Origin: Peribacillus sp. ACCC06369
GTDB taxonomy: Bacteria; Bacillota; Bacilli; Bacillales; DSM-1321
NCBI RefSeq assembly: GCF_030348945.1
Contig: NZ_JAUCEN010000002.1
Span: 4,588,001-4,652,000 of the forward strand
Length of the DNA stretch: 64,000 nt
Direction: 5' to 3'
The notes under the pieces are model-generated. The model was not told where the DNA came from and did no database searches. It saw only the letters and a list, made by a program, of their open reading frames with translations. A program made the position numbers and the translations under genes. Position 1 is the stretch's first letter; each line of letters begins with the position of its first letter. Of this stretch, positions 1 through 64,000 are shown one piece after another.

Positions 1-477
1 GTCGATGAAACGTATATCAAAGTAAAAGGTCAATGGATGTATCTGTATCGTGCAGTGGATTCCAAAGGAAACACGATTGATTTTTATCTCAGTAAAACAA
101 GAAACAAAAAGGCTGCAAAGCGCTTCTTCAAGAAAGCTTTGCGGTCTTTTCATGTTTCTAAGCCTCGTGTCATGACGGTCGATAAGAATCCGGCTTATCC
201 TATATCAATTGAAGAGTTGAAAAAAGAGAAAAGCATACCTGATGGTATGTAACTTAGACAACAGAAGTACTTGAATAACATAGTGGAGCAAGATCGTCGC
301 TTTATAAAGAAGCGAGTCCGTTCTATGCTAGGATTAAAAACGTTTCGAACAGCCAAACAAATCATCTGTGGAGTGGAGGTGATGCATATGCTGAAAAAAG
401 GACAACTTCAACAAGGGGTGAAGTCTGTCCAAAGTGAGATTGAATTTATACTTAAATTATTTGGAGTAGCCTCATAA
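1..477 (+). pseudogene. IS6-family transposase, C-terminal part with in-frame stop
   Basis: Frame 1 reads from the window edge (VDETYIKVKGQWMYLYRAVD) through the DDE catalytic core to the C-terminal helix region (NNIVEQDRRFIKKRVRSMLG), both typical of IS6/IS431 transposases. A TAA at 250-252 splits the frame after residue IPDGM; the same frame resumes at once and continues to 477. The second catalytic Asp region (VMTVDKNPAY) and the downstream E segment are recognisable. The gene is therefore broken by a single nonsense change rather than by deletion. The N-terminus lies upstream of the window. Confidence 0.85.
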
Positions 478-539
478 TTCATAGATGAAAAGGATATTGA
501 GTTTCTACGTTTCTAACAGGTCATATTTGCACCAGAACC
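1..539 (+). mobile_element. IS6-family element, right part (left end outside window)
   Basis: The window opens inside an IS6/IS26-type insertion sequence. The transposase frame runs to 477. The right terminal repeat is probably at 526-539, where TTTGCACCAGAACC is the reverse complement of a GGTTCTGGTGCAAA end, close to the usual IS6 end. The left end is not in the window, and the transposase carries a stop, so this copy is probably not self-mobile. Confidence 0.7.
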
Positions 540-649
540 TTTTTACATGTCTTTCCGATAATGCCAAAGAAAATTCAAAAACAGAACGAACTTCAGAATC
601 TTTAACAGGAATCGGTTGTCAGCATCCCCTCATTATGAAAGCTTTTGTC

Positions 650-1759
650 CTATTGATAATTCGTTGTTCCTAAGCCCTTAATTTTTGTTTTAACATGTAT
701 GTTTATTTTGGATTTTGCTAGATTTTTCCCCCAGTCATCTTGTACTTTTTTCCACTCTTGATAGGTGTAGGCTCTTGCATACAGACCAAGCCCTAGAGGA
801 TCAATTTGAGCTTTTTGTATTTTCTGAATTAATCGGTTGAATTCATTCTCGAGCTCATTTGCAATGCTTTTTTCAAGCTTTGCATAATCTTTTTTGACAT
901 CGAATGGAAAGAGTTGTTCGGATATCGAGATTTGTAAATTTACATTTATATCATATACAAAGTGTCTATTGAACTTTACTTTCTTCTTTACTTTCAAATC
1001 TGGAATGGAGAAGCTGATGTATGGTTTGCCTTTACTGGCGGATTCCATAGAAACCGGAATAGTTATGGAATAATCACCTTTTTGTTTACCTTCTAAAATA
1101 TTTAATAATTGATTTTCTTCAGGTGTTATTGTTAATTTATACTGGCCGGACTGAGCTAGAAGTGCGGAGCCTGTTAGCTCGATTCTTTTTTTCTTTTTGA
1201 TTTGGGTGATCCAGGCTGTTCTCCCTTTGTCCTTCATTTGTCTGTGAAAATCCTGGAGGGTCGTTTTTTTCACAATATTTCTCTTGGCGGCAGCATCAAT
1301 TAAACTTGTTAAATATAGAGATAGTCGCGGTTTATCTGTTGGTTTATCGAAAATAACATCTGCAACTGATCCATCTACAGCGACAACACGCGCGGTTACT
1401 GTATTTTTAGGATCTCTGAAGAAAGGATCGAGATAGTCAAACCAATCCTTCTTTTTAAGCAGTCGTTTCCCCACCAAAAAGATTTGCGTTTTACTTCCTG
1501 ATGTTAATCCTATTACCCTCGCATCAAATTTTTCTCTTGAATGTCGGAGGGTGTATGATTTAACTTCATACACTTCTTCCTTATCTTTTGCCTCTTTACT
1601 AAATATCGGGCTTGACATATACACTAATAAATTATCCTCTTCATCTAAATCGAGGCCTAAAATAAGTGAGGCGCTAATTTCCTCTATTGGTGTTGCATCC
1701 ATACACCCAGAGAGTATCATTACAAGGGTCAAAAGACACAATCCTATTTTTCGGCTCAT
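650..1759 (-). CDS. Ger(x)C family spore germination lipoprotein (C subunit)
   Basis: This is the C subunit of a GerA-type nutrient germinant receptor, a lipoprotein on the outer face of the spore inner membrane. The N-terminus has a type II signal peptide with lipobox LSGC (Cys19 from the chosen start). The roughly 370-residue length and layout fit the GerAC/GerKC family. The start is the ATG at 1759, because GGAGG lies 8 nt upstream, inside the last codons of the B-subunit gene; an in-frame GTG at 1768 overlaps that site and is less likely. It is the last gene of an A-B-C operon, and the B stop precedes this start by only a few bases. The cognate germinant cannot be read from the sequence. 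Confidence 0.92.
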   Translation of the reverse strand: MSRKIGLCLLTLVMILSGCMDATPIEEISASLILGLDLDEEDNLLVYMSSPIFSKEAKDKEEVYEVKSYTLRHSREKFDARVIGLTSGSKTQIFLVGKRLLKKKDWFDYLDPFFRDPKNTVTARVVAVDGSVADVIFDKPTDKPRLSLYLTSLIDAAAKRNIVKKTTLQDFHRQMKDKGRTAWITQIKKKKRIELTGSALLAQSGQYKLTITPEENQLLNILEGKQKGDYSITIPVSMESASKGKPYISFSIPDLKVKKKVKFNRHFVYDINVNLQISISEQLFPFDVKKDYAKLEKSIANELENEFNRLIQKIQKAQIDPLGLGLYARAYTYQEWKKVQDDWGKNLAKSKINIHVKTKIKGLGTTNYQ

Positions 1760-1764
1760 GAAAA

Positions 1765-2856
1765 TCACCTCCGTGAAAATCTCTCATATCCCCAACTGTA
1801 AACCCATAAAAAAACGGGAAACACATATGCTATCGCAATCCCGGCATTCGAGATCCATTTTTGCCAGGTTGTTACTTGCATCCATGTTGGTTGAACAAAA
1901 AATATGGCCACGACGAGTAAACCTAACAAAACGGGCACATATAAACTATGATCCTGCTTATTCATTAATTGACTGAAACTAAAGACCGTACAGTACATGT
2001 ACAAGATCCAGGATCTTGAGGAAAAAAGGATTAAAATATTCAATATAACCATGTCAAGACGTTCAATAAAAGGGAATTCAATCACTTTGAGCATATTTAG
2101 GACAGGCTGATTAAAATCGGTAATGCTATCCGGACTAAAGAACACAAAACAGCTAATGGTTACAAAGAGATAAAAGAACATCGATATGGTGTTGGCAATA
2201 ATAATTCCATGAATGGCATATTGCTTTTTCTGTAAAAAAGGATAAAAGAAAAAGGCAAGCTCAAACCCTAGGAACGAATAAATTACCGGCAGCATGGTAG
2301 CTGAAATTGACTTCCAACCAACTTTAAACAATGGAAGTAAATGCAAGAAACTTCCATCTTTTAATGGAAACAAAAAAATAACCGGGAGCCACATCGTCAT
2401 ATAGAAAATCAATTCATTATATCTTCCAATAACACGGAGACCATTCCTGACTATAAATAATACCGGGATTGAAAATAACAACACAATTAAGTAGTCAGGT
2501 GTATTGGGAAGAAACCATGCTTTTATATAAAGCAAAGTGTTAATAAATATCAGTAAAGAAACGCATAAAGTGTATCCAAGAATAATGAAAATAGCCACTT
2601 TACCTAGTATTTTTCCAAAAAACCGGATAAGAAGATCGTAAAGCGTGTCATTTGGGTACTTCTCAGCCGTTTTCACCATAATAATACTGGCAGCAACGCT
2701 TAATATCCAACCAATGATGAGGCCCATCCAGCCGTCTGTTCCAGCCTTTTCGGCAACAACTCTTGGAAGCGACAAAAAACCGACCCCCATCTGGGTCCCA
2801 ACAATCAAAAAAATGAATTGCAGTAGGGTGATTTCATTATAGGTGTATTTTTTCAT
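1765..2856 (-). CDS. GerAB/spore germination permease family protein (B subunit)
   Basis: Integral membrane subunit of a GerA-type germinant receptor, related to amino acid/polyamine/organocation permeases. About ten hydrophobic segments span the whole protein, beginning with FIFLIVGTQMGVGFLSLPR, the conserved first helix of the family, which includes the unwound GVG ligand motif. The length (about 363 aa) is normal. The likely start is the ATG at 2856 with AAGGTGAGG just upstream; a GTG at 2865 sits inside that site. The stop of the A gene lies about 10 bp upstream, so translation is tightly coupled. In characterised receptors the B subunit is the main germinant-binding protein. Confidence 0.92.
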   Translation of the reverse strand: MKKYTYNEITLLQFIFLIVGTQMGVGFLSLPRVVAEKAGTDGWMGLIIGWILSVAASIIMVKTAEKYPNDTLYDLLIRFFGKILGKVAIFIILGYTLCVSLLIFINTLLYIKAWFLPNTPDYLIVLLFSIPVLFIVRNGLRVIGRYNELIFYMTMWLPVIFLFPLKDGSFLHLLPLFKVGWKSISATMLPVIYSFLGFELAFFFYPFLQKKQYAIHGIIIANTISMFFYLFVTISCFVFFSPDSITDFNQPVLNMLKVIEFPFIERLDMVILNILILFSSRSWILYMYCTVFSFSQLMNKQDHSLYVPVLLGLLVVAIFFVQPTWMQVTTWQKWISNAGIAIAYVFPVFLWVYSWGYERFSRR

Positions 2857-2866
2857 TTTCCTCACC

Positions 2867-4450
2867 TTATCTTTTAGGCTTTCCCTGACGATTGGATTGA
2901 ATGGTCCTTACACTTTTTGGTCTTGTAATCATTTTCCATAAAGGAAACCGAATAAATGAGTCCTTCATATCAGCAAACCGGAAAGGAGCTAATGGGCTTG
3001 CATACGGAGTTCCCAGCGATTCAAGACTAATTAAATGGGCAATCAACGTCATGGCACCAATCATGATTCCAGTACTTCCAAACATGACTGCTAATAACAT
3101 CATTGGAAATCGCAGCATTCGGATAGCCGTCCCCATGTCATAACTTGGAATGATAAATGAGCCGATTGCTGTTGCAGAAACGACAATCACCATGATATTG
3201 CTTACTATCCCTGCCTGAACAGCTGCCTGTCCGATCACAATCCCTCCCACAATTCCAACCGTTTGGCCTATTGGAGCCGGAAGACGAACGCCCGCTTCTC
3301 TCATCATTTCAATGGTAACCTCCATCAGGAGTGCTTCAATGATTGGCGGAAAGGGCACAACCACCCGTGATTCTGCGATGGATAAAAAAAGCTTTAAAGG
3401 AATGACTTCGTAATTATAGGATATAATGGCTACATATGTTGAAGGTAGAAATAATGTGATCATAAAGGCGAAAAAGCGCAGCAACCGTATCAATGATGCT
3501 GCTAACCAGCGTGTGCTGTAATCATCAACACTCTGAAGAAAAGACATTAATGTTACCGGAGCAATTAAAACAGATGGCGAACGATCGACGATAACGGCAA
3601 ATCGACCTTGAAGAATTTGTGAAGCTGCTGAGTCCGGCCTCTCGGTTAATATAAACTGAGGAAACGGGGAATATGGGTTATCTTCAATTAATTCAGATAG
3701 TTCACCAGTATTAATTATTACGTCCATTTGAATCTGTTTGATTCTGTCTTCAAGTTCCTGCAGTACTTCTTCGCTAGCAACATCTCCCAAATAAACGATA
3801 AAGACCTTTGACTTTCCGCGAACACCGACTGTAAGTTCCTTTATGATCAAATCTCGGTTAGGAATATACCTTCGCAACATTGCTACATTCTGACTTCCGG
3901 TCTCTACAAATCCCTGGTGGGCACCTTTCAGTGATGTTTCAAGCTTCGGATCTTCAATCGCTCTTTGAGGCCATCCTTTTGTATCCAAAAGAAACGCTTT
4001 CGTTTCCCCTTGGATGAATAAGGCGCTGTCACCTGCAAAAAGTGCATTTTCAACGGATTTCCATGAATGGACGTCTTCAACATCCCCTACAGTTGTAGGC
4101 AATCCCTTCTTTGGGTCGAAAGAGGATTGCATCACGGCACTTAGAACGTTATTGCTTATTGAATTTTTATCTGTTAAACCATCTACGTATACTAAAGCTG
4201 CCTTTGTTCCCTTTCCGGCGAATTCGAAGTGGCGAATCACCAAATCCGGAGCATGGTGAAACATCTGCTGAAGTACTTGTATATTCATCGATAAATCAGG
4301 ATACAGCGGAGAATGATCTATCGAACTAAGTTTTTCTGAATAAACATTTTGGTTTGTTTGCTGGTATTTTGAATGACGTTTCCTTTTAAATAAACCGGAG
4401 AAAAAAATATGGAACGACCCCCTTTCTCTCAGATTTATCATTTCTCGCAT
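2867..4450 (-). CDS. GerA family spore germination protein (A subunit)
   Basis: First gene of the receptor operon, a 527-residue GerAA/GerKA-type protein. A soluble N-terminal domain of about 270 residues includes the conserved stretches LVYVDGLTD and GDSALFIQG. It is followed by a membrane domain with the family motifs RSPSVLIAP, TLFLPSTYVA and PAPIGQTVGIVGGIVIGQAAV. GerA A subunits oligomerise to form the ion channel opened during germination. The 5' end is uncertain: neither ATG near 4450 has a clear ribosome site, whereas AAAGGGGG about 40 bp inside lies upstream of an in-frame ATT, an unusual start. A sporulation promoter upstream is likely but I could not place it with confidence. Confidence 0.92.
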   Translation of the reverse strand: MREMINLRERGSFHIFFSGLFKRKRHSKYQQTNQNVYSEKLSSIDHSPLYPDLSMNIQVLQQMFHHAPDLVIRHFEFAGKGTKAALVYVDGLTDKNSISNNVLSAVMQSSFDPKKGLPTTVGDVEDVHSWKSVENALFAGDSALFIQGETKAFLLDTKGWPQRAIEDPKLETSLKGAHQGFVETGSQNVAMLRRYIPNRDLIIKELTVGVRGKSKVFIVYLGDVASEEVLQELEDRIKQIQMDVIINTGELSELIEDNPYSPFPQFILTERPDSAASQILQGRFAVIVDRSPSVLIAPVTLMSFLQSVDDYSTRWLAASLIRLLRFFAFMITLFLPSTYVAIISYNYEVIPLKLFLSIAESRVVVPFPPIIEALLMEVTIEMMREAGVRLPAPIGQTVGIVGGIVIGQAAVQAGIVSNIMVIVVSATAIGSFIIPSYDMGTAIRMLRFPMMLLAVMFGSTGIMIGAMTLIAHLISLESLGTPYASPLAPFRFADMKDSFIRFPLWKMITRPKSVRTIQSNRQGKPKR

Positions 4451-4548
4451 AAGAAAAAATATACTCTATGCTGTAAAAAGTCAGGAAAATGCGGATTTAC
4501 AACGTTAAGGAAATTACTCATAATCAAAACGACCCGTGTTGAACTGCA

Positions 4549-4586
4549 AAAAGAGCATCTGCTTTCAAGCAGATGCTCTTTTTTTG
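4549..4586. terminator. Bidirectional intrinsic terminator
   Basis: AAAGAGCATCTGCTT is followed by a short loop and its inverse, then TTTTTTT; the other strand also ends in a short T tract. It lies between the minus-strand germination operon and the ligase remnant. Confidence 0.75.
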
Positions 4587-4599
4587 AAGAGTTTCTTCT

Positions 4600-5112
4600 A
4601 TTGATATTTTGTATTTGAATGGTGCATCTCTTATAAACAAACCTTTATCTGAACGCTTAGATACCTTAAACACCATTGTAGAAAACACTCCGTATATATC
4701 TACTTGTCCTACTTATTCAGACCGTGATGAACTTTATAACAGAGTAGAGCTTTTAGGACTGGAAGGTGTGGTTTCTAAGAATTTAAATAGACCTTATACA
4801 TTGGATTCAAGACCACAAGACGTATTTCTCAAAATAAAGAACTATCAATATGATTCGGTAAAAATAGGAGCAATTCGCAAGAAAAAATTTGGTTGGTTAA
4901 TGTTAGATCAGGATAATCAATACAGAGGTATATTGGAATTTGTTCCTCCAAAAGAAAGAAAAGCCTTTTACGAAATATCTAAGCAGCTAATCACTAACGA
5001 GGATGAAAACTATTTTTATCTTGATCCATTAATAAAGTGTGAAGTGAAATTCCAATGCTTGTCTAAAAAGGGACTTATGAGAAGCGCAAGTTTTCAAAAA
5101 TTCATCATTTAA
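4600..5112 (+). pseudogene. ATP-dependent DNA ligase remnant (C-terminal half)
   Basis: The frame matches the second half of the small Bacillus ATP-dependent DNA ligases. It contains DILYLNG/NKPLSERL, then LEGVVSKNL (nucleotidyltransferase motif IV region), DVFLKIKNYQY (motif V, KxK), and an OB-fold-like C-terminus ending in KCEVKFQCLSKKGLMRSASF. The N-terminal part with the catalytic KxDG lysine is missing; the homology starts right after the terminator at 4586, with no start codon or ribosome site suited to it. A separate N-terminal remnant of the same kind of protein lies at 37933-38040. This piece cannot be an active ligase. Confidence 0.7.
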
Positions 5113-5152
5113 AAATGCTGTCCATATTTTTTGTACAGCATTTCATTTTTTT
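5113..5152 (+). terminator. Intrinsic terminator after ligase remnant
   Basis: AAATGCTGT and ACAGCATTT form the stem (5113-5121 with 5135-5143), followed by CATTTTTTT. Confidence 0.75.
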
Positions 5153-5240
5153 GTCCAAGAGTACAACCTCTTTTATGCACAATTACATTCACAGTTTGTG
5201 TCCGATATAAAAACCCACCAAATTGGGAGCCATTTTAATC

Positions 5241-5256
5241 AACTAACGCACCCGTT
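5241..5256. repeat. GTTAG repeat R1: right arm cut by IS110
   Basis: AACTAACGCACCCGTT is a right arm interrupted after the TT of GTTAGTT by the IS110 left end. Its continuation, AGTTTTAAAGTATA, appears at 6739 immediately after the IS. It matches the usual AGTTTAAGTACA that follows other right arms. Confidence 0.7.
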
Positions 5257-6738
5257 CGTATTATAAGGTCATCCAGAAAATATTTCTGGTTGACCATTTT
5301 TTATATCGATATATGATAACCGTAGCCGGTGTAGAACGTCCGCACCTGTGGGACTAGATCCCGTCAACTAAACAGTTCGCCCCCTACTTGTAGAAACATG
5401 ATTGAGGCTGGTTGGGACTATGATCTCGTATAACAAGCGAAGCTATGATACTACAAGAAGGAATTGGGGTACCGGTTATTTTATATTAGGAGGAGATAAT
5501 TTATGAATCCAGTAGTTGGTCTGGATGTGGCAAAAGGGGAAAGTCAGGTTCAAGCTTTCTTGGATAAAAAGCAGCCTTACAAAAAAGGCTTTAAAGTAGC
5601 ACATACTCTTGAAGGGTTAGCTAGTCTTCTAGACTTTATTAGAGAAGTAGAAAATGTATCCGGGGAACGGCCTCCCATTGTATTAGAATCCACTGGACAT
5701 TATCATACACCAGTTGTCCAGTATTTCGAGGATAGAGGGTACTTATTGATTATCGTAAATCCACTCATATCGTATCGAGCTAAGAGTTCTAGTTTACGCA
5801 AGGTAAAGACAGATGTCATTGACGCTCGCCATCTCTGCGAGCTGTATTATAAAGAGGACTTAGAGCCTTATAAACAGCGAGGAATCCAGCTCTTAAACCT
5901 ACGTAACCTTACAAGACAGCACGAAAATATTACAGGCATGTTTGTACAAACTAAATTACAATTTCAAGCAGTTCTGGATCAAGTGTGTTTCCTGAATACC
6001 GTGGGGTTTTTGGGGACTTACATTCATATGTTTCTTTACTAACTTTACACGCATTTCCTACCTCCGAAGAAATCTTGGATACTGGTGAAGAGACAATCGC
6101 CAAGAAAATAAAAGAATTATGTAAAAGTCGTTCGCAAAAATGGGCAGACAGTCAGGCAGAAAAATTGATGGCCGCCGCAGCTCAAAATCCATTTCAGAAA
6201 AACCTATATCATAGTCTGATTTTAAGCCTGGATATGTATATTAATATGCTTCTTGAATACAAAAAGCATCTATCCAAGCTTGAAGATGAGATAGATGCTT
6301 TAGCAAAAGGTATTGAAGAGTGTAAGATTATCCAATCGATCCCTGGTATCGGAGAAAAAATCGCTGCCACGATAATTTCTGAAATTGGGGAAATTGATCG
6401 GTTTAATCATCCTAAGAAACTGGTTGCATTTGCCGGAATCGATCCAAGTGTCTTTGAATCTGGTACATTCAAAGGTACTTTAAATCGGATTACCAAAAGA
6501 GGTTCTAGTAGGCTACGACACGCCTTGTATATGGCTGTAAAATGTGCCATTCGTGATTGTCGCAAAAAGAAAACGACAGATGAAATCATTCCTCGTAACA
6601 AGCGATTACGAGAGTTTTATGATAAGAAACGTGAGGAAGGAAAGCCCTTTAAAGTAGCCGTTATAGCATGTGCCAATAAATTCTTACATTGGATTTATTC
6701 ACTTTTAAAAAGCAAATCGATTTTCCAAGATCTAGCCT
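5257..6738 (+). mobile_element. IS110-family element inserted in GTTAG repeat R1
   Basis: The element runs from CGTATTATAAGG (5257) to the last codons of the transposase. Boundaries come from the flanks: CACCCGTT on the left and AGTTTTAAAGTATA on the right reconstitute a repeat right arm. The left end holds about 245 bp of noncoding DNA before the transposase, the usual IS110 architecture. A stem-loop (GGTCATCCAGAAA against TTTCTGGTTGACC, 5268-5298) lies just inside. The same left-end sequence occurs inverted at 8060-8110. The exact ends are inferred. Confidence 0.65.
5300..5495 (+). ncRNA. Candidate IS110 bridge RNA region
   Basis: IS110 elements are known to express a structured bridge RNA from the noncoding left end upstream of the recombinase. 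This stretch is that region: about 200 nt without an ORF, with several short inverted repeats, and partly conserved in the IS110 remnant at 7990-8060. No guide loops were assigned. The call rests on position and family knowledge only. Confidence 0.35.
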
Positions 6739-6740
6739 AG
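5503..6740 (+). pseudogene. IS110-family transposase, frameshifted
   Basis: The frame starts at ATG 5503 with AGGAGG 8 nt upstream. The N-terminal DEDD RuvC-like domain is clear (VVGLDVAKGESQV, VLESTGHYHTPV, KVKTDVIDARHL). Near 5985 the frame is lost: DQV should be followed directly by FPEYRGVFGDLHSY, which is read in another frame (5985-6740). An extra TG in a GTGTG run explains this. The downstream part keeps the Transposase_20 domain with the IPGIGEKIAATIISEIG helix-hairpin-helix and the C-terminal catalytic region LVAFAGIDPSVFESG. Repairing the frameshift would give about 410 residues. The copy is probably inactive unless programmed shifting occurs. Confidence 0.85.
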
Positions 6741-6764
6741 TTTTAAAGTATAACTAAACAGCCC
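6739..6764. repeat. GTTAG repeat R1 continuation and degenerate left arm
   Basis: AGTTTTAAAGTATA resembles the flank that follows other right arms, and AACTAAACAGCCC resembles the start of a left arm. The IS110 stop codon TAG overlaps the first bases. Confidence 0.5.
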
Positions 6765-6874
6765 AAAAATTTCCAAACACAGAACCTTGGACGGTTATTT
6801 GGTATACGCAAATTTAGTAAATCATGAAACATTTTAAGTGTTTATTGAAAAATGTTGACAAACTATTGGCTGGT

Positions 6875-7105
6875 TTAGTTCATTAAGAAACCCTGTATGG
6901 AAACAAAGAATACAAATAAAGAGATAACAATGTTCATATATCCCCAAAAGCCTTTTCTGTCTTTTTGAAGTTCGGCAAATCCTGTCACCAATATAAGTGC
7001 CCCTAAGAAAAGCATATAATACGGCATTAACTCGGCTTCCGTTATTAGACTATAACTTGATATAACAATAACAACTATTGCTAAGATAACTCTAACCATT
7101 TTCAA
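6875..7105 (-). CDS. DUF3953-like small membrane protein
   Basis: A 76-residue protein with three predicted membrane helices, around residues 5-20, 28-45 and 56-73. The pattern, including YYMLFLGALILVTGFAELQ, resembles the DUF3953 (YczI) family of Bacillus membrane proteins of unknown function. It lies 75 bp downstream of another small membrane protein gene on the same strand. The two form the gene content between repeats R1 and R2. Confidence 0.6.
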   Translation of the reverse strand: MKMVRVILAIVVIVISSYSLITEAELMPYYMLFLGALILVTGFAELQKDRKGFWGYMNIVISLFVFFVSIQGFLMN

Positions 7106-7179
7106 GAAAATATTTCCCCCTATTAAGCAACTCCCTTATTGAAGTAGAGGACTTGTACTTTAAGAACAAAATTTATTTA

Positions 7180-7494
7180 TTAGGCACTAATAATACTGTT
7201 TTTATTTTTTAAGTAAATAAACAAATTAAATATGCTTAACCCTAAAATTATAAGAAACAAATATGAGGAAATAGCGTCTCCTGCTAAATTTAATTCATCA
7301 GCTATAAATCCCATAATAATAAGATTAATACCAGAAACAATTATTGAAATTAGTGAAGTAATACTAACTGTGAAGCCATTAACGAGGTTGCTTCGTTTCT
7401 TTTGAACCAATAAAATAATTGAAATAACAATTAAACTAATTATCAAAGTAATAAAAACTAATCTTAAAAAATCGTATATTTCCAACCCTTCCAT
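7180..7494 (-). CDS. Small membrane protein of unknown function
   Basis: A roughly 104-residue protein with three hydrophobic segments (LVFITLIISLIVISIILLV, SLISIIVSGINLIIMGFIA, YLFLIILGLSIFNLFIYL) and a short KNK tail. I chose the ATG at 7494, with AAGGGGG 7 nt upstream, over the ATG at 7500 that touches the ribosome site. I do not recognise a family. The gene starts about 60 bp from the left arm of repeat R2. Confidence 0.6.
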   Translation of the reverse strand: MEGLEIYDFLRLVFITLIISLIVISIILLVQKKRSNLVNGFTVSITSLISIIVSGINLIIMGFIADELNLAGDAISSYLFLIILGLSIFNLFIYLKNKNSIISA

Positions 7495-7551
7495 AGTCAT
7501 CCCCCTTATTATCCTTCCTCTATTAATTTACCATAAAAATCCATATTTAAC

Positions 7552-7577
7552 TTTATGCAACTAACCTGCCCCGTTAG
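7552..7577. repeat. GTTAG repeat R2: left arm
   Basis: TTTATGCAACTAACC, then TGCCCCGTTAG. After GTTAG the copy is interrupted by the IS110 remnant and the 210-bp repeated segment; a right-arm-like stretch follows at 8111. Confidence 0.75.
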
Positions 7578-7780
7578 CCATCCATGAATCGCAAAAATCG
7601 GCGATTCACCACAAAGAATGAAAATGGTTAGGAAGTGTCAATACTGATACTGACCTTAATCCAGTCAACCCTAATCCATAGACTAATTAATTAACGCTCT
7701 CCTCTTTTTTTTAAACGATTGAGCAGGGTCCTTTTAAGTATTGTCATTTTTCATTTTTAAAGAAACTTATTTTCATGGTA
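7571..7780. repeat. 210-bp segment, copy 1 (second copy 25016-25226)
   Basis: This segment is about 98% identical, in the same orientation, to 25016-25226. Both copies begin exactly at CCGTTAG of a repeat arm (left-type arm here, right-type arm in the other copy) and end at TTCATGGTA. It has no ORF of note. It contains a GAATCGC...GCGATTC hairpin and a long T tract. It could be a gene-less cassette or one end of a mobile element. Confidence 0.85.
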
Positions 7781-7784
7781 GTTT

Positions 7785-8110
7785 AAAATCCCTTGTTCCT
7801 CCAAGTATTGATTAAAAGGAGTATGGTGATGCCCTGTAGATTCTAGCCTTGTCACCTCTTCAATCTCTTATTAAAAGTCTATGAAAGGATTTAATTCCTC
7901 TTTGATATGTTTCATCGAAAAGCTCTTCCAATACGGTTTAGATTGATCTAAAAGCCTGACTTGGTTCTCTCCATTTGCCACATCCAGTCCAACAATTATC
8001 GTTCACGGGATCATGTCCCGCGCATCCGTCCATCCTACCTTGGCTACTGATATAATAGGTTCCATTAAAAAAAGGTCAACCAGTAAATAAACTGGCTAAC
8101 CTTATAATAC
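7785..8110 (-). mobile_element. IS110-family remnant (left end and transposase N-terminus)
   Basis: Reverse-strand translation gives IVGLDVANGENQVRLLDQS, then a decayed stretch with stops, then RLESTGHHHTPFNQYLEEQG. Both match the N-terminal domain of the IS110 element at 5257 (VVGLDVAKGESQV, LESTGHYHTPVVQYF). Its left end, at the high-coordinate side (8061-8110), carries the same CGTATTATAAGG terminus and GGTTAGCCAG/CTGGTTGACC hairpin. The left end is shortened by roughly 100 bp and the transposase C-terminal part is gone. Confidence 0.75.
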
Positions 8111-8130
8111 GAACACACCTGTTTGTTAAT
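8111..8130. repeat. GTTAG repeat R2: right-arm remnant
   Basis: CACACCTGTTTGTTAAT resembles GCACCTGTTAGTTTAA of other right arms. It adjoins the IS110 left end directly. Confidence 0.5.
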
Positions 8131-8204
8131 TAAAGACTTACTAAAACCAACACCCTCGTTTTCATAATTGGGATGAAAGGGATCTCAGTGGTTGATGCCA
8201 TTAT

Positions 8205-9005
8205 TTATCCGCGGGATTTTCCACCTGAAATATTAACGGTTGTACCTGTAATATAACTAGAACGGTCTGAAGCTAGATAAGTGACCAATTCACCAATTTC
8301 ATCCAATTTACCAGGTCGTCCAAGTGGTATCGTTTTGCTGTAATCTGTTCCAAGACCTTCTACTGTCACTCCACGTGTGTAAGCTAATGCTTCATTATAA
8401 GCGTCTGTTGTTAAACCTGTTTGCTCATTGATCCCTGGCGCAACACCGACTACGCGGATGTTGAATATCCCCAGCTCTTTTGCCCAAGAACGGGTAAAGC
8501 CATTGACAGCACCTTTTGTTGCCGAATAAACACTTTGTCCAGAAGATCCTTCCATACCTGCCTCGGAAGAAATATTAATGATAACGCCTTTATTATTTTT
8601 CACCATTACTCTCGCAACTGCCTGAGCACAAAGGTAAGGTCCTTTTTGATTGACGGCAACCATGAAATCAAAGTCCTTTTCACTTAACTCATACTCTGGC
8701 TTTTCGCCACGGAAATCAACAAGTAAACGTGGTAAGTTTACACCAGCATTATTAACTAAAATATCTACAGTTCCAAATAACTCGGTGGCTATGGTGACCA
8801 TATTTTCAACGCTTTCTTTATTGGTAACGTCGCATTGGATATGATATGTTCCATCAGTTTGTTCGCCAGTATTTACATTTAGATCGGAAACAATCACCTT
8901 TGTACCGTTCTTTACTAAATGCGCTGTAATTTTCGAGCCAATTCCAGAGGCACCACCTGTAACAATTGCCACTTTATTTTCTAATTGAGGCCATGATTCA
9001 TTCAT
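8205..9005 (-). CDS. srlD: Sorbitol-6-phosphate 2-dehydrogenase (SDR family)
   Basis: Short-chain dehydrogenase of 266 residues. The Rossmann glycine motif TGGASGIG is at 16-23, NNAG near 86, and the catalytic Tyr-Lys pair is in YSATK near 160. In the glucitol operon context the expected reaction is NAD-dependent oxidation of sorbitol 6-phosphate to fructose 6-phosphate in the cytoplasm, which feeds glycolysis. It is the last gene of the minus-strand operon, 179 bp downstream of the IIA gene. The identification rests on the operon; the SDR fold alone would not fix the substrate. Confidence 0.85.
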   Translation of the reverse strand: MNESWPQLENKVAIVTGGASGIGSKITAHLVKNGTKVIVSDLNVNTGEQTDGTYHIQCDVTNKESVENMVTIATELFGTVDILVNNAGVNLPRLLVDFRGEKPEYELSEKDFDFMVAVNQKGPYLCAQAVARVMVKNNKGVIINISSEAGMEGSSGQSVYSATKGAVNGFTRSWAKELGIFNIRVVGVAPGINEQTGLTTDAYNEALAYTRGVTVEGLGTDYSKTIPLGRPGKLDEIGELVTYLASDRSSYITGTTVNISGGKSRG

Positions 9006-9184
9006 TCTTTTTCCTCCTTATTATATATAGAGTCGAGAATCATAGGTGAAATTTAAAAATGAGTAACAAACTCTAAATTATTTATTCTCGTTTTGGCTGT
9101 GTTGACTCTTACTAAATGCAATTTTCCGGTGTGGGAACTTCCCTCTTCTTGCATTCAATTATTCTATATAAATCTTTGATAAGC

Positions 9185-9565
9185 TTATTTTTTCAAGATT
9201 TGAAGAGTTGTCCCTGCTTGCGGCATTTGAATATCTCTTTCTTCAAGATGTATAGTGCCAGGTAATTCTGCCGTTTCAGAACCATTGAATTTTAACGTGA
9301 TATGTCCAAGTGAACCTAAATTCTTTTTCACCACGTCACCTACAGAGGTAATGGTATATTGCTGATTGCCTAAGACGAGAATGTCACCCTTTTCGATTTC
9401 TCCATTAATTTCATTTACATCAATTAATAGGCAATAATCCGCTAATTCACTCGGGGCATTTGCTCCGAATAGGATGAACATTTTTTCTCCAAGAAAATCA
9501 GAGACAGATGGACCAAGTTGGTTAATTTTAGTTTGATAAACTGTCTGCACAAGAAACTCCTCCAA
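9185..9565 (-). CDS. srlB: PTS glucitol/sorbitol transporter IIA component
   Basis: A 126-residue protein of the PTS IIA-Gut family. It accepts phosphate from HPr and passes it to the IIB domain during sorbitol uptake. The beta-rich sequence (KGDILVLGNQQYTITSVGDV, LGHITLKFNG) fits the family. The usual phosphorylated histidine region may be in NLGSLGHITLKF. It follows the IIBC gene by about 40 bp in the same operon. Confidence 0.88.
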   Translation of the reverse strand: MEEFLVQTVYQTKINQLGPSVSDFLGEKMFILFGANAPSELADYCLLIDVNEINGEIEKGDILVLGNQQYTITSVGDVVKKNLGSLGHITLKFNGSETAELPGTIHLEERDIQMPQAGTTLQILKK

Positions 9566-9606
9566 TTCTTTGCTTTACATCATTCATTCAGAATCTATTC
9601 TAGTAA

Positions 9607-10632
9607 TTATTCATACAAACCGAAGCTTGCGAGCCAAGCAATAAAAACGGTTGGTGCTCCGGTTAAAAAACGTCCGTACAATGCGGAAGGAACTCCGACT
9701 TCAATGGTTTCCACTTCTGCCTCTGCTAAACCTAGCCCAACTGGAACAAAATCAGCTCCAGCCTGTGAGTTAATCGCGAAAAGAGCTGGCAATGCAAGGT
9801 GCGGAGGGATATTTCCTTTTCCAATTTCCACTCCAATTAATGTCCCAATGACCTGTGAAATAACAGCTCCCGGTCCCAAGAATGGTGATAATAATGGGAA
9901 TGAGCAAATTAAAGAGATTAAGAGCAAGCCCGGCAAAGTTCCTGCAAATGGTGATAAATATTGTGCGAACACATCCCCAATTCCAGATGCTTTAATCACC
10001 CCGATTAACATGGCCACAAAAGCCATAAACGGTAAAATTGTTTTAATGACAGTATCTATCGTGTCGCGGCCAGCCTGATAAAAGACATTGACGATGGAAC
10101 CCATCGCCATCCCAATGCGTGTTATGGCGCCTTTAGGCTTTCTTTGTTCACTAATTTTTTTATCTGCGCTATACTTAGGTTTAGAAATTGTTTTTTCAAT
10201 TTGTCCGTTAGCATTGTTCACATTGGATGTTGGAGGTGTTGCAGCACCTTCATACAATTCAATGTTTTGAGGCTTTACTCCAGAAACGTAAATGTCCTCG
10301 GTAATGTGCATTGCTAACGGGCCACTTTGTCCAGTAGGCATGATATTGATCGTCATGATTCTTTTTTTGGGGTATAAGCCACATCGGAGCGTTCCGCCAC
10401 AATCAATGATGACACACGCCATTTCATCCTCGGGTACACTCGTTTTAAAACCGTCGACTAATTCACAGCCTGTTAATTCTGCAATGGTGTCTGCAATATC
10501 CGGTCTTGTTCCGCCTGTTACATATACCACTTTATTTTTTTCTTCTGTCGGTGAAATCACTAATGGCCCGCCAAATCCGCCTTGCCCTGCATTGACGACA
10601 ATTGACTTGTACTTCGTAACCGTTTGAGTCAT
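9607..10632 (-). CDS. srlE: PTS glucitol/sorbitol transporter IIB component (SrlE)
   Basis: A 341-residue protein. The N-terminal cytoplasmic IIB domain has the phosphorylatable cysteine region [14 protein letters not shown]. After a linker, a membrane domain (from about residue 190: [40 protein letters not shown]) completes the permease with SrlA. This matches the unusual split of glucitol permeases into IIC1 and IIB-IIC2. The gene is 13 bp downstream of the IIC gene. Confidence 0.9.
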
Positions 10633-10645
10633 TCCTTTCCCCTCC

Positions 10646-11191
10646 TTAGAGATCCACTGTTTCTTTCAATTTAACGCCTTGCTGTTTAGATACATAATAA
10701 GTTGTTAAATCTGTTACCCAACCTCTTAAAAAGTTTGTGAAAATCCCCACCAAGAAGTAACGGAGGGCTAGTTCTGTTGTTTCAAATCCCAGTGTTGTAA
10801 TTCCTGCAGCAATTCCCAAGAATACGAACAGCTCTCCTGGATTAACGTGTGGAAAAAGTCCGTTATGCGTGTGACAGGAATAAGAAGCAGCAGCATAATA
10901 GCTTGGTTTGTATTTTTCCGGCAAAAATTTCCCAAGTGATAATGTCATTGGATTTGCCAAAGCGAACGTTCCAATTACCGGAAGAACAAAATATCTTGTA
11001 AGTGGGTTCTTACTCGATTTCTTCGCAATCAGTTCCACTCTTTCTTCTCCAACCAACCGTATAAGAGCATTCATTGCAACTAAAAGCATGATAAGGAGTG
11101 GAACAATACCTGTTACTAAATCGACAAAAGTTTCGGCACCTGCTCTAAATAAATTCATAAAGCCATCTGCTGCATTTGTAAGCCAATCCAT
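10646..11191 (-). CDS. srlA: PTS glucitol/sorbitol transporter IIC component (SrlA)
   Basis: A 181-residue membrane protein of the EII-Gut family. Recognisable stretches include [40 protein letters not shown] and [20 protein letters not shown]. With SrlE it forms the sorbitol-translocating channel. The start has an AGGTG-type site close upstream, and GutM lies 20 bp before it. Confidence 0.9.
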
Positions 11192-11211
11192 TCAATTCAC
11201 CTCAATAATTC

Positions 11212-11634
11212 CTATTTTTTTGATAAGAGTAAATCAATCCAGCCTTTCTTAACCTTCAAATCACCCCCTTTAGAGATAATATGATAGCTGTTCAGTGCAT
11301 CCTCAATGGCTAACCTTGTTAACTTATTTACTTTATGAAAATCCTCTTCACCGAGGTGTAAGAGATTTTTCCCTTCAAATCCTTTTAAGTTCCTTACTCT
11401 TGAAAGCACAGTTACTCCCTGCATTTTGGCGGCTTTCAATATGTTGCTTTTTCGGTCAATCGCAAACATTACGACAGTGCCAGATTTAAAAAGTCCCGTT
11501 CTTTTCCCAATCGCGACCCTTCCAAGCTTTCTCAACTCTGCATACCTTTTATTGAAATGCTTGATTTGCAAAAATCCAAATATGCTTTGAAGGAGCCAAG
11601 AAAAACCAATTAATATAATGACATACCATAGCAT
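11212..11634 (-). CDS. gutM: Transcriptional regulator GutM
   Basis: A 140-residue protein of the glucitol operon activator (GutM) family. It has an N-terminal membrane-like segment (WYVIILIGFSWLLQSIFGFL) and a conserved middle part (RVAIGKRTGLFKSGTVVMFA). GutM proteins are accessory regulators encoded with sorbitol PTS genes. It lies between the SorC-type regulator and srlA. AAGAGG precedes the ATG. Confidence 0.85.
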   Translation of the reverse strand: MLWYVIILIGFSWLLQSIFGFLQIKHFNKRYAELRKLGRVAIGKRTGLFKSGTVVMFAIDRKSNILKAAKMQGVTVLSRVRNLKGFEGKNLLHLGEEDFHKVNKLTRLAIEDALNSYHIISKGGDLKVKKGWIDLLLSKK

Positions 11635-11709
11635 TTTGATTTCCTCTTTTCATATGAACTGAATCTTACATCTTGTTTCCGTTACAATCAGATAATTAAT
11701 CCATACTTC

Positions 11710-12684
11710 CTAAGATAAGGATGTTCCATTTTCTTCTATGATTTCAATGATTTCATTTGCCGTTTCCTCAGTGGTGATCAGAGTGTTAATGTATCCTCCT
11801 CTTAATCCCCCAATAATGGAAGGAGCTTTTTCAACAGACTCTGCAATACCGATTGAGTATGGAATATTTTTTAGTTTTTCCAGCTCAATGGCTATTGTTC
11901 GATCAGATAAGTCAGATTGAATCAGGTTTCCGTCTATATCATAAAATCGTGAGCAGATATCACCTATGGCACCTTGTTGATTTAAATCTTCAATTTCCCG
12001 ATTGCCGCAAAAGCCAGCCCAGACTAAATTAGATGATTGGTTTGGGTTCCCAATCCCTACTACTGCAATTGTTAAGTTGTCCCAAAGCTCCGTTATTTTA
12101 GTGAAGTAGTGAGATTGAACAATGTCATCCTTTGTCTCTTTTTTTTCCACTACTGCCGCAGCATCAATAAAATAAGAAGTTCCTCCAAAATCTTCTGCAA
12201 TATTATAAACAATTCTATTGACGTGATGCTTCGTATCCATAGGTCCAGGCCCACCTACTAAAGGGACAAAATTAGCGTCTTTTTTTCCGGCGTTGGTAAA
12301 TTCACCGATCAGACTGGCCATTGTGCTTCCCCAGGCACAGCCTACGACATCACCGTCTTTAATAATCCGTTTTAGTAATTCAGCCCCGGCCATCGCAACC
12401 ACTTTCTTTTTATCCAGTTCGGTACTGTCTCTTTTTTCAGGAACGATAATTACTTCTTTTAAGCCAAACAACTTTTCCAATTGACGTTCCAATTCAAAAG
12501 CTCCATCAATATCGCTGCTGACAGTAATTTTAACTACACCATCTTCCCTTGCTTTTTTTAAAAGTCTGCTGACGGATGTTCGGTATATACCTAATTCTTT
12601 TGAAATGGCGCCTTGCGTCATATCTTCTTCATAGTACATTTGCGCAATTTTAACTAAGAGTCTTTTTTCTTCTCTTTTATCCAT
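11710..12684 (-). CDS. SorC/DeoR-family sugar-binding transcriptional regulator
   Basis: A 324-residue regulator. An N-terminal helix-turn-helix (about residues 18-45, MTQGAISKELGIYRTSVSRL) is followed by the SorC sugar-phosphate-binding domain (VVGCAWGSTMASL, LVGGPGP, AVVGIGNP). It is the first gene of the glucitol operon. The region upstream carries several TTTGTGC half-sites as probable operators, so it likely controls its own operon in response to sorbitol or its phosphate. Confidence 0.9.
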   Translation of the reverse strand: MDKREEKRLLVKIAQMYYEEDMTQGAISKELGIYRTSVSRLLKKAREDGVVKITVSSDIDGAFELERQLEKLFGLKEVIIVPEKRDSTELDKKKVVAMAGAELLKRIIKDGDVVGCAWGSTMASLIGEFTNAGKKDANFVPLVGGPGPMDTKHHVNRIVYNIAEDFGGTSYFIDAAAVVEKKETKDDIVQSHYFTKITELWDNLTIAVVGIGNPNQSSNLVWAGFCGNREIEDLNQQGAIGDICSRFYDIDGNLIQSDLSDRTIAIELEKLKNIPYSIGIAESVEKAPSIIGGLRGGYINTLITTEETANEIIEIIEENGTSLS

Positions 12685-12706
12685 TTCGTCACTTCCTTTT
12701 TAAATA

Positions 12707-12830
12707 TGCACATTTGTGCAATCCTAATCATTTGTGCTTTATTGAATTTAGTATACGCTTACAAAAATAGCTACGTCAACAAAAAAATACCACTTGTGCA
12801 AATTTTTAAAAAATTATGTCATTTGTGCTT
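12707..12830 (-). promoter_or_regulatory. Promoter and TTTGTGC operator cluster of the sorbitol operon
   Basis: On the minus strand a sigma-A-like promoter reads TTGACG (12774-12779), 18 bp, TATACT (12750-12755). Around it are a TGCACATTTGTGCA palindrome (12707-12720) and half-sites at 12729-12737, 12791-12802 and 12820-12830, all carrying TTGTGC. Sites on both sides of the promoter fit looping or cooperative binding by the oligomeric SorC-type regulator. Confidence 0.65.
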
Positions 12831-12854
12831 GGTGTGGACTCATAAAAGCCCCAA

Positions 12855-12895
12855 AAAAATGAAGCAGCTCCATTGGATCGGGCTGCTTCATTTCT
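12855..12895. terminator. Intrinsic terminator
   Basis: AAATGAAGCAGC (12857-12868) pairs with GCTGCTTCATTT (12882-12893). The longer T tract is on the minus strand. Confidence 0.7.
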
Positions 12896-12989
12896 ATTAT
12901 CAAAAGTATTTATAAAGAGAAAAGCAACAACTCGAACGTTCCTTTTCCAATTTATCCAATTCAGAATTTTGTAGGCCAGGAAAACTTCA

Positions 12990-13038
12990 ACCTAAAAAAA
13001 GTCGAATTCCTTACTATTCTAAGGATCCGACTTTTTTT
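12990..13038. terminator. Bidirectional intrinsic terminator after yoaT
   Basis: AAAAAAAGTCG-ATTCCTT and AAGGAT-CGACTTTTTTT form a strong stem with T tracts on both strands. It lies just downstream of the minus-strand yoaT stop. A similar GTCGA terminator lies at 41045-41087. Confidence 0.75.
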
Positions 13039-13055
13039 ATGATGGCTCTTAACAG

Positions 13056-13847
13056 TTATAAAAATTGACTGGTATCTATCCTAGTGGAACTTTTCCCCTT
13101 AACCTGTTTTAACGTCGCCACTATAAGAAAGCTAACAATCACTAATAAGAGCCATGAACTCACCTTTCCTAGATGAACCAGACTCCATGCATCGGTTTGG
13201 TTTGGATATTCCCACGCCCCAAAGAATGTTGCGATATTTTCGGCTATCCATATAAAAAATCCGATGAGCACAAAAGAAAGCGCTAGTGGCATTCGGTAAC
13301 GAGTTCCATCAACCTCGTATGTGACCCATGATTGCCAAAAGACGATAATGACAAGTCCAGATAACCACCAACGAACGTCAATCCAATAATGGTGGGTGAA
13401 AAAATTCAAATAAATCGCAGCTGCAAGAGGTACAACTACCAAAAACGGTGGCCACTTAACCAGTTCAACCTTAAGCCTCCTCCACGCCTGGCAAAGATAA
13501 CTCGCTACACTTGCGTACATGAATCCGCTATACAAAGGCACTCCAAAAATTTTGAAATAGCCTTCCTCTGGATAAGACCAGGAGCCCATATGTACCTTGA
13601 AAAGTTCAAGAGCAAGTCCAATAAGGTGGAACAATGTGATAACCTTTAGCTCATCCCGTGTTTCAAGTCCAGAACGCACCATCCACCACTGCATCAGAAG
13701 GCAGATGATGAGCAGCCAGTCATACCGTGACAGGAAGGGAAGCGGCATGACTTTTGTAAAAGCCAAAGAGGCAAAAATAACGACAGGAAACAAACATGAT
13801 AGGGCCTGCTCCCACCCAAAACGAACGAGTTGTTTTAGTGCTCTCAT
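13056..13847 (-). CDS. yoaT: DUF817 family membrane protein (YoaT-like)
   Basis: A membrane protein of about 263 residues with eight or so hydrophobic segments and the motif RFGWEQALSCLFPV, typical of DUF817 (B. subtilis YoaT), function unknown. Conserved polar/aromatic positions include HMGSWSYPE and HHYWIDVRWW. The start at ATG 13847 is preferred, with AAATGGGGG about 8 nt upstream and RALKQLVRFGWEQ at the N-terminus; a longer frame with a TTG start at 13922 is possible. It lies downstream of a yozG/yoaS pair, as in B. subtilis, which supports the identification. Confidence 0.8.
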   Translation of the reverse strand: MRALKQLVRFGWEQALSCLFPVVIFASLAFTKVMPLPFLSRYDWLLIICLLMQWWMVRSGLETRDELKVITLFHLIGLALELFKVHMGSWSYPEEGYFKIFGVPLYSGFMYASVASYLCQAWRRLKVELVKWPPFLVVVPLAAAIYLNFFTHHYWIDVRWWLSGLVIIVFWQSWVTYEVDGTRYRMPLALSFVLIGFFIWIAENIATFFGAWEYPNQTDAWSLVHLGKVSSWLLLVIVSFLIVATLKQVKGKSSTRIDTSQFL

Positions 13848-13942
13848 GATTGGTGCCCCCATTTTTGAATCGTTAAATTCATGAGTAACTCCCCTTTTTA
13901 AAAATCTTTCTTTTCCTTTCAATGTTGCATTTCCCCACTTTA

Positions 13943-14164
13943 TTAATCTTTTGCGCCTTCATCATTTCGGTATTCTAAAATATCTCCGGGTTGACATTCT
14001 AAAGCCTTACAAATCGCCTCTAAAGTTGATAATCGAATCGCTTTTGCCTTGCCATTCTTCAATATGGAAAGATTAGCCATCGTGATTCCAACCCTCTCAG
14101 AAAGTTCTGTAACGCTCATTTTCCTTTTCGCCAGCATCACATCAATATTGATTATAATTGCCAT
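13943..14164 (-). CDS. yozG: YozG-like Cro/C1-type HTH regulator
   Basis: A 73-residue helix-turn-helix protein of the Cro/C1 family that consists of the DNA-binding domain only (SVTELSERVGITMANLSILK, then RLSTLEAICKALECQPGDIL). The start is ATG 14164 with TGAGGTG 6 nt upstream; a GTG at 14173 overlaps that site. It follows the DUF2975 gene by 15 bp, so the pair is co-transcribed. Pairs of this kind are common in Bacillaceae. Confidence 0.85.
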   Translation of the reverse strand: MAIIINIDVMLAKRKMSVTELSERVGITMANLSILKNGKAKAIRLSTLEAICKALECQPGDILEYRNDEGAKD

Positions 14165-14179
14165 ATTATTCACCTCAGA

Positions 14180-14662
14180 TCAGACTATTAAATCATTTTC
14201 CGCTTTTATATCTATGGCTTCTTTTAAAAGCCTTTGAAGAACGGCAGCAAAGACAGCAACCACCATTGAAGCAAAAATAACGACCATTCCGATTAATATG
14301 ATACCTGGGGCGTCGTCCATCTCCGCCATGAGATAAAAGAGTGGCATGCCTGCGACATACAAGATACTGATTGTGATTGCACAATATTTGATAATCTTTA
14401 AAGCTCTAACAGATAATTCCGAGAAAGCTTTGTTCTTGTCAATATAGCTTAAAAGTTTAAAAGCTTGATACAGAGCAAAGTAAAAAGGTATCGCCGATGC
14501 ATACAAATCGATTAAAACGAGATATTTCATATAAGCAAAATCCGGATACAATTCTGCTGCAAAATTCGCTATCTCAGGCACCAAAAATATGCACAAAGCA
14601 AGAACTGGAATTCCAATAAGAATAACAGCTATCTTTAAAAAGAGTGTTGTTCCCCGTTTCAT
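14180..14662 (-). CDS. yoaS: DUF2975 membrane protein (YoaS-like)
   Basis: A membrane protein of about 160 residues with four helices (FLKIAVILIGIPVLALCIFL; LVLIDLYASAIPFYFALYQA; IIKYCAITISILYVAGMPLF; IILIGMVVIFASMVVAVFAA). This matches the DUF2975 family, usually encoded next to a small Cro/C1 regulator as here. The start is ATG 14662 with GAGGTG upstream. Function is unknown. Confidence 0.82.
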   Translation of the reverse strand: MKRGTTLFLKIAVILIGIPVLALCIFLVPEIANFAAELYPDFAYMKYLVLIDLYASAIPFYFALYQAFKLLSYIDKNKAFSELSVRALKIIKYCAITISILYVAGMPLFYLMAEMDDAPGIILIGMVVIFASMVVAVFAAVLQRLLKEAIDIKAENDLIV

Positions 14663-14840
14663 AAAAAGCACCTCACTTATTTATTATTAATTTGACTTTA
14701 ACACACGTTTTATCGTTTTACAATAAAGTATTATTGTCTTTTATTATATTATTATTGTTACGTAATTATCCCTTTCATTTTTAAAAAAAGGAATAAAACC
14801 ATCCTCATAACAAAGAAATACTCTATAACTTTAAATAACT

Positions 14841-14920
14841 TGCGCTACTTGCCCCTTTAAATCCATAAGAAAAAGGCTGCCGCAGCAACCTTCCTTATCG
14901 ATGTAAAGCATCTGTTAGTT
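14841..14920 (-). repeat. GTTAG repeat R3 (full copy)
   Basis: Left arm CTACTTGCCCCTTTAAAT with CCATAAG, the GGCTGCCGCAGC hairpin, and right arm GCATCTGTTAGTT. Located 38 bp past the stop of the minus-strand MFS gene; on that strand the hairpin is followed by TTTTTC and should act as its terminator. Confidence 0.8.
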
Positions 14921-14957
14921 CATCATAAAATCTCATTTCATAGAGAAATTGGTTATT

Positions 14958-16229
14958 TTATTTTTCACTTCCCCGAGACCAGATAACTACAGGAATCAAT
15001 AATAAAGATAATAAGCCTCCAATAAATGATAATGTTGTATAACTTGAACCCGCCACAATCATTCCAGAAAAGGCTCCACCAGCAGCACCTGATAATGCAA
15101 TTAAAACATCCACTGCACCTTGAGTTTTAGCCCGAGTCGAAGTTCCAGTTGAATCAACAATGAGAGCAGTCCCACTTATTAAACCAAAATTCCATCCTAA
15201 TCCAAGTAAAGAAAGAGCAATAACTAGGAGAATCATAGAATCACCTGGTGCAATCGCTGATATTAAACCTGCCAGAAGCAGCGTAACTCCAGAGGCAATA
15301 GCCATGGTAGTACGACCAAACTTATCAACAAGGACACCTGTAACAAGTGAAGGGAGAAACATTGCACCTATATGAAAGCCAATAACAAGACCTATTTCAC
15401 CTAAGTCATGTCCATGATGTCTCATATGAACTGGTGTCATTGTCATAATAGCCACCATGACAATTTGAGTAAGAACCATGATTGTTGCACCAACAATAAT
15501 GCCTCTTTTGTTTTCTGTTTTATCAGTATCTGTCGAATGTTCTATTCGATTACTTTCTTGGTTGGACACTTCTATTGTTCTAGCTATAACCAATGGGTCT
15601 GGGCGAAGCATGATGAAAAGTACAAGACCTGCTAAGATAAATGCTGCTGCTGATAAAATGAAAGGACCAGCAAGTGATGGAACACCAATAGAAAGAGCAA
15701 AATCCCCCATTACATTCACTAAATTCGGACCTGCAACTGCACCAAATGTTGTAAATACCATAGTAATACTAATAGCAGTAGCTCGCTGTTTATTGTTTGC
15801 TAAGTCCGTACCAGCGTAACGAGCTTGTAAATTTGTCGCTGTTCCTGCACCATAAATGAGAAGGGAAGCGAATAAAAGGAAAATGCTATTTATTATAGCT
15901 GCAGTTATGACTCCTATCGCTCCAAGTCCACCTACCATAAAACCAGCTGTTAGACCTGTACGACGACCGTAACGTTGAGAAAGTCTCCCTACGATTAAAG
16001 CAGCCCCTGCAGACCCTAAAGTAAATAATCCCGAAGGAAGTCCAGCAAATGCATCTGTGCCAAGCATTTGTTGTGCAAGAAGTGCCCCCACCGTAACTCC
16101 AGCTGCTAACCCAGCACCACCAAAAATTTGTGAAATACTTATAATAATCAATGTACGTTTGTATAACATTTTTTGTTTTTCTTGAGAATCTACATAACTC
16201 TGGTTCAATTGATAGGTTTTACTAGACAT
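14958..16229 (-). CDS. MFS transporter
   Basis: A 423-residue major facilitator with about 12 helices. Family features include GRLSQRYGRRTGLTAG (loop 2-3 motif) and the repeat-related VDKFGRTTMAIASG in the second half. A central hydrophilic loop (about residues 210-245) separates two six-helix halves. It is probably a drug or metabolite efflux pump; the substrate cannot be told. Start ATG 16229 has GAGG 9 nt upstream. It is the first large cargo gene next to a GTTAG repeat (R3 at its 3' end). Confidence 0.85.
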   Translation of the reverse strand: MSSKTYQLNQSYVDSQEKQKMLYKRTLIIISISQIFGGAGLAAGVTVGALLAQQMLGTDAFAGLPSGLFTLGSAGAALIVGRLSQRYGRRTGLTAGFMVGGLGAIGVITAAIINSIFLLFASLLIYGAGTATNLQARYAGTDLANNKQRATAISITMVFTTFGAVAGPNLVNVMGDFALSIGVPSLAGPFILSAAAFILAGLVLFIMLRPDPLVIARTIEVSNQESNRIEHSTDTDKTENKRGIIVGATIMVLTQIVMVAIMTMTPVHMRHHGHDLGEIGLVIGFHIGAMFLPSLVTGVLVDKFGRTTMAIASGVTLLLAGLISAIAPGDSMILLVIALSLLGLGWNFGLISGTALIVDSTGTSTRAKTQGAVDVLIALSGAAGGAFSGMIVAGSSYTTLSFIGGLLSLLLIPVVIWSRGSEK

Positions 16230-16261
16230 TTGTTAAGACCTCAATTCATATATCATTCTGT

Positions 16262-16530
16262 AATTTCTCCGGTGTAGTAACCGTTCTTCACCATATCAGT
16301 GATGACCAGGGCATCTTTCTTATCACTTTTCGACTGAGAATCATCACTGTTTTCTTTATTCCTTTTTACTAAGTGATGTTTACCGTCACTACCTCAATTC
16401 CTTGTTTAAATAGCCACTTCGAAAGATCATCCAGTAATGGATTTTAGGTTCCATTCCCACAATGGCTACCTCCAGTTTATTTAATCTCTGAATCTTATCC
16501 ATCCATTTTAATAAACTAGCAAATCCATCT
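16262..16530 (-). pseudogene. IS110-family transposase remnant
   Basis: The reverse strand, read across frameshifts, gives FASLLKWMDKIQRLNKLEVA, then GMEP..HYW, LSKWLFKQGIEVVTVN, HLVKRNKEN and SQSKSDKKDALVITDMVKNG. This is the order found in the N-terminal DEDD domain of IS110 transposases of a different subgroup from the element at 5257. Both ends of the gene are missing. The fragment lies within a few bases of the left arm of repeat R4. Confidence 0.75.
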
Positions 16531-16534
16531 ACAT

Positions 16535-16612
16535 TAAGCTAACCTTTCTTTAGTTCAATAAGAAAAAAGGCTGCCGAGCAACCTCGCTTATTGAAATAAA
16601 GCACCTGTTAGA
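16535..16612 (-). repeat. GTTAG repeat R4 (full copy)
   Basis: AGCTAACCTTTCTTTAGTTC, then AATAAG, a GGCTGCCGAGCAACC centre, CTTATTGAA and GCACCTGTTAG. Here the inner arms TTCAATAAG and CTTATTGAA are perfectly complementary, which shows the long-hairpin fold best. Confidence 0.8.
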
Positions 16613-16665
16613 TGATGAAGGAGAAAGTGATTTACCTCGGATTGAAAGTACATTGTCTAATCAAA

Positions 16666-17358
16666 TTATTTTCCTAATGCCATATTAACAGATTCAATGG
16701 CATGTATTACTGTTGTATCAAATAATGGTACTTCTGAATCCTCTGGTTTTACTAATAATCCAATTTCTGTGCAACCTAATATTATTCCTTCAGCTCCATC
16801 ATCAACTAACTTCTTAATGACCTTTTTGTAATAATCCCTTGATGATTGTTGAATTTCCCCTAAACATAACTCTTCATAAATTACTTGATTTATCACTTTT
16901 CTATCCTCATCATTTGGTATCAAAACCTTAATACCATTAAACTCAATTCGTGTTTTATAAAAGTCTTGCTCCATCGTATATTTAGTACCAAGTAAACCAA
17001 CCTTACTTATTTCGGACTTTTGAATTTGATTTGCTGTTGAATCTGCAATGTGTAAAATTGGTATGCTAACTTTTTCTTCAATATATCTAATCACTTTATG
17101 CATCGTATTTGTACAAATTACAATAATTTCTGCACCCGCCTTTTCCAAAGACTGAGCAACATCCCCCAATAATTTACCTGAACTTTCCCAATCGCCTTCA
17201 GCTTGATAGCGTTCTATTTCTTCAAAATCCACGCTATATAAAATGCACTTAGCTGAATGCAATCCTCCCAATTTAGCTTTCACTTCTTCGTTAATAATAC
17301 GATAATATTCTAACGATGACTCCCAACTCATTCCACCGATAAGCCCAATAGTTTTCAT
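16666..17358 (-). CDS. Aspartate/glutamate racemase family protein
   Basis: A protein of about 230 residues of the Asp/Glu racemase superfamily, which interconverts L and D amino acids by a two-cysteine mechanism without cofactor. The N-terminus IGLIGGMSWESSLEYYRIIN and the first cysteine in VICTNTMH are clear, as is the second in EGIILGCTEIGLLV. The start is ATG 17358 with AGGGGA upstream; the longer frame to 17403 lacks a ribosome site. It is the single gene between repeats R4 and R5, a cassette-like unit. Confidence 0.88.
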   Translation of the reverse strand: MKTIGLIGGMSWESSLEYYRIINEEVKAKLGGLHSAKCILYSVDFEEIERYQAEGDWESSGKLLGDVAQSLEKAGAEIIVICTNTMHKVIRYIEEKVSIPILHIADSTANQIQKSEISKVGLLGTKYTMEQDFYKTRIEFNGIKVLIPNDEDRKVINQVIYEELCLGEIQQSSRDYYKKVIKKLVDDGAEGIILGCTEIGLLVKPEDSEVPLFDTTVIHAIESVNMALGK

Positions 17359-17423
17359 GAATATTCCCCTTTTAATTTGAAATGAATTGAAAATTACAAA
17401 CATAAATTCAATGTATCTTTCTT

Positions 17424-17506
17424 CTTAAACAAACCCGCCATTTTAGTTCCATAAGAAAACAAGTGTTGCCGCAGCTTGTTATTAACATAAAACACCTGTA
17501 AGTTGT
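17424..17506 (-). repeat. GTTAG repeat R5 (full, diverged)
   Basis: AACAAACCCGCCATTTTAG, then TTCCATAAG, a TGTTGCCGCAGC centre, and CACCTGTAAGTT. The racemase gene begins 66 bp away and the PepSY gene ends 72 bp away. Confidence 0.65.
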
Positions 17507-17577
17507 AGATGGTGTTTGCTAAAAATCTAAGTTAGATACTTCTCACAGTAAAACACATTCCTTAATGGGTCCCCTAG

Positions 17578-18120
17578 CTAAATCTCCGAATCTCTTGTTT
17601 TTCTTTTCGCCATCAGACGCTTATAAAGAGGAAAGCCAAACATATAATACCCTGAAAATGACAGCAGTATTAAGGCTAAACCTGTCATTGTGAGGATCGT
17701 GTATCTATACCAATTGCCAAAGAAGGATCCATCATGCAAAGTAATGAGGAAAGTTGAGTAATCCGGGTTCGTGGATAAAACTTTTCCCGTACTTGCATCG
17801 ATTTGAACACCTTGACTGTTATTAAAGCGAACCTGGTAAACATTTGCACTTGGTCTATATTCAATTCTAAATATATCATCAACCGAGTCTGTCCCTGGAA
17901 GTCCCTCGGAAGCAGCAATCGACACGACCTTCTCCATTGGTATCGCTTGATCTGGACTCGACTCTTTCCCTGTCCTTAACTCATCAGCCACTCCGAATGG
18001 TATCATATAAACAAGCACGAGGCCTGTGACTGCGATGAACATAAAAAAAACAGATAAAATTAATCCTGACCATTTATGTACTTTTCGGCTAAATTGATAC
18101 AACTTTACAGATTTCGACAT
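17578..18120 (-). CDS. PepSY domain-containing membrane protein
   Basis: A 180-residue protein. A first membrane helix (WSGLILSVFFMFIAVTGLVL) is followed by an external PepSY-like domain (EKVVSIAASEGLPGTDSVDD, FRIEYRPSANVYQVRF) and a second helix (YTILTMTGLALILLSFSGYY). This is the two-helix PepSY-associated TM architecture. Such proteins often accompany heme/iron or reductase systems, but none is seen next to it. It precedes repeat R5 and follows a GNAT gene. Confidence 0.75.
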   Translation of the reverse strand: MSKSVKLYQFSRKVHKWSGLILSVFFMFIAVTGLVLVYMIPFGVADELRTGKESSPDQAIPMEKVVSIAASEGLPGTDSVDDIFRIEYRPSANVYQVRFNNSQGVQIDASTGKVLSTNPDYSTFLITLHDGSFFGNWYRYTILTMTGLALILLSFSGYYMFGFPLYKRLMAKRKTRDSEI

Positions 18121-18192
18121 TGTTCCACCACACTCCTTGGCTACTTTTCACAACATTTTTCAATTTGGAGTAAAACCCTAAAATTCGTACAA

Positions 18193-18633
18193 TTATAAAC
18201 TTTTCTTCATAACTATCCTATGTTCATTTACAACAAAATCATTCTTTCGATAAAATGCTTCTGCAAGCCCGTCGTTAGCAGTTAATAAATATAGGCTTTT
18301 AATCCCTCTCTTCTGTAGTTCATCTTCTAAAGAATGAAGCATTTTTGAGCCGTATCCCTTACCTTGCATTTGATTATTTACACAAAGTTCCGCCAGATAA
18401 AAAGTTAAACCTTGATAAGACACCTTACTATTTCCAGCAATAAAACCTACTGGATTGTGATCGTCATGGAATAAAAAACCAAGAAACTTAGGAGTATTCA
18501 ATAAGTCAGTAAGTCTTTCATTTGCAGTCTCGTATGTCCAACTTTCATTCCATGGTTCACTATTAAAAACGTTCATGTAGAGTTCGATACATAGCTCTAA
18601 ATTCTCCGATGTCATTGGTAACATTTCTGTCAT
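18193..18633 (-). CDS. GNAT family N-acetyltransferase
   Basis: An acetyltransferase of about 146 residues. The acetyl-CoA-binding motif A is CVNNQMQGKGYGSKMLHSLE (Q/R-x-x-G-x-G/A), preceded by strand FYLAEL and followed by YLLTANDGLAEAFYRKNDFV. The substrate is unknown. The start at ATG 18633 is favoured by AAGGAA at 8 nt; an ATG at 18639 is the alternative. GNAT genes are frequent cassette cargo, and this one lies close to repeat R6. Confidence 0.85.
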   Translation of the reverse strand: MTEMLPMTSENLELCIELYMNVFNSEPWNESWTYETANERLTDLLNTPKFLGFLFHDDHNPVGFIAGNSKVSYQGLTFYLAELCVNNQMQGKGYGSKMLHSLEDELQKRGIKSLYLLTANDGLAEAFYRKNDFVVNEHRIVMKKSL

Positions 18634-18700
18634 ATTCATGCTTCCTTTCTATTTTCATTAAAATTTTGTATATTAATCCAAATTATATCTTATCTTTGTT

Positions 18701-18800
18701 GAACTAACCTGACCCTTTAGATGCATAAGAAAGGAGCTGCCTTAAAGACAGCTCCGCTCTTCAGCTAACGCACCCGTTAGTTTAAGTACAAACCTTCACA
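18701..18800 (-). repeat. GTTAG repeat R6 (full copy, AGCTGCC hairpin type)
   Basis: GAACTAACCTGACCCTTTAG, then ATGCATAAG, hairpin AGCTGCCTTAAAGACAGCT, AGCTAACGCACCCGTTAG, and flank TTTAAGTACA..CTTCACAA. It represents the second centre type, with AGCTGCC/GACAGCT instead of GGCTGCCGCAGC. Confidence 0.88.
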
Positions 18801-18804
18801 ATCT

Positions 18805-18828
18805 TGCTAACCTGCCACGTTAGCTTAA
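18805..18828 (-). repeat. GTTAG left arm R6b directly after R6
   Basis: GCTAACCTGCCACGTTAGC lies only about 15 bp from the end of R6, with no gene in between. This looks like a cassette that has lost its cargo. Confidence 0.7.
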
Positions 18829-18841
18829 CAATGAAAACAAA

Positions 18842-19030
18842 CTACAATACAAATACCATAGAAGCCATAACTAAAAATGGAAATAAAATAATTAGCAATA
18901 TTGATACTCCTGTCTTCCAATTATTTTTTATTTGAAGTAATTCCTTCTTAGCCTTTTCCTTATTTTTAAGCGACCATATAATAATTCTGATCCAATAAAT
19001 TGCTAAAAATATATAACTTGAAGTATCCAT
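18842..19030 (-). CDS. Small two-helix membrane protein
   Basis: A 62-residue protein with helices SYIFLAIYWIRIIIWSL and TGVSILLIILFPFLVMASMV flanking a lysine-rich cytoplasmic loop (KNKEKAKKELLQIKNNWK). ATG 19030 has AGAGGTG upstream, which decides the start. No family recognised. It is a single-gene unit between R6b and R7. Confidence 0.6.
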   Translation of the reverse strand: MDTSSYIFLAIYWIRIIIWSLKNKEKAKKELLQIKNNWKTGVSILLIILFPFLVMASMVFVL

Positions 19031-19083
19031 AAAATCACCTCTTAGTAACAATTTTCCGTAATCACTGTTTAACAATCATTCTT

Positions 19084-19166
19084 TCACAAATCTGCCACTT
19101 TAGTGCCATAAAAAAAGCTGCCTTTAAGACAGCTCCAATCTTCAGCTAACGCACTGTAAGGTTCAT
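19084..19166 (-). repeat. GTTAG repeat R7 (full, diverged ends)
   Basis: TCTGCCACTTTAGTGCCATA, hairpin AGCTGCCTTTAAGACAGCT, then CAGCTAACGCACTGTAAG. It ends about 10 bp before the stop of the CPCC gene. Confidence 0.78.
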
Positions 19167-19175
19167 TTAGGGGTT

Positions 19176-19529
19176 TCAATTAAAATCTTTCTCGTAAGAC
19201 TTTATTTTGATCCAAAGTACCTTATATTCTAACGAATCTGGTTCACACTTGCCTAATTCAACGAACGCACTTATTAAAGACTTTTTTGCTTCAATTTCTT
19301 TATTAGTTTGAGTAAATATGTTTCTTCTATCTCTATACATAATGAGATTTTCTTTAAAATTTCTTCTTGCTTCTGTAAGAGAGTAATCCCCATTTGGACC
19401 ACCCCAAACTTCATTTGCATATGGATCGTCTTGTCCATCATCTTCCCAATTACAAAGTTCACATATATCATAAATCCCACGCTCTTCCAATGTTGGAAAG
19501 CCACAACAAGGACACTTTTCACGTTGCAC
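19176..19529 (-). CDS. CPCC family cysteine-rich protein
   Basis: A 117-residue protein. The N-terminal zinc-binding segment CPCCGFPTL...CELCNWEDDGQ, with WGGPNGDYSLTEARRNF, matches the CPCC family (PF14206-like). The rest is a helical tail. It begins with GTG preceded by AGGTGG at 7 nt. Members are often found in toxin-immunity or accessory regions, but no partner is evident. A 60-residue membrane protein gene lies immediately upstream, 11 bp away. Confidence 0.85.
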   Translation of the reverse strand: MQREKCPCCGFPTLEERGIYDICELCNWEDDGQDDPYANEVWGGPNGDYSLTEARRNFKENLIMYRDRRNIFTQTNKEIEAKKSLISAFVELGKCEPDSLEYKVLWIKIKSYEKDFN

Positions 19530-19540
19530 TAAAATCCCAC

Positions 19541-19723
19541 CTATTTCCTTTTCTTTTTATCTAGAATAAATCCAATAGTTGTCACTAAAATCACTAGAAA
19601 GATACCTATACAGGCAATAACTATGCCTTCTGTTTTGTCTTTTGCATAAAAACAAATATATGTATTAAAAGAGAAAAAAATTAATAACTTTGTAACTAAG
19701 TTAAATGTATTTATTGCTCTCAC
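19541..19723 (-). CDS. Small membrane protein
   Basis: A 60-residue protein with two hydrophobic segments (TKLLIFFSFNTYICFYA and IVIACIGIFLVILVTTIGFI) and a KKKRK end. It probably starts at GTG or ATG near 19723, with a weak ribosome site. It is co-directional with and almost touches the CPCC gene. No family recognised. Confidence 0.5.
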   Translation of the reverse strand: MRAINTFNLVTKLLIFFSFNTYICFYAKDKTEGIVIACIGIFLVILVTTIGFILDKKKRK

Positions 19724-19820
19724 AGGAAATCACATTCCTTAATGGTGAATTAATATTTGAACCGTTAAGAAAATAATAACAATAAAGATTAATTATTCAT
19801 AAGTGTAAAATAATCCATTT

Positions 19821-19926
19821 CCTTATGGAACTATACTGCCCCGTTAGTGCCATAAGAAAAAGGCTGCCGCAGCAACCCCTGTTAATGAACTAAAGCACCT
19901 GTTAGTTTAAGTACATTACTTCACAA
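19821..19926 (-). repeat. GTTAG repeat R8 (full copy)
   Basis: CTTATGGAACTATACTGCCC, then CGTTAGTGCCATAAG, GGCTGCCGCAGCAACC, TTAATGAACTAAAGCACC, and TGTTAGTTTAAGTACA. The flank CTTCACAA supplies the stop codon of the next gene. Confidence 0.9.
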
Positions 19927-20127
19927 AAATGAACTACTTCTCTCCAAAACCATTGCCAAAAACTCACTAAATTTTACTAAACCACTACACAATAAGTATG
20001 ATACTCGCTCTCCCCAAACTATAGATTGGGGAGTTGAAATTTGCTTCCTATCCATATTTCTTTTTGTATAAGAGAGAACAACAAATCCGATTATGAAACC
20101 AAAAGTTATCCAGAGTAATAAATCCAC
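19921..20127 (-). CDS. Small membrane-anchored protein
   Basis: A protein of about 68 residues with one N-terminal membrane helix (LLLWITFGFIIGFVVLSYTK) and a polar tail (SIVWGERVSYLLCSGLVKFS). The start is probably GTG 20127 with AAAAAGGGG at 6 nt; TTG 20133 is an alternative. The TGA stop lies in the TTCACAA flank of repeat R8, and the start is about 30 bp from R9, so the gene fills its unit completely. No family recognised. Confidence 0.55.
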   Translation of the reverse strand: MDLLLWITFGFIIGFVVLSYTKRNMDRKQISTPQSIVWGERVSYLLCSGLVKFSEFLAMVLERSSSFL

Positions 20128-20155
20128 TTTCAATCCCCTTTTTGGTAAATTACCT

Positions 20156-20195
20156 TCCTAACCTGCCCCGTTAGTTGCATAAGAAAAAAGCTGCC
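20156..20195 (-). repeat. GTTAG repeat R9 (left arm and half hairpin)
   Basis: CTAACCTGCCCCGTTAG, then TTGCATAAG and AAAAAAGCTGCC. The other half of the hairpin and the right arm are missing; unrelated DNA follows. Confidence 0.75.
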
Positions 20196-20199
20196 TAAT

Positions 20200-20488
20200 T
20201 TTTTAAGTAACTTTATTAATTTTCAAAGGGATAATAGTTGATTTGCATACGTTAAGATAGTTTCATAAAGGGTCTAATTGATACTTTGATTTTGGAAAAT
20301 CTATTAGTACTGATATTAGCCTGGATTGAGTTTAAATGTATCAGTACTATAAACGAACGTTTTTGATAAGTAGCAACAGCCCACTTGATCTATTCGAGGC
20401 GTTTTAGACTGTACCGAAACCGTGCTATAGCAATGGGAAAACAAAAAGACCCCCTTAAAATAGGAGTCTAGTAGAAGCTTGAAATTCG
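20200..20488. other. Gap without a recognised gene
   Basis: No convincing ORF on either strand. Reverse-strand reading gives a broken protein-like stretch (WAVATYQKRSFIVLIHLNSI) interrupted by stops, possibly transposase debris that I cannot assign. A weak hairpin with AGACCCCC/AGGAGTCT lies near 20448-20475. Confidence 0.4.
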
Positions 20489-20489
20489 A

Positions 20490-20711
20490 TCATTTGTAAA
20501 AGGCTTCATTCTTTTCTTTAAATCGTTTAACAAAAAAGCTAAATAAAATACTCGTAAATAAATAATATAACCCTAAAATTGATAAAGAATCTGTTAAAAC
20601 CAACCATAGATCATTACCTTGAATAACAAATCTCCATAAAAAAATGCTAATCATAAAAATTATTGGGATTAATAGATAATACCCCAAAAAGTATAAGATT
20701 TCCTTTGCCAT
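20490..20711 (-). CDS. Small membrane protein, candidate immunity protein
   Basis: A 73-residue protein with two to three hydrophobic segments (ILYFLGYYLLIPIIFMISIF; DSLSILGLYYLFTSILFSFF) and a charged C-terminus (VKRFKEKNEAFYK). ATG 20711 has AAAGGGTG upstream. It is encoded 36 bp downstream of a secreted bacteriocin-like protein on the same strand. Size, topology and position are those of bacteriocin or cannibalism-toxin immunity proteins, but this is inference from context. Confidence 0.5.
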   Translation of the reverse strand: MAKEILYFLGYYLLIPIIFMISIFLWRFVIQGNDLWLVLTDSLSILGLYYLFTSILFSFFVKRFKEKNEAFYK

Positions 20712-20747
20712 TGTAATCACCCTTTTCAGACCTATAATATCTTATGG

Positions 20748-21359
20748 TCAAACTATACTATAAAGTTCTTTATTTAAAATAGAATCATTCATTTCAACCG
20801 TATTAATAGCCCAAGGGCCTACACCCTCTAGACATCTAGTTCCATACCAAGTAAGAGTAGCAGCTAAACCAATTGCATTTCCACCTATACCAATTTTAAT
20901 TAATAGTTTGGCTGCTTCTTTATACGCCTTTTTCTGTAAATAGGCCCATAACCCTCCAGTCATAGCTACTTCAATAAGGGCTACTCCAAAATGGTCTTTT
21001 AAAGAAGCTACCATACAACTTTTCCAACTTTTCTTAGCAGCTAATGGCTGTATAGGATTAGTCACTGTAGTTTCTGCAAGCTCACAACTTGAAGACTCAA
21101 TCTCTTGTTGGAGAATTTTAAGTTCGTCTATTTCACCAAATTCAGCTTCTAATTTATCAAAATGAAAGCCTACTACATTATTTTCCGAATCATAGATAGC
21201 AGCTTCCTCCATTAGAAATTTAAGATCTTTCTCCAACTTAGCTACTTCTTCATTTTCATTCGTAGACATTGATTCTGCACTCACTGAGGGCCCTACAGAT
21301 AAAAAAACTAACATCAAAGCTATTAAAGATAAAAGTCCAGTTTTAAACATTTTTTTCAT
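20748..21359 (-). CDS. Secreted protein with bacteriocin-like hydrophobic C-terminal domain
   Basis: A precursor of about 203 residues. The signal peptide (KTGLLSLIALMLVFLSVG, cleavage near SVSAES) is followed by an acidic pro-region (residues about 30-95). The C-terminal domain of about 80 residues has two cysteines (SWKSCM and GTRCLE) bracketing amphipathic and glycine-rich segments (GVALIEVAMTGGLWAYLQKK, AKLLIKIGIGGNAIGLAATL). The layout recalls SdpC-like cannibalism toxins and other large class II bacteriocins; no specific family is claimed. ATG 21359 with GGAG 9 nt upstream is the preferred start. A small membrane protein that may confer immunity follows. Confidence 0.6.
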   Translation of the reverse strand: MKKMFKTGLLSLIALMLVFLSVGPSVSAESMSTNENEEVAKLEKDLKFLMEEAAIYDSENNVVGFHFDKLEAEFGEIDELKILQQEIESSSCELAETTVTNPIQPLAAKKSWKSCMVASLKDHFGVALIEVAMTGGLWAYLQKKAYKEAAKLLIKIGIGGNAIGLAATLTWYGTRCLEGVGPWAINTVEMNDSILNKELYSIV

Positions 21360-21562
21360 TTGTTTTCTCCATTTCCAATTAAAAGTAAAATATAGCATAG
21401 CATAGATTAGGAAATTATCAGCTTAATATGCTTAAAGTTATAATTTTACTATTCAGGTAATGGTTTTGAAAAGTTCTCTTTAACAAACGTTAATGAAATA
21501 CCCCTTTTATATCAACATTAATATCTTTAACGTACATTTTTGCCGAAAAGTTGTCTGGACCC

Positions 21563-21600
21563 CTTATAAAACTATCCTGCCCCGTTAGTTCCATTAAGAT
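21563..21600 (-). repeat. GTTAG repeat R10: left arm
   Basis: CTTATAAAACTATCCTGCCC, then CGTTAGTTCCATTAAG. Instead of a hairpin it is followed by a 120-bp segment shared with 38111-38243 and the gene at 21707. The right arm appears at 22016. Confidence 0.8.
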
Positions 21601-21724
21601 TTATTGTAGAGTTGACACAACCTGTGCAATAAAAAAGACGTGGAAAACGTCTTGAAAAATTATTTGCGTTTCTTATTTTCACGCATGCAAAAGATAACAA
21701 TCTTTGTTATCCCTGGTTCATGAT
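21584..21724. repeat. Segment shared with 38111-38243 (cassette 3' end duplicate)
   Basis: From GTTAGTT onward this stretch matches 38111-38243 almost base for base, including the GACGT..ACGTC terminator hairpin and the last codons (EPGITKIVIF, CMRENKKRK) of the gene at 38181. Homology starts at GTTAGTT although the bases to its left are a left-type arm here and a right-type arm there. It ends inside the next gene at about 21724. Confidence 0.85.
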
Positions 21725-22000
21725 TAAGGATATTTTATTTTTTAACTGATTATTTAAAAATACAAGAAATACTCTTTGAGATTTTTCCCTTTTTATAATT
21801 CTTTTTACACGCATTGTACTTTGTAAATACTGCCTAACATTTCTATTTACAAAAAACAATCGGTGATATTTTTCATCTTCGTATATATTTTTAAACCAAG
21901 TATGATTCTTCAGCATTTCTATATTTCGATCAATTTTTCGAGTATCCAAAGAATTATCACCGAATCCTGCGGAAAGAATGCCTAAAAGAAAATCTATCAT
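21707..22000 (-). CDS. Uncharacterised small protein, paralogue of 49597-49881
   Basis: A 97-residue protein. Residues about 22-80 (TRKIDRNIEMLKNHTWFKNI, then YEDEKYHRLFFVNRNVRQYL, MRVKRIIKREKS) align with the 94-residue protein at 49597-49881 (TKHTDKHIEILKEYDWF, NPKYTRLF, NRMIKKKKPSETLIIILD). Shared positions are W-F, K-Y-x-R-L-F and a basic patch. The family is unknown to me. The last residues (SLIMNQG) are probably foreign, because the stop falls in the segment duplicated from 38181-38243, so the original C-terminus was replaced by recombination. ATG 22000 has GGGGG upstream. Confidence 0.65.
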   Translation of the reverse strand: MIDFLLGILSAGFGDNSLDTRKIDRNIEMLKNHTWFKNIYEDEKYHRLFFVNRNVRQYLQSTMRVKRIIKREKSQRVFLVFLNNQLKNKISLIMNQG

Positions 22001-22015
22001 AGCTTAATTATCCCC

Positions 22016-22062
22016 CTGTTATTGAAGTAAAGCACCCGTTAGTTTAAGTACAATCCTTCACA
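22016..22062 (-). repeat. GTTAG repeat R10: right arm
   Basis: TTATTGAAGTAAAGCACCC, then GTTAGTTTAAGTACA and CCTTCACA. It is separated from its left arm (21563) by about 410 bp holding a gene. Confidence 0.85.
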
Positions 22063-22161
22063 TATTTTTTAAAATAGGCTATGTTAATGATTCATGTTGT
22101 TTTTATTTTTAAACAAAGACCTTCGTAATTGAAGGTCTCCTAAAATGTGTAACTTATTTAA

Positions 22162-22584
22162 CTACTTCTTCTTATAGACCCAGATAAAATAATATACTGC
22201 AAGTGAAGTCAATCCAACATTCGTATATATGAAAAATATTCCCGCATACCATATATTTTTTTCAGCAAGTGGGTCAAAAATATAATGTAAAAAATGATAT
22301 ATTGCCACATACAATATGCATACATACCAGAATACTTGCTCTTTTCCTGAATTGAATTTTTTAACAAGTTGAAGAATAACAACCCAAAGCACTAGTATAA
22401 ATAATGTGCCAATTAAATTGAAGGGATAAGTTACAAAATAAAAAATGTATGCACTACTATAAAACGCAATAATGGATAACAAAAGCATTAATAGTGATTT
22501 TCTGGATTTTTTTCGTGTAATAAAAATATATAAACCGACTAAAATACCAACACAAGAATAAATGTAGTGAAATAAATTTTCCAT
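22162..22584 (-). CDS. Four-helix membrane protein of unknown function
   Basis: A 140-residue protein with four membrane segments (IYSCVGILVGLYIFITR, LLMLLLSIIAFYSSAYIFYF, LIGTLFILVLWVVILQLV, FIYTNVGLTSLAVYYFIW) and an aromatic-rich sequence. ATG 22584 has GAGG at 7 nt. A possible terminator (GACCTTCGTAATTGAAGGTC) lies just past its stop at 22118-22137. No family recognised. Single gene between R10 and R11. Confidence 0.6.
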   Translation of the reverse strand: MENLFHYIYSCVGILVGLYIFITRKKSRKSLLMLLLSIIAFYSSAYIFYFVTYPFNLIGTLFILVLWVVILQLVKKFNSGKEQVFWYVCILYVAIYHFLHYIFDPLAEKNIWYAGIFFIYTNVGLTSLAVYYFIWVYKKK

Positions 22585-22840
22585 TTCAAAACCTCAAATT
22601 TAGCAACAAATTTTTATTTTGTTTCGATAAATAACGACATTCTTATACTATTTTAGGTTAAACTGCTCGGAAATAAAGAACTTTCAACAATCATTTTACT
22701 TACTGTTTCGTTAAAATTTAAAATACTTTTTTTAGTTCTATACTATTTCTTACATTTTCAGTGTTGTTTCTATAATTAAACTATTCTTTCTGTTCCGTTT
22801 TTGAATTAGTACTACTTAATTCCAAATTAAACAGTTATTA

Positions 22841-22930
22841 TACTAACCTGCCCCTTTAGTTGCATAAGAAAAAGCAGAAAAAGCCGCCTTAAAGACAGCT
22901 CCGATCTTAAGCTAATGCACCCGTTTGTGA
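22841..22930 (-). repeat. GTTAG repeat R11 (full copy)
   Basis: TACTAACCTGCCCCTTTAG, TTGCATAAG, a CCGCCTTAAAGACAGCTCC centre, GCTAATGCACCCGTTTG. It ends 9 bp before the stop of the 58-residue gene. Confidence 0.85.
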
Positions 22931-22938
22931 AATAAATC

Positions 22939-23115
22939 TTAGAGAAAAATCACGATAAATAGTAATCCTACACCAATAAGAACTCCACCAATTAACTCAA
23001 AGTTATCCAATAAGAAGAACAATTTACTTTTATTTTTATAATCGAATGAAAGAATCCTTTTTCTTAACCAAAATCCAAAAATGACAATAAATAAAAAAGA
23101 AAAAAGAAGTAACAT
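22939..23115 (-). CDS. Small membrane protein (58 aa)
   Basis: A short ORF of 58 codons: an N-terminal helix (LLLFSFLFIVIFGFWLRKR), a polar middle (FDYKNKSKLFFLLDNFE), and a second helix (IGGVLIGVGLLFIVIFL). It fills the space between R11 and R12 as the only candidate gene. The ribosome site is weak. Two clean helices with a positive inner loop and placement against the repeat support it. Confidence 0.5.
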   Translation of the reverse strand: MLLLFSFLFIVIFGFWLRKRILSFDYKNKSKLFFLLDNFELIGGVLIGVGLLFIVIFL

Positions 23116-23237
23116 TGGATTATTTTTAATATAGAGTCACTCCCATTTTTTACACCTAGCAGTAATTATTAAATAATACGGATTGATTTTGTACTCATTC
23201 TTCATTGGAATAACTATACACTAAAATAATACCTTCT

Positions 23238-23318
23238 TGAACTAACCTGCCCCGTTAGTTCCGTAAGAAAATGGTCGCCGCAGCACCCCCTATTAATAAA
23301 CTAAACCAGCTAATAGAA
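23238..23318 (-). repeat. GTTAG repeat R12 (left arm good, right arm decayed)
   Basis: TTGAACTAACCTGCCCCGTT, AGTTCCGTAAG, GTCGCCGCAGC centre, then TAATAAACTAAACCAGCTAA. The terminal GTTAGTT is degraded to CTAATAG. Confidence 0.75.
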
Positions 23319-23687
23319 GCTTCAGTGATTCAGCAATCGAGCGCGATTCTTTAAAAAGAATCGCTTTTCTTAATGAACGGGTGATAAGCATTCTGTTAAT
23401 GAGGTGCTTAAATATTTGACAGAGGAAGTTCTGATATCGGTAAGCGTGGTAGAGATAGTTATTTCGAAGAAGGAAAAGTGAATGCATATAGTTCGTAATG
23501 ATGATTAATAAATAAAAAAAAGCAGGGAACCTTTTTTTGGTTGCCTGTGTAGGTACGAGAATGACGTCGATTAGTTTGTTATACTTTGTATCAGAAAGCT
23601 AGCAATTGGAATTAGAATTTGCTAGCTTTAAAATACTCAAGTGTATTTCTATTTACTAATAATGGCCTCAATAAAAATTAACTAACC
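23319..23687. other. Gap without a recognised gene
   Basis: It contains a GATTCTTTAAAAAGAATC hairpin next to GCAATCGAGCGCGATT (a related GCAATCGGGCGCGATT occurs at 28754), and a GCAGGGAACC/GGTTGCCTG hairpin near 23530. A 64-codon reverse frame at 23293-23487 has no ribosome site and crosses R12, so I do not call it. Confidence 0.4.
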
Positions 23688-24671
23688 TTATTTTATTTTC
23701 AAATACTCAGTAAATAAAAGATAATCCTCATTGCAAAGTAACATTGCAGTATAACGTTTATAACCTGTTAATAACGGTGTTATTAAGGGTCCTTCATACT
23801 TATTAAACAAACGTAGTAGAATCGCAAATGAATGATTTCTTTCCATTTCAGTTCTATTACGCTTAAACTCATTAACTATATCAAGTGTAAGTAATCTGTC
23901 CCAATATATTCTATAAGCTTCTGTTCTTTCTTTTTCAGTGATTCGGGCATTTTTTATTACTTCAAATGTTTCAAATAAATACTTATAAAATTCATCTACT
24001 GGGATGACGCCGCCAGTTAAATGAGTTTTATTCTCAGAATTAATATGTCTCACCCAATAATAACAAGGAGAATCTGCATATATACTAATTTTTTTAGTGT
24101 GTAAATAAGCACTCATAGCAATGGGGTGATCTTCTGCCAATCTAATATCTTTTCTAAAACGAATATTCAAAGAACGGAGATATTCAGTTTTAAACATTTT
24201 CAATACTGACATCGTGTCTTTTACTAGTGAATCAAAAAAATTCGTGTTTATTTGCGTACTTTTAAATACATATACAGGAACTCTACGATTGACGCCCTCA
24301 TATTTTCCGATAATAACATCTGAATCATTTTCTTTACCTAATGTATACATATTTGAAATGGAATTTTCAGCAAGATAATCGTCTCCATCAACAAAGAAGA
24401 TATATTCCCCTTCGGCTTCATCGATAATTCTATTTCTAGCGGTTGATGGGCCGCCAGTATTTTTTTGAGTTAATATCTTCATATTGCCATTTATATTGTA
24501 CTGTTTTTTATAATTCTCAATAATTTTTACTGTATCATCCGTTGACCCGTCATCTACTATCAGTACTTCGATATCCTGAAATATATCTGATTGAGATGTA
24601 ATACTATCTAGGCATTTTAAAATGTTTTTACTTTCATTGTAACAAGGTATCCCAACTGTAACCTTACGCAT
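23688..24671 (-). CDS. Glycosyltransferase family 2 protein
   Basis: A GT-A fold glycosyltransferase of about 327 residues. Hallmarks in order are VTVGIPCYNESKNILKCLDS, the nucleotide-binding VLIVDDGSTDDT, GGPSTARNRI, and the metal-binding DxD in FFVDGDDYL. The C-terminal half (LAEDHPIAMSAYLHTKKISI) resembles teichoic-acid or capsule-type transferases. Start ATG 24671 has AAGGAG at 8 nt. It stands alone between R12 and R13, with no polysaccharide cluster around it. Confidence 0.88.
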   Translation of the reverse strand: MRKVTVGIPCYNESKNILKCLDSITSQSDIFQDIEVLIVDDGSTDDTVKIIENYKKQYNINGNMKILTQKNTGGPSTARNRIIDEAEGEYIFFVDGDDYLAENSISNMYTLGKENDSDVIIGKYEGVNRRVPVYVFKSTQINTNFFDSLVKDTMSVLKMFKTEYLRSLNIRFRKDIRLAEDHPIAMSAYLHTKKISIYADSPCYYWVRHINSENKTHLTGGVIPVDEFYKYLFETFEVIKNARITEKERTEAYRIYWDRLLTLDIVNEFKRNRTEMERNHSFAILLRLFNKYEGPLITPLLTGYKRYTAMLLCNEDYLLFTEYLKIK

Positions 24672-24951
24672 AACCACTTCTCCTTAAAAGACTATAAACT
24701 GCATCAGAAATATTTATCGTCATTTTTTGGTTAATTATACCATTATTAATCTAGTTATTAGGTAATTTACATAAATTTAACAATCATTAATTGTTACGAG
24801 GAATATTAATCATATTTAATTCGCTAGAAATTGATGTGTTGAATCTTCTTTGTAATAATGTGGTTACTGATGTAGCAAAGCTTCATGAATAATGAGGGAG
24901 TTCATTTATTATTAAAAATAATAAATAAAACCTCATTTACACACGTTACGC

Positions 24952-25022
24952 TTAACCTGACTTCCCCTTTAGTGCCATAAGAAAAAGGCTGCCGCAGCAA
25001 CCTCGAATTAAGCACCCGTTAG
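24952..25022 (-). repeat. GTTAG repeat R13 (full copy)
   Basis: CTTAACCTGACTTCCCCTTT, AGTGCCATAAG, GGCTGCCGCAGCAACC, TTAAGCACCCGTTAG. The 210-bp segment starts within its last bases. Confidence 0.85.
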
Positions 25023-25226
25023 CCATCCATGAATCGCAAAAATCGGCGATTCACCACAAAGAATGAAAATGGTTAGGAAGTGTCAATACTGATACTGACC
25101 TTAATCCAGTCAACCCTAATCCATAGACTAATTAATTAACGCTCTCCTCTTTTTTTAAAACGATTGAGCAGGGTCTTCTTAAGTATTGTCATTTTTCCAT
25201 TTTTAAAGAAACTTATTTTCATGGTA
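25016..25226. repeat. 210-bp segment, copy 2 (gene-less unit)
   Basis: About 98% identical to 7571-7780. Here it is bounded by a right-type arm (GCACCCGTTAG) on one side and a left-arm-like AACTAAACTGTCCC on the other. It therefore occupies the place of a cassette without an ORF. It may encode a structured RNA or be a decayed mobile-element end. Confidence 0.85.
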
Positions 25227-25280
25227 ACTAAACTGTCCCTATGGTTGACAGATCCGCTCTTCAGCTAACGTAAAGTTATT
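25225..25280 (-). repeat. GTTAG repeat R13b (left arm, half hairpin, partial right arm)
   Basis: TAACTAAACTGTCCCTATGG, then GACAGATCCGCTCTTCAGCT and AACGTAAAG. The left half of the hairpin is deleted. Confidence 0.7.
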
Positions 25281-25327
25281 TAAGTGAATTCAATCAAATC
25301 AAGTTTATGTAATCAAAAATTATTCAT

Positions 25328-25933
25328 TTATTTTTCTTCTATTTTAATTTTAAGTAAAAATACAACTTTATCATCATTTAACATTTTCTTCACTTCATTT
25401 TCGTCTTGTAAATCGTATGTCCTTATGGAGTTTCCATTGGATTCTCTGTATGCACCTAATAAATACGTTTCTCCTAATTTTAAATCTACTTTTTCTTCCC
25501 CTATGGCATAGTCCCATCCACTAAACACACCATTAGAATGTATTTTGTCTATTTTTTGTGGTGTTGTGGTTGTATTTGGTGAATAAAGAAAACATAAACG
25601 AGTATCATTAGTATATATTATTCCAAATCCTAAGTTTCCTTCTTCCTCTTTGTTAGGGCTTAACCCATAAGATAGTTCAGCCATCGGTTGAGGTTCTTGC
25701 TTTCCATCTTTGTAACTTTCTATCCAAACATTTACCCAAGTTTTATCTGCATTATTTAATTTGAAATCAAAATCATACAGTTCCCCTAAATTTAATTTTT
25801 TAAAAGTATTCGTATGTTCAGATTCGGAATTAACTGAAATAGTAGCTATGCTGTCTTTAGAATTAGAGCATCCAGAAATTATTATCAAGGATAAAATTGA
25901 TATTAAGCTAAAAATGAGATAGTTTTTTTTCAA
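25328..25933 (-). CDS. Putative lipoprotein of unknown function
   Basis: A 201-residue protein with a type II signal peptide (LIFSLISILSLIIISGC, lipobox ISGC, Cys22). The mature part looks like a single beta-rich domain (LYDFDFKLNNADKTWVNVWI, LGFGIIYTNDTRLCFLYSP, GETYLLGAYRESNG). It is expected on the outer face of the membrane. No family recognised. Single gene between R13b and R14. Confidence 0.65.
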   Translation of the reverse strand: MKKNYLIFSLISILSLIIISGCSNSKDSIATISVNSESEHTNTFKKLNLGELYDFDFKLNNADKTWVNVWIESYKDGKQEPQPMAELSYGLSPNKEEEGNLGFGIIYTNDTRLCFLYSPNTTTTPQKIDKIHSNGVFSGWDYAIGEEKVDLKLGETYLLGAYRESNGNSIRTYDLQDENEVKKMLNDDKVVFLLKIKIEEK

Positions 25934-26000
25934 AAGATTCCCCCCAGACTTATATTGATTTTACTGAATTTAAATTAACTTTCTTACCCCAATCATTTGT

Positions 26001-26083
26001 TGAACTATCCTGCCCCTTTAGTCCGGTAACAAAAAAGGCTGCCGCAGCAACCTCATTAATGAAGTAAAGCACCCGATAGTTCA
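26001..26083 (-). repeat. GTTAG repeat R14 (full copy)
   Basis: TGAACTATCCTGCCCCTTTA, GTCCGGTAAC, GGCTGCCGCAGCAACC, TTAATGAAGTAAAGCACCC, GATAGTTCA. The stop codon of the next gene (26081) overlaps its end. Confidence 0.85.
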
Positions 26084-26455
26084 AGGAGAATAATAAATTA
26101 TTGTGTAGTATCTTGTATAATATTGATAACCAACACTTGTGGTAACATCGCCCTTATTAAACACTAAAGCATTTGATATCTCGTTTCTTTCTTCAAATTC
26201 CCAGCCTTCCTTTTCCATCATTTTAATGAAAGGCTTCATTTCCCCGCGTTTTACTAAATATCCGTAAATCCCTCCCACTTCCTCTGTACCATTTACTTCA
26301 GTAATTTCTTTATCCTGAATAATTATTTTAGATATAGCCACAGCAAACGGAATAGGGTTTCCTTCCTGAAATATCACATCTTTTTTTAGAATTATAAAGA
26401 TGGAGAATAGGATGAATATTAGTACTAACATTCTAAATGCTTTCGATTTTAACAA
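26081..26455 (-). CDS. Membrane-anchored protein of unknown function
   Basis: A 124-residue protein: one N-terminal helix (MLVLIFILFSIFIILKKDV), then an extracytoplasmic domain of about 95 residues (AVAISKIIIQDKEITEVNGT, MKPFIKMMEKEGWEFEER, VGYQYYTRYYTIIYYSP). The TGA stop lies in repeat R14. No family recognised. The gene fills the whole unit between R14 and R15. Confidence 0.6.
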   Translation of the reverse strand: MLKSKAFRMLVLIFILFSIFIILKKDVIFQEGNPIPFAVAISKIIIQDKEITEVNGTEEVGGIYGYLVKRGEMKPFIKMMEKEGWEFEERNEISNALVFNKGDVTTSVGYQYYTRYYTIIYYSP

Positions 26456-26550
26456 ATATACTACTCCCTTCTTTACATTTATTCAGCCGAATCATAGGAT
26501 AATTTTAACATTATTAATTTGAAATTAAACAGATTTTGGAATATTTTTCA

Positions 26551-26625
26551 TGAAGCAAGCCTACCCCATTTGTCGCATAAGAAAAGGAGCTGCTGATCAG
26601 CTCCTGGTAATGAAGTGAAAAGTCA
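26551..26625 (-). repeat. GTTAG repeat R15 (full, diverged right arm)
   Basis: GCAAGCCTACCCCATTTG, TCGCATAAG, hairpin GGAGCTGCTGATCAGCTCC, TAATGAAGTG. It represents a third centre type, shared with R20. Confidence 0.72.
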
Positions 26626-26708
26626 CTTTCAATTAAAGACACATGAAGATATGACTCTATCTAAAAAAATTTTGATAGCTTCAAGACGTATTAATTCGAG
26701 GCTATCCA

Positions 26709-27737
26709 TTAATGGGATGCCGATATTAAGCAGGTCATAATAGTATTACCAAATTCTCGGACATCAGCTAAGTAATCAAGTCCATTAGGGGAACCAAAAC
26801 TATTAAACGCACGCACTGCCACAAGATTATGTTGAGGTATAACCAAAAGAGTTACTCCTGTATAGCCTAAAATTTGAAAGGATCCTTTAGATATAAGTTC
26901 ACCAATTTCTGATTTTCTTGCAGGTAAATCTTTTACGAACCATAAATATCCGTTTTGGGGAAGTTCCACATCTAATGAATTTGGGCTTTGAACGGTTGTA
27001 GCGATATCTATAATTTCATTTGATACGATTTGTTTTCCATTTACATTTCCCTTTTTAAGATGAAAGTACCCCCATTTAGCCAACTCTCTTGATGATACAT
27101 ACATATTCATCTTATTGCCGTCTGTACTCTTACTTGTAGTCCAATTTTGGTCATTAGGCATCCGTATTACAGAAACAAGTTTTTCATTTACTTCTCCATA
27201 CCAGCCAGTCTCCGTAAAATTCAGAGGTTTAAATACGTTATCAGCAACTATTTCAGCAACCGATTTACCAGTTGCATTTTTAACGATTTGCGTTAACATA
27301 TCAATTCCGACACCCCTATATGACCAATTAATTCCAGGTGTAAATTCCCGATGTATCTCTCCATTAATACTCTTTAAACCATGCGTATGTGTTAGTAGGT
27401 GTCTTATTGTTGTCCCATTAAATATTGGCATACTATTCGCTGGAAGATATTTAACTATTAAATCATCTATTGAGCCTATATATCCTTCATAAACCGCATA
27501 GGCAACTGCAAAGCCTATGTAACTTTTTCTAACTGATGCAACATGAAACTGGGTATCTTCTTGGATTTCCCTCGAATCAGGAGCCTTAGAATGTTTACCC
27601 CAATATTCCTCTGTAACAATATTATCGTTGTGAATTATAAAAACAGATGCACCTGAACAGTCAACTAAATCAGATGTCTTTCTAACATTTGATACAACTG
27701 AATTAAACTGTGTGTTTATCTTTTTATTAATTATCAT
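26709..27737 (-). CDS. Serine hydrolase, beta-lactamase/penicillin-binding-like
   Basis: A 342-residue enzyme of the class C beta-lactamase/esterase fold. The catalytic SxxK is in HVASVRKSYIGFAV, the Tyr motif is probably in NWSYRGVGIDML, and GYTG near the C-terminus stands for the KTG/HxG motif. RHLLTHTHGLKS is the typical helix motif of this fold. No signal peptide, so cytoplasmic. Substrate unknown; members include esterases and D-peptidases, and resistance should not be assumed. Single gene between R15 and R16. Confidence 0.85.
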   Translation of the reverse strand: MIINKKINTQFNSVVSNVRKTSDLVDCSGASVFIIHNDNIVTEEYWGKHSKAPDSREIQEDTQFHVASVRKSYIGFAVAYAVYEGYIGSIDDLIVKYLPANSMPIFNGTTIRHLLTHTHGLKSINGEIHREFTPGINWSYRGVGIDMLTQIVKNATGKSVAEIVADNVFKPLNFTETGWYGEVNEKLVSVIRMPNDQNWTTSKSTDGNKMNMYVSSRELAKWGYFHLKKGNVNGKQIVSNEIIDIATTVQSPNSLDVELPQNGYLWFVKDLPARKSEIGELISKGSFQILGYTGVTLLVIPQHNLVAVRAFNSFGSPNGLDYLADVREFGNTIMTCLISASH

Positions 27738-27800
27738 TGTTTCACTACTTTCCTTTATTAATCTTTTCGATACAATAAAGAATAACTCCTTGTTTCTTAT

Positions 27801-27828
27801 TAAATAACTGCCCCGTTTATTTTGTAAC
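27801..27828 (-). repeat. GTTAG repeat R16 (degenerate left arm)
   Basis: TAAATAACTGCCCCGTTTAT matches the left arm with several changes. The sequence AATAACTCCTTGTT occurs twice around it (27781 and 27861). Confidence 0.45.
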
Positions 27829-27994
27829 GCGTCTTTTTCGTGTATTGGGCTTTATAATGAAATAACTCCTTGTTCATTTTATTGGAACTTGAAATAATTG
27901 TTATTATGACTAACAGGGGGCCTGACGCTTCATCGTAAAAACAGCTTGAGGGCGATAGGGTAATACCAGTGTCTGTTTCCCAGGGAGAAAAAGA

Positions 27995-28042
27995 ATGAAA
28001 GGAAGACTCATGTTTTCTTCATACGAAAAGAGAGTTTGGTAG
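27995..28042 (+). CDS. Possible 15-codon leader peptide upstream of GNAT gene
   Basis: ATG 27995 with GGGAG about 9 nt upstream opens a 15-codon frame (MKGRLMFSSYEKRVW) ending at TAG 28042, 76 bp before the GNAT start. Short leaders of this kind precede some inducible genes. No attenuator stems were worked out, so this stays tentative. Confidence 0.25.
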   Translation: MKGRLMFSSYEKRVW

Positions 28043-28118
28043 CTATACCGTGGCGATGGAAGACCAGACTCTGACTTATATTGAATCATTTATAGAAATT
28101 ATAAAGGGGTTATCTACT

Positions 28119-28628
28119 TTGAAAGTTCTTGAAACAAATCGATTAATACTTCGTTGGATATCACCTGATGATGCGGAGTTTATACTTGAGCTTTTGAATG
28201 AGCCTTCATGGATCCAGTTTATCGGGGATAAGGGTGTAAGAACCCTCGAAGATGCGCGAAATTATATTTTGAAAGGCCCCATTGAAATGTATAATCGATT
28301 GGGCTTCGGTCTGTATTTGACCGAATTGAAAGAGGAAGGTATTCCTATTGGGATCTGCGGTCTGATAAAAAGGGACACCTTGGAAGATGTGGATATTGGA
28401 TTTGCCTTTCTTCCCAGGTTTTGGGCGAAAGGATATGCCTATGAGTCAGCCTCTGCAGTAATGGCGCATGGAAAAAACGTTTTAGGTATTAATCGTATTG
28501 TGGCTATAACTTCTCCAAACAATCACAGTTCTGCTAAACTACTTGAAAAGCTGGGGTTGCAATTTGAACGAATGGTTAAGTTTCCCAATGAGTCTCAAGA
28601 GCTTAGGTTGTTTGCGAATGAAATCTAA
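28119..28628 (+). CDS. GNAT family N-acetyltransferase (RimJ/RimL-like)
   Basis: A 169-residue acetyltransferase that begins LKVLETNRLILRWISPDDAE, the usual N-terminus of the RimJ/RimL group. The acetyl-CoA segment is around FLPRFWAKGYAYESASAVMA, followed by VAITSPNNHSSAKLLEKLGL. I chose TTG 28119, with AAAGGGG 9 nt upstream, because it gives the normal family length; an ATG at 28050 would add 23 unrelated residues. It is one of the few plus-strand genes in the array. Substrate unknown. Confidence 0.85.
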   Translation: MKVLETNRLILRWISPDDAEFILELLNEPSWIQFIGDKGVRTLEDARNYILKGPIEMYNRLGFGLYLTELKEEGIPIGICGLIKRDTLEDVDIGFAFLPRFWAKGYAYESASAVMAHGKNVLGINRIVAITSPNNHSSAKLLEKLGLQFERMVKFPNESQELRLFANEI

Positions 28629-28841
28629 CTATCCTTTGAATCCTTAGGAGTGGTATTTTAGGTATGACTGAATGAATGTTGATTTAAAATACAGTTTGAT
28701 AATTTATAAAAAAGATTGATAAAAATTCCTGATATGAAGGAGTTTTTTGTTCCGCAATCGGGCGCGATTGTTGAACAATGAGAAGTCGCTTTTTTTAAAA
28801 AGATCAGATAGAGCTATAAATGATTGGATGTAAATAATTAA

Positions 28842-28888
28842 GAAACCTAGCTAATCTTCTAATGTGAAGAATAGCTGGGTTTTTTTTA
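28842..28888 (+). terminator. Strong intrinsic terminator
   Basis: AAACCTAGCTAATCTTC pairs with GAAGAATAGCTGGGTTT, followed by eight T. It lies 215 bp downstream of the plus-strand GNAT gene. Confidence 0.75.
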
Positions 28889-29042
28889 AGTCGGATGGGC
28901 CAAATAACATTTTATATGTGCGCATTTATCGGTCAAAGTGACACTTTTTAGGCTTTCTATTTATCACACCTTATAAGTTATGAAACTATCCGTAATCAAA
29001 AAATATATTTCCAATTTAAGGAATATACCTGAATTAATTTTA

Positions 29043-29085
29043 TTCAACTAACGCACTGTAAGTTGAAGTACAAATGTTCACAAAC
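29043..29085 (-). repeat. GTTAG repeat R17 (right arm only)
   Basis: TTCAACTAACGCACTGTAAG, then TTGAAGTACAAATGTTCACA. It is 14 bp from the stop of the minus-strand MFS gene. Confidence 0.75.
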
Positions 29086-29098
29086 TTATCTTTACTTC

Positions 29099-30271
29099 TT
29101 AGTTAGCAAGTTGTTTTGTTGTAGGATTATATATAAAACCTCTCAGTAAAATAGATATTAGAGTTAATATCAAGAATCCTATTCCCCCTAATACAACATA
29201 TTGTGCACCCATTCCCGATATAAATAATCCACCTACTGCGGTTCCAATCGTTATCCCCAAGTTACCGCATGAGAGATACAATCCATTAGCGAAATCAGGG
29301 GCTTCCGGAGCAGAAGAGGTAATCCAATATTGACCAACATTATTTCCTATAGCAAATAATATCCCCCATAACATGATAGTCATTAACATAGGTCCAGTGG
29401 ACTTCCCTGTAAGGAATGATAATAGAAGAACCATTCCTAATATGATTGGAAAAAGGGTTGCAGTTTTCATAGCATTTTTGGTAAGTAACCTTCCTCCTGC
29501 AATATTTCCAAAAAGACTTGCTATGCCTAATAAAAATAATGCTAAAGTTAAGGTTCCCCCCGATATATTTGTAACGGTTCCAAGATATTCTGCAATGAAA
29601 CTATTGATACTCGAAGTTGCAGAACCTATAAATACGACAGTAGCAATAGCTAACCAAACAATTGGCTTTTTTAATACACTGATTTGTGTTCCGTAAGAAA
29701 GCCTTTCTTTAACAGGTAAGGATGGGATGAATAACAATGTAGCCATGAAGGCAATTGCATTAACGACAGCAAAGAATAACATCGCCATTTCTATGGAGGT
29801 TTCACTAGCAATGTAATTAGTGATTGGTACACCAAGTATCATACCTGCGGTTACTCCCATAATCACTTTAGAAACAGCCTTTGGAGCTTCTTCCTTGCTG
29901 ACAGATGTGGCAGCTACTGTCAAAGCCAACGAACAAAAAATTGGATGAAAAACAGCTGGAATCACACGAGCAATTAGCAAAACGGTAAAGTTTGATGCAA
30001 ATATTGAGACAATGTTTCCTATAACGAAAATACCAAGTACGAGTAGCATAATCTTCTTACGATTTATTCCTGAAAACAATATCGGCATAATAGGAGCTGA
30101 TATGGCGACAGTAAGTGCAAAGAGGCTCACTAGCAGACCTGCTTTGGCTACACTGATATCAAAGTGCTCAGCAATTGAAGGTAATATCCCAATTACGCCC
30201 ATCTCAGTAGTTAGGATACCGAAAACTCCTATGGTCAAAATAACTATTAGTAAACCATTTTGTTTAGACAT
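29099..30271 (-). CDS. MFS transporter (AraJ/YdhP-type)
   Basis: A 390-residue permease with 12 helices. The N-terminus (VILTIGVFGILTTEMGVIGI, LPSIAEHFDISVAKAGLLVS) is characteristic of the AraJ/YdhP subgroup of drug:proton antiporters. Segments such as GRLLTKNAMKTATLFP mark the second half. It is probably an efflux pump; the substrate is unknown. A MerR-type regulator gene lies 25 bp upstream on the same strand, so both should be transcribed from the MerR-type promoter at 30709-30739. Confidence 0.88.
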   Translation of the reverse strand: MSKQNGLLIVILTIGVFGILTTEMGVIGILPSIAEHFDISVAKAGLLVSLFALTVAISAPIMPILFSGINRKKIMLLVLGIFVIGNIVSIFASNFTVLLIARVIPAVFHPIFCSLALTVAATSVSKEEAPKAVSKVIMGVTAGMILGVPITNYIASETSIEMAMLFFAVVNAIAFMATLLFIPSLPVKERLSYGTQISVLKKPIVWLAIATVVFIGSATSSINSFIAEYLGTVTNISGGTLTLALFLLGIASLFGNIAGGRLLTKNAMKTATLFPIILGMVLLLSFLTGKSTGPMLMTIMLWGILFAIGNNVGQYWITSSAPEAPDFANGLYLSCGNLGITIGTAVGGLFISGMGAQYVVLGGIGFLILTLISILLRGFIYNPTTKQLAN

Positions 30272-30296
30272 AAGTTTTACCTCCTCTGTTTATTAC

Positions 30297-30683
30297 TTAC
30301 TCTTTTGATTTTTTCAGTTTTTTTTCATTCGGAACTACAGACTTTTCATAACTCTCAATTTTCCCGTTCAAAAGCTCCAGGGTTCTTTGTAGTTCCTCTA
30401 TCCTTGCAACCAACTGGTTTCGTTGTTCAATTAACAGTTCCTTTCTTGTTTGCATAGTCTCATCGCCTTGATGAACCATTTTTACATACTTCAGCAACAA
30501 CTCTATGGACATACCTGCGTTACGCATAAACAAAATTACTTGAATCCAATGACAGTCCTGTTCTGTGTATTCCCTTAGCCCACTTTTGTTACGGTTTATA
30601 GGGGGAATCAGACCTATTCGTTCATAATAGCGTAGGGTATCAGGTGAGATACCAAATTTTTCGCTTACTTCTGAAATTATCAT
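30297..30683 (-). CDS. MerR family transcriptional regulator
   Basis: A 128-residue regulator: an N-terminal winged HTH (IISEVSEKFGISPDTLRYYE, RIGLIPPINRNKSGLREYTE), then a coiled-coil dimerisation helix (RNQLVARIEELQRTLELLN) and a short lysine-rich tail without cysteines, so not a metal sensor. It belongs to the AdhR/YyaN-like group. ATG 30683 with AAGGAGG at 8 nt decides the start. It is followed by the MFS gene it presumably controls. Confidence 0.9.
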   Translation of the reverse strand: MIISEVSEKFGISPDTLRYYERIGLIPPINRNKSGLREYTEQDCHWIQVILFMRNAGMSIELLLKYVKMVHQGDETMQTRKELLIEQRNQLVARIEELQRTLELLNGKIESYEKSVVPNEKKLKKSKE

Positions 30684-30708
30684 AACAATGTCCTCCTTAA
30701 CTTTTGAA

Positions 30709-30739
30709 AGCATAACAGCTGGAGTTAACTCCAGGTCAA
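30709..30739 (-). promoter_or_regulatory. MerR-type promoter with 19-bp spacer and palindromic operator
   Basis: On the minus strand, TTGACC (30734-30739) and TATGCT (30709-30714) are separated by 19 bp. The spacer contains the dyad TGGAGTTAACTCCA. Overlong 19-bp spacers bridged by a palindrome are the signature of promoters that MerR proteins activate by twisting the DNA. It reads into the MerR-MFS pair. Confidence 0.85.
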
Positions 30740-30771
30740 GGGTATTTATAAAATTTTCGCTTTACATTCTT

Positions 30772-30802
30772 CTTCATCTATCCTGCCCAGATAGTTCCAT
30801 AA
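30772..30802 (-). repeat. GTTAG repeat R18: left arm (intron-interrupted)
   Basis: CATCTATCCTGCCCAGATAG, then TTCCATAA, at which point the group II intron begins. The rest of the unit is at 32691-32743. Confidence 0.85.
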
Positions 30803-32690
30803 ATCGAGTAGGAGGAGGCGCCTAGCCTCCGACCTCTCACACCACCGTACATACCGTTCGGTATACGGCGGTTCAGTTTAAGTCTGACGTAGTTTTGTAT
30901 ATCGTTCATATAGATTTACTAACCCTTGGTGGTGCCAATAAACATTATTAAGGGTTTTGTCTAGAATAGGACTATGCGCTATGCGCCAATAACCCTTTCT
31001 GCTATTTCCCCATTCATACGCTTTTCCAAATGGGGCGCCTAATCCTTTGAGTTTCCTCACTCTCGTTCTTGGCAATTTCCATTGCTTCCATAGGCACATC
31101 CTGAGTCTTCTTCGAATCCATGAATCTAAATTCTTCAAAACGTTCGGAGTATCAATGAGGGCGAAATAACCCATCCAACCTCTAAGGTATTGCTTTAACT
31201 TATTTATTCGGAGTTTCATGGGTTTCGGTAATTTTCTCGAGGTCATTTCCCTGATTCGTTTCTTTACTCTCTTCACCGTTTGTTTAGCCAGTAGAACCTT
31301 CGGGTTCTTCTTTGACTTCGTGAAACTAAAACCGAGAAACGTTCTGTTCCAAGGGCGATCATACTTCGACTTCTCGTAGTTGACCTTTAGCTTCAGTTTA
31401 TTTTCAATGAAGCTTGAGATATTTCCCATTGCACGTTTGGCGGCTTTTCGTGTCTTCACAAAGATAGTACTGTCATCCGCATACCTTACGAATCGAAGAT
31501 TGCGTTTCTCTAGTTCTTTATCTAAATCGTCTAACATGATATTAGATAATAAAGGACTTAACGGACCTCCTTGCGGAGTTCCCTCCTCACTTTTATGAAA
31601 AAGTCCGCCTATCATAATGCCTGCTTGAAGGAATCTACGAATCAGTTTGAGAACTCGTTTATCTTCAATTTTCCGCTCTAACATTCCCATGAGCTTGTCA
31701 TGATTCACTTTATCGAAGAACTTCTCCAAGTCCATATCCACTACCCATGTATAACCTTCGGTTATATAGGACTTTGCCTTTCGAACCGCCTGGTGCCCTT
31801 GTTTGTTAGGGCGAAAACCATAGCTATTCTCCGAAAAGGTTGAGTCATATATCCTGGTTAATATTTGGGCAATGGCTTGTTGAATGAAACGGTCTAGAAC
31901 GGTTGGAATACCCAATAGCCGAACTCCGCCGTTTGGTTTCGGGATTTCGATACGACGGACGGGCTGCGGTTGATAGGTACCCTGTAAAAGGGCAGTTTTC
32001 ATGTTGTACCATTCAGTTGCGAGGTGCGGTCTCAGGTTTTGAACCGGCATTCCATCTACACCATGGCTTCCCTTATTTCTTTCTACACGCTTCAATGCCT
32101 GTATTAAGTTTTCCCTCTCTAGTATCTGTTCCATTAACATCGTTGATATCCTTTCTACGTGGATAAATGGTCTATTTGTGCCTTTATCTGCTCCACCCTT
32201 TTGAAGTTCCCCGTGTATTCACCACTTCTTCCTTCAAATAAGTTCCGTTAGGAATTGTTTGCTTCTTCGCAGATAACGAACGCCTAGTATTCATCCTCCT
32301 TAATCTGTTCGGTCCTTCCTTATCTTCTCGAGTAGACAAGTACTATGACCTCTGCTGACTTCTGATGATTCAGCTGTCCATCACTGGACAGGTTACCAAG
32401 TGTACTTGGCTGTCATCAGACCTCCCCGGGTAAGAGTGCAATCTTTCCCTCCATCTATCTGCTTCATTTACTCTGTACCACCTTCGGCAGTAAGGACTTT
32501 GTTTTGTTTCGCAAACTCATCCAATGATACCTAGCCTTATATGAAGTTCGTGTTCCTCAGACCGGAGGTTTGCCGCTTGCTTCCTTCAGATTCCACGTCA
32601 CCATGGACACCCTTGCATTAAGCTAACCATTACTACTGCCTTCATGGTTCGGGACTCACACCCTATAGATTGCACCCATGCCGGGCGCAC
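30803..32690 (-). mobile_element. Group IIC intron inserted in GTTAG repeat R18
   Basis: On the minus strand the intron begins GTGCGCCCGGCATGGGTG (5' end at 32690). It contains the reverse transcriptase ORF and ends with a domain V/VI-like stretch (CCGTATACCGAACGGTATG to CTCGAT, ending at 30803). Joining the exons gives GGCAGCTCTTTTTC + TTATGGAACTA, which is exactly the uninterrupted repeat seen elsewhere. The insertion point follows a terminator hairpin and its T tract, the known preference of group IIC introns, which also use attC sites. Confidence 0.88.
30878..32140 (-). CDS. ltrA: Group II intron reverse transcriptase/maturase (group IIC type)
   Basis: A 420-residue protein that strongly resembles GsI-IIC-type RTs. 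The fingers/palm blocks include VRRIEIPKPNGGVRLLGIPT, FSENSYGFRPNK, VVDMDLEKFFDKVNHD and the catalytic RYADD (in RFVRYADDSTIFVKT). EEGTPQGGPLSPLLSNIMLD is RT block 4. The thumb/maturase domain (LRGWMGYFALIDTPNVLKNL, WIRRRLRMCLWKQWK) is present. The endonuclease domain is absent, as usual for group IIC. The frame is intact with GAAAGGAT upstream of the ATG, so the intron may be mobile. Confidence 0.93.
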   Translation of the reverse strand: MLMEQILERENLIQALKRVERNKGSHGVDGMPVQNLRPHLATEWYNMKTALLQGTYQPQPVRRIEIPKPNGGVRLLGIPTVLDRFIQQAIAQILTRIYDSTFSENSYGFRPNKQGHQAVRKAKSYITEGYTWVVDMDLEKFFDKVNHDKLMGMLERKIEDKRVLKLIRRFLQAGIMIGGLFHKSEEGTPQGGPLSPLLSNIMLDDLDKELEKRNLRFVRYADDSTIFVKTRKAAKRAMGNISSFIENKLKLKVNYEKSKYDRPWNRTFLGFSFTKSKKNPKVLLAKQTVKRVKKRIREMTSRKLPKPMKLRINKLKQYLRGWMGYFALIDTPNVLKNLDSWIRRRLRMCLWKQWKLPRTRVRKLKGLGAPFGKAYEWGNSRKGYWRIAHSPILDKTLNNVYWHHQGLVNLYERYTKLRQT

Positions 32691-32743
32691 GAAAAAGAGC
32701 TGCCATAAAGACAGCTCCGATCTTGAGCTAACGCACCCGTTAG
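32691..32743 (-). repeat. GTTAG repeat R18: hairpin and right arm
   Basis: GAAAAAGAGCTGCCATAAAG, ACAGCTCCGATCTTGAGCTA, ACGCACCCGTTAGT. On the minus strand AGCTGTC/GGCAGCT plus CTTTTTC is the 5' exon of the intron. Confidence 0.88.
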
Positions 32744-32839
32744 TAATTTTTTTTACTATAAAATATAACTACCTTCCTCTTTAGCTCGTATAATGCAAGC
32801 ACTGATGATATGTTCTAACACATACATTTTTCTGCATGA

Positions 32840-32873
32840 AAAAGCCGACTGCTTTTAAAAAAACAATCGGCTA
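32840..32873 (-). terminator. Intrinsic terminator of the DUF2798-like gene
   Basis: On the minus strand AGCCGATTG and CAGTCGGCT form the stem, followed by TTTTTC. Confidence 0.75.
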
Positions 32874-32898
32874 TATAGGCTTTTATTTTGTTTGATTA

Positions 32899-33396
32899 TT
32901 ACGCATTTACTGCTTTACGTGCCTGACTTGCATGTAATTTTTTCATTGCAAATCTTGCTATCGGCTGTGCGATCAAAGCTTCAACCCAAAATGCGATGAA
33001 AAAGTTACGTGGCCAATCATAAAAGAACGTTTGAATCGACTCCAAACTAATTTCTCTCATGCCAATCCAAGAACCGATAACTGTCAGCAAAATGGACAGG
33101 ATGGTTACGCTAAATAATATCGTGAATAATACTCTTGCATTAAAACCGTCCGTAGGTTCAGTAAACTTTTGTACGAGTTTATTAACAATTGGATTTGCAA
33201 CAAGTGTTACCAATAAAATGACACAAATCCATACAAACGGAATTACTTGTAAGGTTTCAAAATACACTTCTTTACTGAATCCAAATTTAAATCCCATAAT
33301 AAGAGGTGCGATAATGTTAACTGAAAGTATTGATATGATCGCTAAGAATAATACAAATTCTTTTCCGTTTCGCGGTAATCTTGTTTCCTCGTGCAT
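32899..33396 (-). CDS. DUF2798-like membrane protein
   Basis: A protein of about 165 residues with four helices in two similar halves (FVLFLAIISILSVNIIAPLI, IPFVWICVILLVTLVANPIV; VLFTILFSVTILSILLTVIG, WPRNFFIAFWVEALIAQPIA). The motif NFFIAFWVEALIAQPIAR is characteristic of DUF2798 proteins. ATG 33396 has GGAG at 9 nt. Function unknown. Single gene between R18 and R19. Confidence 0.8.
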   Translation of the reverse strand: MHEETRLPRNGKEFVLFLAIISILSVNIIAPLIMGFKFGFSKEVYFETLQVIPFVWICVILLVTLVANPIVNKLVQKFTEPTDGFNARVLFTILFSVTILSILLTVIGSWIGMREISLESIQTFFYDWPRNFFIAFWVEALIAQPIARFAMKKLHASQARKAVNA

Positions 33397-33546
33397 ATTG
33401 ATCATCTCCATTAAAAATATTTCAGATGGCAGACGTATCATGAGACATATATTTTTGGTCAATAAAAAAGACCAATATCTCTACACACTGATATAACAAT
33501 ATTAGCACGCTTTTCAAATGTATTTCAAGGCTTAATCTGGACCTTA

Positions 33547-33621
33547 TTCAACTAACCTGCCCAGTTTGTTCCATAATAAAAGGAGCCCCTGATAATGAAG
33601 TAAAGCACCCGTTAGTTGAAG
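33547..33621 (-). repeat. GTTAG repeat R19 (full copy)
   Basis: TTCAACTAACCTGCCCAGTT, TGTTCCATAAT, a short AGGAGCCCCT centre, TAATGAAGTAAAGCACCC, GTTAGTTGAAG. Confidence 0.88.
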
Positions 33622-33808
33622 AATACAGCTCAATTTTATCCCAATATATAGGAGACAACCTAATAGAATGACGGTTTTTCAAAATCACTATTGGGTTCGC
33701 TGACTCCTAAACTTTCGCATTTTGTGTTATCAGCAAGGTCTCAAAAATAAATTAAAAGAAATTAACAGAAAAGAAAAAGGCAGCCAAGTAAATTGGCTGT
33801 CTCTTTTT

Positions 33809-34117
33809 TTATCTTTCAAACCGTCCAAAATGTGTATTTTCTCGATTAATAAGTGTATCTCCAAGAATGATTCTGCCCATAAGTCTCTCATGGTCGGAAT
33901 TGAAACGTTCTCTAAAGTTTGTAGCTTCCTCTATTGTTGGTATATTATCACCACGCCTAGAACGTTCTTCTCCATCAAAGCCAGGGCCACCATCAATCAT
34001 TACAGATCTGTCAACTTTATCGTTGTCTTCATTCTTATCAGTAGGATAATTAGTTGGGTCTCTACGTGTATCAAGGTTCTCGGCATTATTTAATGGATCA
34101 TTATAATCTTGTGGCAT
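33809..34117 (-). CDS. Hydrophilic protein of unknown function
   Basis: A 102-residue, highly polar protein rich in D, N, R and E (DYNDPLNNAENLDTRRDPTN, EERSRRGDNIPTIEEATNFR), probably cytoplasmic and largely disordered. The composition recalls small hydrophilic spore or stress proteins, but no family is recognised. ATG 34117 with GAAGGAG at 8 nt sets the start; a longer frame to 34156 lacks a site. A terminator-like AAAGGCAGCC/GGCTGTCTTT hairpin lies just past the stop (33777-33808). Confidence 0.55.
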   Translation of the reverse strand: MPQDYNDPLNNAENLDTRRDPTNYPTDKNEDNDKVDRSVMIDGGPGFDGEERSRRGDNIPTIEEATNFRERFNSDHERLMGRIILGDTLINRENTHFGRFER

Positions 34118-34221
34118 ATGATTCACTCCTTCGCTTATATTATCTGCTGATGGCATTAATCTATTCGCTAACGATTGGAACCTTCTAAATAAAAGGCCAT
34201 GTTTTAAAATCGTGTCGAAAA

Positions 34222-34428
34222 TTAAGCAATTTTCAAGAATAATGCATAAGCATTTGAAGGTCTTAGTGAATAGGTTACATAAGCCATTGTGAGGTTATCA
34301 CACCACTTAATAAACTCAAATTGTGAAAATCTGTTTTCTTTTCTACATACGGTATTTAACAAGTTCTTTAAGTTTTCGGACGAGAATGGAAAATCTATAG
34401 TAGTGGTTTCATTCCAGTTCCAATTCAT
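34222..34428 (-). CDS. Small protein of unknown function
   Basis: A 68-residue protein (MNWNWNETTTIDFPFSSENL..) with no signal or membrane segment. ATG 34428 is preceded by AGGGGATG. No family recognised. The start lies 73 bp from CTTATACAACT, which looks like the outer edge of repeat R20 displaced by the IS1111-type element. Confidence 0.5.
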   Translation of the reverse strand: MNWNWNETTTIDFPFSSENLKNLLNTVCRKENRFSQFEFIKWCDNLTMAYVTYSLRPSNAYALFLKIA

Positions 34429-34500
34429 ATAAACATCCCCTATTATCAACTGTAATTACTTACTATCCTCATCACCTTCTACTCTCTAATTTAACATTTT

Positions 34501-34514
34501 CTTATACAACTGAT
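34501..34514. repeat. Displaced left edge of GTTAG repeat R20
   Basis: CTTATACAACTGAT resembles the CTTATGGAACTAAC that opens left arms. It directly abuts the inverted repeat of the IS1111-type element; the rest of R20 starts on the other side of that element. Confidence 0.45.
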
Positions 34515-34582
34515 ATGAACGAAACTGTCAACCCACCACACCCAAATGTTTTTAAATGGTGTTTCATTCAGCTATGAATAGA

Positions 34583-34702
34583 GTTATTCCTTGTTCAACT
34601 TATAAACCAAATATCCTTTCGGATTTAGCTTGTCAAGGGCGTACTTTCCCTTGATAAGCTAAATCGAAATGGATACAATTCTAAAAGTTGAACAAGGATA
34701 AC
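34583..34702. repeat. 120-bp imperfect palindrome inside IS1111-type 3' end
   Basis: GTTATTCCTTGTTCAACTT (34583-34601) is inverted at 34684-34702, and inner stems (GGATTTAGCTTGTCAAGGG against CCCTTGATAAGCTAAATC) continue almost to the centre. It could be a structural part of the element's RNA or a separate foldback/MITE that inserted in it. Confidence 0.8.
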
Positions 34703-34945
34703 CTTAAAAACTTGGCACGAAGGCAAAAACGTTGACGGTGGTATACAAACTGATATGCGTGGGTTGGTTACCACATTTCACTCCATCCGTCACGGAGCTG
34801 CCTCGGACTAACGGCGCACGTTCAGTTCCTAGACCTAGTGCATAGTTGCACATGAGGGTTCTCCTTCCCGGGGGTTTGCCTTCGAGCCAAATCTTCAATT
34901 CTAAATCACAAAATTATGATTCGATAAAATCATTTATTACATAAT
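34703..34945 (-). ncRNA. Candidate IS1111 bridge RNA region
   Basis: In IS1111-group elements the bridge RNA lies downstream of the transposase. This stretch is the corresponding 240 nt, G+C-richer than its surroundings and with several stems. On the minus strand it contains CGCCGTTAGTCC (34805-34816), which shares CCGTTAGT with the GTTAG repeat core. That is suggestive of a guide, but unproven. Confidence 0.35.
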
Positions 34946-34961
34946 CTTACTTTCGATCTAC

Positions 34962-36089
34962 TTAAGCAACATTCGATACACTTACTTGCTTATCCTCAAT
35001 GGCACAACCGATAGCCCAAATAAAACCAAGTAATTCTCTGGCTACTGCAACAACAGCTACTTTTCCACCTTTTCCTTTAGCAGAGATGCGATGATATTTC
35101 ATATGAAGACGGTGTTGAGCTTTCCAAGCAATACGTTTTGCCTCTGGATCTTGACCTTCTTGACGTTTAAGCAATTCACCTTTAAGAGATGGTCGATGGC
35201 GATAAGACCAACAAACTTCTACTATGGAACGACGAATTTGGGAGTTTCCGGTTTTCGTAATGGAACCTTGCCAACGACTAGACCCACTCGAGTATTCCTT
35301 TGGAACAAGTCCAGCATAGGACATCAGTTGTCTTGGGTTTGAAAAGCGAGAAAACTGTCCAATTTCAGCTACCAAAGTAACAGCTGTGACTTCTGCGACT
35401 CCTCTTAATGTTTGAAGAGCTTGAATTACCGGAGCATGTTCACTTTGAAGGGCTTCTTCATGAATTTGAGCTTCGATACGTTTCATACGATCTTCAACTT
35501 CATTGATTGCATGAAGATATTCTTGAAAAACAATACGTTGAGAAGCTCTTTCAAATGTTAATCGTTTTAACCATTCACGATGTTTTACGGACCAATTTCT
35601 AACTCCTTGCGGAGGACGTATTCCATGGCGAAGTAAGAAGTGAACAAGTCTCTGGCGAGAACTTTGTAAATCCTCACGAGCATCATGACGAGCACGAATT
35701 AAGTCTCTCAATGCTTCATGATCTTCATCTGGAACCCATACAGAAGTAAGCTCTCCAGCGCGAAGTAGCTGAGCTAATCTAATAGAATCTCTTTTATCTG
35801 TTTTTACACGATCGCCCGATCGCTTTGGAATAAGGGAGGGTGCGACAACCATACAATCAATGTCCATAGATAGAAGAAATCGATAAATTCCATACCCAGA
35901 AGATCCTGCTTCATAACATACTAATAGGCTTTCAGGCTTCCCTAACTTTTTCATCAATTTGCGAATATCCTCTGGTTTATTTTGAATAGTTCCATGAAAT
36001 CTAGGTTCACCACGACCAGAATCAGCAATCGCAACAGCAATTGAATCTTTAGATACGTCTAAACCAACAAATTTTTGAACATCCTTCAT
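34962..36089 (-). CDS. IS110-family transposase, IS1111 group
   Basis: An intact 375-residue DEDD transposase. The N-terminal RuvC-like domain has VGLDVSKDSIAVAIADSG, LLVCYEAGSSGYGIYRFL and VKTDKRDSIRLAQLLRAG. The C-terminal Transposase_20 domain has TLRGVAEVTAVTLVAEIG and LMSYAGLVPKEYSSGSSR, with the conserved catalytic Ser region. AAAGGAG precedes the ATG at a good distance. With both ends visible, the element could be active. Confidence 0.92.
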   Translation of the reverse strand: MKDVQKFVGLDVSKDSIAVAIADSGRGEPRFHGTIQNKPEDIRKLMKKLGKPESLLVCYEAGSSGYGIYRFLLSMDIDCMVVAPSLIPKRSGDRVKTDKRDSIRLAQLLRAGELTSVWVPDEDHEALRDLIRARHDAREDLQSSRQRLVHFLLRHGIRPPQGVRNWSVKHREWLKRLTFERASQRIVFQEYLHAINEVEDRMKRIEAQIHEEALQSEHAPVIQALQTLRGVAEVTAVTLVAEIGQFSRFSNPRQLMSYAGLVPKEYSSGSSRWQGSITKTGNSQIRRSIVEVCWSYRHRPSLKGELLKRQEGQDPEAKRIAWKAQHRLHMKYHRISAKGKGGKVAVVAVARELLGFIWAIGCAIEDKQVSVSNVA

Positions 36090-36198
36090 AATATAGGCTC
36101 CTTTTCGTGTGTAGCTCTACACTTGGTTTTTTATTTTTGGTAGTAACATTATGACCAAGTGCAATCTACGTTAAGCGATGGGAGCCGTTTTCGTTCAT

Positions 36199-36284
36199 TA
36201 TGACTAACCTGCCCCGTTTGTTGCATAAGAAAAGGAGCTGCTGATCAGCTCCTGGTAATGAAGTAAAGCACCTGTTAGTTGAAG
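36199..36284 (-). repeat. GTTAG repeat R20 (full copy next to IS1111-type element)
   Basis: TGACTAACCTGCCCCGTTTG, TTGCATAAG, hairpin GGAGCTGCTGATCAGCTCC, TAATGAAGTAAAGCACC, TGTTAGTTGAAG. The left edge adjoins the IS inverted repeat. Confidence 0.88.
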
Positions 36285-36299
36285 AAATCATATCCTTGC

Positions 36300-36767
36300 T
36301 TAGTTTCTCAAATATATGACACTGTCTCTTATTTCTACTTGAAAATTTAAATCATCCTTAATATTAAGCATATAACCAACATCTTTATTATTCTCAGATT
36401 CAAAAGATATACCATATCCATTATTCTCAGGATAACCATATAAATAGCAGACCACTTTTCCATCTTTTAAAAATACAATTTGATTCATTCCTTCATTTAC
36501 AGTTTCGCTAATAGTATCCCATTTATAACCTACCGTTTCATATATATGATCTTTCGGGGTATATGGTGGAAAGGAATATACTACATCCCAGTTAAACGGT
36601 GTTACTTCTAATAAATTTATTGTTTCAACGGAATGTCCAATTGATAACACTTCTTCTTTTAACAACACTTCGTTTACATCCCATAAATCTTTCTTTAATA
36701 GCTTTATAAAGATAGCTATACATATTATACCCAAAGCAATAATCAATACTGTCTTTTTAGATTTCAT
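36300..36767 (-). CDS. Membrane-anchored protein of unknown function
   Basis: A 155-residue protein with one N-terminal helix (VLIIALGIICIAIFIKLL) and an external domain of about 125 residues (FNWDVVYSFPPYTPKDHIYE, NQIVFLKDGKVVCYLYGYPE, NLNFQ-like end strands). The architecture resembles the 124-residue protein at 26081, but I see no clear sequence match. No family recognised. Fills the unit R20-R21. Confidence 0.6.
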   Translation of the reverse strand: MKSKKTVLIIALGIICIAIFIKLLKKDLWDVNEVLLKEEVLSIGHSVETINLLEVTPFNWDVVYSFPPYTPKDHIYETVGYKWDTISETVNEGMNQIVFLKDGKVVCYLYGYPENNGYGISFESENNKDVGYMLNIKDDLNFQVEIRDSVIYLRN

Positions 36768-36850
36768 AACTATACTCCACCTTGAACAGCAACCTTCCTA
36801 ACGAATATTTCACTTCATTATAACAATTATTCCCAAAATGAATATGTATT

Positions 36851-36958
36851 CTTAATGAACTAACCTGCCCCAATAGTTGCATAAAGAAAAAGCTGCCTTA
36901 AAGACAGCTCCGATCTTCAGCTAACGCACCCGTTAATTTAAGTACATTTCTTCACAAA
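36851..36958 (-). repeat. GTTAG repeat R21 (full copy)
   Basis: CTTAATGAACTAACCTGCCC, CAATAGTTGCATAAAG, AGCTGCCTTAAAGACAGCT, AGCTAACGCACCCGTTAA, TTTAAGTACATTTCTTCACA. Confidence 0.9.
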
Positions 36959-37069
36959 CTTGTTCTTTATGAAAAAGTTCAAAAATTTCTATTGCTGATA
37001 TGCCACTTGAATACATGGAAATACGAAAAAATCATTGCATATGCAAAAATGAAATTAGGAAAGAATTTA

Positions 37070-37440
<371 letters not shown>

Positions 37441-37456
37441 AGGGAGGATTTCTTGA

Positions 37457-37801
37457 ATGTATAACTATAATTACGCTTTTAACCCTTATAATGTGCCTTA
37501 TTATATAGACGGAGAACGAATACCGGGCCCGGGCGGTGGTCAATGGGATGGACATGGCGGCGGTCATGGTGGTGGTCAATGGGATGGACATGGCGGCGGT
37601 CATGGTGGTGGTCATTGGGACGGACACGGTGGTGGTCATGGTGGCGGTCATTGGGACGGACACGGTGGTGGTCATGGTGGCGGTCATTGGGACGGACACG
37701 GTGGTGGTCATGGTGGCGGACATTGGGAACACGGGCAATGGGTTCCACGCTGTAGGAGAGTATGGGTTCATGGATTTGGTTGGACTTGGATTTGTAGGTG
37801 A
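37457..37801 (+). CDS. Gly-His-Asp-Trp tandem-repeat protein
   Basis: A 114-residue protein. After MYNYNYAFNPYNVPYYIDGE come five near-identical 12-residue repeats of the type WDGHGGGHGGGQ/H (36-bp DNA repeats, about 37537-37720), then WEHGQWVPRCRRVWVHGFGW and a C-terminal TWICR. GGGAGG precedes the ATG. The dense His/Asp content suggests metal binding, and Tyr/Gly/His-rich proteins of this sort occur on spore surfaces, but neither role is shown by the sequence alone. It lies on the plus strand, unlike most neighbours, and has its own terminator. Confidence 0.75.
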   Translation: MYNYNYAFNPYNVPYYIDGERIPGPGGGQWDGHGGGHGGGQWDGHGGGHGGGHWDGHGGGHGGGHWDGHGGGHGGGHWDGHGGGHGGGHWEHGQWVPRCRRVWVHGFGWTWICR

Positions 37802-37803
37802 TG

Positions 37804-37837
37804 AAAAAAAGACAGCATATTGCTGTCTCTTTTTTTC
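37804..37837 (+). terminator. Intrinsic terminator of the Gly-His repeat gene
   Basis: AAGACAGCA and TGCTGTCT form the stem, followed by seven T; the other strand also ends in T. Confidence 0.8.
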
Positions 37838-37932
37838 GCTTTTTCTTCGTATTGTACATTTCTTAAATTAACTTTAATCACCAGTAAATTTACATTTATT
37901 GAAGTGTTACAATTATTATGAGGTGTTTTGAA

Positions 37933-38040
37933 ATGTTTATATCACCAATGTTATTACACAAATCTAATCATCCTTTCGATGATGATTCATATATAACTGA
38001 GCTTAAGTTATCTAGACCTAATTATAAAAAACCTAAATAA
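37933..38040 (+). pseudogene. ATP-dependent DNA ligase remnant (N-terminal 35 codons)
   Basis: ATG 37933 with GAGGTG upstream opens MFISPMLLHKSNHPFDDDSY, then ITELKL, the start of the small Bacillus ATP-dependent ligase family, up to the catalytic lysine of the ELKLDG motif. There the match stops and the frame ends after RPNYKKPK. The nucleotidyltransferase and OB domains are absent. It complements, but does not overlap, the C-terminal remnant at 4600-5112. A terminator follows at once. Confidence 0.65.
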
Positions 38041-38043
38041 ATA

Positions 38044-38084
38044 AAGGAGAGTACATATTAGCCATGTATATACTCCCCTTTTTT
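38044..38084 (+). terminator. Intrinsic terminator
   Basis: GGAGAGTACATA and TGTATATACTCC form a stem, followed by a C-rich step and TTTTTT. Confidence 0.65.
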
Positions 38085-38090
38085 CTTTTA

Positions 38091-38120
38091 CTGAACTAAA
38101 GCACCCGTTAGTTCTATAAG
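38091..38120 (-). repeat. GTTAG repeat R22 (right arm)
   Basis: CTGAACTAAAGCACCC, then GTTAGTTCTATAAG. From GTTAGTT on the sequence matches 21584 onward. Confidence 0.85.
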
Positions 38121-38243
38121 ACTTTTTGAGAGTTGACACAAACTGTGTAATAAAAAAGACGTTTAAAACGTCTTGAAAAATTATTTGCGTTTCTTATTTT
38201 CACGCATGCAAAAGATAACAATCTTTGTTATCCCTGGTTCATA
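38111..38243. repeat. Segment shared with 21584-21724
   Basis: The original context of the duplicated segment: it contains the 3' end and the GACGTTTAAAACGTC terminator of the gene at 38181. See 21584-21724 for the truncated copy. Confidence 0.85.
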
Positions 38244-38396
38244 ACTGTATTCATTTCTACTTACTATGTAACCCCATCCATTAAGAATCAAAGTATCCCC
38301 TTCTTTCGGGATAAATATAAAGCCATCTGATGTGATTGGTTCAGGAAAAAGATACTTATCATCAGCCAAATCAAAATACAATAGTTCTGTTTTCAT
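38181..38396 (-). CDS. Small soluble protein of unknown function
   Basis: A 71-residue protein, beta-rich (LLYFDLADDKYLFPEPITSD, GFIFIPKEGDTLILNGWGYI), ending KIVIFCMRENKKRK. No signal or membrane segment. A downstream hairpin with GACGTTTAAAACGTC terminates it. Its last 19 codons and terminator occur again at 21661-21724. No family recognised. The unit R22-R23 holds only this gene. Confidence 0.65.
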   Translation of the reverse strand: MKTELLYFDLADDKYLFPEPITSDGFIFIPKEGDTLILNGWGYIVSRNEYSYEPGITKIVIFCMRENKKRK

Positions 38397-38475
38397 ATTC
38401 TCACCTCAACTATTACTACGTTTTGGTAGTGATCAAAGTTTCATTATTTACTGCACAGTTCGAATAAACTATGCT

Positions 38476-38566
38476 TCATGAACTAACCTGCCCCGATAGT
38501 TCCATAAGGAAAAAACTTCCTTAAAGACAGTTCCGATCTTAAGCTACGCACCCGTTAGCTTAATAA
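38476..38566 (-). repeat. GTTAG repeat R23 (full copy)
   Basis: TTCATGAACTAACCTGCCCC, GATAGTTCCATAAG, a CTTCCTTAAAGACAG centre, AAGCTACGCACCCGTTAG. The bases just upstream (CACAGTTCGAATA) recur at 50211. Confidence 0.85.
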
Positions 38567-38614
38567 GAAAAAAACACCTTAGTTGGCATTTTTCGGCACA
38601 GTAAATATGCTGGT

Positions 38615-39469
38615 TTATGAACTTTCAATTGAGATTTTCTTCATTAATCGTTTTAATTTATCTTCCGTAGCAGTTCCCTCTACTGGTGTATAGATACTAC
38701 ACCTTAAGTCCATGTCCCCCTGGACTTGGAGAGAAGTTAAATTAAACAGCATCTTTCCGGCTTTAGCATGTCTAAATTCAATCATCATTTCTGGAGCTTT
38801 ACTCACTTGACTTTCTTGCCATAAAGATTGAAATTCCGGGTGAGAATCGCTCATTTCTTTAATAAATAGGTTATACCATTCATCCCCTAAGTAGTGACCA
38901 TAATAGGCACGGAAAATGGAAAGAAACCCCTTAACGAAATGCTCCCAATTCACAGCTAATGCTTTTAATTCTTTTCTTGTAAATACTAGGTTGATCAAAT
39001 TTCGTTGATCATCTGGAAGTTGTTCAAAATCTAAAAATACATGTGCTGCAGCATCGTTCCAGCCTACAATATGACAATGTCGATCTGTAATGATAGTAGG
39101 ACAGTACATCAACTCGGCTAAAATTCTTTCCAAAGAAGGACTGAGTTTTGGCTGATCCTTCTTTCGATCAATAATGGGTGATTTCACTTCTAAAGCTAAA
39201 TCATATAGATACTCTCGTTCATCATTATTTAATTGTAGAGCTGTAGATATACAATCCAATACACTTGTAGAGACCTTTATATCCCGGCCTTGCTCCAGCC
39301 ACGTATACCAAGTAGTGCTAACTCCCGCCAAATGTGCAACTTCTTCTCTTCGTAAGCCAGGTGTTCTTCTCCGTGTACCAGCAGGTATACCGATAGATTC
39401 AGGCTTTATTTGGGATCGCTTCGTTTTTAAAAATGAAGACAAAGCGTCAAGTCTGTTTTTATCATCCAT
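38615..39469 (-). CDS. Helix-turn-helix regulator with MmyB-like ligand domain
   Basis: A regulator of about 284 residues. An N-terminal Cro/C1-type HTH (RRTPGLRREEVAHLAGVSTT, WYTWLEQGRDIKVS) is followed by the PAS-like domain typical of MmyB/MLTR regulators (PTIITDRHCHIVGWNDAAAH, FGNLINLVF-like, FRAYYGHYLGDEW). MmyB-type ligand domains bind fatty-acid-like ligands in known structures, which fits the divergent beta-ketoacyl synthase gene. ATG 39469 with GGAGG 8 nt upstream is the start; the longer frame to 39721 crosses the promoter. Confidence 0.88.
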   Translation of the reverse strand: MDDKNRLDALSSFLKTKRSQIKPESIGIPAGTRRRTPGLRREEVAHLAGVSTTWYTWLEQGRDIKVSTSVLDCISTALQLNNDEREYLYDLALEVKSPIIDRKKDQPKLSPSLERILAELMYCPTIITDRHCHIVGWNDAAAHVFLDFEQLPDDQRNLINLVFTRKELKALAVNWEHFVKGFLSIFRAYYGHYLGDEWYNLFIKEMSDSHPEFQSLWQESQVSKAPEMMIEFRHAKAGKMLFNLTSLQVQGDMDLRCSIYTPVEGTATEDKLKRLMKKISIESS

Positions 39470-39506
39470 TTCTAAAACCTCCATCATAACATTTAACCTA
39501 GTAGTT

Positions 39507-39557
39507 ATTATACCAGGATAAACACTCACTTGTAATAGGATAACCCCGAAGTATAAT
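39507..39557. promoter_or_regulatory. Divergent promoters sharing one -35 hexamer
   Basis: The hexamer at 39530-39535 reads TTGTAA on the plus strand, with TATAAT 16 bp downstream (39552-39557) toward fabF. It reads TTACAA on the minus strand, with TATAAT 17 bp away (39507-39512) toward the HTH gene. A dyad (GTATAATACAAGTATAC) overlaps the fabF-side -10. Binding of the regulator here would affect both directions. Confidence 0.6.
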
Positions 39558-39589
39558 ACAAGTATACTATTCATTTGGAGTGATGAAAA

Positions 39590-40825
39590 ATGGAAAGAGT
39601 CGTTATTACCGGAATGGGAGTAGTCTCTCCTATTGGAAACAACGTAGAAAAATTTTGGAGAAATCTGACTGAAGGGAAGTCGGGAATTTCCTCTATTGAT
39701 ACATTTGACGTAAGCAATCATAAAGCAAAAATTGCAGGAATCGTTCGTGATTTCAATGCAGATGATACTTTAGGAAAAAATGAGGCCCGACGTCTAGACC
39801 GCTTTTCTCAATTTGCTTTGGCAGCCGCTGAACAAGCTTGGACTGATTCCCATTTAAATATGGATGATATCAATCTAGAAAGACTTGGCGTATATGTTGG
39901 TTCGGGGATAGGAGGAATCGAAACATTCATTGAGAATGTGGATACTCTGCGGACGAAAGGTCCTAGACGAGTTAGTCCAACCTTGGTGCCAGCCATGATT
40001 TCAAATGCAGCTGCAGCTCAAATTAGTATAAGATGGAACGCAATGGGACCTACTATGTCACCTGTTTCCGCTTGTGCGATTGGAAATACCGCTATAGGTG
40101 AAGCATTCAGACTTATTCGCTATGGGGAAGCAGATGCCGTTTTTGCAGGAGGAGCAGAGGCAGCTATAACAGATTTATCTTTGGCTAGTTTTGGTAATGC
40201 TACAGCATTATCAACGAGAAACGATAATCCAACTAAAGCCAGTCGTCCTTTTGATGTAAATCGAGATGGATTTGTCATGTCAGAAGGAGCAGGAATTTTA
40301 ATTTTGGAATCTTTGTCTCACGCTTTACGTAGAAATGCAAAAATTCATGCTGAGGTCATAGGGTATGGCGCCAGTTCTGATGCCTATCATATGGTAGCTA
40401 CACACCCAGAAGGTAAAGGAGCCTATCTTGCAATGAAAATGGCATTGAAGAATGCAAAAATTTCTCCTGAAGAGATTGATGTTATTAGCGCCCATGCAAC
40501 AAGTACAGAAGTGGGCGATCGATCTGAGACACTGGCCATTAAAAAACTATTTGAATCAAAAGCTTATCAAATCCCAATAACAGCTAATAAATCCATGCTT
40601 GGTCACATGTTAGGAGCAGCTGGAGGCGTGGAAGCAATTGCTTTGGCAAAAAGTTTAAAGGAAGGAATTATTCCTCCAACCATCAACTTAGAAAAGCCTG
40701 ATTCATTATGTGATTTAGATTATGTACCAGGTGTTGCTCGTAAAGTGAAAATAAGTACTGGTCTATCCAATTCATTTGGTTTTGGAGGTCATAATGCAGC
40801 TATCGTTTTAAAAAAATACGAGTGA
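39590..40825 (+). CDS. fabF: Beta-ketoacyl-ACP synthase II (FabF-like)
   Basis: A 411-residue condensing enzyme. The active-site cysteine is in SPVSACAIGNTAIGEAF (about Cys163), the first histidine in SAHATSTEVGD (usual FabF has HGTST), and the second in KSMLGHMLGAAGGVEA. It elongates acyl-ACP with malonyl-ACP in the cytoplasm. It stands alone, away from any fab cluster, and is divergent from an MmyB-type regulator, so it is probably an accessory or inducible synthase. GGAGTG precedes the ATG, and a strong terminator overlaps the stop. Confidence 0.93.
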   Translation: MERVVITGMGVVSPIGNNVEKFWRNLTEGKSGISSIDTFDVSNHKAKIAGIVRDFNADDTLGKNEARRLDRFSQFALAAAEQAWTDSHLNMDDINLERLGVYVGSGIGGIETFIENVDTLRTKGPRRVSPTLVPAMISNAAAAQISIRWNAMGPTMSPVSACAIGNTAIGEAFRLIRYGEADAVFAGGAEAAITDLSLASFGNATALSTRNDNPTKASRPFDVNRDGFVMSEGAGILILESLSHALRRNAKIHAEVIGYGASSDAYHMVATHPEGKGAYLAMKMALKNAKISPEEIDVISAHATSTEVGDRSETLAIKKLFESKAYQIPITANKSMLGHMLGAAGGVEAIALAKSLKEGIIPPTINLEKPDSLCDLDYVPGVARKVKISTGLSNSFGFGGHNAAIVLKKYE

Positions 40826-40850
40826 ATTAACTTTCGCTCGTATTTTTTAA
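40811..40850 (+). terminator. Intrinsic terminator of fabF
   Basis: AAAAAATACGAG (in the last codons) pairs with CTCGTATTTTTT after a 14-nt loop. Confidence 0.8.
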
Positions 40851-40920
40851 ATTAAAATAAAAGATCCTCCAGAGTACCTTTAGTTAGTTACCATAATGAG
40901 TCTTATTAAATTAAATACGA

Positions 40921-40960
40921 AAAAGCCCCTTTTTCTTCTCTTAAGGGCTTTTTTCTTGTT
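40921..40960. terminator. Intrinsic terminator
   Basis: AAAAGCCCCTT and AAGGGCTTTTTT form the stem around a TTTCTTCT loop. Confidence 0.7.
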
Positions 40961-41044
40961 CATAAAAGTGTACTTTTACGAATGGCAGCAACAATGCTAT
41001 ACCGTCCATTTCGGAATTTTATATGTTAAGAGAATCCAACCTGA

Positions 41045-41087
41045 AAAGTAGTCGATCTCCTCGACGTTAAGGAATCGACTTTTTTTA
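41045..41087 (+). terminator. Intrinsic terminator
   Basis: AAGTAGTCGAT and AATCGACTTTTTTT form the stem; similar in sequence to the terminator at 12990. Confidence 0.65.
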
Positions 41088-41099
41088 CTTCCTCTTATA

Positions 41100-41128
41100 G
41101 AGCTAACGCACCCGTTAGTTCATTAAGA
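41100..41128 (-). repeat. GTTAG repeat R24 (right arm)
   Basis: GAGCTAACGCACCCGTTAGT, then TCATTAAG. A minus-strand terminator hairpin (GGCCATCC/GGACAGCC with a T run, 41150-41180) lies between it and the SRPBCC gene. Confidence 0.8.
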
Positions 41129-41304
41129 AAAGCGATTCTGGAATATAGAAAAAAAGAGGCCATCCTTTTTTGGACAGCCCCCTTTCCGCTAATTATAAAA
41201 TTTCTAGTAGAGCTCGATATCATTATATTGGTCACTTCAGAATGTTACCATCTATACTTCAGAGAAGGTATCTCCAAAATGAATTGGCTTTCAATCTTTG
41301 AAAA

Positions 41305-41745
41305 CTATGAGAATACTGCAATTTTACGTGCGATAGATTCTGTTAAACGAGATGCTACTTTTGGAACAGCCCATTTAATAATTGGTGTTAATACCGCACC
41401 AGATAATCCGCCTGCATGGATTTCCACCGTACAAGTCATTATTGTTTTACCATTAACATCTTCTGCAGTAAAGTGACCGCTTCCTGTAAAATTATCTGAT
41501 AAACCTTTTAGTTCAAACTTAATATTTGAAGGTTCATTCCATTCGGTAATATCTACCTGCGCTTGTATTGTTTTTTTAATACCTTTCACACTACCTTCAA
41601 ATGTCCAAATAGATTGCTTGTCATTTATGATTTCATGTTCTTTATAGGCTGGTACTGTCGTTGCCCATTTTTCGAGATCACTGACATAATCCCAAACTGC
41701 TTGTACATCTACTGGAACTACTACAGTATGCGTTCCCGTTGCCAT
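41305..41745 (-). CDS. SRPBCC (CoxG-like) family protein
   Basis: A 146-residue START/SRPBCC-fold protein. The N-terminal strand and helix (HTVVVPVDVQAVWDYVSDLE, KWATTVPAYKEHEII) and the repeated beta strands (NIKFELKGLSDNFTGSGHFT) are characteristic of the CoxG group. It is predicted to bind a small hydrophobic ligand; the role is unknown. ATG 41745 with AAGGTGGGG upstream is the start. Cytoplasmic. Confidence 0.85.
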   Translation of the reverse strand: MATGTHTVVVPVDVQAVWDYVSDLEKWATTVPAYKEHEIINDKQSIWTFEGSVKGIKKTIQAQVDITEWNEPSNIKFELKGLSDNFTGSGHFTAEDVNGKTIMTCTVEIHAGGLSGAVLTPIIKWAVPKVASRLTESIARKIAVFS

Positions 41746-41968
41746 TATGATCCCCACCTTCACTATGTATGAATTGTAACTTTACATTTCTACAAAATAA
41801 TTATTACATAAAAAGCATAAATTTACATCACTAATTATACATAGCTTTCCTTCTTCCAATCCCCCAATTATTTGTAGAATCAAAATTTTCCAATCCTCCA
41901 CAATCCGGCCCTTTAATGGAATAACAGGACTGACGTTTTTAAACGACTTTAATGTCACTTAACAGTAT

Positions 41969-42016
41969 TCCTTATGGAACTTTCCTGCCCCTATAGTTTA
42001 AGTACATTCTTTCACA
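41969..42016 (-). repeat. GTTAG repeat R25 (fused left and right arms)
   Basis: CTTATGGAACTTTCCTGCCC, then CTATAGTTTAAGTACA and CTTTCACAA. The left half of a left arm runs straight into the flank of a right arm, as if the centre had been lost by recombination between the two GTTAGTT boxes. Confidence 0.75.
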
Positions 42017-42390
42017 ACCCCAATAGTGCAGAGCCTTTTGAGACACAATCCAATTACCTACAAAATAGAGTTCATACTGTCTCATATGACTTGTATCAGA
42101 ATGCTCATCGTTGTAAATACGCATTTTCTGATGCTACCCCTTATTCAAGAATATGGCCCTAAAAGGAAAAATAAGCGCTTATCCTTGTTCCTGGATAGCG
42201 TCCTTTTATGGCATAACTTGAATTTATCCTCATTCTTAAAAATCTCAACTAACGCACTCCTTTCGTTTAATTACGCTCGTGCGGAAAGTGGTGCAATGCC
42301 TTATCAGATTCCCCGGCCTAATTGGGTACTAATGGACAGTTCTAATCATATTCTTATAAAAGAAAACAATAGGAAGGAGTGCAAAGTCAG
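42017..42390. other. Gap upstream of the sugar dehydrogenase gene
   Basis: No credible gene. A degenerate right arm (CAACTAACGCACTCC, 42246-42260) is present. The open frame covering 42026-42394 has no ribosome site and no recognisable composition. Confidence 0.4.
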
Positions 42391-43803
42391 TTGATAAAAG
42401 TTAAGGTTGGTTTACGGCCCATTGCAAGTAAGATAAATTTACCTACTGTTTTGAAAACAACTATACTTCCAGGTGACTCAATTGAAAGATTATTTATTGC
42501 AACCCAGGTAGGAGAGATCTTTTACATAGGAAACGGAGTTATAAGGACTTTTTTAGATATTCGCCCGCGAATCCTAAAACTAGGTGTTTCTGGTGGCGGA
42601 TATGATGAACGGGGATTGCTGGGGCTAGCGTTTCATCCCGAATTTTATTATAACGGTCTGTTTTATCTTCATTATTCAGTAGCTGGAACACAAGGACCAG
42701 GTGCTCTTCGTGAATCTTTTAAGCCTGACCCGTGTGATCCTAGAACGTTAAACCTAAGGTGGATAAATAGAGAAACGCAATATGATCATATTGATACAAT
42801 TGAAGAATGGATTTTACAATCGAATGGTCAACCCCGAAAACGACGGACATTACTTAACTTAAGAAGACCATTTTCAAATCATAATGGGGTCAATAGTTTA
42901 AACTTTTCACCTGAAACAGGAAAACTTGTTTTAACAACCGGAGATGGTGGATCAGGCTATGATCCATTTAACTTAAGCCAGGACGATCTAGAAATCGCTG
43001 GTAAAATAATTGAAATTGATGTAGGTAAGGATATATACATCAATAATCCACCCATTGTCACACGTTTTAATGAACTTCCCACAACTATTCAGGAAACGCT
43101 CATGGTAATGGCCAAAGGGGTTCGCAATATACCAGGCATTTCATTTCAAAAGTTTTATAATCAGTATATTAAATATGCGGGAAATGTCGGACAGGATTTG
43201 GTAGAGTCCATTTTTTCATTCGTTCATTATAAACCAATACCGGTTACTCAGCTTATTCAAGCTTCTTTAATAAATTCTGAACCTGACAAAGAAGAATTTA
43301 TTAACTTTGGCTGGCGAGGTTGGGAAGGTGCTTTTCCTGCTTCGATTATAAGAGGCTGCACTGAAAATCCGACTTTGGATGAGAAAACAATTGCTTTTTA
43401 CAATGAAGCAGTAACAATTTCAGGTAGTCGTCTTCAGCCATTAACTAGTTATTTTCATAAAGATACCAGACCCGATAAGTTTGGAGGAACTGCACTTACA
43501 GGAGTGCAAGCCTATATGGGGGAAAGTATCCCTGGTTTAACAGGAAGCGTTGTGTTTACCGACCTTGCCCGGAAAGAATCTCAACCTCAGGTTCGAGGGG
43601 CTTTAGCTTATACCATCGTAAGACCAAATGGTGAACAAAATGATTTTAGTGTGATACAAACCGATTATGAATTTGGGTCTCAATCAGCCTATTATGTTAG
43701 TTTGGGAACGAACCTCAATCAAACCAGATTATATTTAGCAGTTTATGGCTCCATGAAAGTGACTGATTTTAACCAAGGCACTGTTTTTGAAATAATTCCA
43801 TGA
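42391..43803 (+). CDS. PQQ-type sugar (glucose/sorbosone) dehydrogenase family protein
   Basis: A protein of about 470 residues with the six-bladed beta-propeller of the glucose/sorbosone dehydrogenase family. Blade motifs include ERLFIATQVGEIFYIGNG, ERGLLGLAFHPEFYYNGLFY, SNHNGVNSLNFSPETGKLVL and FGWRGWEGAFPASIIRG. Family enzymes oxidise sugars in the periplasm or outside the cell, yet no signal peptide is visible here, so it would be cytoplasmic or exported unusually. TTG 42391, with AGGAAGGAG 11 nt upstream, is my start; GTG 42379 overlaps the site. Cofactor use in a Firmicute is uncertain. Confidence 0.82.
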   Translation: MIKVKVGLRPIASKINLPTVLKTTILPGDSIERLFIATQVGEIFYIGNGVIRTFLDIRPRILKLGVSGGGYDERGLLGLAFHPEFYYNGLFYLHYSVAGTQGPGALRESFKPDPCDPRTLNLRWINRETQYDHIDTIEEWILQSNGQPRKRRTLLNLRRPFSNHNGVNSLNFSPETGKLVLTTGDGGSGYDPFNLSQDDLEIAGKIIEIDVGKDIYINNPPIVTRFNELPTTIQETLMVMAKGVRNIPGISFQKFYNQYIKYAGNVGQDLVESIFSFVHYKPIPVTQLIQASLINSEPDKEEFINFGWRGWEGAFPASIIRGCTENPTLDEKTIAFYNEAVTISGSRLQPLTSYFHKDTRPDKFGGTALTGVQAYMGESIPGLTGSVVFTDLARKESQPQVRGALAYTIVRPNGEQNDFSVIQTDYEFGSQSAYYVSLGTNLNQTRLYLAVYGSMKVTDFNQGTVFEIIP

Positions 43804-43883
43804 ATCATAACTATAAAATTCTACTTGATAAATCTCTACATGGATTTAAGTAATCGAAATTAAAACCAAGTGATGGAGAATCA

Positions 43884-44438
43884 CTAAATTATAATCATTT
43901 TTAATCTTTTAAAAATGATTAAAGCAATTTCAACCCATAACCAGCTATAAATGAAAGCCAATAAAAAGCCAATTGTAAGAAATGAAAAGGAAACAGGGAC
44001 GGCTGGACCTAAAACTGGAAAGTGAAAAATAAATATTAGACTCATAATTCCTAACATTAAAAGAATTGCACCAGTGGCAATAATACTTAATCTCTTCCTA
44101 AAAAAGTAAAAAGATGCCCCTATGCCAAGTCCTAACAACCCTGTTGTAAAAGGAAATACAATTAGTTCAGATGGCTGTATGATGAATAACAACATAATTG
44201 TCAGAAAGTAGGACATTACTCCAAATGGAATGGAAAACATGGAACATAACAGAATAGGTGCAGTGGCTAGCGGACTTAAAAAATATCCTATACCTGGTAA
44301 AAAGCCAGCAGCAGCCTGTAGAATAGCAGCAATACAGGCAAAGATAGACCCTAAAATGAGCTTCATCGTTTTTTTATGTTTATTGAATATTATTTGAGAT
44401 AAACGAACCTCATCAGAAATAGGTTTAAAAAAATACAC
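43884..44438 (-). CDS. Multi-helix membrane protein, possibly ECF S-component-like
   Basis: A 184-residue protein with six hydrophobic segments starting at about residue 28 (LILGSIFACIAAILQAAAGF; LATAPILLCSMFSIPFGVMS; FLTIMLLFIIQPSELIVFPF and so on). The order of helices and the AxLQAAAGFLPGIGYF start resemble energy-coupling factor substrate-binding proteins or YybS-like proteins, but the match is weak. It starts with GTG after GAGGTG. Function unknown. Confidence 0.6.
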   Translation of the reverse strand: MYFFKPISDEVRLSQIIFNKHKKTMKLILGSIFACIAAILQAAAGFLPGIGYFLSPLATAPILLCSMFSIPFGVMSYFLTIMLLFIIQPSELIVFPFTTGLLGLGIGASFYFFRKRLSIIATGAILLMLGIMSLIFIFHFPVLGPAVPVSFSFLTIGFLLAFIYSWLWVEIALIIFKRLKMIII

Positions 44439-44667
44439 CTTTCCACCTCATTCTAAATGGTTTATACGTTACGATACATTGTATTACCATTTATTAGAGG
44501 TGGAACAATTATTAATAATTCAAACATCAATATCCTGTGTAATGAAAAACTTAATAAAAAATCTCTCTAAAACTTAACCGGTAATACAAAGGAAAGAACA
44601 TCTTTGGAGGAAAGTTAGCTGTTATGAGGATGTCTGGGTAAAAAGTAATTTCCTTTGCCTATAAAAA

Positions 44668-44692
44668 AAACAAGGCCTTATAGGCCCTGCTT
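44668..44692 (-). terminator. Intrinsic terminator of the cupredoxin gene
   Basis: On the minus strand CAGGGCC and GGCCTTG form the stem, followed by TTTTTTTT. Confidence 0.65.
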
Positions 44693-44693
44693 C

Positions 44694-45083
44694 TTATTTG
44701 ACAATTACTTCTCCAACCATTCCTTCCTGGAAATGGTACCGGCATTTCAGTTCATATGTACCGGGCTGTTTAGGATTCACGGTAATGTTTTTTTCTGTAC
44801 CTGGCTGGACCTCGGCGTCAATTCCGAGCTTTTCCACTGTGAAGGTGTGCTCTTTTGTACCTTTGTTTTTCAATATCAACGTTGTGGCTGTTCCATTCGG
44901 AATAGTGATGACTTTCGGATTAAAGAGATCATCGTTCAACTCGACCTCAATCGATTTTCCTGTCTCCATAGGCTGAGTTACAACCCCGGATTCGGCATAT
45001 ACGCCGAGTGAGCCTAGTGAAGTCACAACTACAACCATTGCAAGCACAACGACCAATCCTGTTACCCACTTTTTCACAGACAT
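44694..45083 (-). CDS. Cupredoxin domain-containing secreted protein
   Basis: A 129-residue protein with a signal peptide (WVTGLVVVLAMVVVVTSLGS, cleavage near VYAES) and a single cupredoxin beta-barrel. Type 1 copper ligands are visible: His in TKEHTFTV, then Cys, His and Met in LKCRYHFQEGMVGEV. It is probably an extracellular blue-copper electron carrier or copper-binding protein. ATG 45083 with AAGGAGGG at 7 nt sets the start. It stands alone, without a copper operon beside it. Confidence 0.88.
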   Translation of the reverse strand: MSVKKWVTGLVVVLAMVVVVTSLGSLGVYAESGVVTQPMETGKSIEVELNDDLFNPKVITIPNGTATTLILKNKGTKEHTFTVEKLGIDAEVQPGTEKNITVNPKQPGTYELKCRYHFQEGMVGEVIVK

Positions 45084-45213
45084 TCGCAATCCCTCCTTCC
45101 CTAACACTATTTTTTTCTAATTCATAAAATATTATTACTATTATTTGGTTGCAACGTGCTTTCAAATAATAAAGAAAAAGATCGACTCTAATGGCGATCT
45201 TCTGGAATCCATT

Positions 45214-45259
45214 CTTATGCAACTAAACTGCCCGTTACTTTAAGTACATTTTTACAATC
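45214..45259 (-). repeat. GTTAG repeat R26 (fused arms)
   Basis: CTTATGCAACTAAACTGCCC, then GTTACTTTAAGTACA. The same fused form as R25. A degenerate left arm (CTGGCCCGTTTGCTGAATAA) follows at 45299-45318. Confidence 0.75.
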
Positions 45260-45378
45260 TTATTTATTAAAATAAATATCTAAGTCTAATTCCATTATCT
45301 GGCCCGTTTGCTGAATAAGTGACTATTACTATCGAGTATTACCTATATTGTATTTTATCTTTGGAATGTGCAATATTA

Positions 45379-45942
45379 TTAATCCCCATTCAAATGATAG
45401 ATTAGTTGCACAACGCCAGAGGAGAACGTTCTTGTATTAACCACTTTTAAATTCAACCTCTGTTTTATATCAATAAACAACGGTTTTCCTTCTCCCAAAA
45501 TTACAGGGTGAACAGATAATCTAAATTCATCAACAAGCCCTAAGTTGATAAAACTAGTAATAAGACTTGCTCCACCATATAACCAGATGTCTTTACCAGG
45601 CTTATTCTTTAATTTATTTACTTCTTCAAGAATATTATCATTTATGAATATCGCTTTATTATCAGTCCCTTTTTGCGTTCTGGAAAACACATATTTTTCT
45701 TTACTATGAACTAATTCCCAAATTTCTTTATCTGTATCTTCAATTTCTGGAGTAAATTGTCCCCATAAATCGTAGCTTTTTCTTCCATATAAAATAGTAT
45801 CAATTTGATTTAAGAAATTAATAAACCCCATCTCAGAATCCATGATGCACCAATCAACTTCCCCATTTTTCCCTTCAATAAAACCATCTAAAGTAATTGC
45901 TAAATCTAAAATTATTCTTCTTGGTCGTACGTTATTGGTCAT
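45379..45942 (-). CDS. Dihydrofolate reductase family protein (RibD C-terminal-like)
   Basis: A 187-residue protein of the DHFR/RibD-C fold. RRIILDLAITLDGFIEGKNG, ILYGRKSYDLWGQF (the YGRxTY motif) and KDIWLYGGASLITSFINLGL (NADPH-binding GG) are in the usual order of YwjB/YyaP-type proteins. Genuine folate activity is unlikely; the substrate is unknown. GGGAGG precedes the ATG. DHFR-like genes are common in cassettes. Confidence 0.88.
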   Translation of the reverse strand: MTNNVRPRRIILDLAITLDGFIEGKNGEVDWCIMDSEMGFINFLNQIDTILYGRKSYDLWGQFTPEIEDTDKEIWELVHSKEKYVFSRTQKGTDNKAIFINDNILEEVNKLKNKPGKDIWLYGGASLITSFINLGLVDEFRLSVHPVILGEGKPLFIDIKQRLNLKVVNTRTFSSGVVQLIYHLNGD

Positions 45943-46097
45943 AATTCTTCCTCCCTTTAATCATTTAGATATAGTTTCTCCCGCCAAGTTTTTTTATATT
46001 TTCATTATTTACAGCATTTATTTCTGAATATTACTGATGTTATTAAACTGCCTTCCCTTAATAACAATTAGTTATTCAGGATATGGCATATACACTC

Positions 46098-46226
46098 TTG
46101 AACTTTCCCGCCCCGTTTGTTGCATAGGGGTACTTTCTTTCTTCTCTAATTTGAATGGAAACTCACATTCAAAAGACCACCAATTTGGTGGCCTTCTAAA
46201 TGAACTAACACACTCGTTAGTTAAGT
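46098..46226 (-). repeat. GTTAG repeat R27 (full, enlarged centre)
   Basis: TTGAACTTTCCCGCCCCGTT, TGTTGCATA, then an insert, hairpin AGACCACCAATTTGGTGGCC, TAAATGAACTAACACACTCG, TTAGTTAAG. A fourth centre type. A further degenerate left arm (TTAAACTGCCTTCCC) is at 46043. Confidence 0.75.
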
Positions 46227-46337
46227 GTTTATATTTTAATTGGCTTCAAATGGTATCTTTCTAATATCGGAAACATCCGTGTGTTCGTAGTTAATCACTT
46301 CGAAACCATTCGGTGCAGCCTATGTCCTTCATAAGGA

Positions 46338-46457
46338 TTATGTTTTATTTGTTTTTCTTTTTTCAATTTCTTTTTTCACCAAAGGAATTACCTTTTCTTT
46401 TACTGCTTTTTGTACTTTTGGATCATTTATTAATTTTTTTAATTTGTCCTTCAACAT
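46338..46457 (-). CDS. Lysine-rich small protein (39 aa)
   Basis: A short ORF with GGAGG 6-7 nt before ATG 46457. It encodes MLKDKLKKLINDPKVQKAVK, EKVIPLVKKEIEKRKTNKT. Net charge is strongly positive and it is likely one or two helices. No family recognised. It is the only gene candidate between R27 and R28. Confidence 0.6.
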   Translation of the reverse strand: MLKDKLKKLINDPKVQKAVKEKVIPLVKKEIEKRKTNKT

Positions 46458-46767
46458 TCATACCTCCGATTTATTAAATTTGGGATTTAACTAATATGGA
46501 GTTGTGTCCTAAAGGAATAAGATTCTGCTATCATATGACTATTGTACCTTAAAGAATACACTGTGTCTTGCAGGAGCCAGACACCCAAATGTGAAAGAAA
46601 CAGATTAATTGGTATACTTTAATTTTATTATTTCGGATATATAACCTTTAATTCATCATGATAAAAAATTGAAATAGATAAAATTACTAATATCGTACCC
46701 CATTACAATACAAGTAAATCCTGGAACGATTTCATGCTGAATCTAAATAAAAGGTAATTATAGTAAA
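46458..46767. other. Gap without a recognised gene
   Basis: A+T-rich, no ORF with a ribosome site and no clear hairpin except the start of repeat R28. Confidence 0.4.
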
Positions 46768-46825
46768 AAGAAAAAACTCCCTTAAAGACAGCTCTCATTT
46801 TCAGCTAACGTACCTGTTAGTTGTA
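46768..46825 (-). repeat. GTTAG repeat R28 (hairpin and right arm)
   Basis: AAGAAAAAACTCCCTTAAAG, ACAGCTC, CAGCTAACGTACCTGTTAG. The left arm is missing. It ends 28 bp before the stop of the next gene. Confidence 0.75.
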
Positions 46826-46852
46826 GAGGTTTTTTTAAGCACTTAAATTCCA

Positions 46853-47065
46853 CTATAAACTTATAGGGGCTTCTTCACGAGTACAGGTCAGGTATTTTCG
46901 GGATATAGCATTAAAATATCCTACATCAATAATTGCTTTTTCTCCTTTATCAGGGCATTGAATATGCGTCAGCTGAAGTGATTTATTGATGATGACCAAG
47001 TCTATTGCGTCCAATTCCTTTTTGCAGCACGAACATTTTACAGCTAGTAAGTTTTCCTTTTCCAT
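46853..47065 (-). CDS. Small cysteine-cluster protein
   Basis: A 70-residue protein with CSCCKKELDAIDLV near the N-terminus and single cysteines in THIQCPDKGE and YLTCTREE, so a possible zinc site. Cytoplasmic. No family recognised. A GGGG run lies upstream of the ATG. Single gene next to R28. Confidence 0.6.
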   Translation of the reverse strand: MEKENLLAVKCSCCKKELDAIDLVIINKSLQLTHIQCPDKGEKAIIDVGYFNAISRKYLTCTREEAPISL

Positions 47066-47139
47066 TAAAAGATGCCCCCTTTTGATAAATAGTTATTCTT
47101 CATTTCTAGTCGCTAATCCTACCAGTTCACACAACTGTC

Positions 47140-47250
47140 AAAAATTCCTTTTTCCAGTCGTTTGATTCGGTAGATGAATTATTAGAACAATCTACGATTG
47201 ACGGGAAGTCTTTACAAGAAGGATGGATCCGTATTAAAAAGGATTATTAG
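47140..47250 (+). pseudogene. Unidentified C-terminal protein fragment
   Basis: A plus-strand frame without a start encodes FDSVDELLEQSTIDGKSLQE, GWIRIKKDY and ends at TAG 47250. Composition and codon use look protein-coding. It is probably the 3' remnant of a lost gene; I cannot name it. Confidence 0.35.
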
Positions 47251-47381
47251 GCTATTCGTTTCTGTTGGCAATGTAAATTATTTGGTACAATACCCCTCAG
47301 CTGAATTTTTCTTCCATCAAGAAAAAGACCACAAAAAGGATCTGGTACATATGACTATACTATAATTGGATTTATCTACCA

Positions 47382-47457
47382 CTTAATAAACTGCCCCTTT
47401 AGCTCTATAAGAAAAAAGCGACGCTTCGTTATTGAAGTATCGCACATGTTAGTTCAA
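47382..47457 (-). repeat. GTTAG repeat R29 (full copy)
   Basis: CTTAATAAACTGCCCCTTTA, GCTCTATAAG, hairpin AGCGACGCTTCGTT, TTGAAGTATCGCACATGTT, AGTTCAA. Confidence 0.78.
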
Positions 47458-47517
47458 CAACTATTTCATTTGCATTAAGCTTGTCCACAAAAATTCTTCT
47501 CCGAAAAATTCACTTGG

Positions 47518-47712
47518 TTGAGTAATCTTTTTCATTCCCCTAAAACTTTTGATATCAAAATCCTTTGCGAATACTTCTTTAAGTCTGCTACATACGGCAG
47601 TCAAGGTGGCATCATTGTGTTAATGATCTGGTTTTATTTATCTGGGTTCATCATCATTATATGGGGAGAAATCAATGCCTTCATCAATGAAGATCATCCA
47701 AAATGTAAATGA
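47518..47712 (+). pseudogene. YihY/BrkB family membrane protein, C-terminal fragment
   Basis: The last third of a YihY/virulence factor BrkB-type protein: ATYGSQGGIIVLMIWFYLSG, then FIIIIWGEINAFINEDHPK. The GG-x-IVLMxWFYLSG and GGEINA helix motifs are conserved in the family. Residues before about 20 do not match, and the four or five upstream helices are missing, so this is a relic. It lies 60 bp past repeat R29. Confidence 0.7.
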
Positions 47713-47798
47713 GCTTCCTTCAGTTCCCTTAATACCTGAAAGCCCTTCAACGAACACTAATTAAGAAATAACATCTTGTATTGGGGAGGAATTCTTTC

Positions 47799-47882
47799 AT
47801 AAGTAAGAAAGGAAAGCATAAGGGTAAAAAGGGGAACCATAAAACATCAAGTTCTGCAAATGGGCAGAATGGCTATCATTAA
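47799..47882 (+). CDS. Lys/Gly-rich 27-aa ORF with ATA in place of the start codon
   Basis: GGGGAGGA, spaced 8 nt, precedes ATA, then SKKGKHKGKKGNHKTSSSAN, GQNGYH and TAA. A terminator follows at once. Ribosome site, compact frame and terminator suggest a real small gene whose ATG has mutated to ATA, or which uses a rare start. The basic, polar composition resembles small spore or stress proteins. The alternative in-frame TTG lies in the ribosome site. Confidence 0.45.
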   Translation: MSKKGKHKGKKGNHKTSSSANGQNGYH

Positions 47883-47896
47883 AAAGTTAAGCTGCA

Positions 47897-47932
47897 TACA
47901 AAAGGGAACCTTTTAGGCTCCCTTTTGTATCT
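47897..47932 (+). terminator. Intrinsic terminator
   Basis: CAAAAGGGAACC pairs with GGCTCCCTTTTG around a TTTTA loop. Confidence 0.75.
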
Positions 47933-47994
47933 GTTTTACTAAAATTTAAAGAGGAGTGTAATCAATCCGTATCTTTTCACTTTTTTTTGTAGTT

Positions 47995-48147
47995 TCATTT
48001 AGGTCTTGTAGCTCTTATTTTCCCACTTTCACCTAGCTCACGAGAAAACTCTTCATCCACACGATCCGGTTCTATTTTTAAGTTTTTGGGAGTTTGAGGT
48101 AATGAATTTTTACTGCTAGATGGTTTTTGATTGTTTGATCTTCCCAT
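47995..48147 (-). CDS. YfhD-like small protein (50 aa)
   Basis: A short ORF with AGGAGG 8 nt before ATG 48147. It encodes MGRSNNQKPSSSKNSLPQTP, KNLKIEPDRVDEEFSREL and GESGKIRATRPK. The LPQTPxxLKxxPDxxDxEFSxEL pattern resembles the YfhD family of small hydrophilic Bacillus proteins of unknown function, often spore-associated. Convergent with the 27-residue ORF at 47799. Confidence 0.65.
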   Translation of the reverse strand: MGRSNNQKPSSSKNSLPQTPKNLKIEPDRVDEEFSRELGESGKIRATRPK

Positions 48148-48261
48148 AATATTGCCTCCTAACGAAATTTTAATCTTTATTAGTATGGCTAAGAATCACA
48201 TTTATATATCTTTAGATTTGCTCATGAACGAACATTTTTATCTTAAAAACAGTTTTTGGTG

Positions 48262-48300
48262 ATAGCTCCGATCTTCAGCTAACGCACCCGTTCTTTAGCT
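48262..48300 (-). repeat. GTTAG repeat R30 (half hairpin and right arm)
   Basis: GATAGCTCCGATCTTCAGCT, then AACGCACCCGTTCTTTAG. Left arm absent. Confidence 0.75.
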
Positions 48301-48324
48301 CAATAGCAAATGAATTACAACTCG

Positions 48325-48672
48325 TTATTTCTCCCAAAGCTCGACCAGTCGACCTTCAGGATCTTCAATCCAAATAAACTTTCCAAATTCACTAATCTCT
48401 TTTTTCTTCGCAAGAGGTACACCAATATGTTCAAGATGCTTAATAGTCTCGTTTAGATTATGTACTTCGAAATTTAACATCACTTGTTGTTCTGTTGGAA
48501 AATAACTGTCATTCTCGGTAAAGAAAGAAAAGATGGTCTCATTTCCTAATTGGGGTTTTATCACAGTCCCATTCCAATTTTCTATTTCAATCTTCAACAC
48601 TTCACTGTACCATTTTTTTATAACTTCAAGATTCTTAGTTCTCCAAAATATTCCTCCGAAACCTTTTATCAT
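48325..48672 (-). CDS. VOC family (glyoxalase-like) protein
   Basis: A 115-residue protein with paired beta-alpha-beta-beta-beta modules of the vicinal oxygen chelate fold (FGGIFWRTKNLEVIKKWYSE, MLNFEVHNLNETIKHLEHIG, FGKFIWIEDPEGRLVELWEK). The final ExxG/VELWE region carries the usual metal-ligand glutamate. Substrate unknown. CAGGGG lies upstream of the ATG. Single gene between R30 and R31. Confidence 0.85.
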   Translation of the reverse strand: MIKGFGGIFWRTKNLEVIKKWYSEVLKIEIENWNGTVIKPQLGNETIFSFFTENDSYFPTEQQVMLNFEVHNLNETIKHLEHIGVPLAKKKEISEFGKFIWIEDPEGRLVELWEK

Positions 48673-48752
48673 CGTATCTAACCCCTGTCTGTCATCAAAT
48701 TTTTAGCTATCCGATTACATTAGATATTCGAGATTTAAATTCAAGTTCCTTT

Positions 48753-48795
48753 TTCAACTTATCCTGCCCCTTTAGTTCCAAAAGAAAAAGGAACC
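48753..48795 (-). repeat. GTTAG repeat R31 (left arm; last copy seen)
   Basis: TTCAACTTATCCTGCCCCTT, TAGTTCCAAAAG, AAAAAGGAACC. No further clear copies lie to the right apart from a decayed stretch near 53445. Confidence 0.75.
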
Positions 48796-48822
48796 ATCCA
48801 AGTATGAACAAATTATAAAGGT

Positions 48823-49443
48823 TTAATCAAATATACCATCTCCATAATTTGTTCCATCAGTATCCAAAATGACTACCTTTGATTTTATACGAGTAAGTGC
48901 TACAGCTATATACGGATTTGGCTCAGGGTTTTTATTATAAGATGTCCGAATGCGGATGATAGTCTTTTCACTATCTTCTTTCACTTCCAACACTTCAATG
49001 GTATTTCCCTTTCTTTCACCACCCATTGATATTAATAAAAAGTCCTCCCCTTCACCTCCTTTAAACTTTTTGTAACCGACAATCGATGTATCTTTCTCGA
49101 TTTTTTCAATATAATTCCCGGTTTCATCATCCGTCAGTCTTTCTTTATCCACGACTCGATAGTCAACTTGATTGATAAATACGAATAATATATGAAGAGC
49201 AATGATTATTGGAACCCCAATAAAGAGAATTTTCCTTCCTAAGGAATACCTATTTAAGAAAAAATATAGAACCGCCAGTGTCAATACACCAAGGCTCAAT
49301 ACAGCATACGGCATCCCCTCGAACCCACCAATCACAAAAATTGAAAACACTAAAATCAAAATGCCTAGCGAAAATTGAAGTAAGATTTGCGTTCTATCCT
49401 CTATCCCTTTTACAAATACATAAGCGAGTCCGAATACAATCAT
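48823..49443 (-). CDS. Membrane protein of unknown function
   Basis: A protein of at least 206 residues: four helices in the N-terminal half (LLQFSLGILILVFSIFVIGG; YAVLSLGVLTLAVLYFFL; ILFIGVPIIIALHILFVFIN), then an external domain of about 110 residues (EKDTSIVGYKKFKGGEGEDF, IEVLEVKEDSEKTIIRIRTS). ATG 49443 has no ribosome site; GGGAG farther upstream precedes in-frame ATA/ATT codons, so the true start may be about 15 codons earlier at a non-standard codon. No family recognised. Confidence 0.55.
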   Translation of the reverse strand: MIVFGLAYVFVKGIEDRTQILLQFSLGILILVFSIFVIGGFEGMPYAVLSLGVLTLAVLYFFLNRYSLGRKILFIGVPIIIALHILFVFINQVDYRVVDKERLTDDETGNYIEKIEKDTSIVGYKKFKGGEGEDFLLISMGGERKGNTIEVLEVKEDSEKTIIRIRTSYNKNPEPNPYIAVALTRIKSKVVILDTDGTNYGDGIFD

Positions 49444-49596
49444 TGCTAGGATTATTCCTGCTTCATAAACGTATAAAAAAATACTTATCTCTCCCTTGGT
49501 TGTTATTTATATAAGGATATGTTTGTATAAATGGTTGTTAAGATTCCAGTCAAATTTTCAAGGAATGTTTTGTGCGGTAGAAACGTGAATACACAA

Positions 49597-49881
49597 TCAC
49601 ACGATTTGTTTTTTTGCTTGTTTATCAAGAATAATAATGAGCGTTTCACTCGGTTTCTTTTTCTTGATCATTCTATTAATTGAATAACGTTGTCCTAAGT
49701 AACCTCTAATTTGTTTGTTGTGATTAAAAAGCCTAGTGTATTTAGGATTGTAATACAAAGCCGTAAACCAATCGTATTCTTTTAGAATTTCAATGTGTTT
49801 GTCCGTATGTTTCGTACTATTATGCAATGACATAGATGCAACGAATAAAAAATCTAATGCTAACGATAATAATTCACCCAT
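49597..49881 (-). CDS. Uncharacterised small protein, paralogue of 21707-22000
   Basis: A 94-residue protein. After a hydrophobic N-terminus (LLSLALDFLFVASMSLHNS) the region from about residue 24 aligns with the protein at 21707-22000, including HIEILKEYDWF, NPKYTRLF and NRMIKKKKPSETLIIILD. GGAGG lies about 10 nt before ATG. This copy appears to keep its natural C-terminus (KQAKKQIV). Function unknown. Confidence 0.65.
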   Translation of the reverse strand: MGELLSLALDFLFVASMSLHNSTKHTDKHIEILKEYDWFTALYYNPKYTRLFNHNKQIRGYLGQRYSINRMIKKKKPSETLIIILDKQAKKQIV

Positions 49882-49920
49882 ACGAACGGGCCTCCACTCT
49901 CTAGTTACCCATGTAGTTTA

Positions 49921-50115
49921 TTAATCTAAATTAGATGGGTTTTTCAAATAAGAACTAAGTATGTAGCCACAATCTGTACAATAGTAAGTAATAATCTTGG
50001 AAGGTTTATTCCTTAAATTATCATGGGAAAACATCTGAACAAATTTAAACCCGGTTCCAAGAGCTCCTTTCTTAATATTGTTTGAGTTACATTTAGGGCA
50101 TTGTTCATCGTTCAT
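49921..50115 (-). CDS. Zinc-ribbon domain protein
   Basis: A 64-residue protein with two CxxC knuckles, CPKCNSNNIKKG near the N-terminus and YYCTDCGYILSSYL near the C-terminus, forming one zinc ribbon. AAGGAG lies upstream of the ATG. It is 40 bp upstream of the 94-residue gene on the same strand, so possibly co-transcribed. Specific role unknown. Confidence 0.75.
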   Translation of the reverse strand: MNDEQCPKCNSNNIKKGALGTGFKFVQMFSHDNLRNKPSKIITYYCTDCGYILSSYLKNPSNLD

Positions 50116-50390
50116 TCTCTTTTACACGCTCCTTATTTGGATAATATTACTAATTAATAGGATAACACATTCATTTATTTTATTACTATAAGGAGTATTA
50201 ATGATTACCGCACAGTTCGAATACACTACATTTCTTGAACTCCCTCAGACAAACGCCCGAAACGTTTTGATAATTCAACCCAAGCAGCAGGGGCACCTGG
50301 TACAGTGAATGGAGAGGGGAAAAAGTTCATAGAGGTTTGATTACAGAAGAATGAAGGTTTTGCTGAAGAGGAAATAACGAAATCAAAAAA
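50116..50390. other. Gap without a recognised gene
   Basis: CGCACAGTTCGAATACAC (50208-50225) resembles the bases upstream of repeat R23 at 38451. No ORF with a ribosome site is seen. Confidence 0.4.
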
Positions 50391-50425
50391 TTGCCTGAGT
50401 CCCTATGAATAGGGAACTCAGGCTG
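50391..50425. terminator. Strong hairpin terminator of the Lrp/AsnC gene
   Basis: GCCTGAGTCCCTAT pairs with AGGGAACTCAGGC. On the minus strand it lies just past the regulator stop and is followed by AATTTTTTG. Confidence 0.75.
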
Positions 50426-50462
50426 CATTGAGCGTATACTTTTTACAATTATGAAGCGTTCA

Positions 50463-50921
50463 TTATAGCTTTAACCCAGACCTGCTTTTGAAACGCCGGA
50501 GCAAGATATTACTTTCAACTCGGGAAATGCCTTCTATCCCATATAATTCGTTATTAATGAATGACTCTAATGAAGGAAAGTCTTCAACTAAAACGTGCAT
50601 ATGTAATGTGCTGGGACCTGTCATTTGGTAACAGCTTGCAACACTTGGGTTCTTAGCCAACTTTTCTGCTACTTTCACTAAGTATGCAGGTTCACAATAC
50701 ACTTCAAAAAAAGCTGATACCTTTTGGCCAACAGCTTCAGAGTTGATAACAACACTGAATTTTTCAATTACGCCTTTTTCTACTAGCTGCTGAACACGGT
50801 CACGGACAACATTTCGTGATATGTTTAATTCCTTACCCATATCCGCATAATACGTTCGGCTATTTATCGTTAATATCTCTAATATTTTTTTATCTATATC
50901 GGTAATCTTCATCTGTTTCAC
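50463..50921 (-). CDS. Lrp/AsnC family transcriptional regulator
   Basis: A protein of about 150 residues. An N-terminal winged HTH (DKKILEILTINSRTYYADMG, KELNISRNVVRDRVQQLVEK) is followed by a C-terminal RAM ligand-binding domain (VAEKLAKNPSVASCYQMTGP, STLHMHVLVEDFPSLESFIN). The start may be GTG 50921 or ATG 50912. It lies about 1 kb from brnQ and is oriented away from it. An amino-acid-responsive role is likely, but the target is not shown. Confidence 0.9.
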   Translation of the reverse strand: MKQMKITDIDKKILEILTINSRTYYADMGKELNISRNVVRDRVQQLVEKGVIEKFSVVINSEAVGQKVSAFFEVYCEPAYLVKVAEKLAKNPSVASCYQMTGPSTLHMHVLVEDFPSLESFINNELYGIEGISRVESNILLRRFKSRSGLKL

Positions 50922-51301
50922 AACCTACATCGTTATCAGGATTCTTTTCTAAAATCGTCGTATACTGTAACTTAAAAAAATTGAAAAGAATCTAACTTTC
51001 ACTAGGCCTTAATCTAATAAGAGACTTTCTAACATGGACTGTAAACCAACACAATACTTCAGGTTGGCTTTATCCACTTTTAAAAGAAAAAAAATAACGT
51101 AGTTCAAAAGTTCAGATGAGCATCACAAGAATTTCCAAAAAGTCGGATCTTTGGAAGGATGTTTGGCCTACATAAGTTAAGTATAGCATGAAATATTTAA
51201 AGTTTTCATTGAAAACTGTTACGAACCATTTGCCGGTGTGGCTAAGTACAATATTAAAAAAAGCCTGCCTTCACGCCTACAGTTAGCTCAACAAGATGAA
51301 T
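50922..51301. other. Gap without a recognised gene
   Basis: A+T-rich, several short frames without ribosome sites; no strong hairpins found. Confidence 0.4.
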
Positions 51302-51532
51302 TCATTCATCGCTTTCCCTGTTTCTTTTTCCTTCCATATGTATGAGTACCGCAAGAACAATAAATGCAATCAATACAATGGTAGATAACCAAAATAAGTC
51401 CATATCCGAGAAATACTCAACAATGTTCAATATGGAAAGGCCGAATAAGCAAACCATTAGTAAAACATCTTTTTTGCCTTGTTTCCTTTTTTCAAAAAAC
51501 ACTCCCAACATTTTTTCAAAAAATACTCCCAT
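51302..51532 (-). CDS. Small membrane protein with duplicated N-terminus
   Basis: A 76-residue protein. The first 16 residues hold a tandem duplication (MGVFFEK / MLGVFFEKRK), also visible as a repeat of about 24 bp in the DNA. Two helices follow (LLMVCLFGLSILNIVEYF, WLSTIVLIAFIVLAVLIHM), then a charged tail. ATG 51532 has AAGGAG at a good distance; the duplicated unit carries a second GGGAG-ATG-like site. No family recognised. Confidence 0.6.
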   Translation of the reverse strand: MGVFFEKMLGVFFEKRKQGKKDVLLMVCLFGLSILNIVEYFSDMDLFWLSTIVLIAFIVLAVLIHMEGKRNRESDE

Positions 51533-51836
51533 TATAAAACACTCCTTAATTTTTCCTCGTAACATCATCGTTTCCTTTGACAATGTTCTTACTACACGCA
51601 CCTGCCCCTGCCTCTATGAACAATACGGATAAAAACAATGAGCCAAGAATTTCATTTCTCCTTTGAATTTTATCAAAATGAATTTTATTAATGGTATGAG
51701 TTACCTTTAGATGTTCAAAATAAGACAAGGGCGGATCACTGATCATCCAAAGTAATTAATAAAAAAACAAAAATATATTGAAATATCAATTTAATTTAGT
51801 TATAATACGATACGTTCTTAATATTAGTTTGTATAT

Positions 51837-51870
51837 AATTTTTAGAAAATTTAATAATTTTCTAAAATAG
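51837..51870 (+). promoter_or_regulatory. CodY boxes upstream of brnQ
   Basis: AATTTTTAGAAAATT (51837-51851) differs at one position from the CodY consensus AATTTTCWGAAAATT, and AATTTTCTAAAATAG (51856-51870) is a weaker second site. They overlap a TATAAT -10 (51834-51839), so CodY bound under amino-acid/GTP sufficiency should repress brnQ. Confidence 0.75.
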
Positions 51871-51901
51871 TAAATTCTGGTTTATTCGTGGAGGGTTTAT
51901 T

Positions 51902-53242
51902 TTGTCTAACAAGGTACCATTTTCATTTATAGTAGTGATTGGGTTAATGTTATTTGCCTTATTCTTTGGGGCAGGGAATTTAATTTTCCCGCCAATGCTT
52001 GGTCAATCTGCAGGAACGAACATCTGGTCAGCTAATGCAGGGTTTTTAGTCACAGGTGTAGGATTACCGTTACTTGGTGTACTGGCACTCGGTTTTTCGG
52101 GAAAAGATGATTTACAATCATTAGCAAGCCGCGTCCATCCCGTGTTTGGAATTGTATTCACAACCGTTCTTTATTTAGCGATTGGTCCATTATTCGCAAT
52201 GCCTAGAACCGGAAACGTTTCTTTTGAAATCGGTGTAAAACCTTTTTTGCCTGAAGACTCAGGGCCACTGCCTTTACTTATTTTCACCATCATCTTTTTT
52301 ACGATTTCGTGCCTTCTTTCGCTCAATCCTGCGAAAATTGTCGAAATTGTGGGGAAAATATTAACGCCCATCAAGTTGACATTCATTGGAATCCTGGTGG
52401 TAGTCGCTTTTGTTAATCCAATTGGAGATTTTCAAGCACCTGCCGAACACTATATGGTTCAACCATTTTTCAATGGGTTTAGAGAAGGGTATTTAACCAT
52501 GGATACTCTTGCATCTTTTGTTTTTGGCATCATCATCATTAATGCCATTAAAGAAAAAGGTGCTAAAACAAAAAAAGAAATAATAATCGTTTGCGGAAAA
52601 GCGACTGCAATTGCTGCCGTTATCCTTGCCACCATTTATACAGCTCTCTCTTACATGGGTGCTTCAAGTGTTGAGGAACTTGGACGTTTGGATAATGGAG
52701 GCATTATCTTAGCGAAAGTCTCGGATTACTACTTCGGTGCATATGGCGGGCTTTTATTGGGATTAATGATCACAGTAGCTTGTATAACGACGAGCGTAGG
52801 GCTAATTACATCTTGCTCGACTTACTTCCATAAACTATTTCAAAACCTGCCTTACAAAACAATTGCAATAAGTTTATCCATATTCAGTGCAATCATAGCC
52901 AATATTGGATTAACCCAGTTAATTGCCATTTCTGTACCGGTAATGACAGCCATTTATCCATTAGCCATTGTTTTGATTTTCTTAACTTTCCTTCATTCTT
53001 TATTTAAAGGAAGACCTGAAGTTTATCAAGGCAGCTTATTTTTAACATTCATCGTCAGTTTAATGGATGGATTAAATGGAGCGGGTATACACATTTCATT
53101 CATCAATGATTTCTTCACTGCAATCCTTCCTATGTATGAGACAGGACTAGGATGGATCATTCCAGCCATTGTTGGAGGATTCATTGGGTATGCCAGCAGC
53201 GTCTTACGGTCGAAATTCGGTCATAATCATCAAATAGATTAA
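51902..53242 (+). CDS. brnQ: Branched-chain amino acid transport system carrier BrnQ
   Basis: A 446-residue LIVCS-family permease with 12 helices that imports leucine, isoleucine and valine with a cation. The N-terminus (LMLFALFFGAGNLIFPPMLG) and VHPVFGIVFTTVLYLAIGPL, FAMPRTGNVSFEIG are hallmarks. It starts with TTG; GTGGAGGG lies about 8 nt upstream. The preceding CodY boxes give a clear regulatory link. Length normal. Confidence 0.95.
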   Translation: MSNKVPFSFIVVIGLMLFALFFGAGNLIFPPMLGQSAGTNIWSANAGFLVTGVGLPLLGVLALGFSGKDDLQSLASRVHPVFGIVFTTVLYLAIGPLFAMPRTGNVSFEIGVKPFLPEDSGPLPLLIFTIIFFTISCLLSLNPAKIVEIVGKILTPIKLTFIGILVVVAFVNPIGDFQAPAEHYMVQPFFNGFREGYLTMDTLASFVFGIIIINAIKEKGAKTKKEIIIVCGKATAIAAVILATIYTALSYMGASSVEELGRLDNGGIILAKVSDYYFGAYGGLLLGLMITVACITTSVGLITSCSTYFHKLFQNLPYKTIAISLSIFSAIIANIGLTQLIAISVPVMTAIYPLAIVLIFLTFLHSLFKGRPEVYQGSLFLTFIVSLMDGLNGAGIHISFINDFFTAILPMYETGLGWIIPAIVGGFIGYASSVLRSKFGHNHQID

Positions 53243-53451
53243 ATGGTATAAAATCGGTTCAGGAATATTTCCTGGACTTTTTTTATTTTCATTTAGGACG
53301 AATTATTTTCTGTAGATCGAATTATCTCTGTGTAGGTCGAATTATTTTCACTGCAGGTTTATTTACGTTGTGATATTAACCAATATACCATAAACTGTAA
53401 TATATTATGGGTAATCCCCCAAATTTACCTAAGCTGCCTGTCTCCCAACGA

Positions 53452-53478
53452 GAAAAAAGCTGCCAAAAAGGCAACTCC
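53452..53478 (-). terminator. Intrinsic terminator of the DinB gene, repeat-like
   Basis: On the minus strand AGTTGCC and GGCAGCT pair, followed by TTTTTTC. The surrounding bases (CTGCCTGTCTCCC, GGCTAAGCTAG) look like a decayed GTTAG repeat. Confidence 0.65.
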
Positions 53479-53534
53479 GGCTAAGCTAGATAGCAGCGAT
53501 ATAAAATCCCAATCCCATTTCTTTTCACTTCTTA

Positions 53535-54062
53535 TTATTCATTCCGTAATTTCTTCAGCAATTGGAAAATCTGCCCCCTATGATGCGATTCATGTTCAAT
53601 CAAATGGTAAACGACCCACTCAGGCGTGACATCATATTGTTCAAGCACCCTCGGTTTACGCCAATCCGTTAGGTCCATTGAACGAAAGTTTGCAAGGAAT
53701 ACTTCACGTACCTTATTGAGGCGGTAGAAATGTTCTTCTAATGTTTGTCCTTCAATGTGGGTAAGGGAGCCATCTTCCGCACGGCATCCTAATGGAAACA
53801 AAGCGCGTATTTCCGTATCCCATTCCGTAACAAGTACCTCCTCGTATAACCAATCCGCCTCGACCAATGCTATGTGATATAACATCGAGCCAATCGTTTG
53901 CCTTTCATCCATTTTCGAATCGAGTATATTTTGGCTGATTCCAGTTAATTCCCTTATAAGCGTACGGCGAACATCTTCTAAACACCATAGCCACCGCCCA
54001 ATTTCTTCTTCATATTCCGGTAATGCAGATACCAGTAATGCTCTTCTCTCCAACAAGATCAT
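53535..54062 (-). CDS. DinB family protein
   Basis: A 175-residue four-helix-bundle protein of the DinB/YfiT superfamily. The putative metal-binding histidines are in GSMLYHIALVEADW and VYHLIEHESHHRGQI. Members include thiol-dependent transferases and uncharacterised DNA-damage-induced proteins; the role here is unknown. AGGAGG directly precedes ATG 54062; TTG codons 6 and 9 nt farther are better spaced starts. Confidence 0.85.
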   Translation of the reverse strand: MILLERRALLVSALPEYEEEIGRWLWCLEDVRRTLIRELTGISQNILDSKMDERQTIGSMLYHIALVEADWLYEEVLVTEWDTEIRALFPLGCRAEDGSLTHIEGQTLEEHFYRLNKVREVFLANFRSMDLTDWRKPRVLEQYDVTPEWVVYHLIEHESHHRGQIFQLLKKLRNE

Positions 54063-54186
54063 CCTCCTCTTATTGAACGTACATTCTATTTAAATTGTTC
54101 GTTTCCTTCTTTTACATGAAAAATCGCCTGTTAATTAATGGCCTGCTTTATGGGAAGTTTAGTTTTATTGACGGTATAGGCAGGAC

Positions 54187-54216
54187 AAAAAGGGCAATCC
54201 TCAGATTGCCCTTTCG
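54187..54216. terminator. Intrinsic terminator
   Basis: AAAGGGCAATC and GATTGCCCTTT form a perfect stem with a CTCA loop. Confidence 0.75.
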
Positions 54217-54265
54217 ATTGTGTATGATTTTTTTGTTTTATTTTAACTGATATCGTAAACCGATA

Positions 54266-54424
54266 TTAACTCCCCATAAAAAGATTGGCCCTCATCTCAT
54301 CTGTTATACGCCTGCTTTGTAAATGATCCTGTTCCCGTTCTTGTTCAACCATTATACGTTGCTCCAGTTTTTGAGCATATTGTGCATAGCCGATTCCATG
54401 AGCCTGAAACATTGCCTTTTCCAT
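54266..54424 (-). CDS. Possible small helical protein (52 aa)
   Basis: A reverse frame encodes MEKAMFQAHGIGYAQYAQKL, EQRIMVEQEREQDHLQSRRI, TDEMRANLFMGS, an amphipathic, charged helix-like sequence. The ribosome site is poor and no family is recognised; the frame is closed upstream by TGA. Listed with low confidence because the composition looks coding. Confidence 0.35.
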   Translation of the reverse strand: MEKAMFQAHGIGYAQYAQKLEQRIMVEQEREQDHLQSRRITDEMRANLFMGS

Positions 54425-54710
54425 TGCCGACGTGTACGTTAATTCGAGAAAATTAATGAAGAATCAATCCTTTCCATAGTGAATTTCGTACTCATCTTAT
54501 CATTGAAAATGCTAACTGACAAAGTTGCTACGGCTTCATATTCACTGATAATTCAGAATTCTATGCAGCTGTTCCTATCTCCATGTACGTAAACGCCATA
54601 TCCCTCCCTCTTCCTCCATTTTCCATTTTTAACCGTAAAGATAAATTTTTAATTTGTTCAAAGCTATGAGCAAGTAGATAGGAATGAAGTCATTTTTTTA
54701 AACAAATTAA

Positions 54711-54745
54711 AAATCCCATTAACAAACTTGTTGTCAATGGGATGA
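54711..54745 (-). terminator. Intrinsic terminator of sdaAA
   Basis: On the minus strand ATCCCATT and AATGGGAT pair, followed by TTTTAATTTG. Confidence 0.75.
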
Positions 54746-54749
54746 ATGT

Positions 54750-55625
54750 TTATTTATAAGAACCGAATATTTCTTTTGCCAATTTACGCCCAGTCGGAGT
54801 GGCAGCAAGGCCGCCCTCTGCCGTTTCACGAAGTGCGACTGGCATGGTCAATCCAATTTTATACATGGCATCGATGACTTCATCACATGGAATGCGGCTC
54901 GTAATGCCTGCAAGTGCCATATCAGCTGCAGTTATCGCGTTAGATGCCCCCATTGCATTACGTTTCACACAAGGAACTTCAACCAAACCTGCCACTGGAT
55001 CACAAACCAATCCAAGCATATTTTTCAGTGTGATTGCCATCGCTTCTGCGGCTTGACTTGGTGTACCGCCGGCCAGTTCTACAATTGCAGCTGCCGCCAT
55101 TCCACTTGCTGAGCCCACTTCTGCTTGGCAGCCACCAGCTGCTCCAGAAATGGAAGCGTTGTTTGCAACTACGAATCCGAAGGCAGCGGAAGTGAAAAGA
55201 AAATCAATCATCTCTGCTCGGGTCGGGTTAAGTCTTTCTTTCACAGCAAATAACGTACCGGGAACCACGCCCGCAGAACCGGCTGTAGGAGTGGCACAAA
55301 TCATTCCCATTGCTGCATTCACTTCGTTAGTCGCAACAGCTTTACTTACGGCATCCAATAATAAATTGCCTCCGAGTGCCTTGCCCGTCTTGATATAATT
55401 TTGCAAAAGAACGGCATCTCCGCCCGTTAGGCCTGTAACGGATTGCACGCCTTTCAGACCTCTTTCCACCGCCTGTTCCATCACTGTCAGATTCCTGTCC
55501 ATCTTTTCAATGATCTGTTCTCTCGACAAGCCTGAGAACTCCATTTCTTGTAAAATCATGATTTCCGCGATTTTTACATTTTTACTTTCAGCAAGTTCAA
55601 CCAACTCTGCTACATTTCGGAACAT
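54750..55625 (-). CDS. sdaAA: L-serine ammonia-lyase, iron-sulfur-dependent, alpha subunit
   Basis: A 291-residue catalytic subunit that deaminates L-serine to pyruvate and ammonia with a [4Fe-4S] cluster. Cluster cysteines are in MGMICATPTAGSAGVVPGTL, AAGGCQAEVGSASGMAAAAI and LGLVCDPVAGLVEVPCVKRN. VTGLTGGDA near the N-terminus is conserved. Length matches Bacillus SdaAA. It is the second gene of the operon, 40 bp after sdaAB. Confidence 0.96.
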   Translation of the reverse strand: MFRNVAELVELAESKNVKIAEIMILQEMEFSGLSREQIIEKMDRNLTVMEQAVERGLKGVQSVTGLTGGDAVLLQNYIKTGKALGGNLLLDAVSKAVATNEVNAAMGMICATPTAGSAGVVPGTLFAVKERLNPTRAEMIDFLFTSAAFGFVVANNASISGAAGGCQAEVGSASGMAAAAIVELAGGTPSQAAEAMAITLKNMLGLVCDPVAGLVEVPCVKRNAMGASNAITAADMALAGITSRIPCDEVIDAMYKIGLTMPVALRETAEGGLAATPTGRKLAKEIFGSYK

Positions 55626-55665
55626 GTTTTTACCTCCATATCTATACCAACACTTTTAATGATTC

Positions 55666-56328
55666 TCATTCAACCATCCTTATGACTTGCGACACGTTTT
55701 CCAGTCCCTCAATTTCCTTCATGACTTCAACCTTGATTTTCTGATCGACTTCAATCACCATGAGGGCCATTTGACCTTTTTCTTTTCGTGAAACTTCCAT
55801 ATGTCCAATGTTAATTTCATGATTGGCCAATACTGTTGAAACGGAAGATATTATTCCAAACACATCGTTGTGCACAACCAAAATGGCTGGGTTTTCACCC
55901 GACAATTTAAGCTTGAACGTATTCAACTCCGTTATTTCTATCGTTCCTCCGCCAATGGAGATTCCAACAAGCTCTAATTCTTTATCTTCGTCAAACAGTC
56001 TGATTTTGACTGTATTAGGGTGATCCATCACAGTATCCTCGATTGTAAAGGAAACTTCCATACCCACTTCTTCCGCTATCGTCAAAGAAGTAGGGATTCG
56101 TTCATCATCCGTATCGAAATCCAATATCCCGCCTACGACAGCAACATCCGTACCGTGTCCCCGGTAGGTTTTTGCAAAAGAACCATATAAAGAAATAATG
56201 GCTTTCTTCGGTTGCTTTCCGAATAACGTCCTTGCTACTCTGCCAATTCTGGCAGCTCCTGCTGTATGTGAGCTTGAAGGTCCAATCATAACGGGACCGA
56301 TTATATCGAATGCAGATCTGTATTTCAT
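55666..56328 (-). CDS. sdaAB: L-serine ammonia-lyase, iron-sulfur-dependent, beta subunit
   Basis: A 220-residue subunit with the conserved start YRSAFDIIGPVMIGPSSSHT (serine-binding GPSSSHTAG) and a C-terminal ACT domain (AILVVHNDVFGIISSVSTVL, HMEVSRKEKGQMALMVIEVD). ATG 56328, with AAGGGG about 9 nt upstream, gives the usual length; the frame to 56352 lacks a site. A 24-bp perfect dyad lies about 115 bp upstream. Confidence 0.96.
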   Translation of the reverse strand: MKYRSAFDIIGPVMIGPSSSHTAGAARIGRVARTLFGKQPKKAIISLYGSFAKTYRGHGTDVAVVGGILDFDTDDERIPTSLTIAEEVGMEVSFTIEDTVMDHPNTVKIRLFDEDKELELVGISIGGGTIEITELNTFKLKLSGENPAILVVHNDVFGIISSVSTVLANHEINIGHMEVSRKEKGQMALMVIEVDQKIKVEVMKEIEGLENVSQVIRMVE

Positions 56329-56442
56329 TTTGTAATGCCCCTTTTCTGGCAATATATTTTTTAACCGTCTTTCATCTCAAATAAGGGTGAATGAAGATCA
56401 AAAAGCGGCATAATTACTATATTAAGATATTTTTATCATTCC

Positions 56443-56466
56443 TGCAATGAAAACCCTTTCATTGCA
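56443..56466. promoter_or_regulatory. Perfect 24-bp dyad upstream of sdaAB
   Basis: TGCAATGAAA and TTTCATTGCA are separated by ACCC. The position, 115-138 bp before the sdaAB start, suits an operator, though a hairpin in the leader is also possible. Confidence 0.55.
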
Positions 56467-56591
56467 TATCCCATATTAACATATATTACATAACATACCT
56501 ACCAAAAACTTTTATTATTTATCGTAGAGATAGTATTTGATTTTTCAGTATTTTAAGATAATTAATAAAATCACTTACAACAATTAACATG

Positions 56592-56618
56592 TAAAAAAGC
56601 AGCCATCAGGCTGCTTTC
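56592..56618 (-). terminator. Intrinsic terminator of the nuclease gene
   Basis: On the minus strand AAAGCAGCC and GGCTGCTTT pair, followed by more T. Confidence 0.8.
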
Positions 56619-56635
56619 CCTTCTATCTCTCCGCT

Positions 56636-59600
56636 CTAACTCGCTTTTTTCTCATCCATGGATTTAGCGGCTCCCCAAATTTCGGAGACCCACTCAGGAT
56701 GATCGATAAACGGATTGCGGTTATTCTGCCAGTCATAAATGACCTCATTACGGTGGCTCTCGAAATCATCGACTGGATCGAGAGCATTCCATTTCAAAAG
56801 TGTCGATAGCTTTCCATGAAGCGGCTTCGGATACGTATTGACTGTATCGGATAGTTCCAGATCCAATTCACCATTTCCTTCATAGCGGACGGCCATGTAA
56901 AAGAGCATCCGGGCTATATCACCTTTAACATGATTCGGCGGTTCCCATGAATCTGAATCAAACTTACATTCACATCCGCTATATGTTTGACCGCCATCGT
57001 CGAAATCAAGATGGCCCCGTTTACCATTGACTGTAACATCAGCCGGACGGAGGTGATGAAGGTCGGTCCCGGGACCTATGCTTGTTCCAAAATCACCGTG
57101 GGACTTGGCCCAAACATGCTCACGGTTCCATTGTCCGGCATTGCCTCCATTAGCGCTCTTCGAAATCGATTTTCCAGAGTAAAGCAAGATGACATTCTGG
57201 TTGTTTGCCGGATCTTCATCCGTTTCTTTAAGGGCATTCCACACTTGATCATAAGATAACTTCGTATGACCCTTAATAATCGAGTGCAGAACCGATTTCA
57301 ATTCCGGGCCTGTTTTTCCTGTCGCCGTTTCATAATAAGCTTCAAGCGGCTTATCATTCGTTATGGTCAACGTGAAGCGGGCAACCACTTCCGATAGTTG
57401 GTCCACAGCCTTGACTGCAACAAGGTATGTTCCAACTTCATTTGCAGGAAGGGTTAATATTGGGCCAGCAACAGTACCGATAGTGGATGAAAAGGTCAGA
57501 TTATCTTCATCCGGATCTGAGAAGTGCTCACTCAAATCGATAGTGACCTTAGAACCGGCTTTCACTTCAAGATTCTCCAGTTTTTTCTTTACAACAGGCG
57601 CTTGATTTTCTTTAGGGTCGAAAGGGGAAGCGATTGCTTCCCCTTTTGAATCGACAAATTTGATGTTAGACGCGTCGACACCTTCTGTTACAGTCCATTT
57701 CTGAACATTTTCAGCACCCCTGATTTCTTTTACATTGGCGTTATCAATGATGACTTCCTTCACCGCCATGCCTCCAAAATCAATGATTGCGCCTTCCTTA
57801 GCCGGTTTTATCGTCACAGTTGCATCCTTCAGCCCAAGGCCTTTGAGTACGGCATAGGAACCTTTTAACCAGATCCCTTCCTCGATGTTGGATGTTTCGT
57901 CAAGATCGATCAAAACACTAGGTGAAGCAATCGTAAGTCTTTTTGTTTTAACGTTTGTTAAATGATACGTTTTTTCTGGAGCAGCGGGTTCAACTCCCCC
58001 TGATTCAGATAAAGATGTTTGAATCAATACAGGGTCATGATCACTTGCCCTTCCATGAGCTTCCATGAAGGAAGAGTTAATATGGACAATATCGACTTTT
58101 GTTGCCGCCGCCATATTATTCGATACAAGGATATGGTCCAGTACTTGTGAATTGCCTTGATATGTGTAAGAATAACGTTTTTCGAAAGGAACTTTCTCGA
58201 TCATATTGGTTAAATCTTTACCCTTTAATGTTTTAAGCGGAGCCGAAAATTCAAAATCATTAAAGTCTCCAAGCAAGACGATATTCGCCTTGGCATCCTG
58301 TGACTTGATATCACTGACAAACCGATTGACGATGGAGGCAATTTGCAGCCTCTGCGTCTCACTTGAAAGGATAGGAGGTTGGTTCCTGCCGAATAATGGC
58401 TGGTCGCCGCCCTTGGAGTTAAAATGATTGGCCACCACCACTACACTTTCCCCTTTAAATTCGAATTGGGCGGCTAAAGGCTTCCTGCTTGAAGTAAAGG
58501 CGGAATCAGTAGGCTCTATTCGTCCAGGATTCAAGGTGAGTTTTCCATCTTTGAAGGCAACGGATTGCGTCGCCGTTCCTTTCGTCCCCTCAGTTAATTT
58601 GACACGGTCCACATTATATAAGAAGCCTACACGGATATTCCCGCCAGGTGCCCCGCCATCAAGTTTATCTTCTGGAGCGATATCGATGAATTGATATTGC
58701 GGTCCGCCCAACGCTTTTATCTTGTCGGTCAGCTTCTTGGCACTTTGAGCAGAATCCGTTGTCCCGCTATCTGTTGCCCCATCATTATCTTGCATTTCCG
58801 TTACGCCGATTATATCCGGCTGTTTAAGATTAGTAATGATGGATGTTGCGATCGTTTCAACTTTCGAGTCAGCGGTTTGTGTGGAGAAATTCTCGATATT
58901 ATAGGAAGCAATTGATAATTTATCGGAATCCTTCTCCAAGGATGTCACTTCCCGGGCCGTACCGCCATCCTTTAACGCCGGCAGCTGGTTTTTATCCGTC
59001 AATACCCTATAGTTGCTATATCCATAACTGATGACTCCCGTAACCGAGCTTTCAAAAGAATCACCCGTTTTCGCTACAAATGATTCATCATCCATATCAA
59101 GGGTTATTCTTTCAGGATTGAAATCCGTTTCCGTTATTTTGACACCTTTAACTGCAGTCGTCGTTTCCATATTCCCTGGAATCACGACCAATTCACCATA
59201 GTCTTGAGGAGCGACCACTTTCGGGTTATATACTTGCACGAGCATTCCTTCCAAACTCTCGTAAAAATCAATGCCGTCATCGTTCGGATTAAAATCTGTC
59301 AATCTATCATCATCGATGTTCTCAGACGGCGGAATGACATCTTTTCCAATGATGATCGGTTCTGGCATTGCTACAGTTCCAAGCTTTTCAATAGTCGTAT
59401 TCGTCAATTCGGTCGTTGGCAGATCCGTCGTTTTCATTTCAGCGTATCCTTCGATATACCACTCCACGACTTTACCAGCAACTTTGACATGATCTCCCGC
59501 TTTTAGACCATGCGCTTTGTTGTACACGAGTATTCCCTCTGAAGTCGTTAAGTCCTTATCCGGATTCAGATCTTGCATGTAAAAGTTATTCGCATCCTTT

Positions 59601-60967
59601 ACATAAGTGACGACACCATCAACACCTGAGACGAGTTGATTCTCATATGATGAAAAATGATTCATCCCCTGAATGTCACGGATCTTCAATTCATTGGTTT
59701 TGATAACCGTATAGGCAAATGTGAAAACTTCCGATGTCTTATCATTGACAGCGATTGCCTTTATGACGGTATCTTCCGTTAAAAAGATAGGATCTGTGTA
59801 CAAGGCACTTGAAGACGTCGGAGTGGATCCATCCAGCGTATAATGGATTTTCGCTTCTTCCCAGCCCGATTCAAGTGTTACTTTTGTATTTTCACTAACC
59901 GCACCAGGGAAAATATCCGGGTAAACAGCTGGTTTGTTCACCAGTTCATAATCGTCAAGACCACGTGGCTTCAGTTGATACGTGTCATTGAACTGCGATG
60001 CTATCCCGGTTACGGAAATGACATCCCCCGCTTTAAAGTTCCTCAGGAAATCTTCATAATTCGAACCGTTCCGGTTATCATGGCGAACGGTAACAGAGTT
60101 CCCTTCAGTATCTGCCGCCTTGAATTCGAATGTTCCGTATGTTCCCGATGCCGCCAATTCAGTAATGGTCGCTTTTTCAATCGTGACCAGCTCACCTTGC
60201 GTTTCTTCATTGACGCCAGCGGCATCAATTTTTTGGATTTCAGGAAGTTCATTCCCGGAAGAAACCACTTCAAGGGAGGTTGGTTGGATTTGTAATTCCT
60301 TATTATAAGCGGATACTTGTCCGATTAAACGAACCTTATCGCCTTGCTTTACATCCACAGGCCATGAAGAACCATAAACATATAGCCCAGCCGTTTCATC
60401 TTGGATATAAAAGCCTTTTCCTCCCCAATAACCTAGCCCTGTGGTAACCACCCCATCGACCTGCACTACATCTTCGGTATTCGTTCTTGCCTCGGCGATG
60501 GAATCCAGAACCTTCACATCAGGCTCTTCAGGTGGTGTTCCTCCATCAGTGATGATTTTGTAATCGGTTGCGGATTTCAGACCTGGTACTGAAAAATATC
60601 TTTCCAGCTTTCCAGTAATCGTCACCTGTGCTTTGAGTAATTCCGGATGTTCGACTAGATTCAACGCCGTACGGATATTACCGGCCGGAAGCTGAACAGG
60701 CATGATTTTCTTTACATCCGTTTCATCCGGACTATCCGCAATACCTATATTCGTACCTTCAGTAAAAGGCGATGTTTGTTGATAGCTTGTACCGCTTTTA
60801 GCTGTACCGACAATATATCCCTTCACCGTTGCCGTGCCACTGTTATTATTAATCGCTTCCGTTACCGTTATAGTCCCTTCCGCATTTGCAGCGTCTGCAT
60901 ATGGCAAAACCGTTGATAGCACGATCAATATGGCAAAGAAAAGCTTGCATATCCCATTCTTCTTCAA
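56636..60967 (-). CDS. Secreted multidomain nuclease (endonuclease/exonuclease/phosphatase + endonuclease I)
   Basis: A 1443-residue exported protein. A signal peptide (LFFAILIVLSTVLPYADA) is followed by several OB-fold-like nucleic-acid-binding domains (residues about 30-240 and 430-680, separated by a chitobiase-like GWEEAKIHYTLDGSTPTSSS segment). An endonuclease/exonuclease/phosphatase domain (LSIASYNIENFSTQ, DIIGVTEMQDN, LLGDFNDFEFS, ASDHDPVLI; about 690-1000) and a cadherin/Ig-like stretch (APVVKKKLENLEVKAGSKV) come next. The C-terminal endonuclease I domain (NREHVWAKSHG, DLHHLRPADV) resembles BsnB/YurI. No LPXTG, so probably secreted or loosely wall-bound. It starts with TTG after GGAGG. 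It follows the 5'-nucleotidase gene by 47 bp. Confidence 0.9.
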   Translation of the reverse strand: MKKNGICKLFFAILIVLSTVLPYADAANAEGTITVTEAINNNSGTATVKGYIVGTAKSGTSYQQTSPFTEGTNIGIADSPDETDVKKIMPVQLPAGNIRTALNLVEHPELLKAQVTITGKLERYFSVPGLKSATDYKIITDGGTPPEEPDVKVLDSIAEARTNTEDVVQVDGVVTTGLGYWGGKGFYIQDETAGLYVYGSSWPVDVKQGDKVRLIGQVSAYNKELQIQPTSLEVVSSGNELPEIQKIDAAGVNEETQGELVTIEKATITELAASGTYGTFEFKAADTEGNSVTVRHDNRNGSNYEDFLRNFKAGDVISVTGIASQFNDTYQLKPRGLDDYELVNKPAVYPDIFPGAVSENTKVTLESGWEEAKIHYTLDGSTPTSSSALYTDPIFLTEDTVIKAIAVNDKTSEVFTFAYTVIKTNELKIRDIQGMNHFSSYENQLVSGVDGVVTYVKDANNFYMQDLNPDKDLTTSEGILVYNKAHGLKAGDHVKVAGKVVEWYIEGYAEMKTTDLPTTELTNTTIEKLGTVAMPEPIIIGKDVIPPSENIDDDRLTDFNPNDDGIDFYESLEGMLVQVYNPKVVAPQDYGELVVIPGNMETTTAVKGVKITETDFNPERITLDMDDESFVAKTGDSFESSVTGVISYGYSNYRVLTDKNQLPALKDGGTAREVTSLEKDSDKLSIASYNIENFSTQTADSKVETIATSIITNLKQPDIIGVTEMQDNDGATDSGTTDSAQSAKKLTDKIKALGGPQYQFIDIAPEDKLDGGAPGGNIRVGFLYNVDRVKLTEGTKGTATQSVAFKDGKLTLNPGRIEPTDSAFTSSRKPLAAQFEFKGESVVVVANHFNSKGGDQPLFGRNQPPILSSETQRLQIASIVNRFVSDIKSQDAKANIVLLGDFNDFEFSAPLKTLKGKDLTNMIEKVPFEKRYSYTYQGNSQVLDHILVSNNMAAATKVDIVHINSSFMEAHGRASDHDPVLIQTSLSESGGVEPAAPEKTYHLTNVKTKRLTIASPSVLIDLDETSNIEEGIWLKGSYAVLKGLGLKDATVTIKPAKEGAIIDFGGMAVKEVIIDNANVKEIRGAENVQKWTVTEGVDASNIKFVDSKGEAIASPFDPKENQAPVVKKKLENLEVKAGSKVTIDLSEHFSDPDEDNLTFSSTIGTVAGPILTLPANEVGTYLVAVKAVDQLSEVVARFTLTITNDKPLEAYYETATGKTGPELKSVLHSIIKGHTKLSYDQVWNALKETDEDPANNQNVILLYSGKSISKSANGGNAGQWNREHVWAKSHGDFGTSIGPGTDLHHLRPADVTVNGKRGHLDFDDGGQTYSGCECKFDSDSWEPPNHVKGDIARMLFYMAVRYEGNGELDLELSDTVNTYPKPLHGKLSTLLKWNALDPVDDFESHRNEVIYDWQNNRNPFIDHPEWVSEIWGAAKSMDEKKAS

Positions 60968-61014
60968 GATCTCAACCCCTCCAACTTTTTACGTAGGTTC
61001 AGCATTCATACCGA

Positions 61015-63825
61015 TTAAAAAATCGTTTCGCCATTCACGGTGACACCGCTTAGGCTCACGGTTTTACCGTTAAGTCCCGATAAATCCAAATTACCCTCGA
61101 CTGTAACATTTGAAAAAGTAAAGCTGTCTGGAGGAGTTCCTGTTAATGTAAGATTTCCTTTAACCACTGCATTTTCCAATGAAGCAATATCCGTGATGTC
61201 TACAACTACATTACCCTCATGGTTTTTTGGAGCATCAGCCGTTCCGCCAAAGTCTTTGGCCAACACCGTATTCGGGTCTGTAGAGTTTCCGGCCACATCT
61301 TTGATGCGTCCTTCGATGCTTGGATTGACAGTTTTGAGCCCACTTACATAATCCCGTAGATTCTCCCAATCAGCGAGTCCGATATCCGTCACTCTTCCTT
61401 CTTCATAAGCCTTCTTGAAAACGGTGAATCCATCTCCGCCCTTAGCTGTAAAAGCGTTGGTCGCCACGACATATTCCTTCGCGGCATCCAACTCGGAATA
61501 TGTTCCATCTTGTCCCATGACTTCAACCTTAGTCACACGATTGCCTGATTCCTTTGAACTATCGTAGCTGAATTTCATTCCGGATACATGCAGGAAGCCG
61601 CCATTTTCCTTAGGAGCCAAGCTGACACTATGCTCTAATGCTTCATTGATCTCTGCACCCGTAAGCGCCATCGTCGCTAACGTATTCCCAAACGGTAAAA
61701 CCGTCAGTATTTCCCCTAAAGTGATCTCACCTTGATCGATACCTGCGCGGATGCCCCCGCCATTTTGGAAAGCAATGACCGCATCCTTATTGAATTCTTT
61801 TGCTTTACTAAGCATTCCGTCCGTAATTAAATTACCCAGTTCTGTTTCATTTTTACGAACACTCGGTTTCGTTTCATCCCCTGCATCACGCGGTGTGTCC
61901 AAAGCCTTCACAGCTGTTGCCCCAGTCTGCGTTTCCTTCAGCTCCTTAATCTTCGAGGAGTATGTTTCGAGCACTGTTGCCGCTTCAGGATCATCCTGTT
62001 TTTCAGAAAGCTTAATCAGCTGACCAGCTTGTCCGACAATCTTGCCTTTCTTATCGAATTCCACATCGATCGTTCCTAAAAAGTCGCTATACTGATACCC
62101 TTGAACGATGACTGTCGGATCTTTCGTTTTCCCCTTATCATCCTTATCAATTACAACGGGGGCGTTTAACTGCGTATGGCTATGTCCGCCCACAATCACG
62201 TCGATGCCTTTGACCTTGGCAGCTAATGTTAAATCATTGTCATAAGCTGCATTGTCATCATAACCAATATGGGATACGGCAACTATCTTATTAACACCCA
62301 TCCCTTTGAACGCCTTGACCGCTTTTTCGGCCTCTTCAAGATAGTTTTCGAATACTATACTTCCAGGACTTGAAATATCTTTCGTTTCTTCAGTCGTAAG
62401 CCCGAAGAAACCCACCTTCTGACCATCCACTTGTTTTACGATTCCATTGTATATCTTCCCTTGCTCCGGCTCACTTGAAATAAGGTCCGAAAATAATCCC
62501 TTAAACTTATCATCCTCGGAGAAGTCCACGTTCGAACTGACAAATGGGAACTGAGCCCCCTTAATGAAGTCAGCCAAAGCTTGATGCCCTTCAGCGCTTG
62601 ATCCCAAGTCAAACTCATGATTCCCAAATGTCATGACGTCATATTTCATTAAATTCATGAAGCGAAGATCCGCTTGCCCTTTGAATTCATTAAAATAGAG
62701 GGTTCCCGAGAATACGTCACCAGCATCCACCAATAGAGCTTGCGGTTTACTCTTACGCACTTCTTTAACAGCTGTCACCCTTTTGGCCACATTGTCCAAG
62801 TGGGCATGCGTGTCATTCGTATGCATCAAGGAAAGCGTGATTGCCTTCGCCGGATTTTTCAAAGCTTCTTTAGCAGCTGCCACTTTCTTATCCGCCAATG
62901 CTATTTTCGCTTCGAATTCCTTTCGGTCCGCCTCCTTGATCCCATTTAAATGGATGTCGGCTCTCGCCTTTTTAGCCGCTTTTATCTGTTCTTTCGTTTT
63001 AAGTTCCCCATTGGCAAGAGCTACATAGGTATTGACCCGTTTTGCCACTTCCTTTTTCTTTTCTGCATATACCGCTTCATCATACTTACCTTTCACCTCT
63101 TTAACATAAGCATGAATGGCTTTACCGAGCTTGGACGTTTTGCTGACCTTTTTCAACTGAGAAGAAACGGTATTCATCCGGTTGTCCGCGGTCTTTAAAT
63201 CACCTTTCTTCACCCAGTAAGCAGCTTTCTCATAGTAGTACGGCACTTTCAGGTCACCGCTCAAAGCCGTTTTGGTCGATTTAGTGAATTTATCGTATAA
63301 GAGCTTTTCGATTTTCGCACCGTAAACCGTATCTTTAATGGCTTTGTCTGTCTTTTTCACGGCAATATCCAGTGCCTCGTATTGATTCCTGATATCAATA
63401 GATTTCTTGGCAAGAATTGAATTCGTAAGGGCGCTAATCGATTTATCATGTGCAGCTTTTGCTTTCTCAGCCGCTTTATATCCTTTTACATAACCTTCTG
63501 AACGAGTGATGTACTTGTCATAAGCTTCAATTTCTTTGTATTTGGCGTCTTTTTCTTTTTTGCTTAACATTGATTTTTTAATGGTAGAGTTGATGTCATT
63601 TTTTGCTTGTTTTGCAGACTTGATTTGTTTCTCAACAGTGGATACGGAAGCGAGTTTAGAAGAGTAGAAATAGGTGTCAAATGGTTTTTTGATGGTGGCC
63701 TTTGCCGTTTTGATTTTACTATTCAGACTAGTGGCAGCATCGGATGGTGCCGGTGCTACTGCTACGATCGTTGTCGCAGCCATTATGGTTGCTGATGCAA
63801 TTTTAACGATTTTCTTTTTCCCCAT
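61015..63825 (-). CDS. Secreted bifunctional 5'-nucleotidase with helical N-terminal region
   Basis: A protein of about 936 residues. A signal peptide (SATIMAATTIVAVAPAPSDA) precedes about 320 residues of lysine/alanine-rich helices (residues 30-340), resembling cell-wall-interacting coiled segments. The calcineurin-like metallophosphatase domain then shows all metal motifs: LMHTNDTHAHLDN, DAGDVFSG, TFGNHEFDLGS and VIVGGHSHTQL. The 5'-nucleotidase C-terminal domain (NETELGNLITDGML, FQNGGGIRAGI, VATNAFTAKGGDGF) follows, then a small beta-repeat tail (ITDIASLENAVVKGNLTLTG). It releases phosphate from nucleotides outside the cell. ATG 63825 with GGGGGG upstream is the start. Confidence 0.9.
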   Translation of the reverse strand: MGKKKIVKIASATIMAATTIVAVAPAPSDAATSLNSKIKTAKATIKKPFDTYFYSSKLASVSTVEKQIKSAKQAKNDINSTIKKSMLSKKEKDAKYKEIEAYDKYITRSEGYVKGYKAAEKAKAAHDKSISALTNSILAKKSIDIRNQYEALDIAVKKTDKAIKDTVYGAKIEKLLYDKFTKSTKTALSGDLKVPYYYEKAAYWVKKGDLKTADNRMNTVSSQLKKVSKTSKLGKAIHAYVKEVKGKYDEAVYAEKKKEVAKRVNTYVALANGELKTKEQIKAAKKARADIHLNGIKEADRKEFEAKIALADKKVAAAKEALKNPAKAITLSLMHTNDTHAHLDNVAKRVTAVKEVRKSKPQALLVDAGDVFSGTLYFNEFKGQADLRFMNLMKYDVMTFGNHEFDLGSSAEGHQALADFIKGAQFPFVSSNVDFSEDDKFKGLFSDLISSEPEQGKIYNGIVKQVDGQKVGFFGLTTEETKDISSPGSIVFENYLEEAEKAVKAFKGMGVNKIVAVSHIGYDDNAAYDNDLTLAAKVKGIDVIVGGHSHTQLNAPVVIDKDDKGKTKDPTVIVQGYQYSDFLGTIDVEFDKKGKIVGQAGQLIKLSEKQDDPEAATVLETYSSKIKELKETQTGATAVKALDTPRDAGDETKPSVRKNETELGNLITDGMLSKAKEFNKDAVIAFQNGGGIRAGIDQGEITLGEILTVLPFGNTLATMALTGAEINEALEHSVSLAPKENGGFLHVSGMKFSYDSSKESGNRVTKVEVMGQDGTYSELDAAKEYVVATNAFTAKGGDGFTVFKKAYEEGRVTDIGLADWENLRDYVSGLKTVNPSIEGRIKDVAGNSTDPNTVLAKDFGGTADAPKNHEGNVVVDITDIASLENAVVKGNLTLTGTPPDSFTFSNVTVEGNLDLSGLNGKTVSLSGVTVNGETIF

Positions 63826-64000
63826 TAGAGTAATCCCCCCATAAGTTCTATACTGGCATAACATTTTGCGAACATATCCATGGATTTGACACGTTTTTCA
63901 AAAAATTAAACCTGAATAAATTTTATTGCTTATACACAAATCCACCCTACTTTTTTCCTCTAAAGATTCGTGTATATCCTATATTACAACAAAATAATCC

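Follow-up and report, generated by a model that had tools for sequence, protein, structure and literature searches.

A chromosomal stretch of Peribacillus sp. ACCC06369 in which copies of one repeat separate small genes raises the question of whether it is an integron-like cassette array. Most of the large cassette arrays known belong to Gram-negative integrons. The window, which is the whole stretch of 64,000 nucleotides analysed here, starts at position 4588001 of contig NZ_JAUCEN010000002.1 (C2) of assembly GCF_030348945.1. The initial annotation described positions 5241..48795 of it as an array of gene cassettes delimited by attC-like repeats. The label "cassette array" holds, and the label "integron attC" does not. 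The window is probably part of a cassette array with two-core repeats, the genes of which are likely to be moved by a tyrosine recombinase of the A3 type, found next to such cores in relatives.

R1, a sequence-only model of the repeat built from 12 window copies, gives 44 matches in the window at E<=10, and 35 of the 37 matches at E<=0.013 are on the plus strand. In gene orientation, that is, on the minus strand, the window contains 23 type-1 and 22 type-2 cores of at least 11 bits; these 45 cores compare with none of either type in one shuffled window, so the repeats are real. Among five weak core matches on the plus strand (11–13 bits), three overlap minus-strand cores and are palindrome shadows, whereas two (6858 and 28750) do not. 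The type-1 core (core 1) is AACTAAC-GGGTGC-GTTAG and the type-2 core (core 2) is AACTAAC-GGGGCAG-GTTAGTT, with spacers (GGGTGC and GGGGCAG, respectively) of 6–7 nt. The full repeat consists of two palindromic cores, which are its most conserved portions, flanking a terminator-like hairpin with a T-run, in the consensus order core 1, hairpin, core 2. The hairpin with its T-run is a plausible intrinsic terminator. The plus-strand anatomy is as originally described: AACTAAC-CTGCCCC-GTTAGTT-CCATAAG, hairpin, CTTAATGAACTAA-GCACCC-GTTAGTT. The description as a single attC-like repeat needs correction, however, in that each end alone is a full palindromic core, the arms of which measure about 14 bp. 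Genes sit between the sites, and single cores are present in the window as well (Table 1). Two kinds of segment alternate: a gene segment, composed of the core-2 right arm, the gene and the core-1 left arm, and a hairpin segment, composed of the core-1 right arm, the hairpin with its T-run and the core-2 left arm.

The array does occupy 5241..48795, but these are not its limits, as it reaches C2:4531–4637 kb. R1 matches are absent from 7587 to 14844, leaving the sorbitol/yoa stretch uninterrupted as claimed. The genes were said to lie mostly on the minus strand with their stops against the site. Consistently, among the 498 units of 30 regions, 397 have their longest ORF in the same direction as the site, 87 have it in the opposite direction and 14 have no 50-aa ORF; the median stop-to-site distance is 46 bp. 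Rfam models at gathering thresholds find a group II intron alone in the window, and a tRNA search of the window finds none.

Table 1 Features of the window (positions are those of the window; scan, core scan).
Feature	Position	Strand	Basis or remark
Type-1 core 5239-5263	5229..5265	-	R1 + scan; IS110-family element lies here
IS110-family element	about 5239-6880		ORFs 5503-6042 + 5985-6740; at type-1 core
Type-2 core 7555-7582	7552..7587	-	R1 + scan
192-bp module	7570-7761		overlaps type-2 core 7555-7582; second copy 25015-25206, 97%
Site: core 1 14899-14923, terminator module, decayed core 2	14844..14925	-	R1 + scan
Site: core 1 16592-16616, decayed core 2	16532..16620	-	R1 + scan
Two-core site, cores 17483-17507 + 17424-17451	17421..17510	-	R1 + scan
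Cargo example: GNAT acetyltransferase gene	18193..18639	-	
Two-core site, core 1 18761-18785, core 2 18698-18725	18695..18789	-	R1 + scan
Extra type-2 core 18801-18828	18801..18837	-	R1 + scan
Two-core site, cores 19142-19166 + 19081-19108	19079..19163	-	R1 + scan
Full two-core site, core 1 19886-19910, hairpin, core 2 19825-19852	19822..19914	-	top-scoring, 86 bits
Type-2 core + partial terminator module	20152..20209	-	R1 + scan
Lone type-2 core	21563..21596	-	R1 + scan
Lone type-1 core 22023-22047	21989..22051	-	R1 + scan
Two-core site	22835..22935	-	R1 + scan
Site: core 2 23236-23263, decayed core 1	23233..23314	-	R1 + scan
Type-2 core + terminator module, fused to 192-bp repeat module	24950..25022	-	R1 + scan
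Two-core site	25996..26088	-	R1 + scan
Partial site, weak type-2 core	26549..26616	-	R1 + scan
Core-2 half of site split by group II intron	30770..30803	-	R1 + scan
Group II intron	30804..32692	-	RT/maturase 30878-32140; RNA domains matched 32312-32607; outer limits set from flanking site halves
Core-1 half (32724-32748) of intron-split site	32693..32748	-	R1 + scan
Two-core site	33543..33623	-	R1 + scan
Two-core site	36198..36287	-	R1 + scan
Two-core site	36851..36945	-	R1 + scan
Lone type-1 core 38092-38116	38084..38120	-	R1 + scan
Two-core site	38475..38567	-	R1 + scan
Type-1 core 41099-41123	41068..41127	-	R1 + scan
Cargo example: polyketide-cyclase/SRPBCC-type gene	41305..41763	-	
Type-2 core 41974-42001	41971..42001	-	R1 + scan
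Cargo example: RibD_C (DHFR-like) gene	45379..45942	-	
Type-2 core 46097-46124	46096..46126	-	R1 + scan
Type-1 core 46201-46225	46192..46225	-	R1 + scan
Type-1 core 46801-46825	46765..46827	-	R1 + scan
Two-core site, cores 47433-47457 + 47380-47407	47380..47460	-	R1 + scan
Type-1 core 48275-48299	48246..48299	-	R1 + scan
Cargo example: glyoxalase-like (VOC) gene	48325..48672	-	scores under Pfam cut-off
Type-2 core 48753-48780	48751..48791	-	R1 + scan; window's last strong site

The repeats are dispersed over the genome of ACCC06369, including a plasmid contig, and R1 gives 153 matches there, 138 of which are listed for the chromosome (C2). Among these 138 copies, 45 of 46 to the left of dif are on the minus strand and 92 of 92 to its right are on the plus strand, the switch falling between 2,500,999 and 2,677,961, the second of which is 1.0 kb beyond dif. 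In ACCC06369 and 11 relatives of the genus, 30 regions contain 596 sites and 498 units, and all 564 R1 matches at E<1e-3 agree in strand within each region. Likewise, sites are confined to a single strand at 118 of 120 named loci and occur on both at the other 2. Chromosomal arrays contain as many as 92 sites within 140 kb. A search of the order with R1 finds sites in 89 of 249 genomes; a count of 16 per genome in this survey, or of about 69 in the genus survey, is a lower bound. Neither a search of viral contigs for an exact 17-base half-site nor a blastn search of phage records with one repeat copy found the site. The genes listed for two plasmid stretches include cargo and nothing named integrase.

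Gene content between repeats was compared across 12 Peribacillus-genus genomes, with neighbour units compared for lengths of 150–3500 bp and identity floors for unit pairs of 88, 90 or 94% depending on the analysis, lower pairs being dropped. No matching neighbour is present on either side in 129 of 144 homologous unit pairs (solo pairs). Pairs of at least 94% identity number 48 in 32 unit families, and 46 of the 48 are between genomes. Single gene segments with 94–99.8% identity recur among other neighbours and in other species. The claim that single-gene units, separated by recombination-type sites, form a cassette-like array is supported by their changed contexts in other genomes, and these comparisons indicate that units move singly between arrays and species.

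In integrons, the entire attC site moves together with the 3' end of the gene. For the breakpoint analyses, 34 of the 129 solo pairs were dropped for having intron or IS length (1600–1900 bp), and co-inheritance was defined as at least 85% identity, with unscorable sites outside each n. The gene-side arm is co-inherited in 24/42 scorable pairs at the 5' end and in 17/42 at the 3' end, the far arm in 2/39 and 4/42, and the 3' terminator/hairpin part in 11/47, against a background of 2.6–5.3%. These 3' values argue against the initial reading of the repeats as integron attC sites. A comparison of whole sites gives no information on this point: in 17 solo pairs with both sites full, the 3' end is higher than the 5' end in 6 and lower in 10. 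In pairs with identical gene-side arms, co-inheritance decreases noisily to background at about columns 13–22, in the core-1 spacer, and columns 82–72, in the core-2 spacer. Identity ends at one core or at the other, which suggests that genes and terminators are exchanged independently. Since the cores are conserved, breakpoints are placed with a resolution of about 10 bp and not to the base. Between-genome alignment pieces (n=564) end no more than 25 bp from where a core spacer begins in 217/556 cases and start there in 194/555; for positions drawn at random from these regions the share is 3.6%. Alignments of shared genes thus end at repeats about 10 times as often as expected from random positions, and about 61% of ends and 65% of starts are farther than 25 bp from a core. 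Clean presence/absence pairs are few. The tidiest is that between the 620-kb locus of ACCC06369 and genome G031 (565 bp), and in this pair and in the junction between ACCC06369 and L142, one flank is itself a repeated module.

The statement that no integrase lies in the window agrees with the PF00589 matches listed for the genome, all of which are outside the window. A search for tyrosine recombinases near arrays, one scoring step of which took in 7996 candidates, ties one family to the sites in relatives. A3, an alignment of this XerA/XerD-like family of about 280 aa, has R, K, HxxR, H and Y positions that are invariant among its copies, which have the catalytic set and fold of tyrosine recombinases. 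The first six copies are 61–97% alike; four are among R1-type sites (Viridibacillus, two Paenisporosarcina and one Peribacillus), and two (Lysinibacillus and Paucisalibacillus) are at loci with an exact half-site only. A core lies within about 200 bp of the gene, on either side and in either orientation, at 21 of 44 distinct A3 loci (22 of 45 scanned, G010 being counted twice), a few of them poor-scoring, compared with 0/10 XerC/D-like controls and 1–3% of random 200-bp windows. The scan left out L238 (no ORF) and L242 (<200 bits), and a recognisable core is absent at 23 of the 45 loci. Homology among five aligned Peribacillus-genus copies stops at the downstream core, and their flanks suggest that the A3 gene sits between core 1 and core 2, the slot of the hairpin segment. 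CAATC-type cores, which lie beside recombinases of other genera, are weak candidates for the sites of those enzymes, with 0–2 copies in each of 13 genomes.

Across the order, A3 and sites co-occur with an odds ratio of 11.5. At least 6 sites are present in 16/41 genomes with an A3 match of at least 400 bits and in 11/208 without (p=6.4e-8, Fisher, kinship ignored); with the own genus excluded, at least 3 sites are present in 19/40 and 23/203, respectively (Fisher, kinship ignored). R1 sites are absent in 15 of the 41. A3 matches of at least 450 bits are found in 12/36 genus genomes among the best matches listed, of which that in G012 is partial and those in G020 and G032 have an internal stop, and A3 presence does not visibly track site number in the genus. 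In ACCC06369, no A3 recombinase is found at E<=1e-20; only XerC and XerD match, at 135–140 bits. The tyrosine recombinases near its own clusters (C2:656 kb, 667 kb and 2677 kb) do not belong to the family found beside cores elsewhere and were for this reason rejected as the array integrase.

The dispersal of the repeats and their plausible terminator hairpin would fit scattered terminators or MITE-like insertions with no part in gene movement, but the 10-fold excess of alignment ends makes this reading very improbable. Alternatively, RecA-mediated homologous recombination between dispersed terminator repeats may shuffle genes, the cores being where homology suffices for breakpoints. That the cores are the most conserved parts, that breakpoints are resolved no finer than about 10 bp and that ACCC06369 has shuffled units common to relatives, yet no A3, would all suit RecA. 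However, continuous homology is short, because two full sites taken at random are, on average, 69% alike; breaks occur at both cores separately; a type-1/type-2 hybrid junction with a few bases in common is present; and a recombinase family adjoins the cores. Shuffling by RecA is an unlikely explanation.

There is also a small chance that the repeats are attC sites of a divergent integron, which an IntI-like enzyme would recombine in the form of folded single strands. The R''-L''-loop-L'-R' layout with GTTAG ends, the strand orientation locked to replication and the group II introns within sites are in favour of it. However, the whole site mostly fails to travel with the gene. For the attC-type folding suggested initially, the signs are mixed: the arms are largely complementary in consensus, but over 286 sites the outer arms show no covariation (z=1.0, with z=-0.8 for the inner arms), and folding of three copies yields local hairpins in two and the outer stem in one. 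As for an IntI-like enzyme, all three array-linked recombinases scored reach 96–97 bits with TIGR02249 (IntI), far under its cut-off of 265 bits, and nothing in ACCC06369 exceeds this cut-off; two of the three reach NF040815, which models XerA and has "integron integrase" as part of its NCBI name. Host XerC/XerD, both present in ACCC06369, where A3 was not found, might instead recombine the cores as in Acinetobacter dif modules, which the alternating module classes resemble (PMC13141974), with the A3 gene as a passenger. This too is improbable, as the chromosomal dif ACTTCCTATAATATATATTATGTAAACT is by inspection unlike the core arms and spacers and, across the order, A3 and sites are associated.

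If an A3 recombinase acts on the cores, as the sequence data suggest, its monomers would bind the inverted arms (each about 14 bp long) and swap strands within the 6–7 nt spacer. Two like cores would then excise a circle of gene and terminator, which would reinsert at a matching core in an orientation set by spacer asymmetry. The enzyme may be supplied transiently, for example from plasmids, because ACCC06369 and most genus members examined have no intact A3 yet many sites. On balance, we lean towards a third natural cassette system beside integrons and dif modules, with replication-polarised arrays of about 100 sites at most in Bacillales chromosomes, interchangeable gene and terminator modules joined at cores of two types, and a dedicated Xer-like integrase, itself carried in the terminator slot, as a transient visitor to genomes. 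Searches among open-licence PMC papers listed no recognisable description of this two-core array system. If the A3 recombinase moves genes, the system would correspond in Gram-positive bacteria to integrons; such a system of its own in Bacillaceae and Planococcaceae would explain small-gene trade between soil species, and would be a natural case of terminators exchanged as modules of their own, in arrays whose orientation is tied to replication. One enzyme family and two short cores are named, which makes it directly testable.

The bcr repeats of the Bacillus cereus group are likewise interspersed repeats in Bacillaceae, but are not known to delimit moving gene units. Like integrons, the arrays are made of mostly single small genes, mobile as judged by comparison and uniform in orientation, with the stop beside a recombination-type site with GTTAG-type ends, a tyrosine recombinase near some arrays, and group II introns and an IS element lodged in sites. 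Unlike integrons, each site has two apparent crossover cores, the hairpin segment is exchanged apart from the gene, the recombinase is of the XerA/XerD type, under the IntI cut-off and often absent, and there are many clusters per genome. Acinetobacter plasmid dif modules form two alternating classes with one short core at either end and 6-bp spacers (PMC13141974) and are reported to have IS elements near cores (PMC10132070). The alternation of two module classes between cores, the short spacers (6–7 nt here) and the IS elements near cores are shared with the present arrays. However, the arms here are symmetric, 14 bp long and not dif-like (CTTATTGAACTAAC/GTTAGTTCAATAAG being unlike the own chromosomal dif by inspection), alternation arises via two spacer types (GGGTGC and GGGGCAG) and not via XerC/XerD arm asymmetry, and the arrays are chromosomal, with a dedicated recombinase candidate and one terminator-like module class. 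In its workings the array resembles integrons and Acinetobacter dif modules, yet it departs from both in tested features.

The repeats first described in this DNA are real. R1, a sequence-only model built from 12 window copies, matches the window 44 times at E ≤ 10, and a core-level scan finds 23 type-1 and 22 type-2 cores on the gene-majority (minus) strand of the window and none in one shuffled window. The array delimited by the initial annotation is present, but its bounds were too narrow; it belongs to a cluster extending from 4531 to 4637 kb of the chromosomal contig C2, in which the order is for the most part gene–site–gene. R1 also detects the same repeat at many other chromosomal places and on the 158-kb plasmid contig C1. 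A full copy consists of two palindromic cores rather than the one hairpin proposed. In gene orientation, the consensus of 254 full sites reads TTaTTgAACTAAC-GGGTGC-tTTAgcTgAAg (core 1), a hairpin with a terminal T-run, and CTTATGgAACTAAc-GGGGCAG-GtTAGTTcAAtAA (core 2), so that each half of the site is an inverted repeat about a 6- or 7-base spacer. Cores at which two tyrosine-recombinase monomers bind have this layout of inverted arms around a short spacer. The hairpin and its T-run are plausibly the intrinsic terminator of the upstream gene. The units between sites have a median length of 755 bp, and 325 of the 484 units having an ORF contain exactly one non-overlapping ORF of at least 60 aa.

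The mobility of these units was analyzed in 30 regions picked for holding clusters (11 from this genome and 19 from eleven relatives of the genus; 1.23 Mb in total). In 129 of 144 homologous unit pairs, neither flanking unit matches. Sequence comparison thus indicates that units move singly, and the array and its breakpoints likewise emerge from comparison. When pairs of intron or IS length are left out, 48 pairs in 32 unit families are at least 94% identical, 46 of them between genomes, and the sharing of arms and hairpins was scored on these wherever a pair was scorable. The gene-adjacent arm is common to both members in 24/42 pairs on the 5' side and 17/42 on the 3' side, whereas the far arms are common in 2/39 and 4/42, respectively, near the random-pair level of 2.6–5.3%. 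The hairpin part is common in 6/43 (5') and 11/47 (3') pairs against a background of 5%. In pairs of at least 90% identity whose gene-side arms are identical (24 and 31), co-inheritance drops, noisily, to background; on the 3' side it does so in the core-1 spacer region, and on the 5' side in the core-2 spacer region. Between genomes, 39% of alignment ends (217/556) and 35% of starts (194/555) are located no more than 25 bp from the start of a core spacer, compared with 3.6% at random, and the remaining ends and starts lie elsewhere. At one hybrid junction, an array of this genome and a second locus, L142, have sequence in common up to and including CTAACGGG, past which the array of this genome carries on as type 2 and L142 as type 1; the shared side is itself a repeated module. 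Because the breaks fall at the cores, including this switch of type, genes and terminators appear to be exchanged separately. On these data alone, homologous recombination at the conserved cores could also account for the breaks, though less probably.

The sites are strongly oriented with respect to replication. The chromosomal dif is the sole match allowing up to three mismatches. The 138 chromosomal matches listed form 21 clusters, each separated from the next by more than 50 kb. All 92 to the right of dif are on the plus strand and 45 of the 46 to its left on the minus strand; the match at 1,022,536, the lone exception, is weak and partial. The sign of GC skew flips between the same two halves, and therefore the sites read against the fork and the cargo genes mostly with it. 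This bias would follow from selection for co-directionality of genes and terminators, and equally from a preference of insertion for one template strand. Of the named 8-kb loci, 118/120 carry sites on a single strand and two (L077 and L140) are mixed.

Several other elements lie at or near the sites (table). The main array holds copies of a group II intron that encodes a 420-aa reverse transcriptase, and every copy splits its site at the identical position, separating core 2 from the hairpin. This placement recalls that of group IIC introns within attC sites. Twenty related ORFs form one cluster, assigned to the IS110 type by its window members, and are present in 8 of 16 regions compared. A 192-bp module, whose end GGATGGCTAAC lies at a core, appears to represent a third type of hairpin-like module. 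Sequences with CAATC arms (CAATCGGGCGC, CAATCGGGCAG) may be an additional type of core; they are found in the arrays of this genome and its relatives and next to recombinases in other genera. In its array form, this possible core is present nine times on the gene strand of the 30 regions and once on the opposite strand.

Elements and modules at or near the sites
Feature	Location	Remark
Group II intron	window 30770-32748; C2:4542-4544, 4553-4555, 4571-4573, 4618-4621 kb	four copies in total
IS110-family element	window 5239-6880	at a core
dif	C2:2676924-2676951	
Broken tyrosine recombinase	C2:2677402-2677875 (locus L164)	~0.45 kb from dif; adjoins array sites
Interrupted tyrosine recombinase, stop pattern alike in both copies	C2:656.5-657.1 kb; genome G026, C1:4965.9-4966.4 kb	in clusters of two species
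192-bp module	window 7570-7761 and 25015-25206	97% identical
Possible CAATC-type core beside recombinases	loci L249-L252	

The sites are widely distributed. At E ≤ 0.001, 47 of the 61 relatives have R1 sites, as do, at E ≤ 1e-5, 89 of 249 order genomes, spanning 49 of 105 genera. Exact copies of a 19-base half-site are likewise present in Viridibacillus, Sporosarcina, Paenisporosarcina, Psychrobacillus, Lysinibacillus, Solibacillus, Ureibacillus and further genera, in at least 120 stretches. A family of XerA/XerD-like tyrosine recombinases, A3, often lies beside the cores in relatives. Among the 249 order genomes, at least six sites are found in 16/41 genomes with an A3 match of at least 400 bits and in 11/208 without (p = 6.4e-8, uncorrected for phylogeny). 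With the own genus removed, at least three sites are found in 19/40 genomes with such a match and in 23/203 without. R1 sites are absent from 15 of the 41 order genomes having the match, and within the genus many genomes of at least 50 sites, this one among them, show no such recombinase gene. We infer that the recombinase acts on the sites.

The cassette system is real and unusual, and no published description of it was found. Integrons are present in Firmicutes among other phyla according to passages of 'The Natural History of Integrons' (PMC8618304), and those passages contain no system resembling the present one. The arrays share with integrons mobile single-gene cassettes and GTTAG-type ends; however, the defining features tested, IntI and travel of the whole site with the gene, failed here. 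The arrays also resemble the dif modules of Acinetobacter, for which two reports describe two module classes alternating between short cores (PMC13141974; PMC6449649), but the core arms, judged by inspection, lack the dif-like character that defines those modules.
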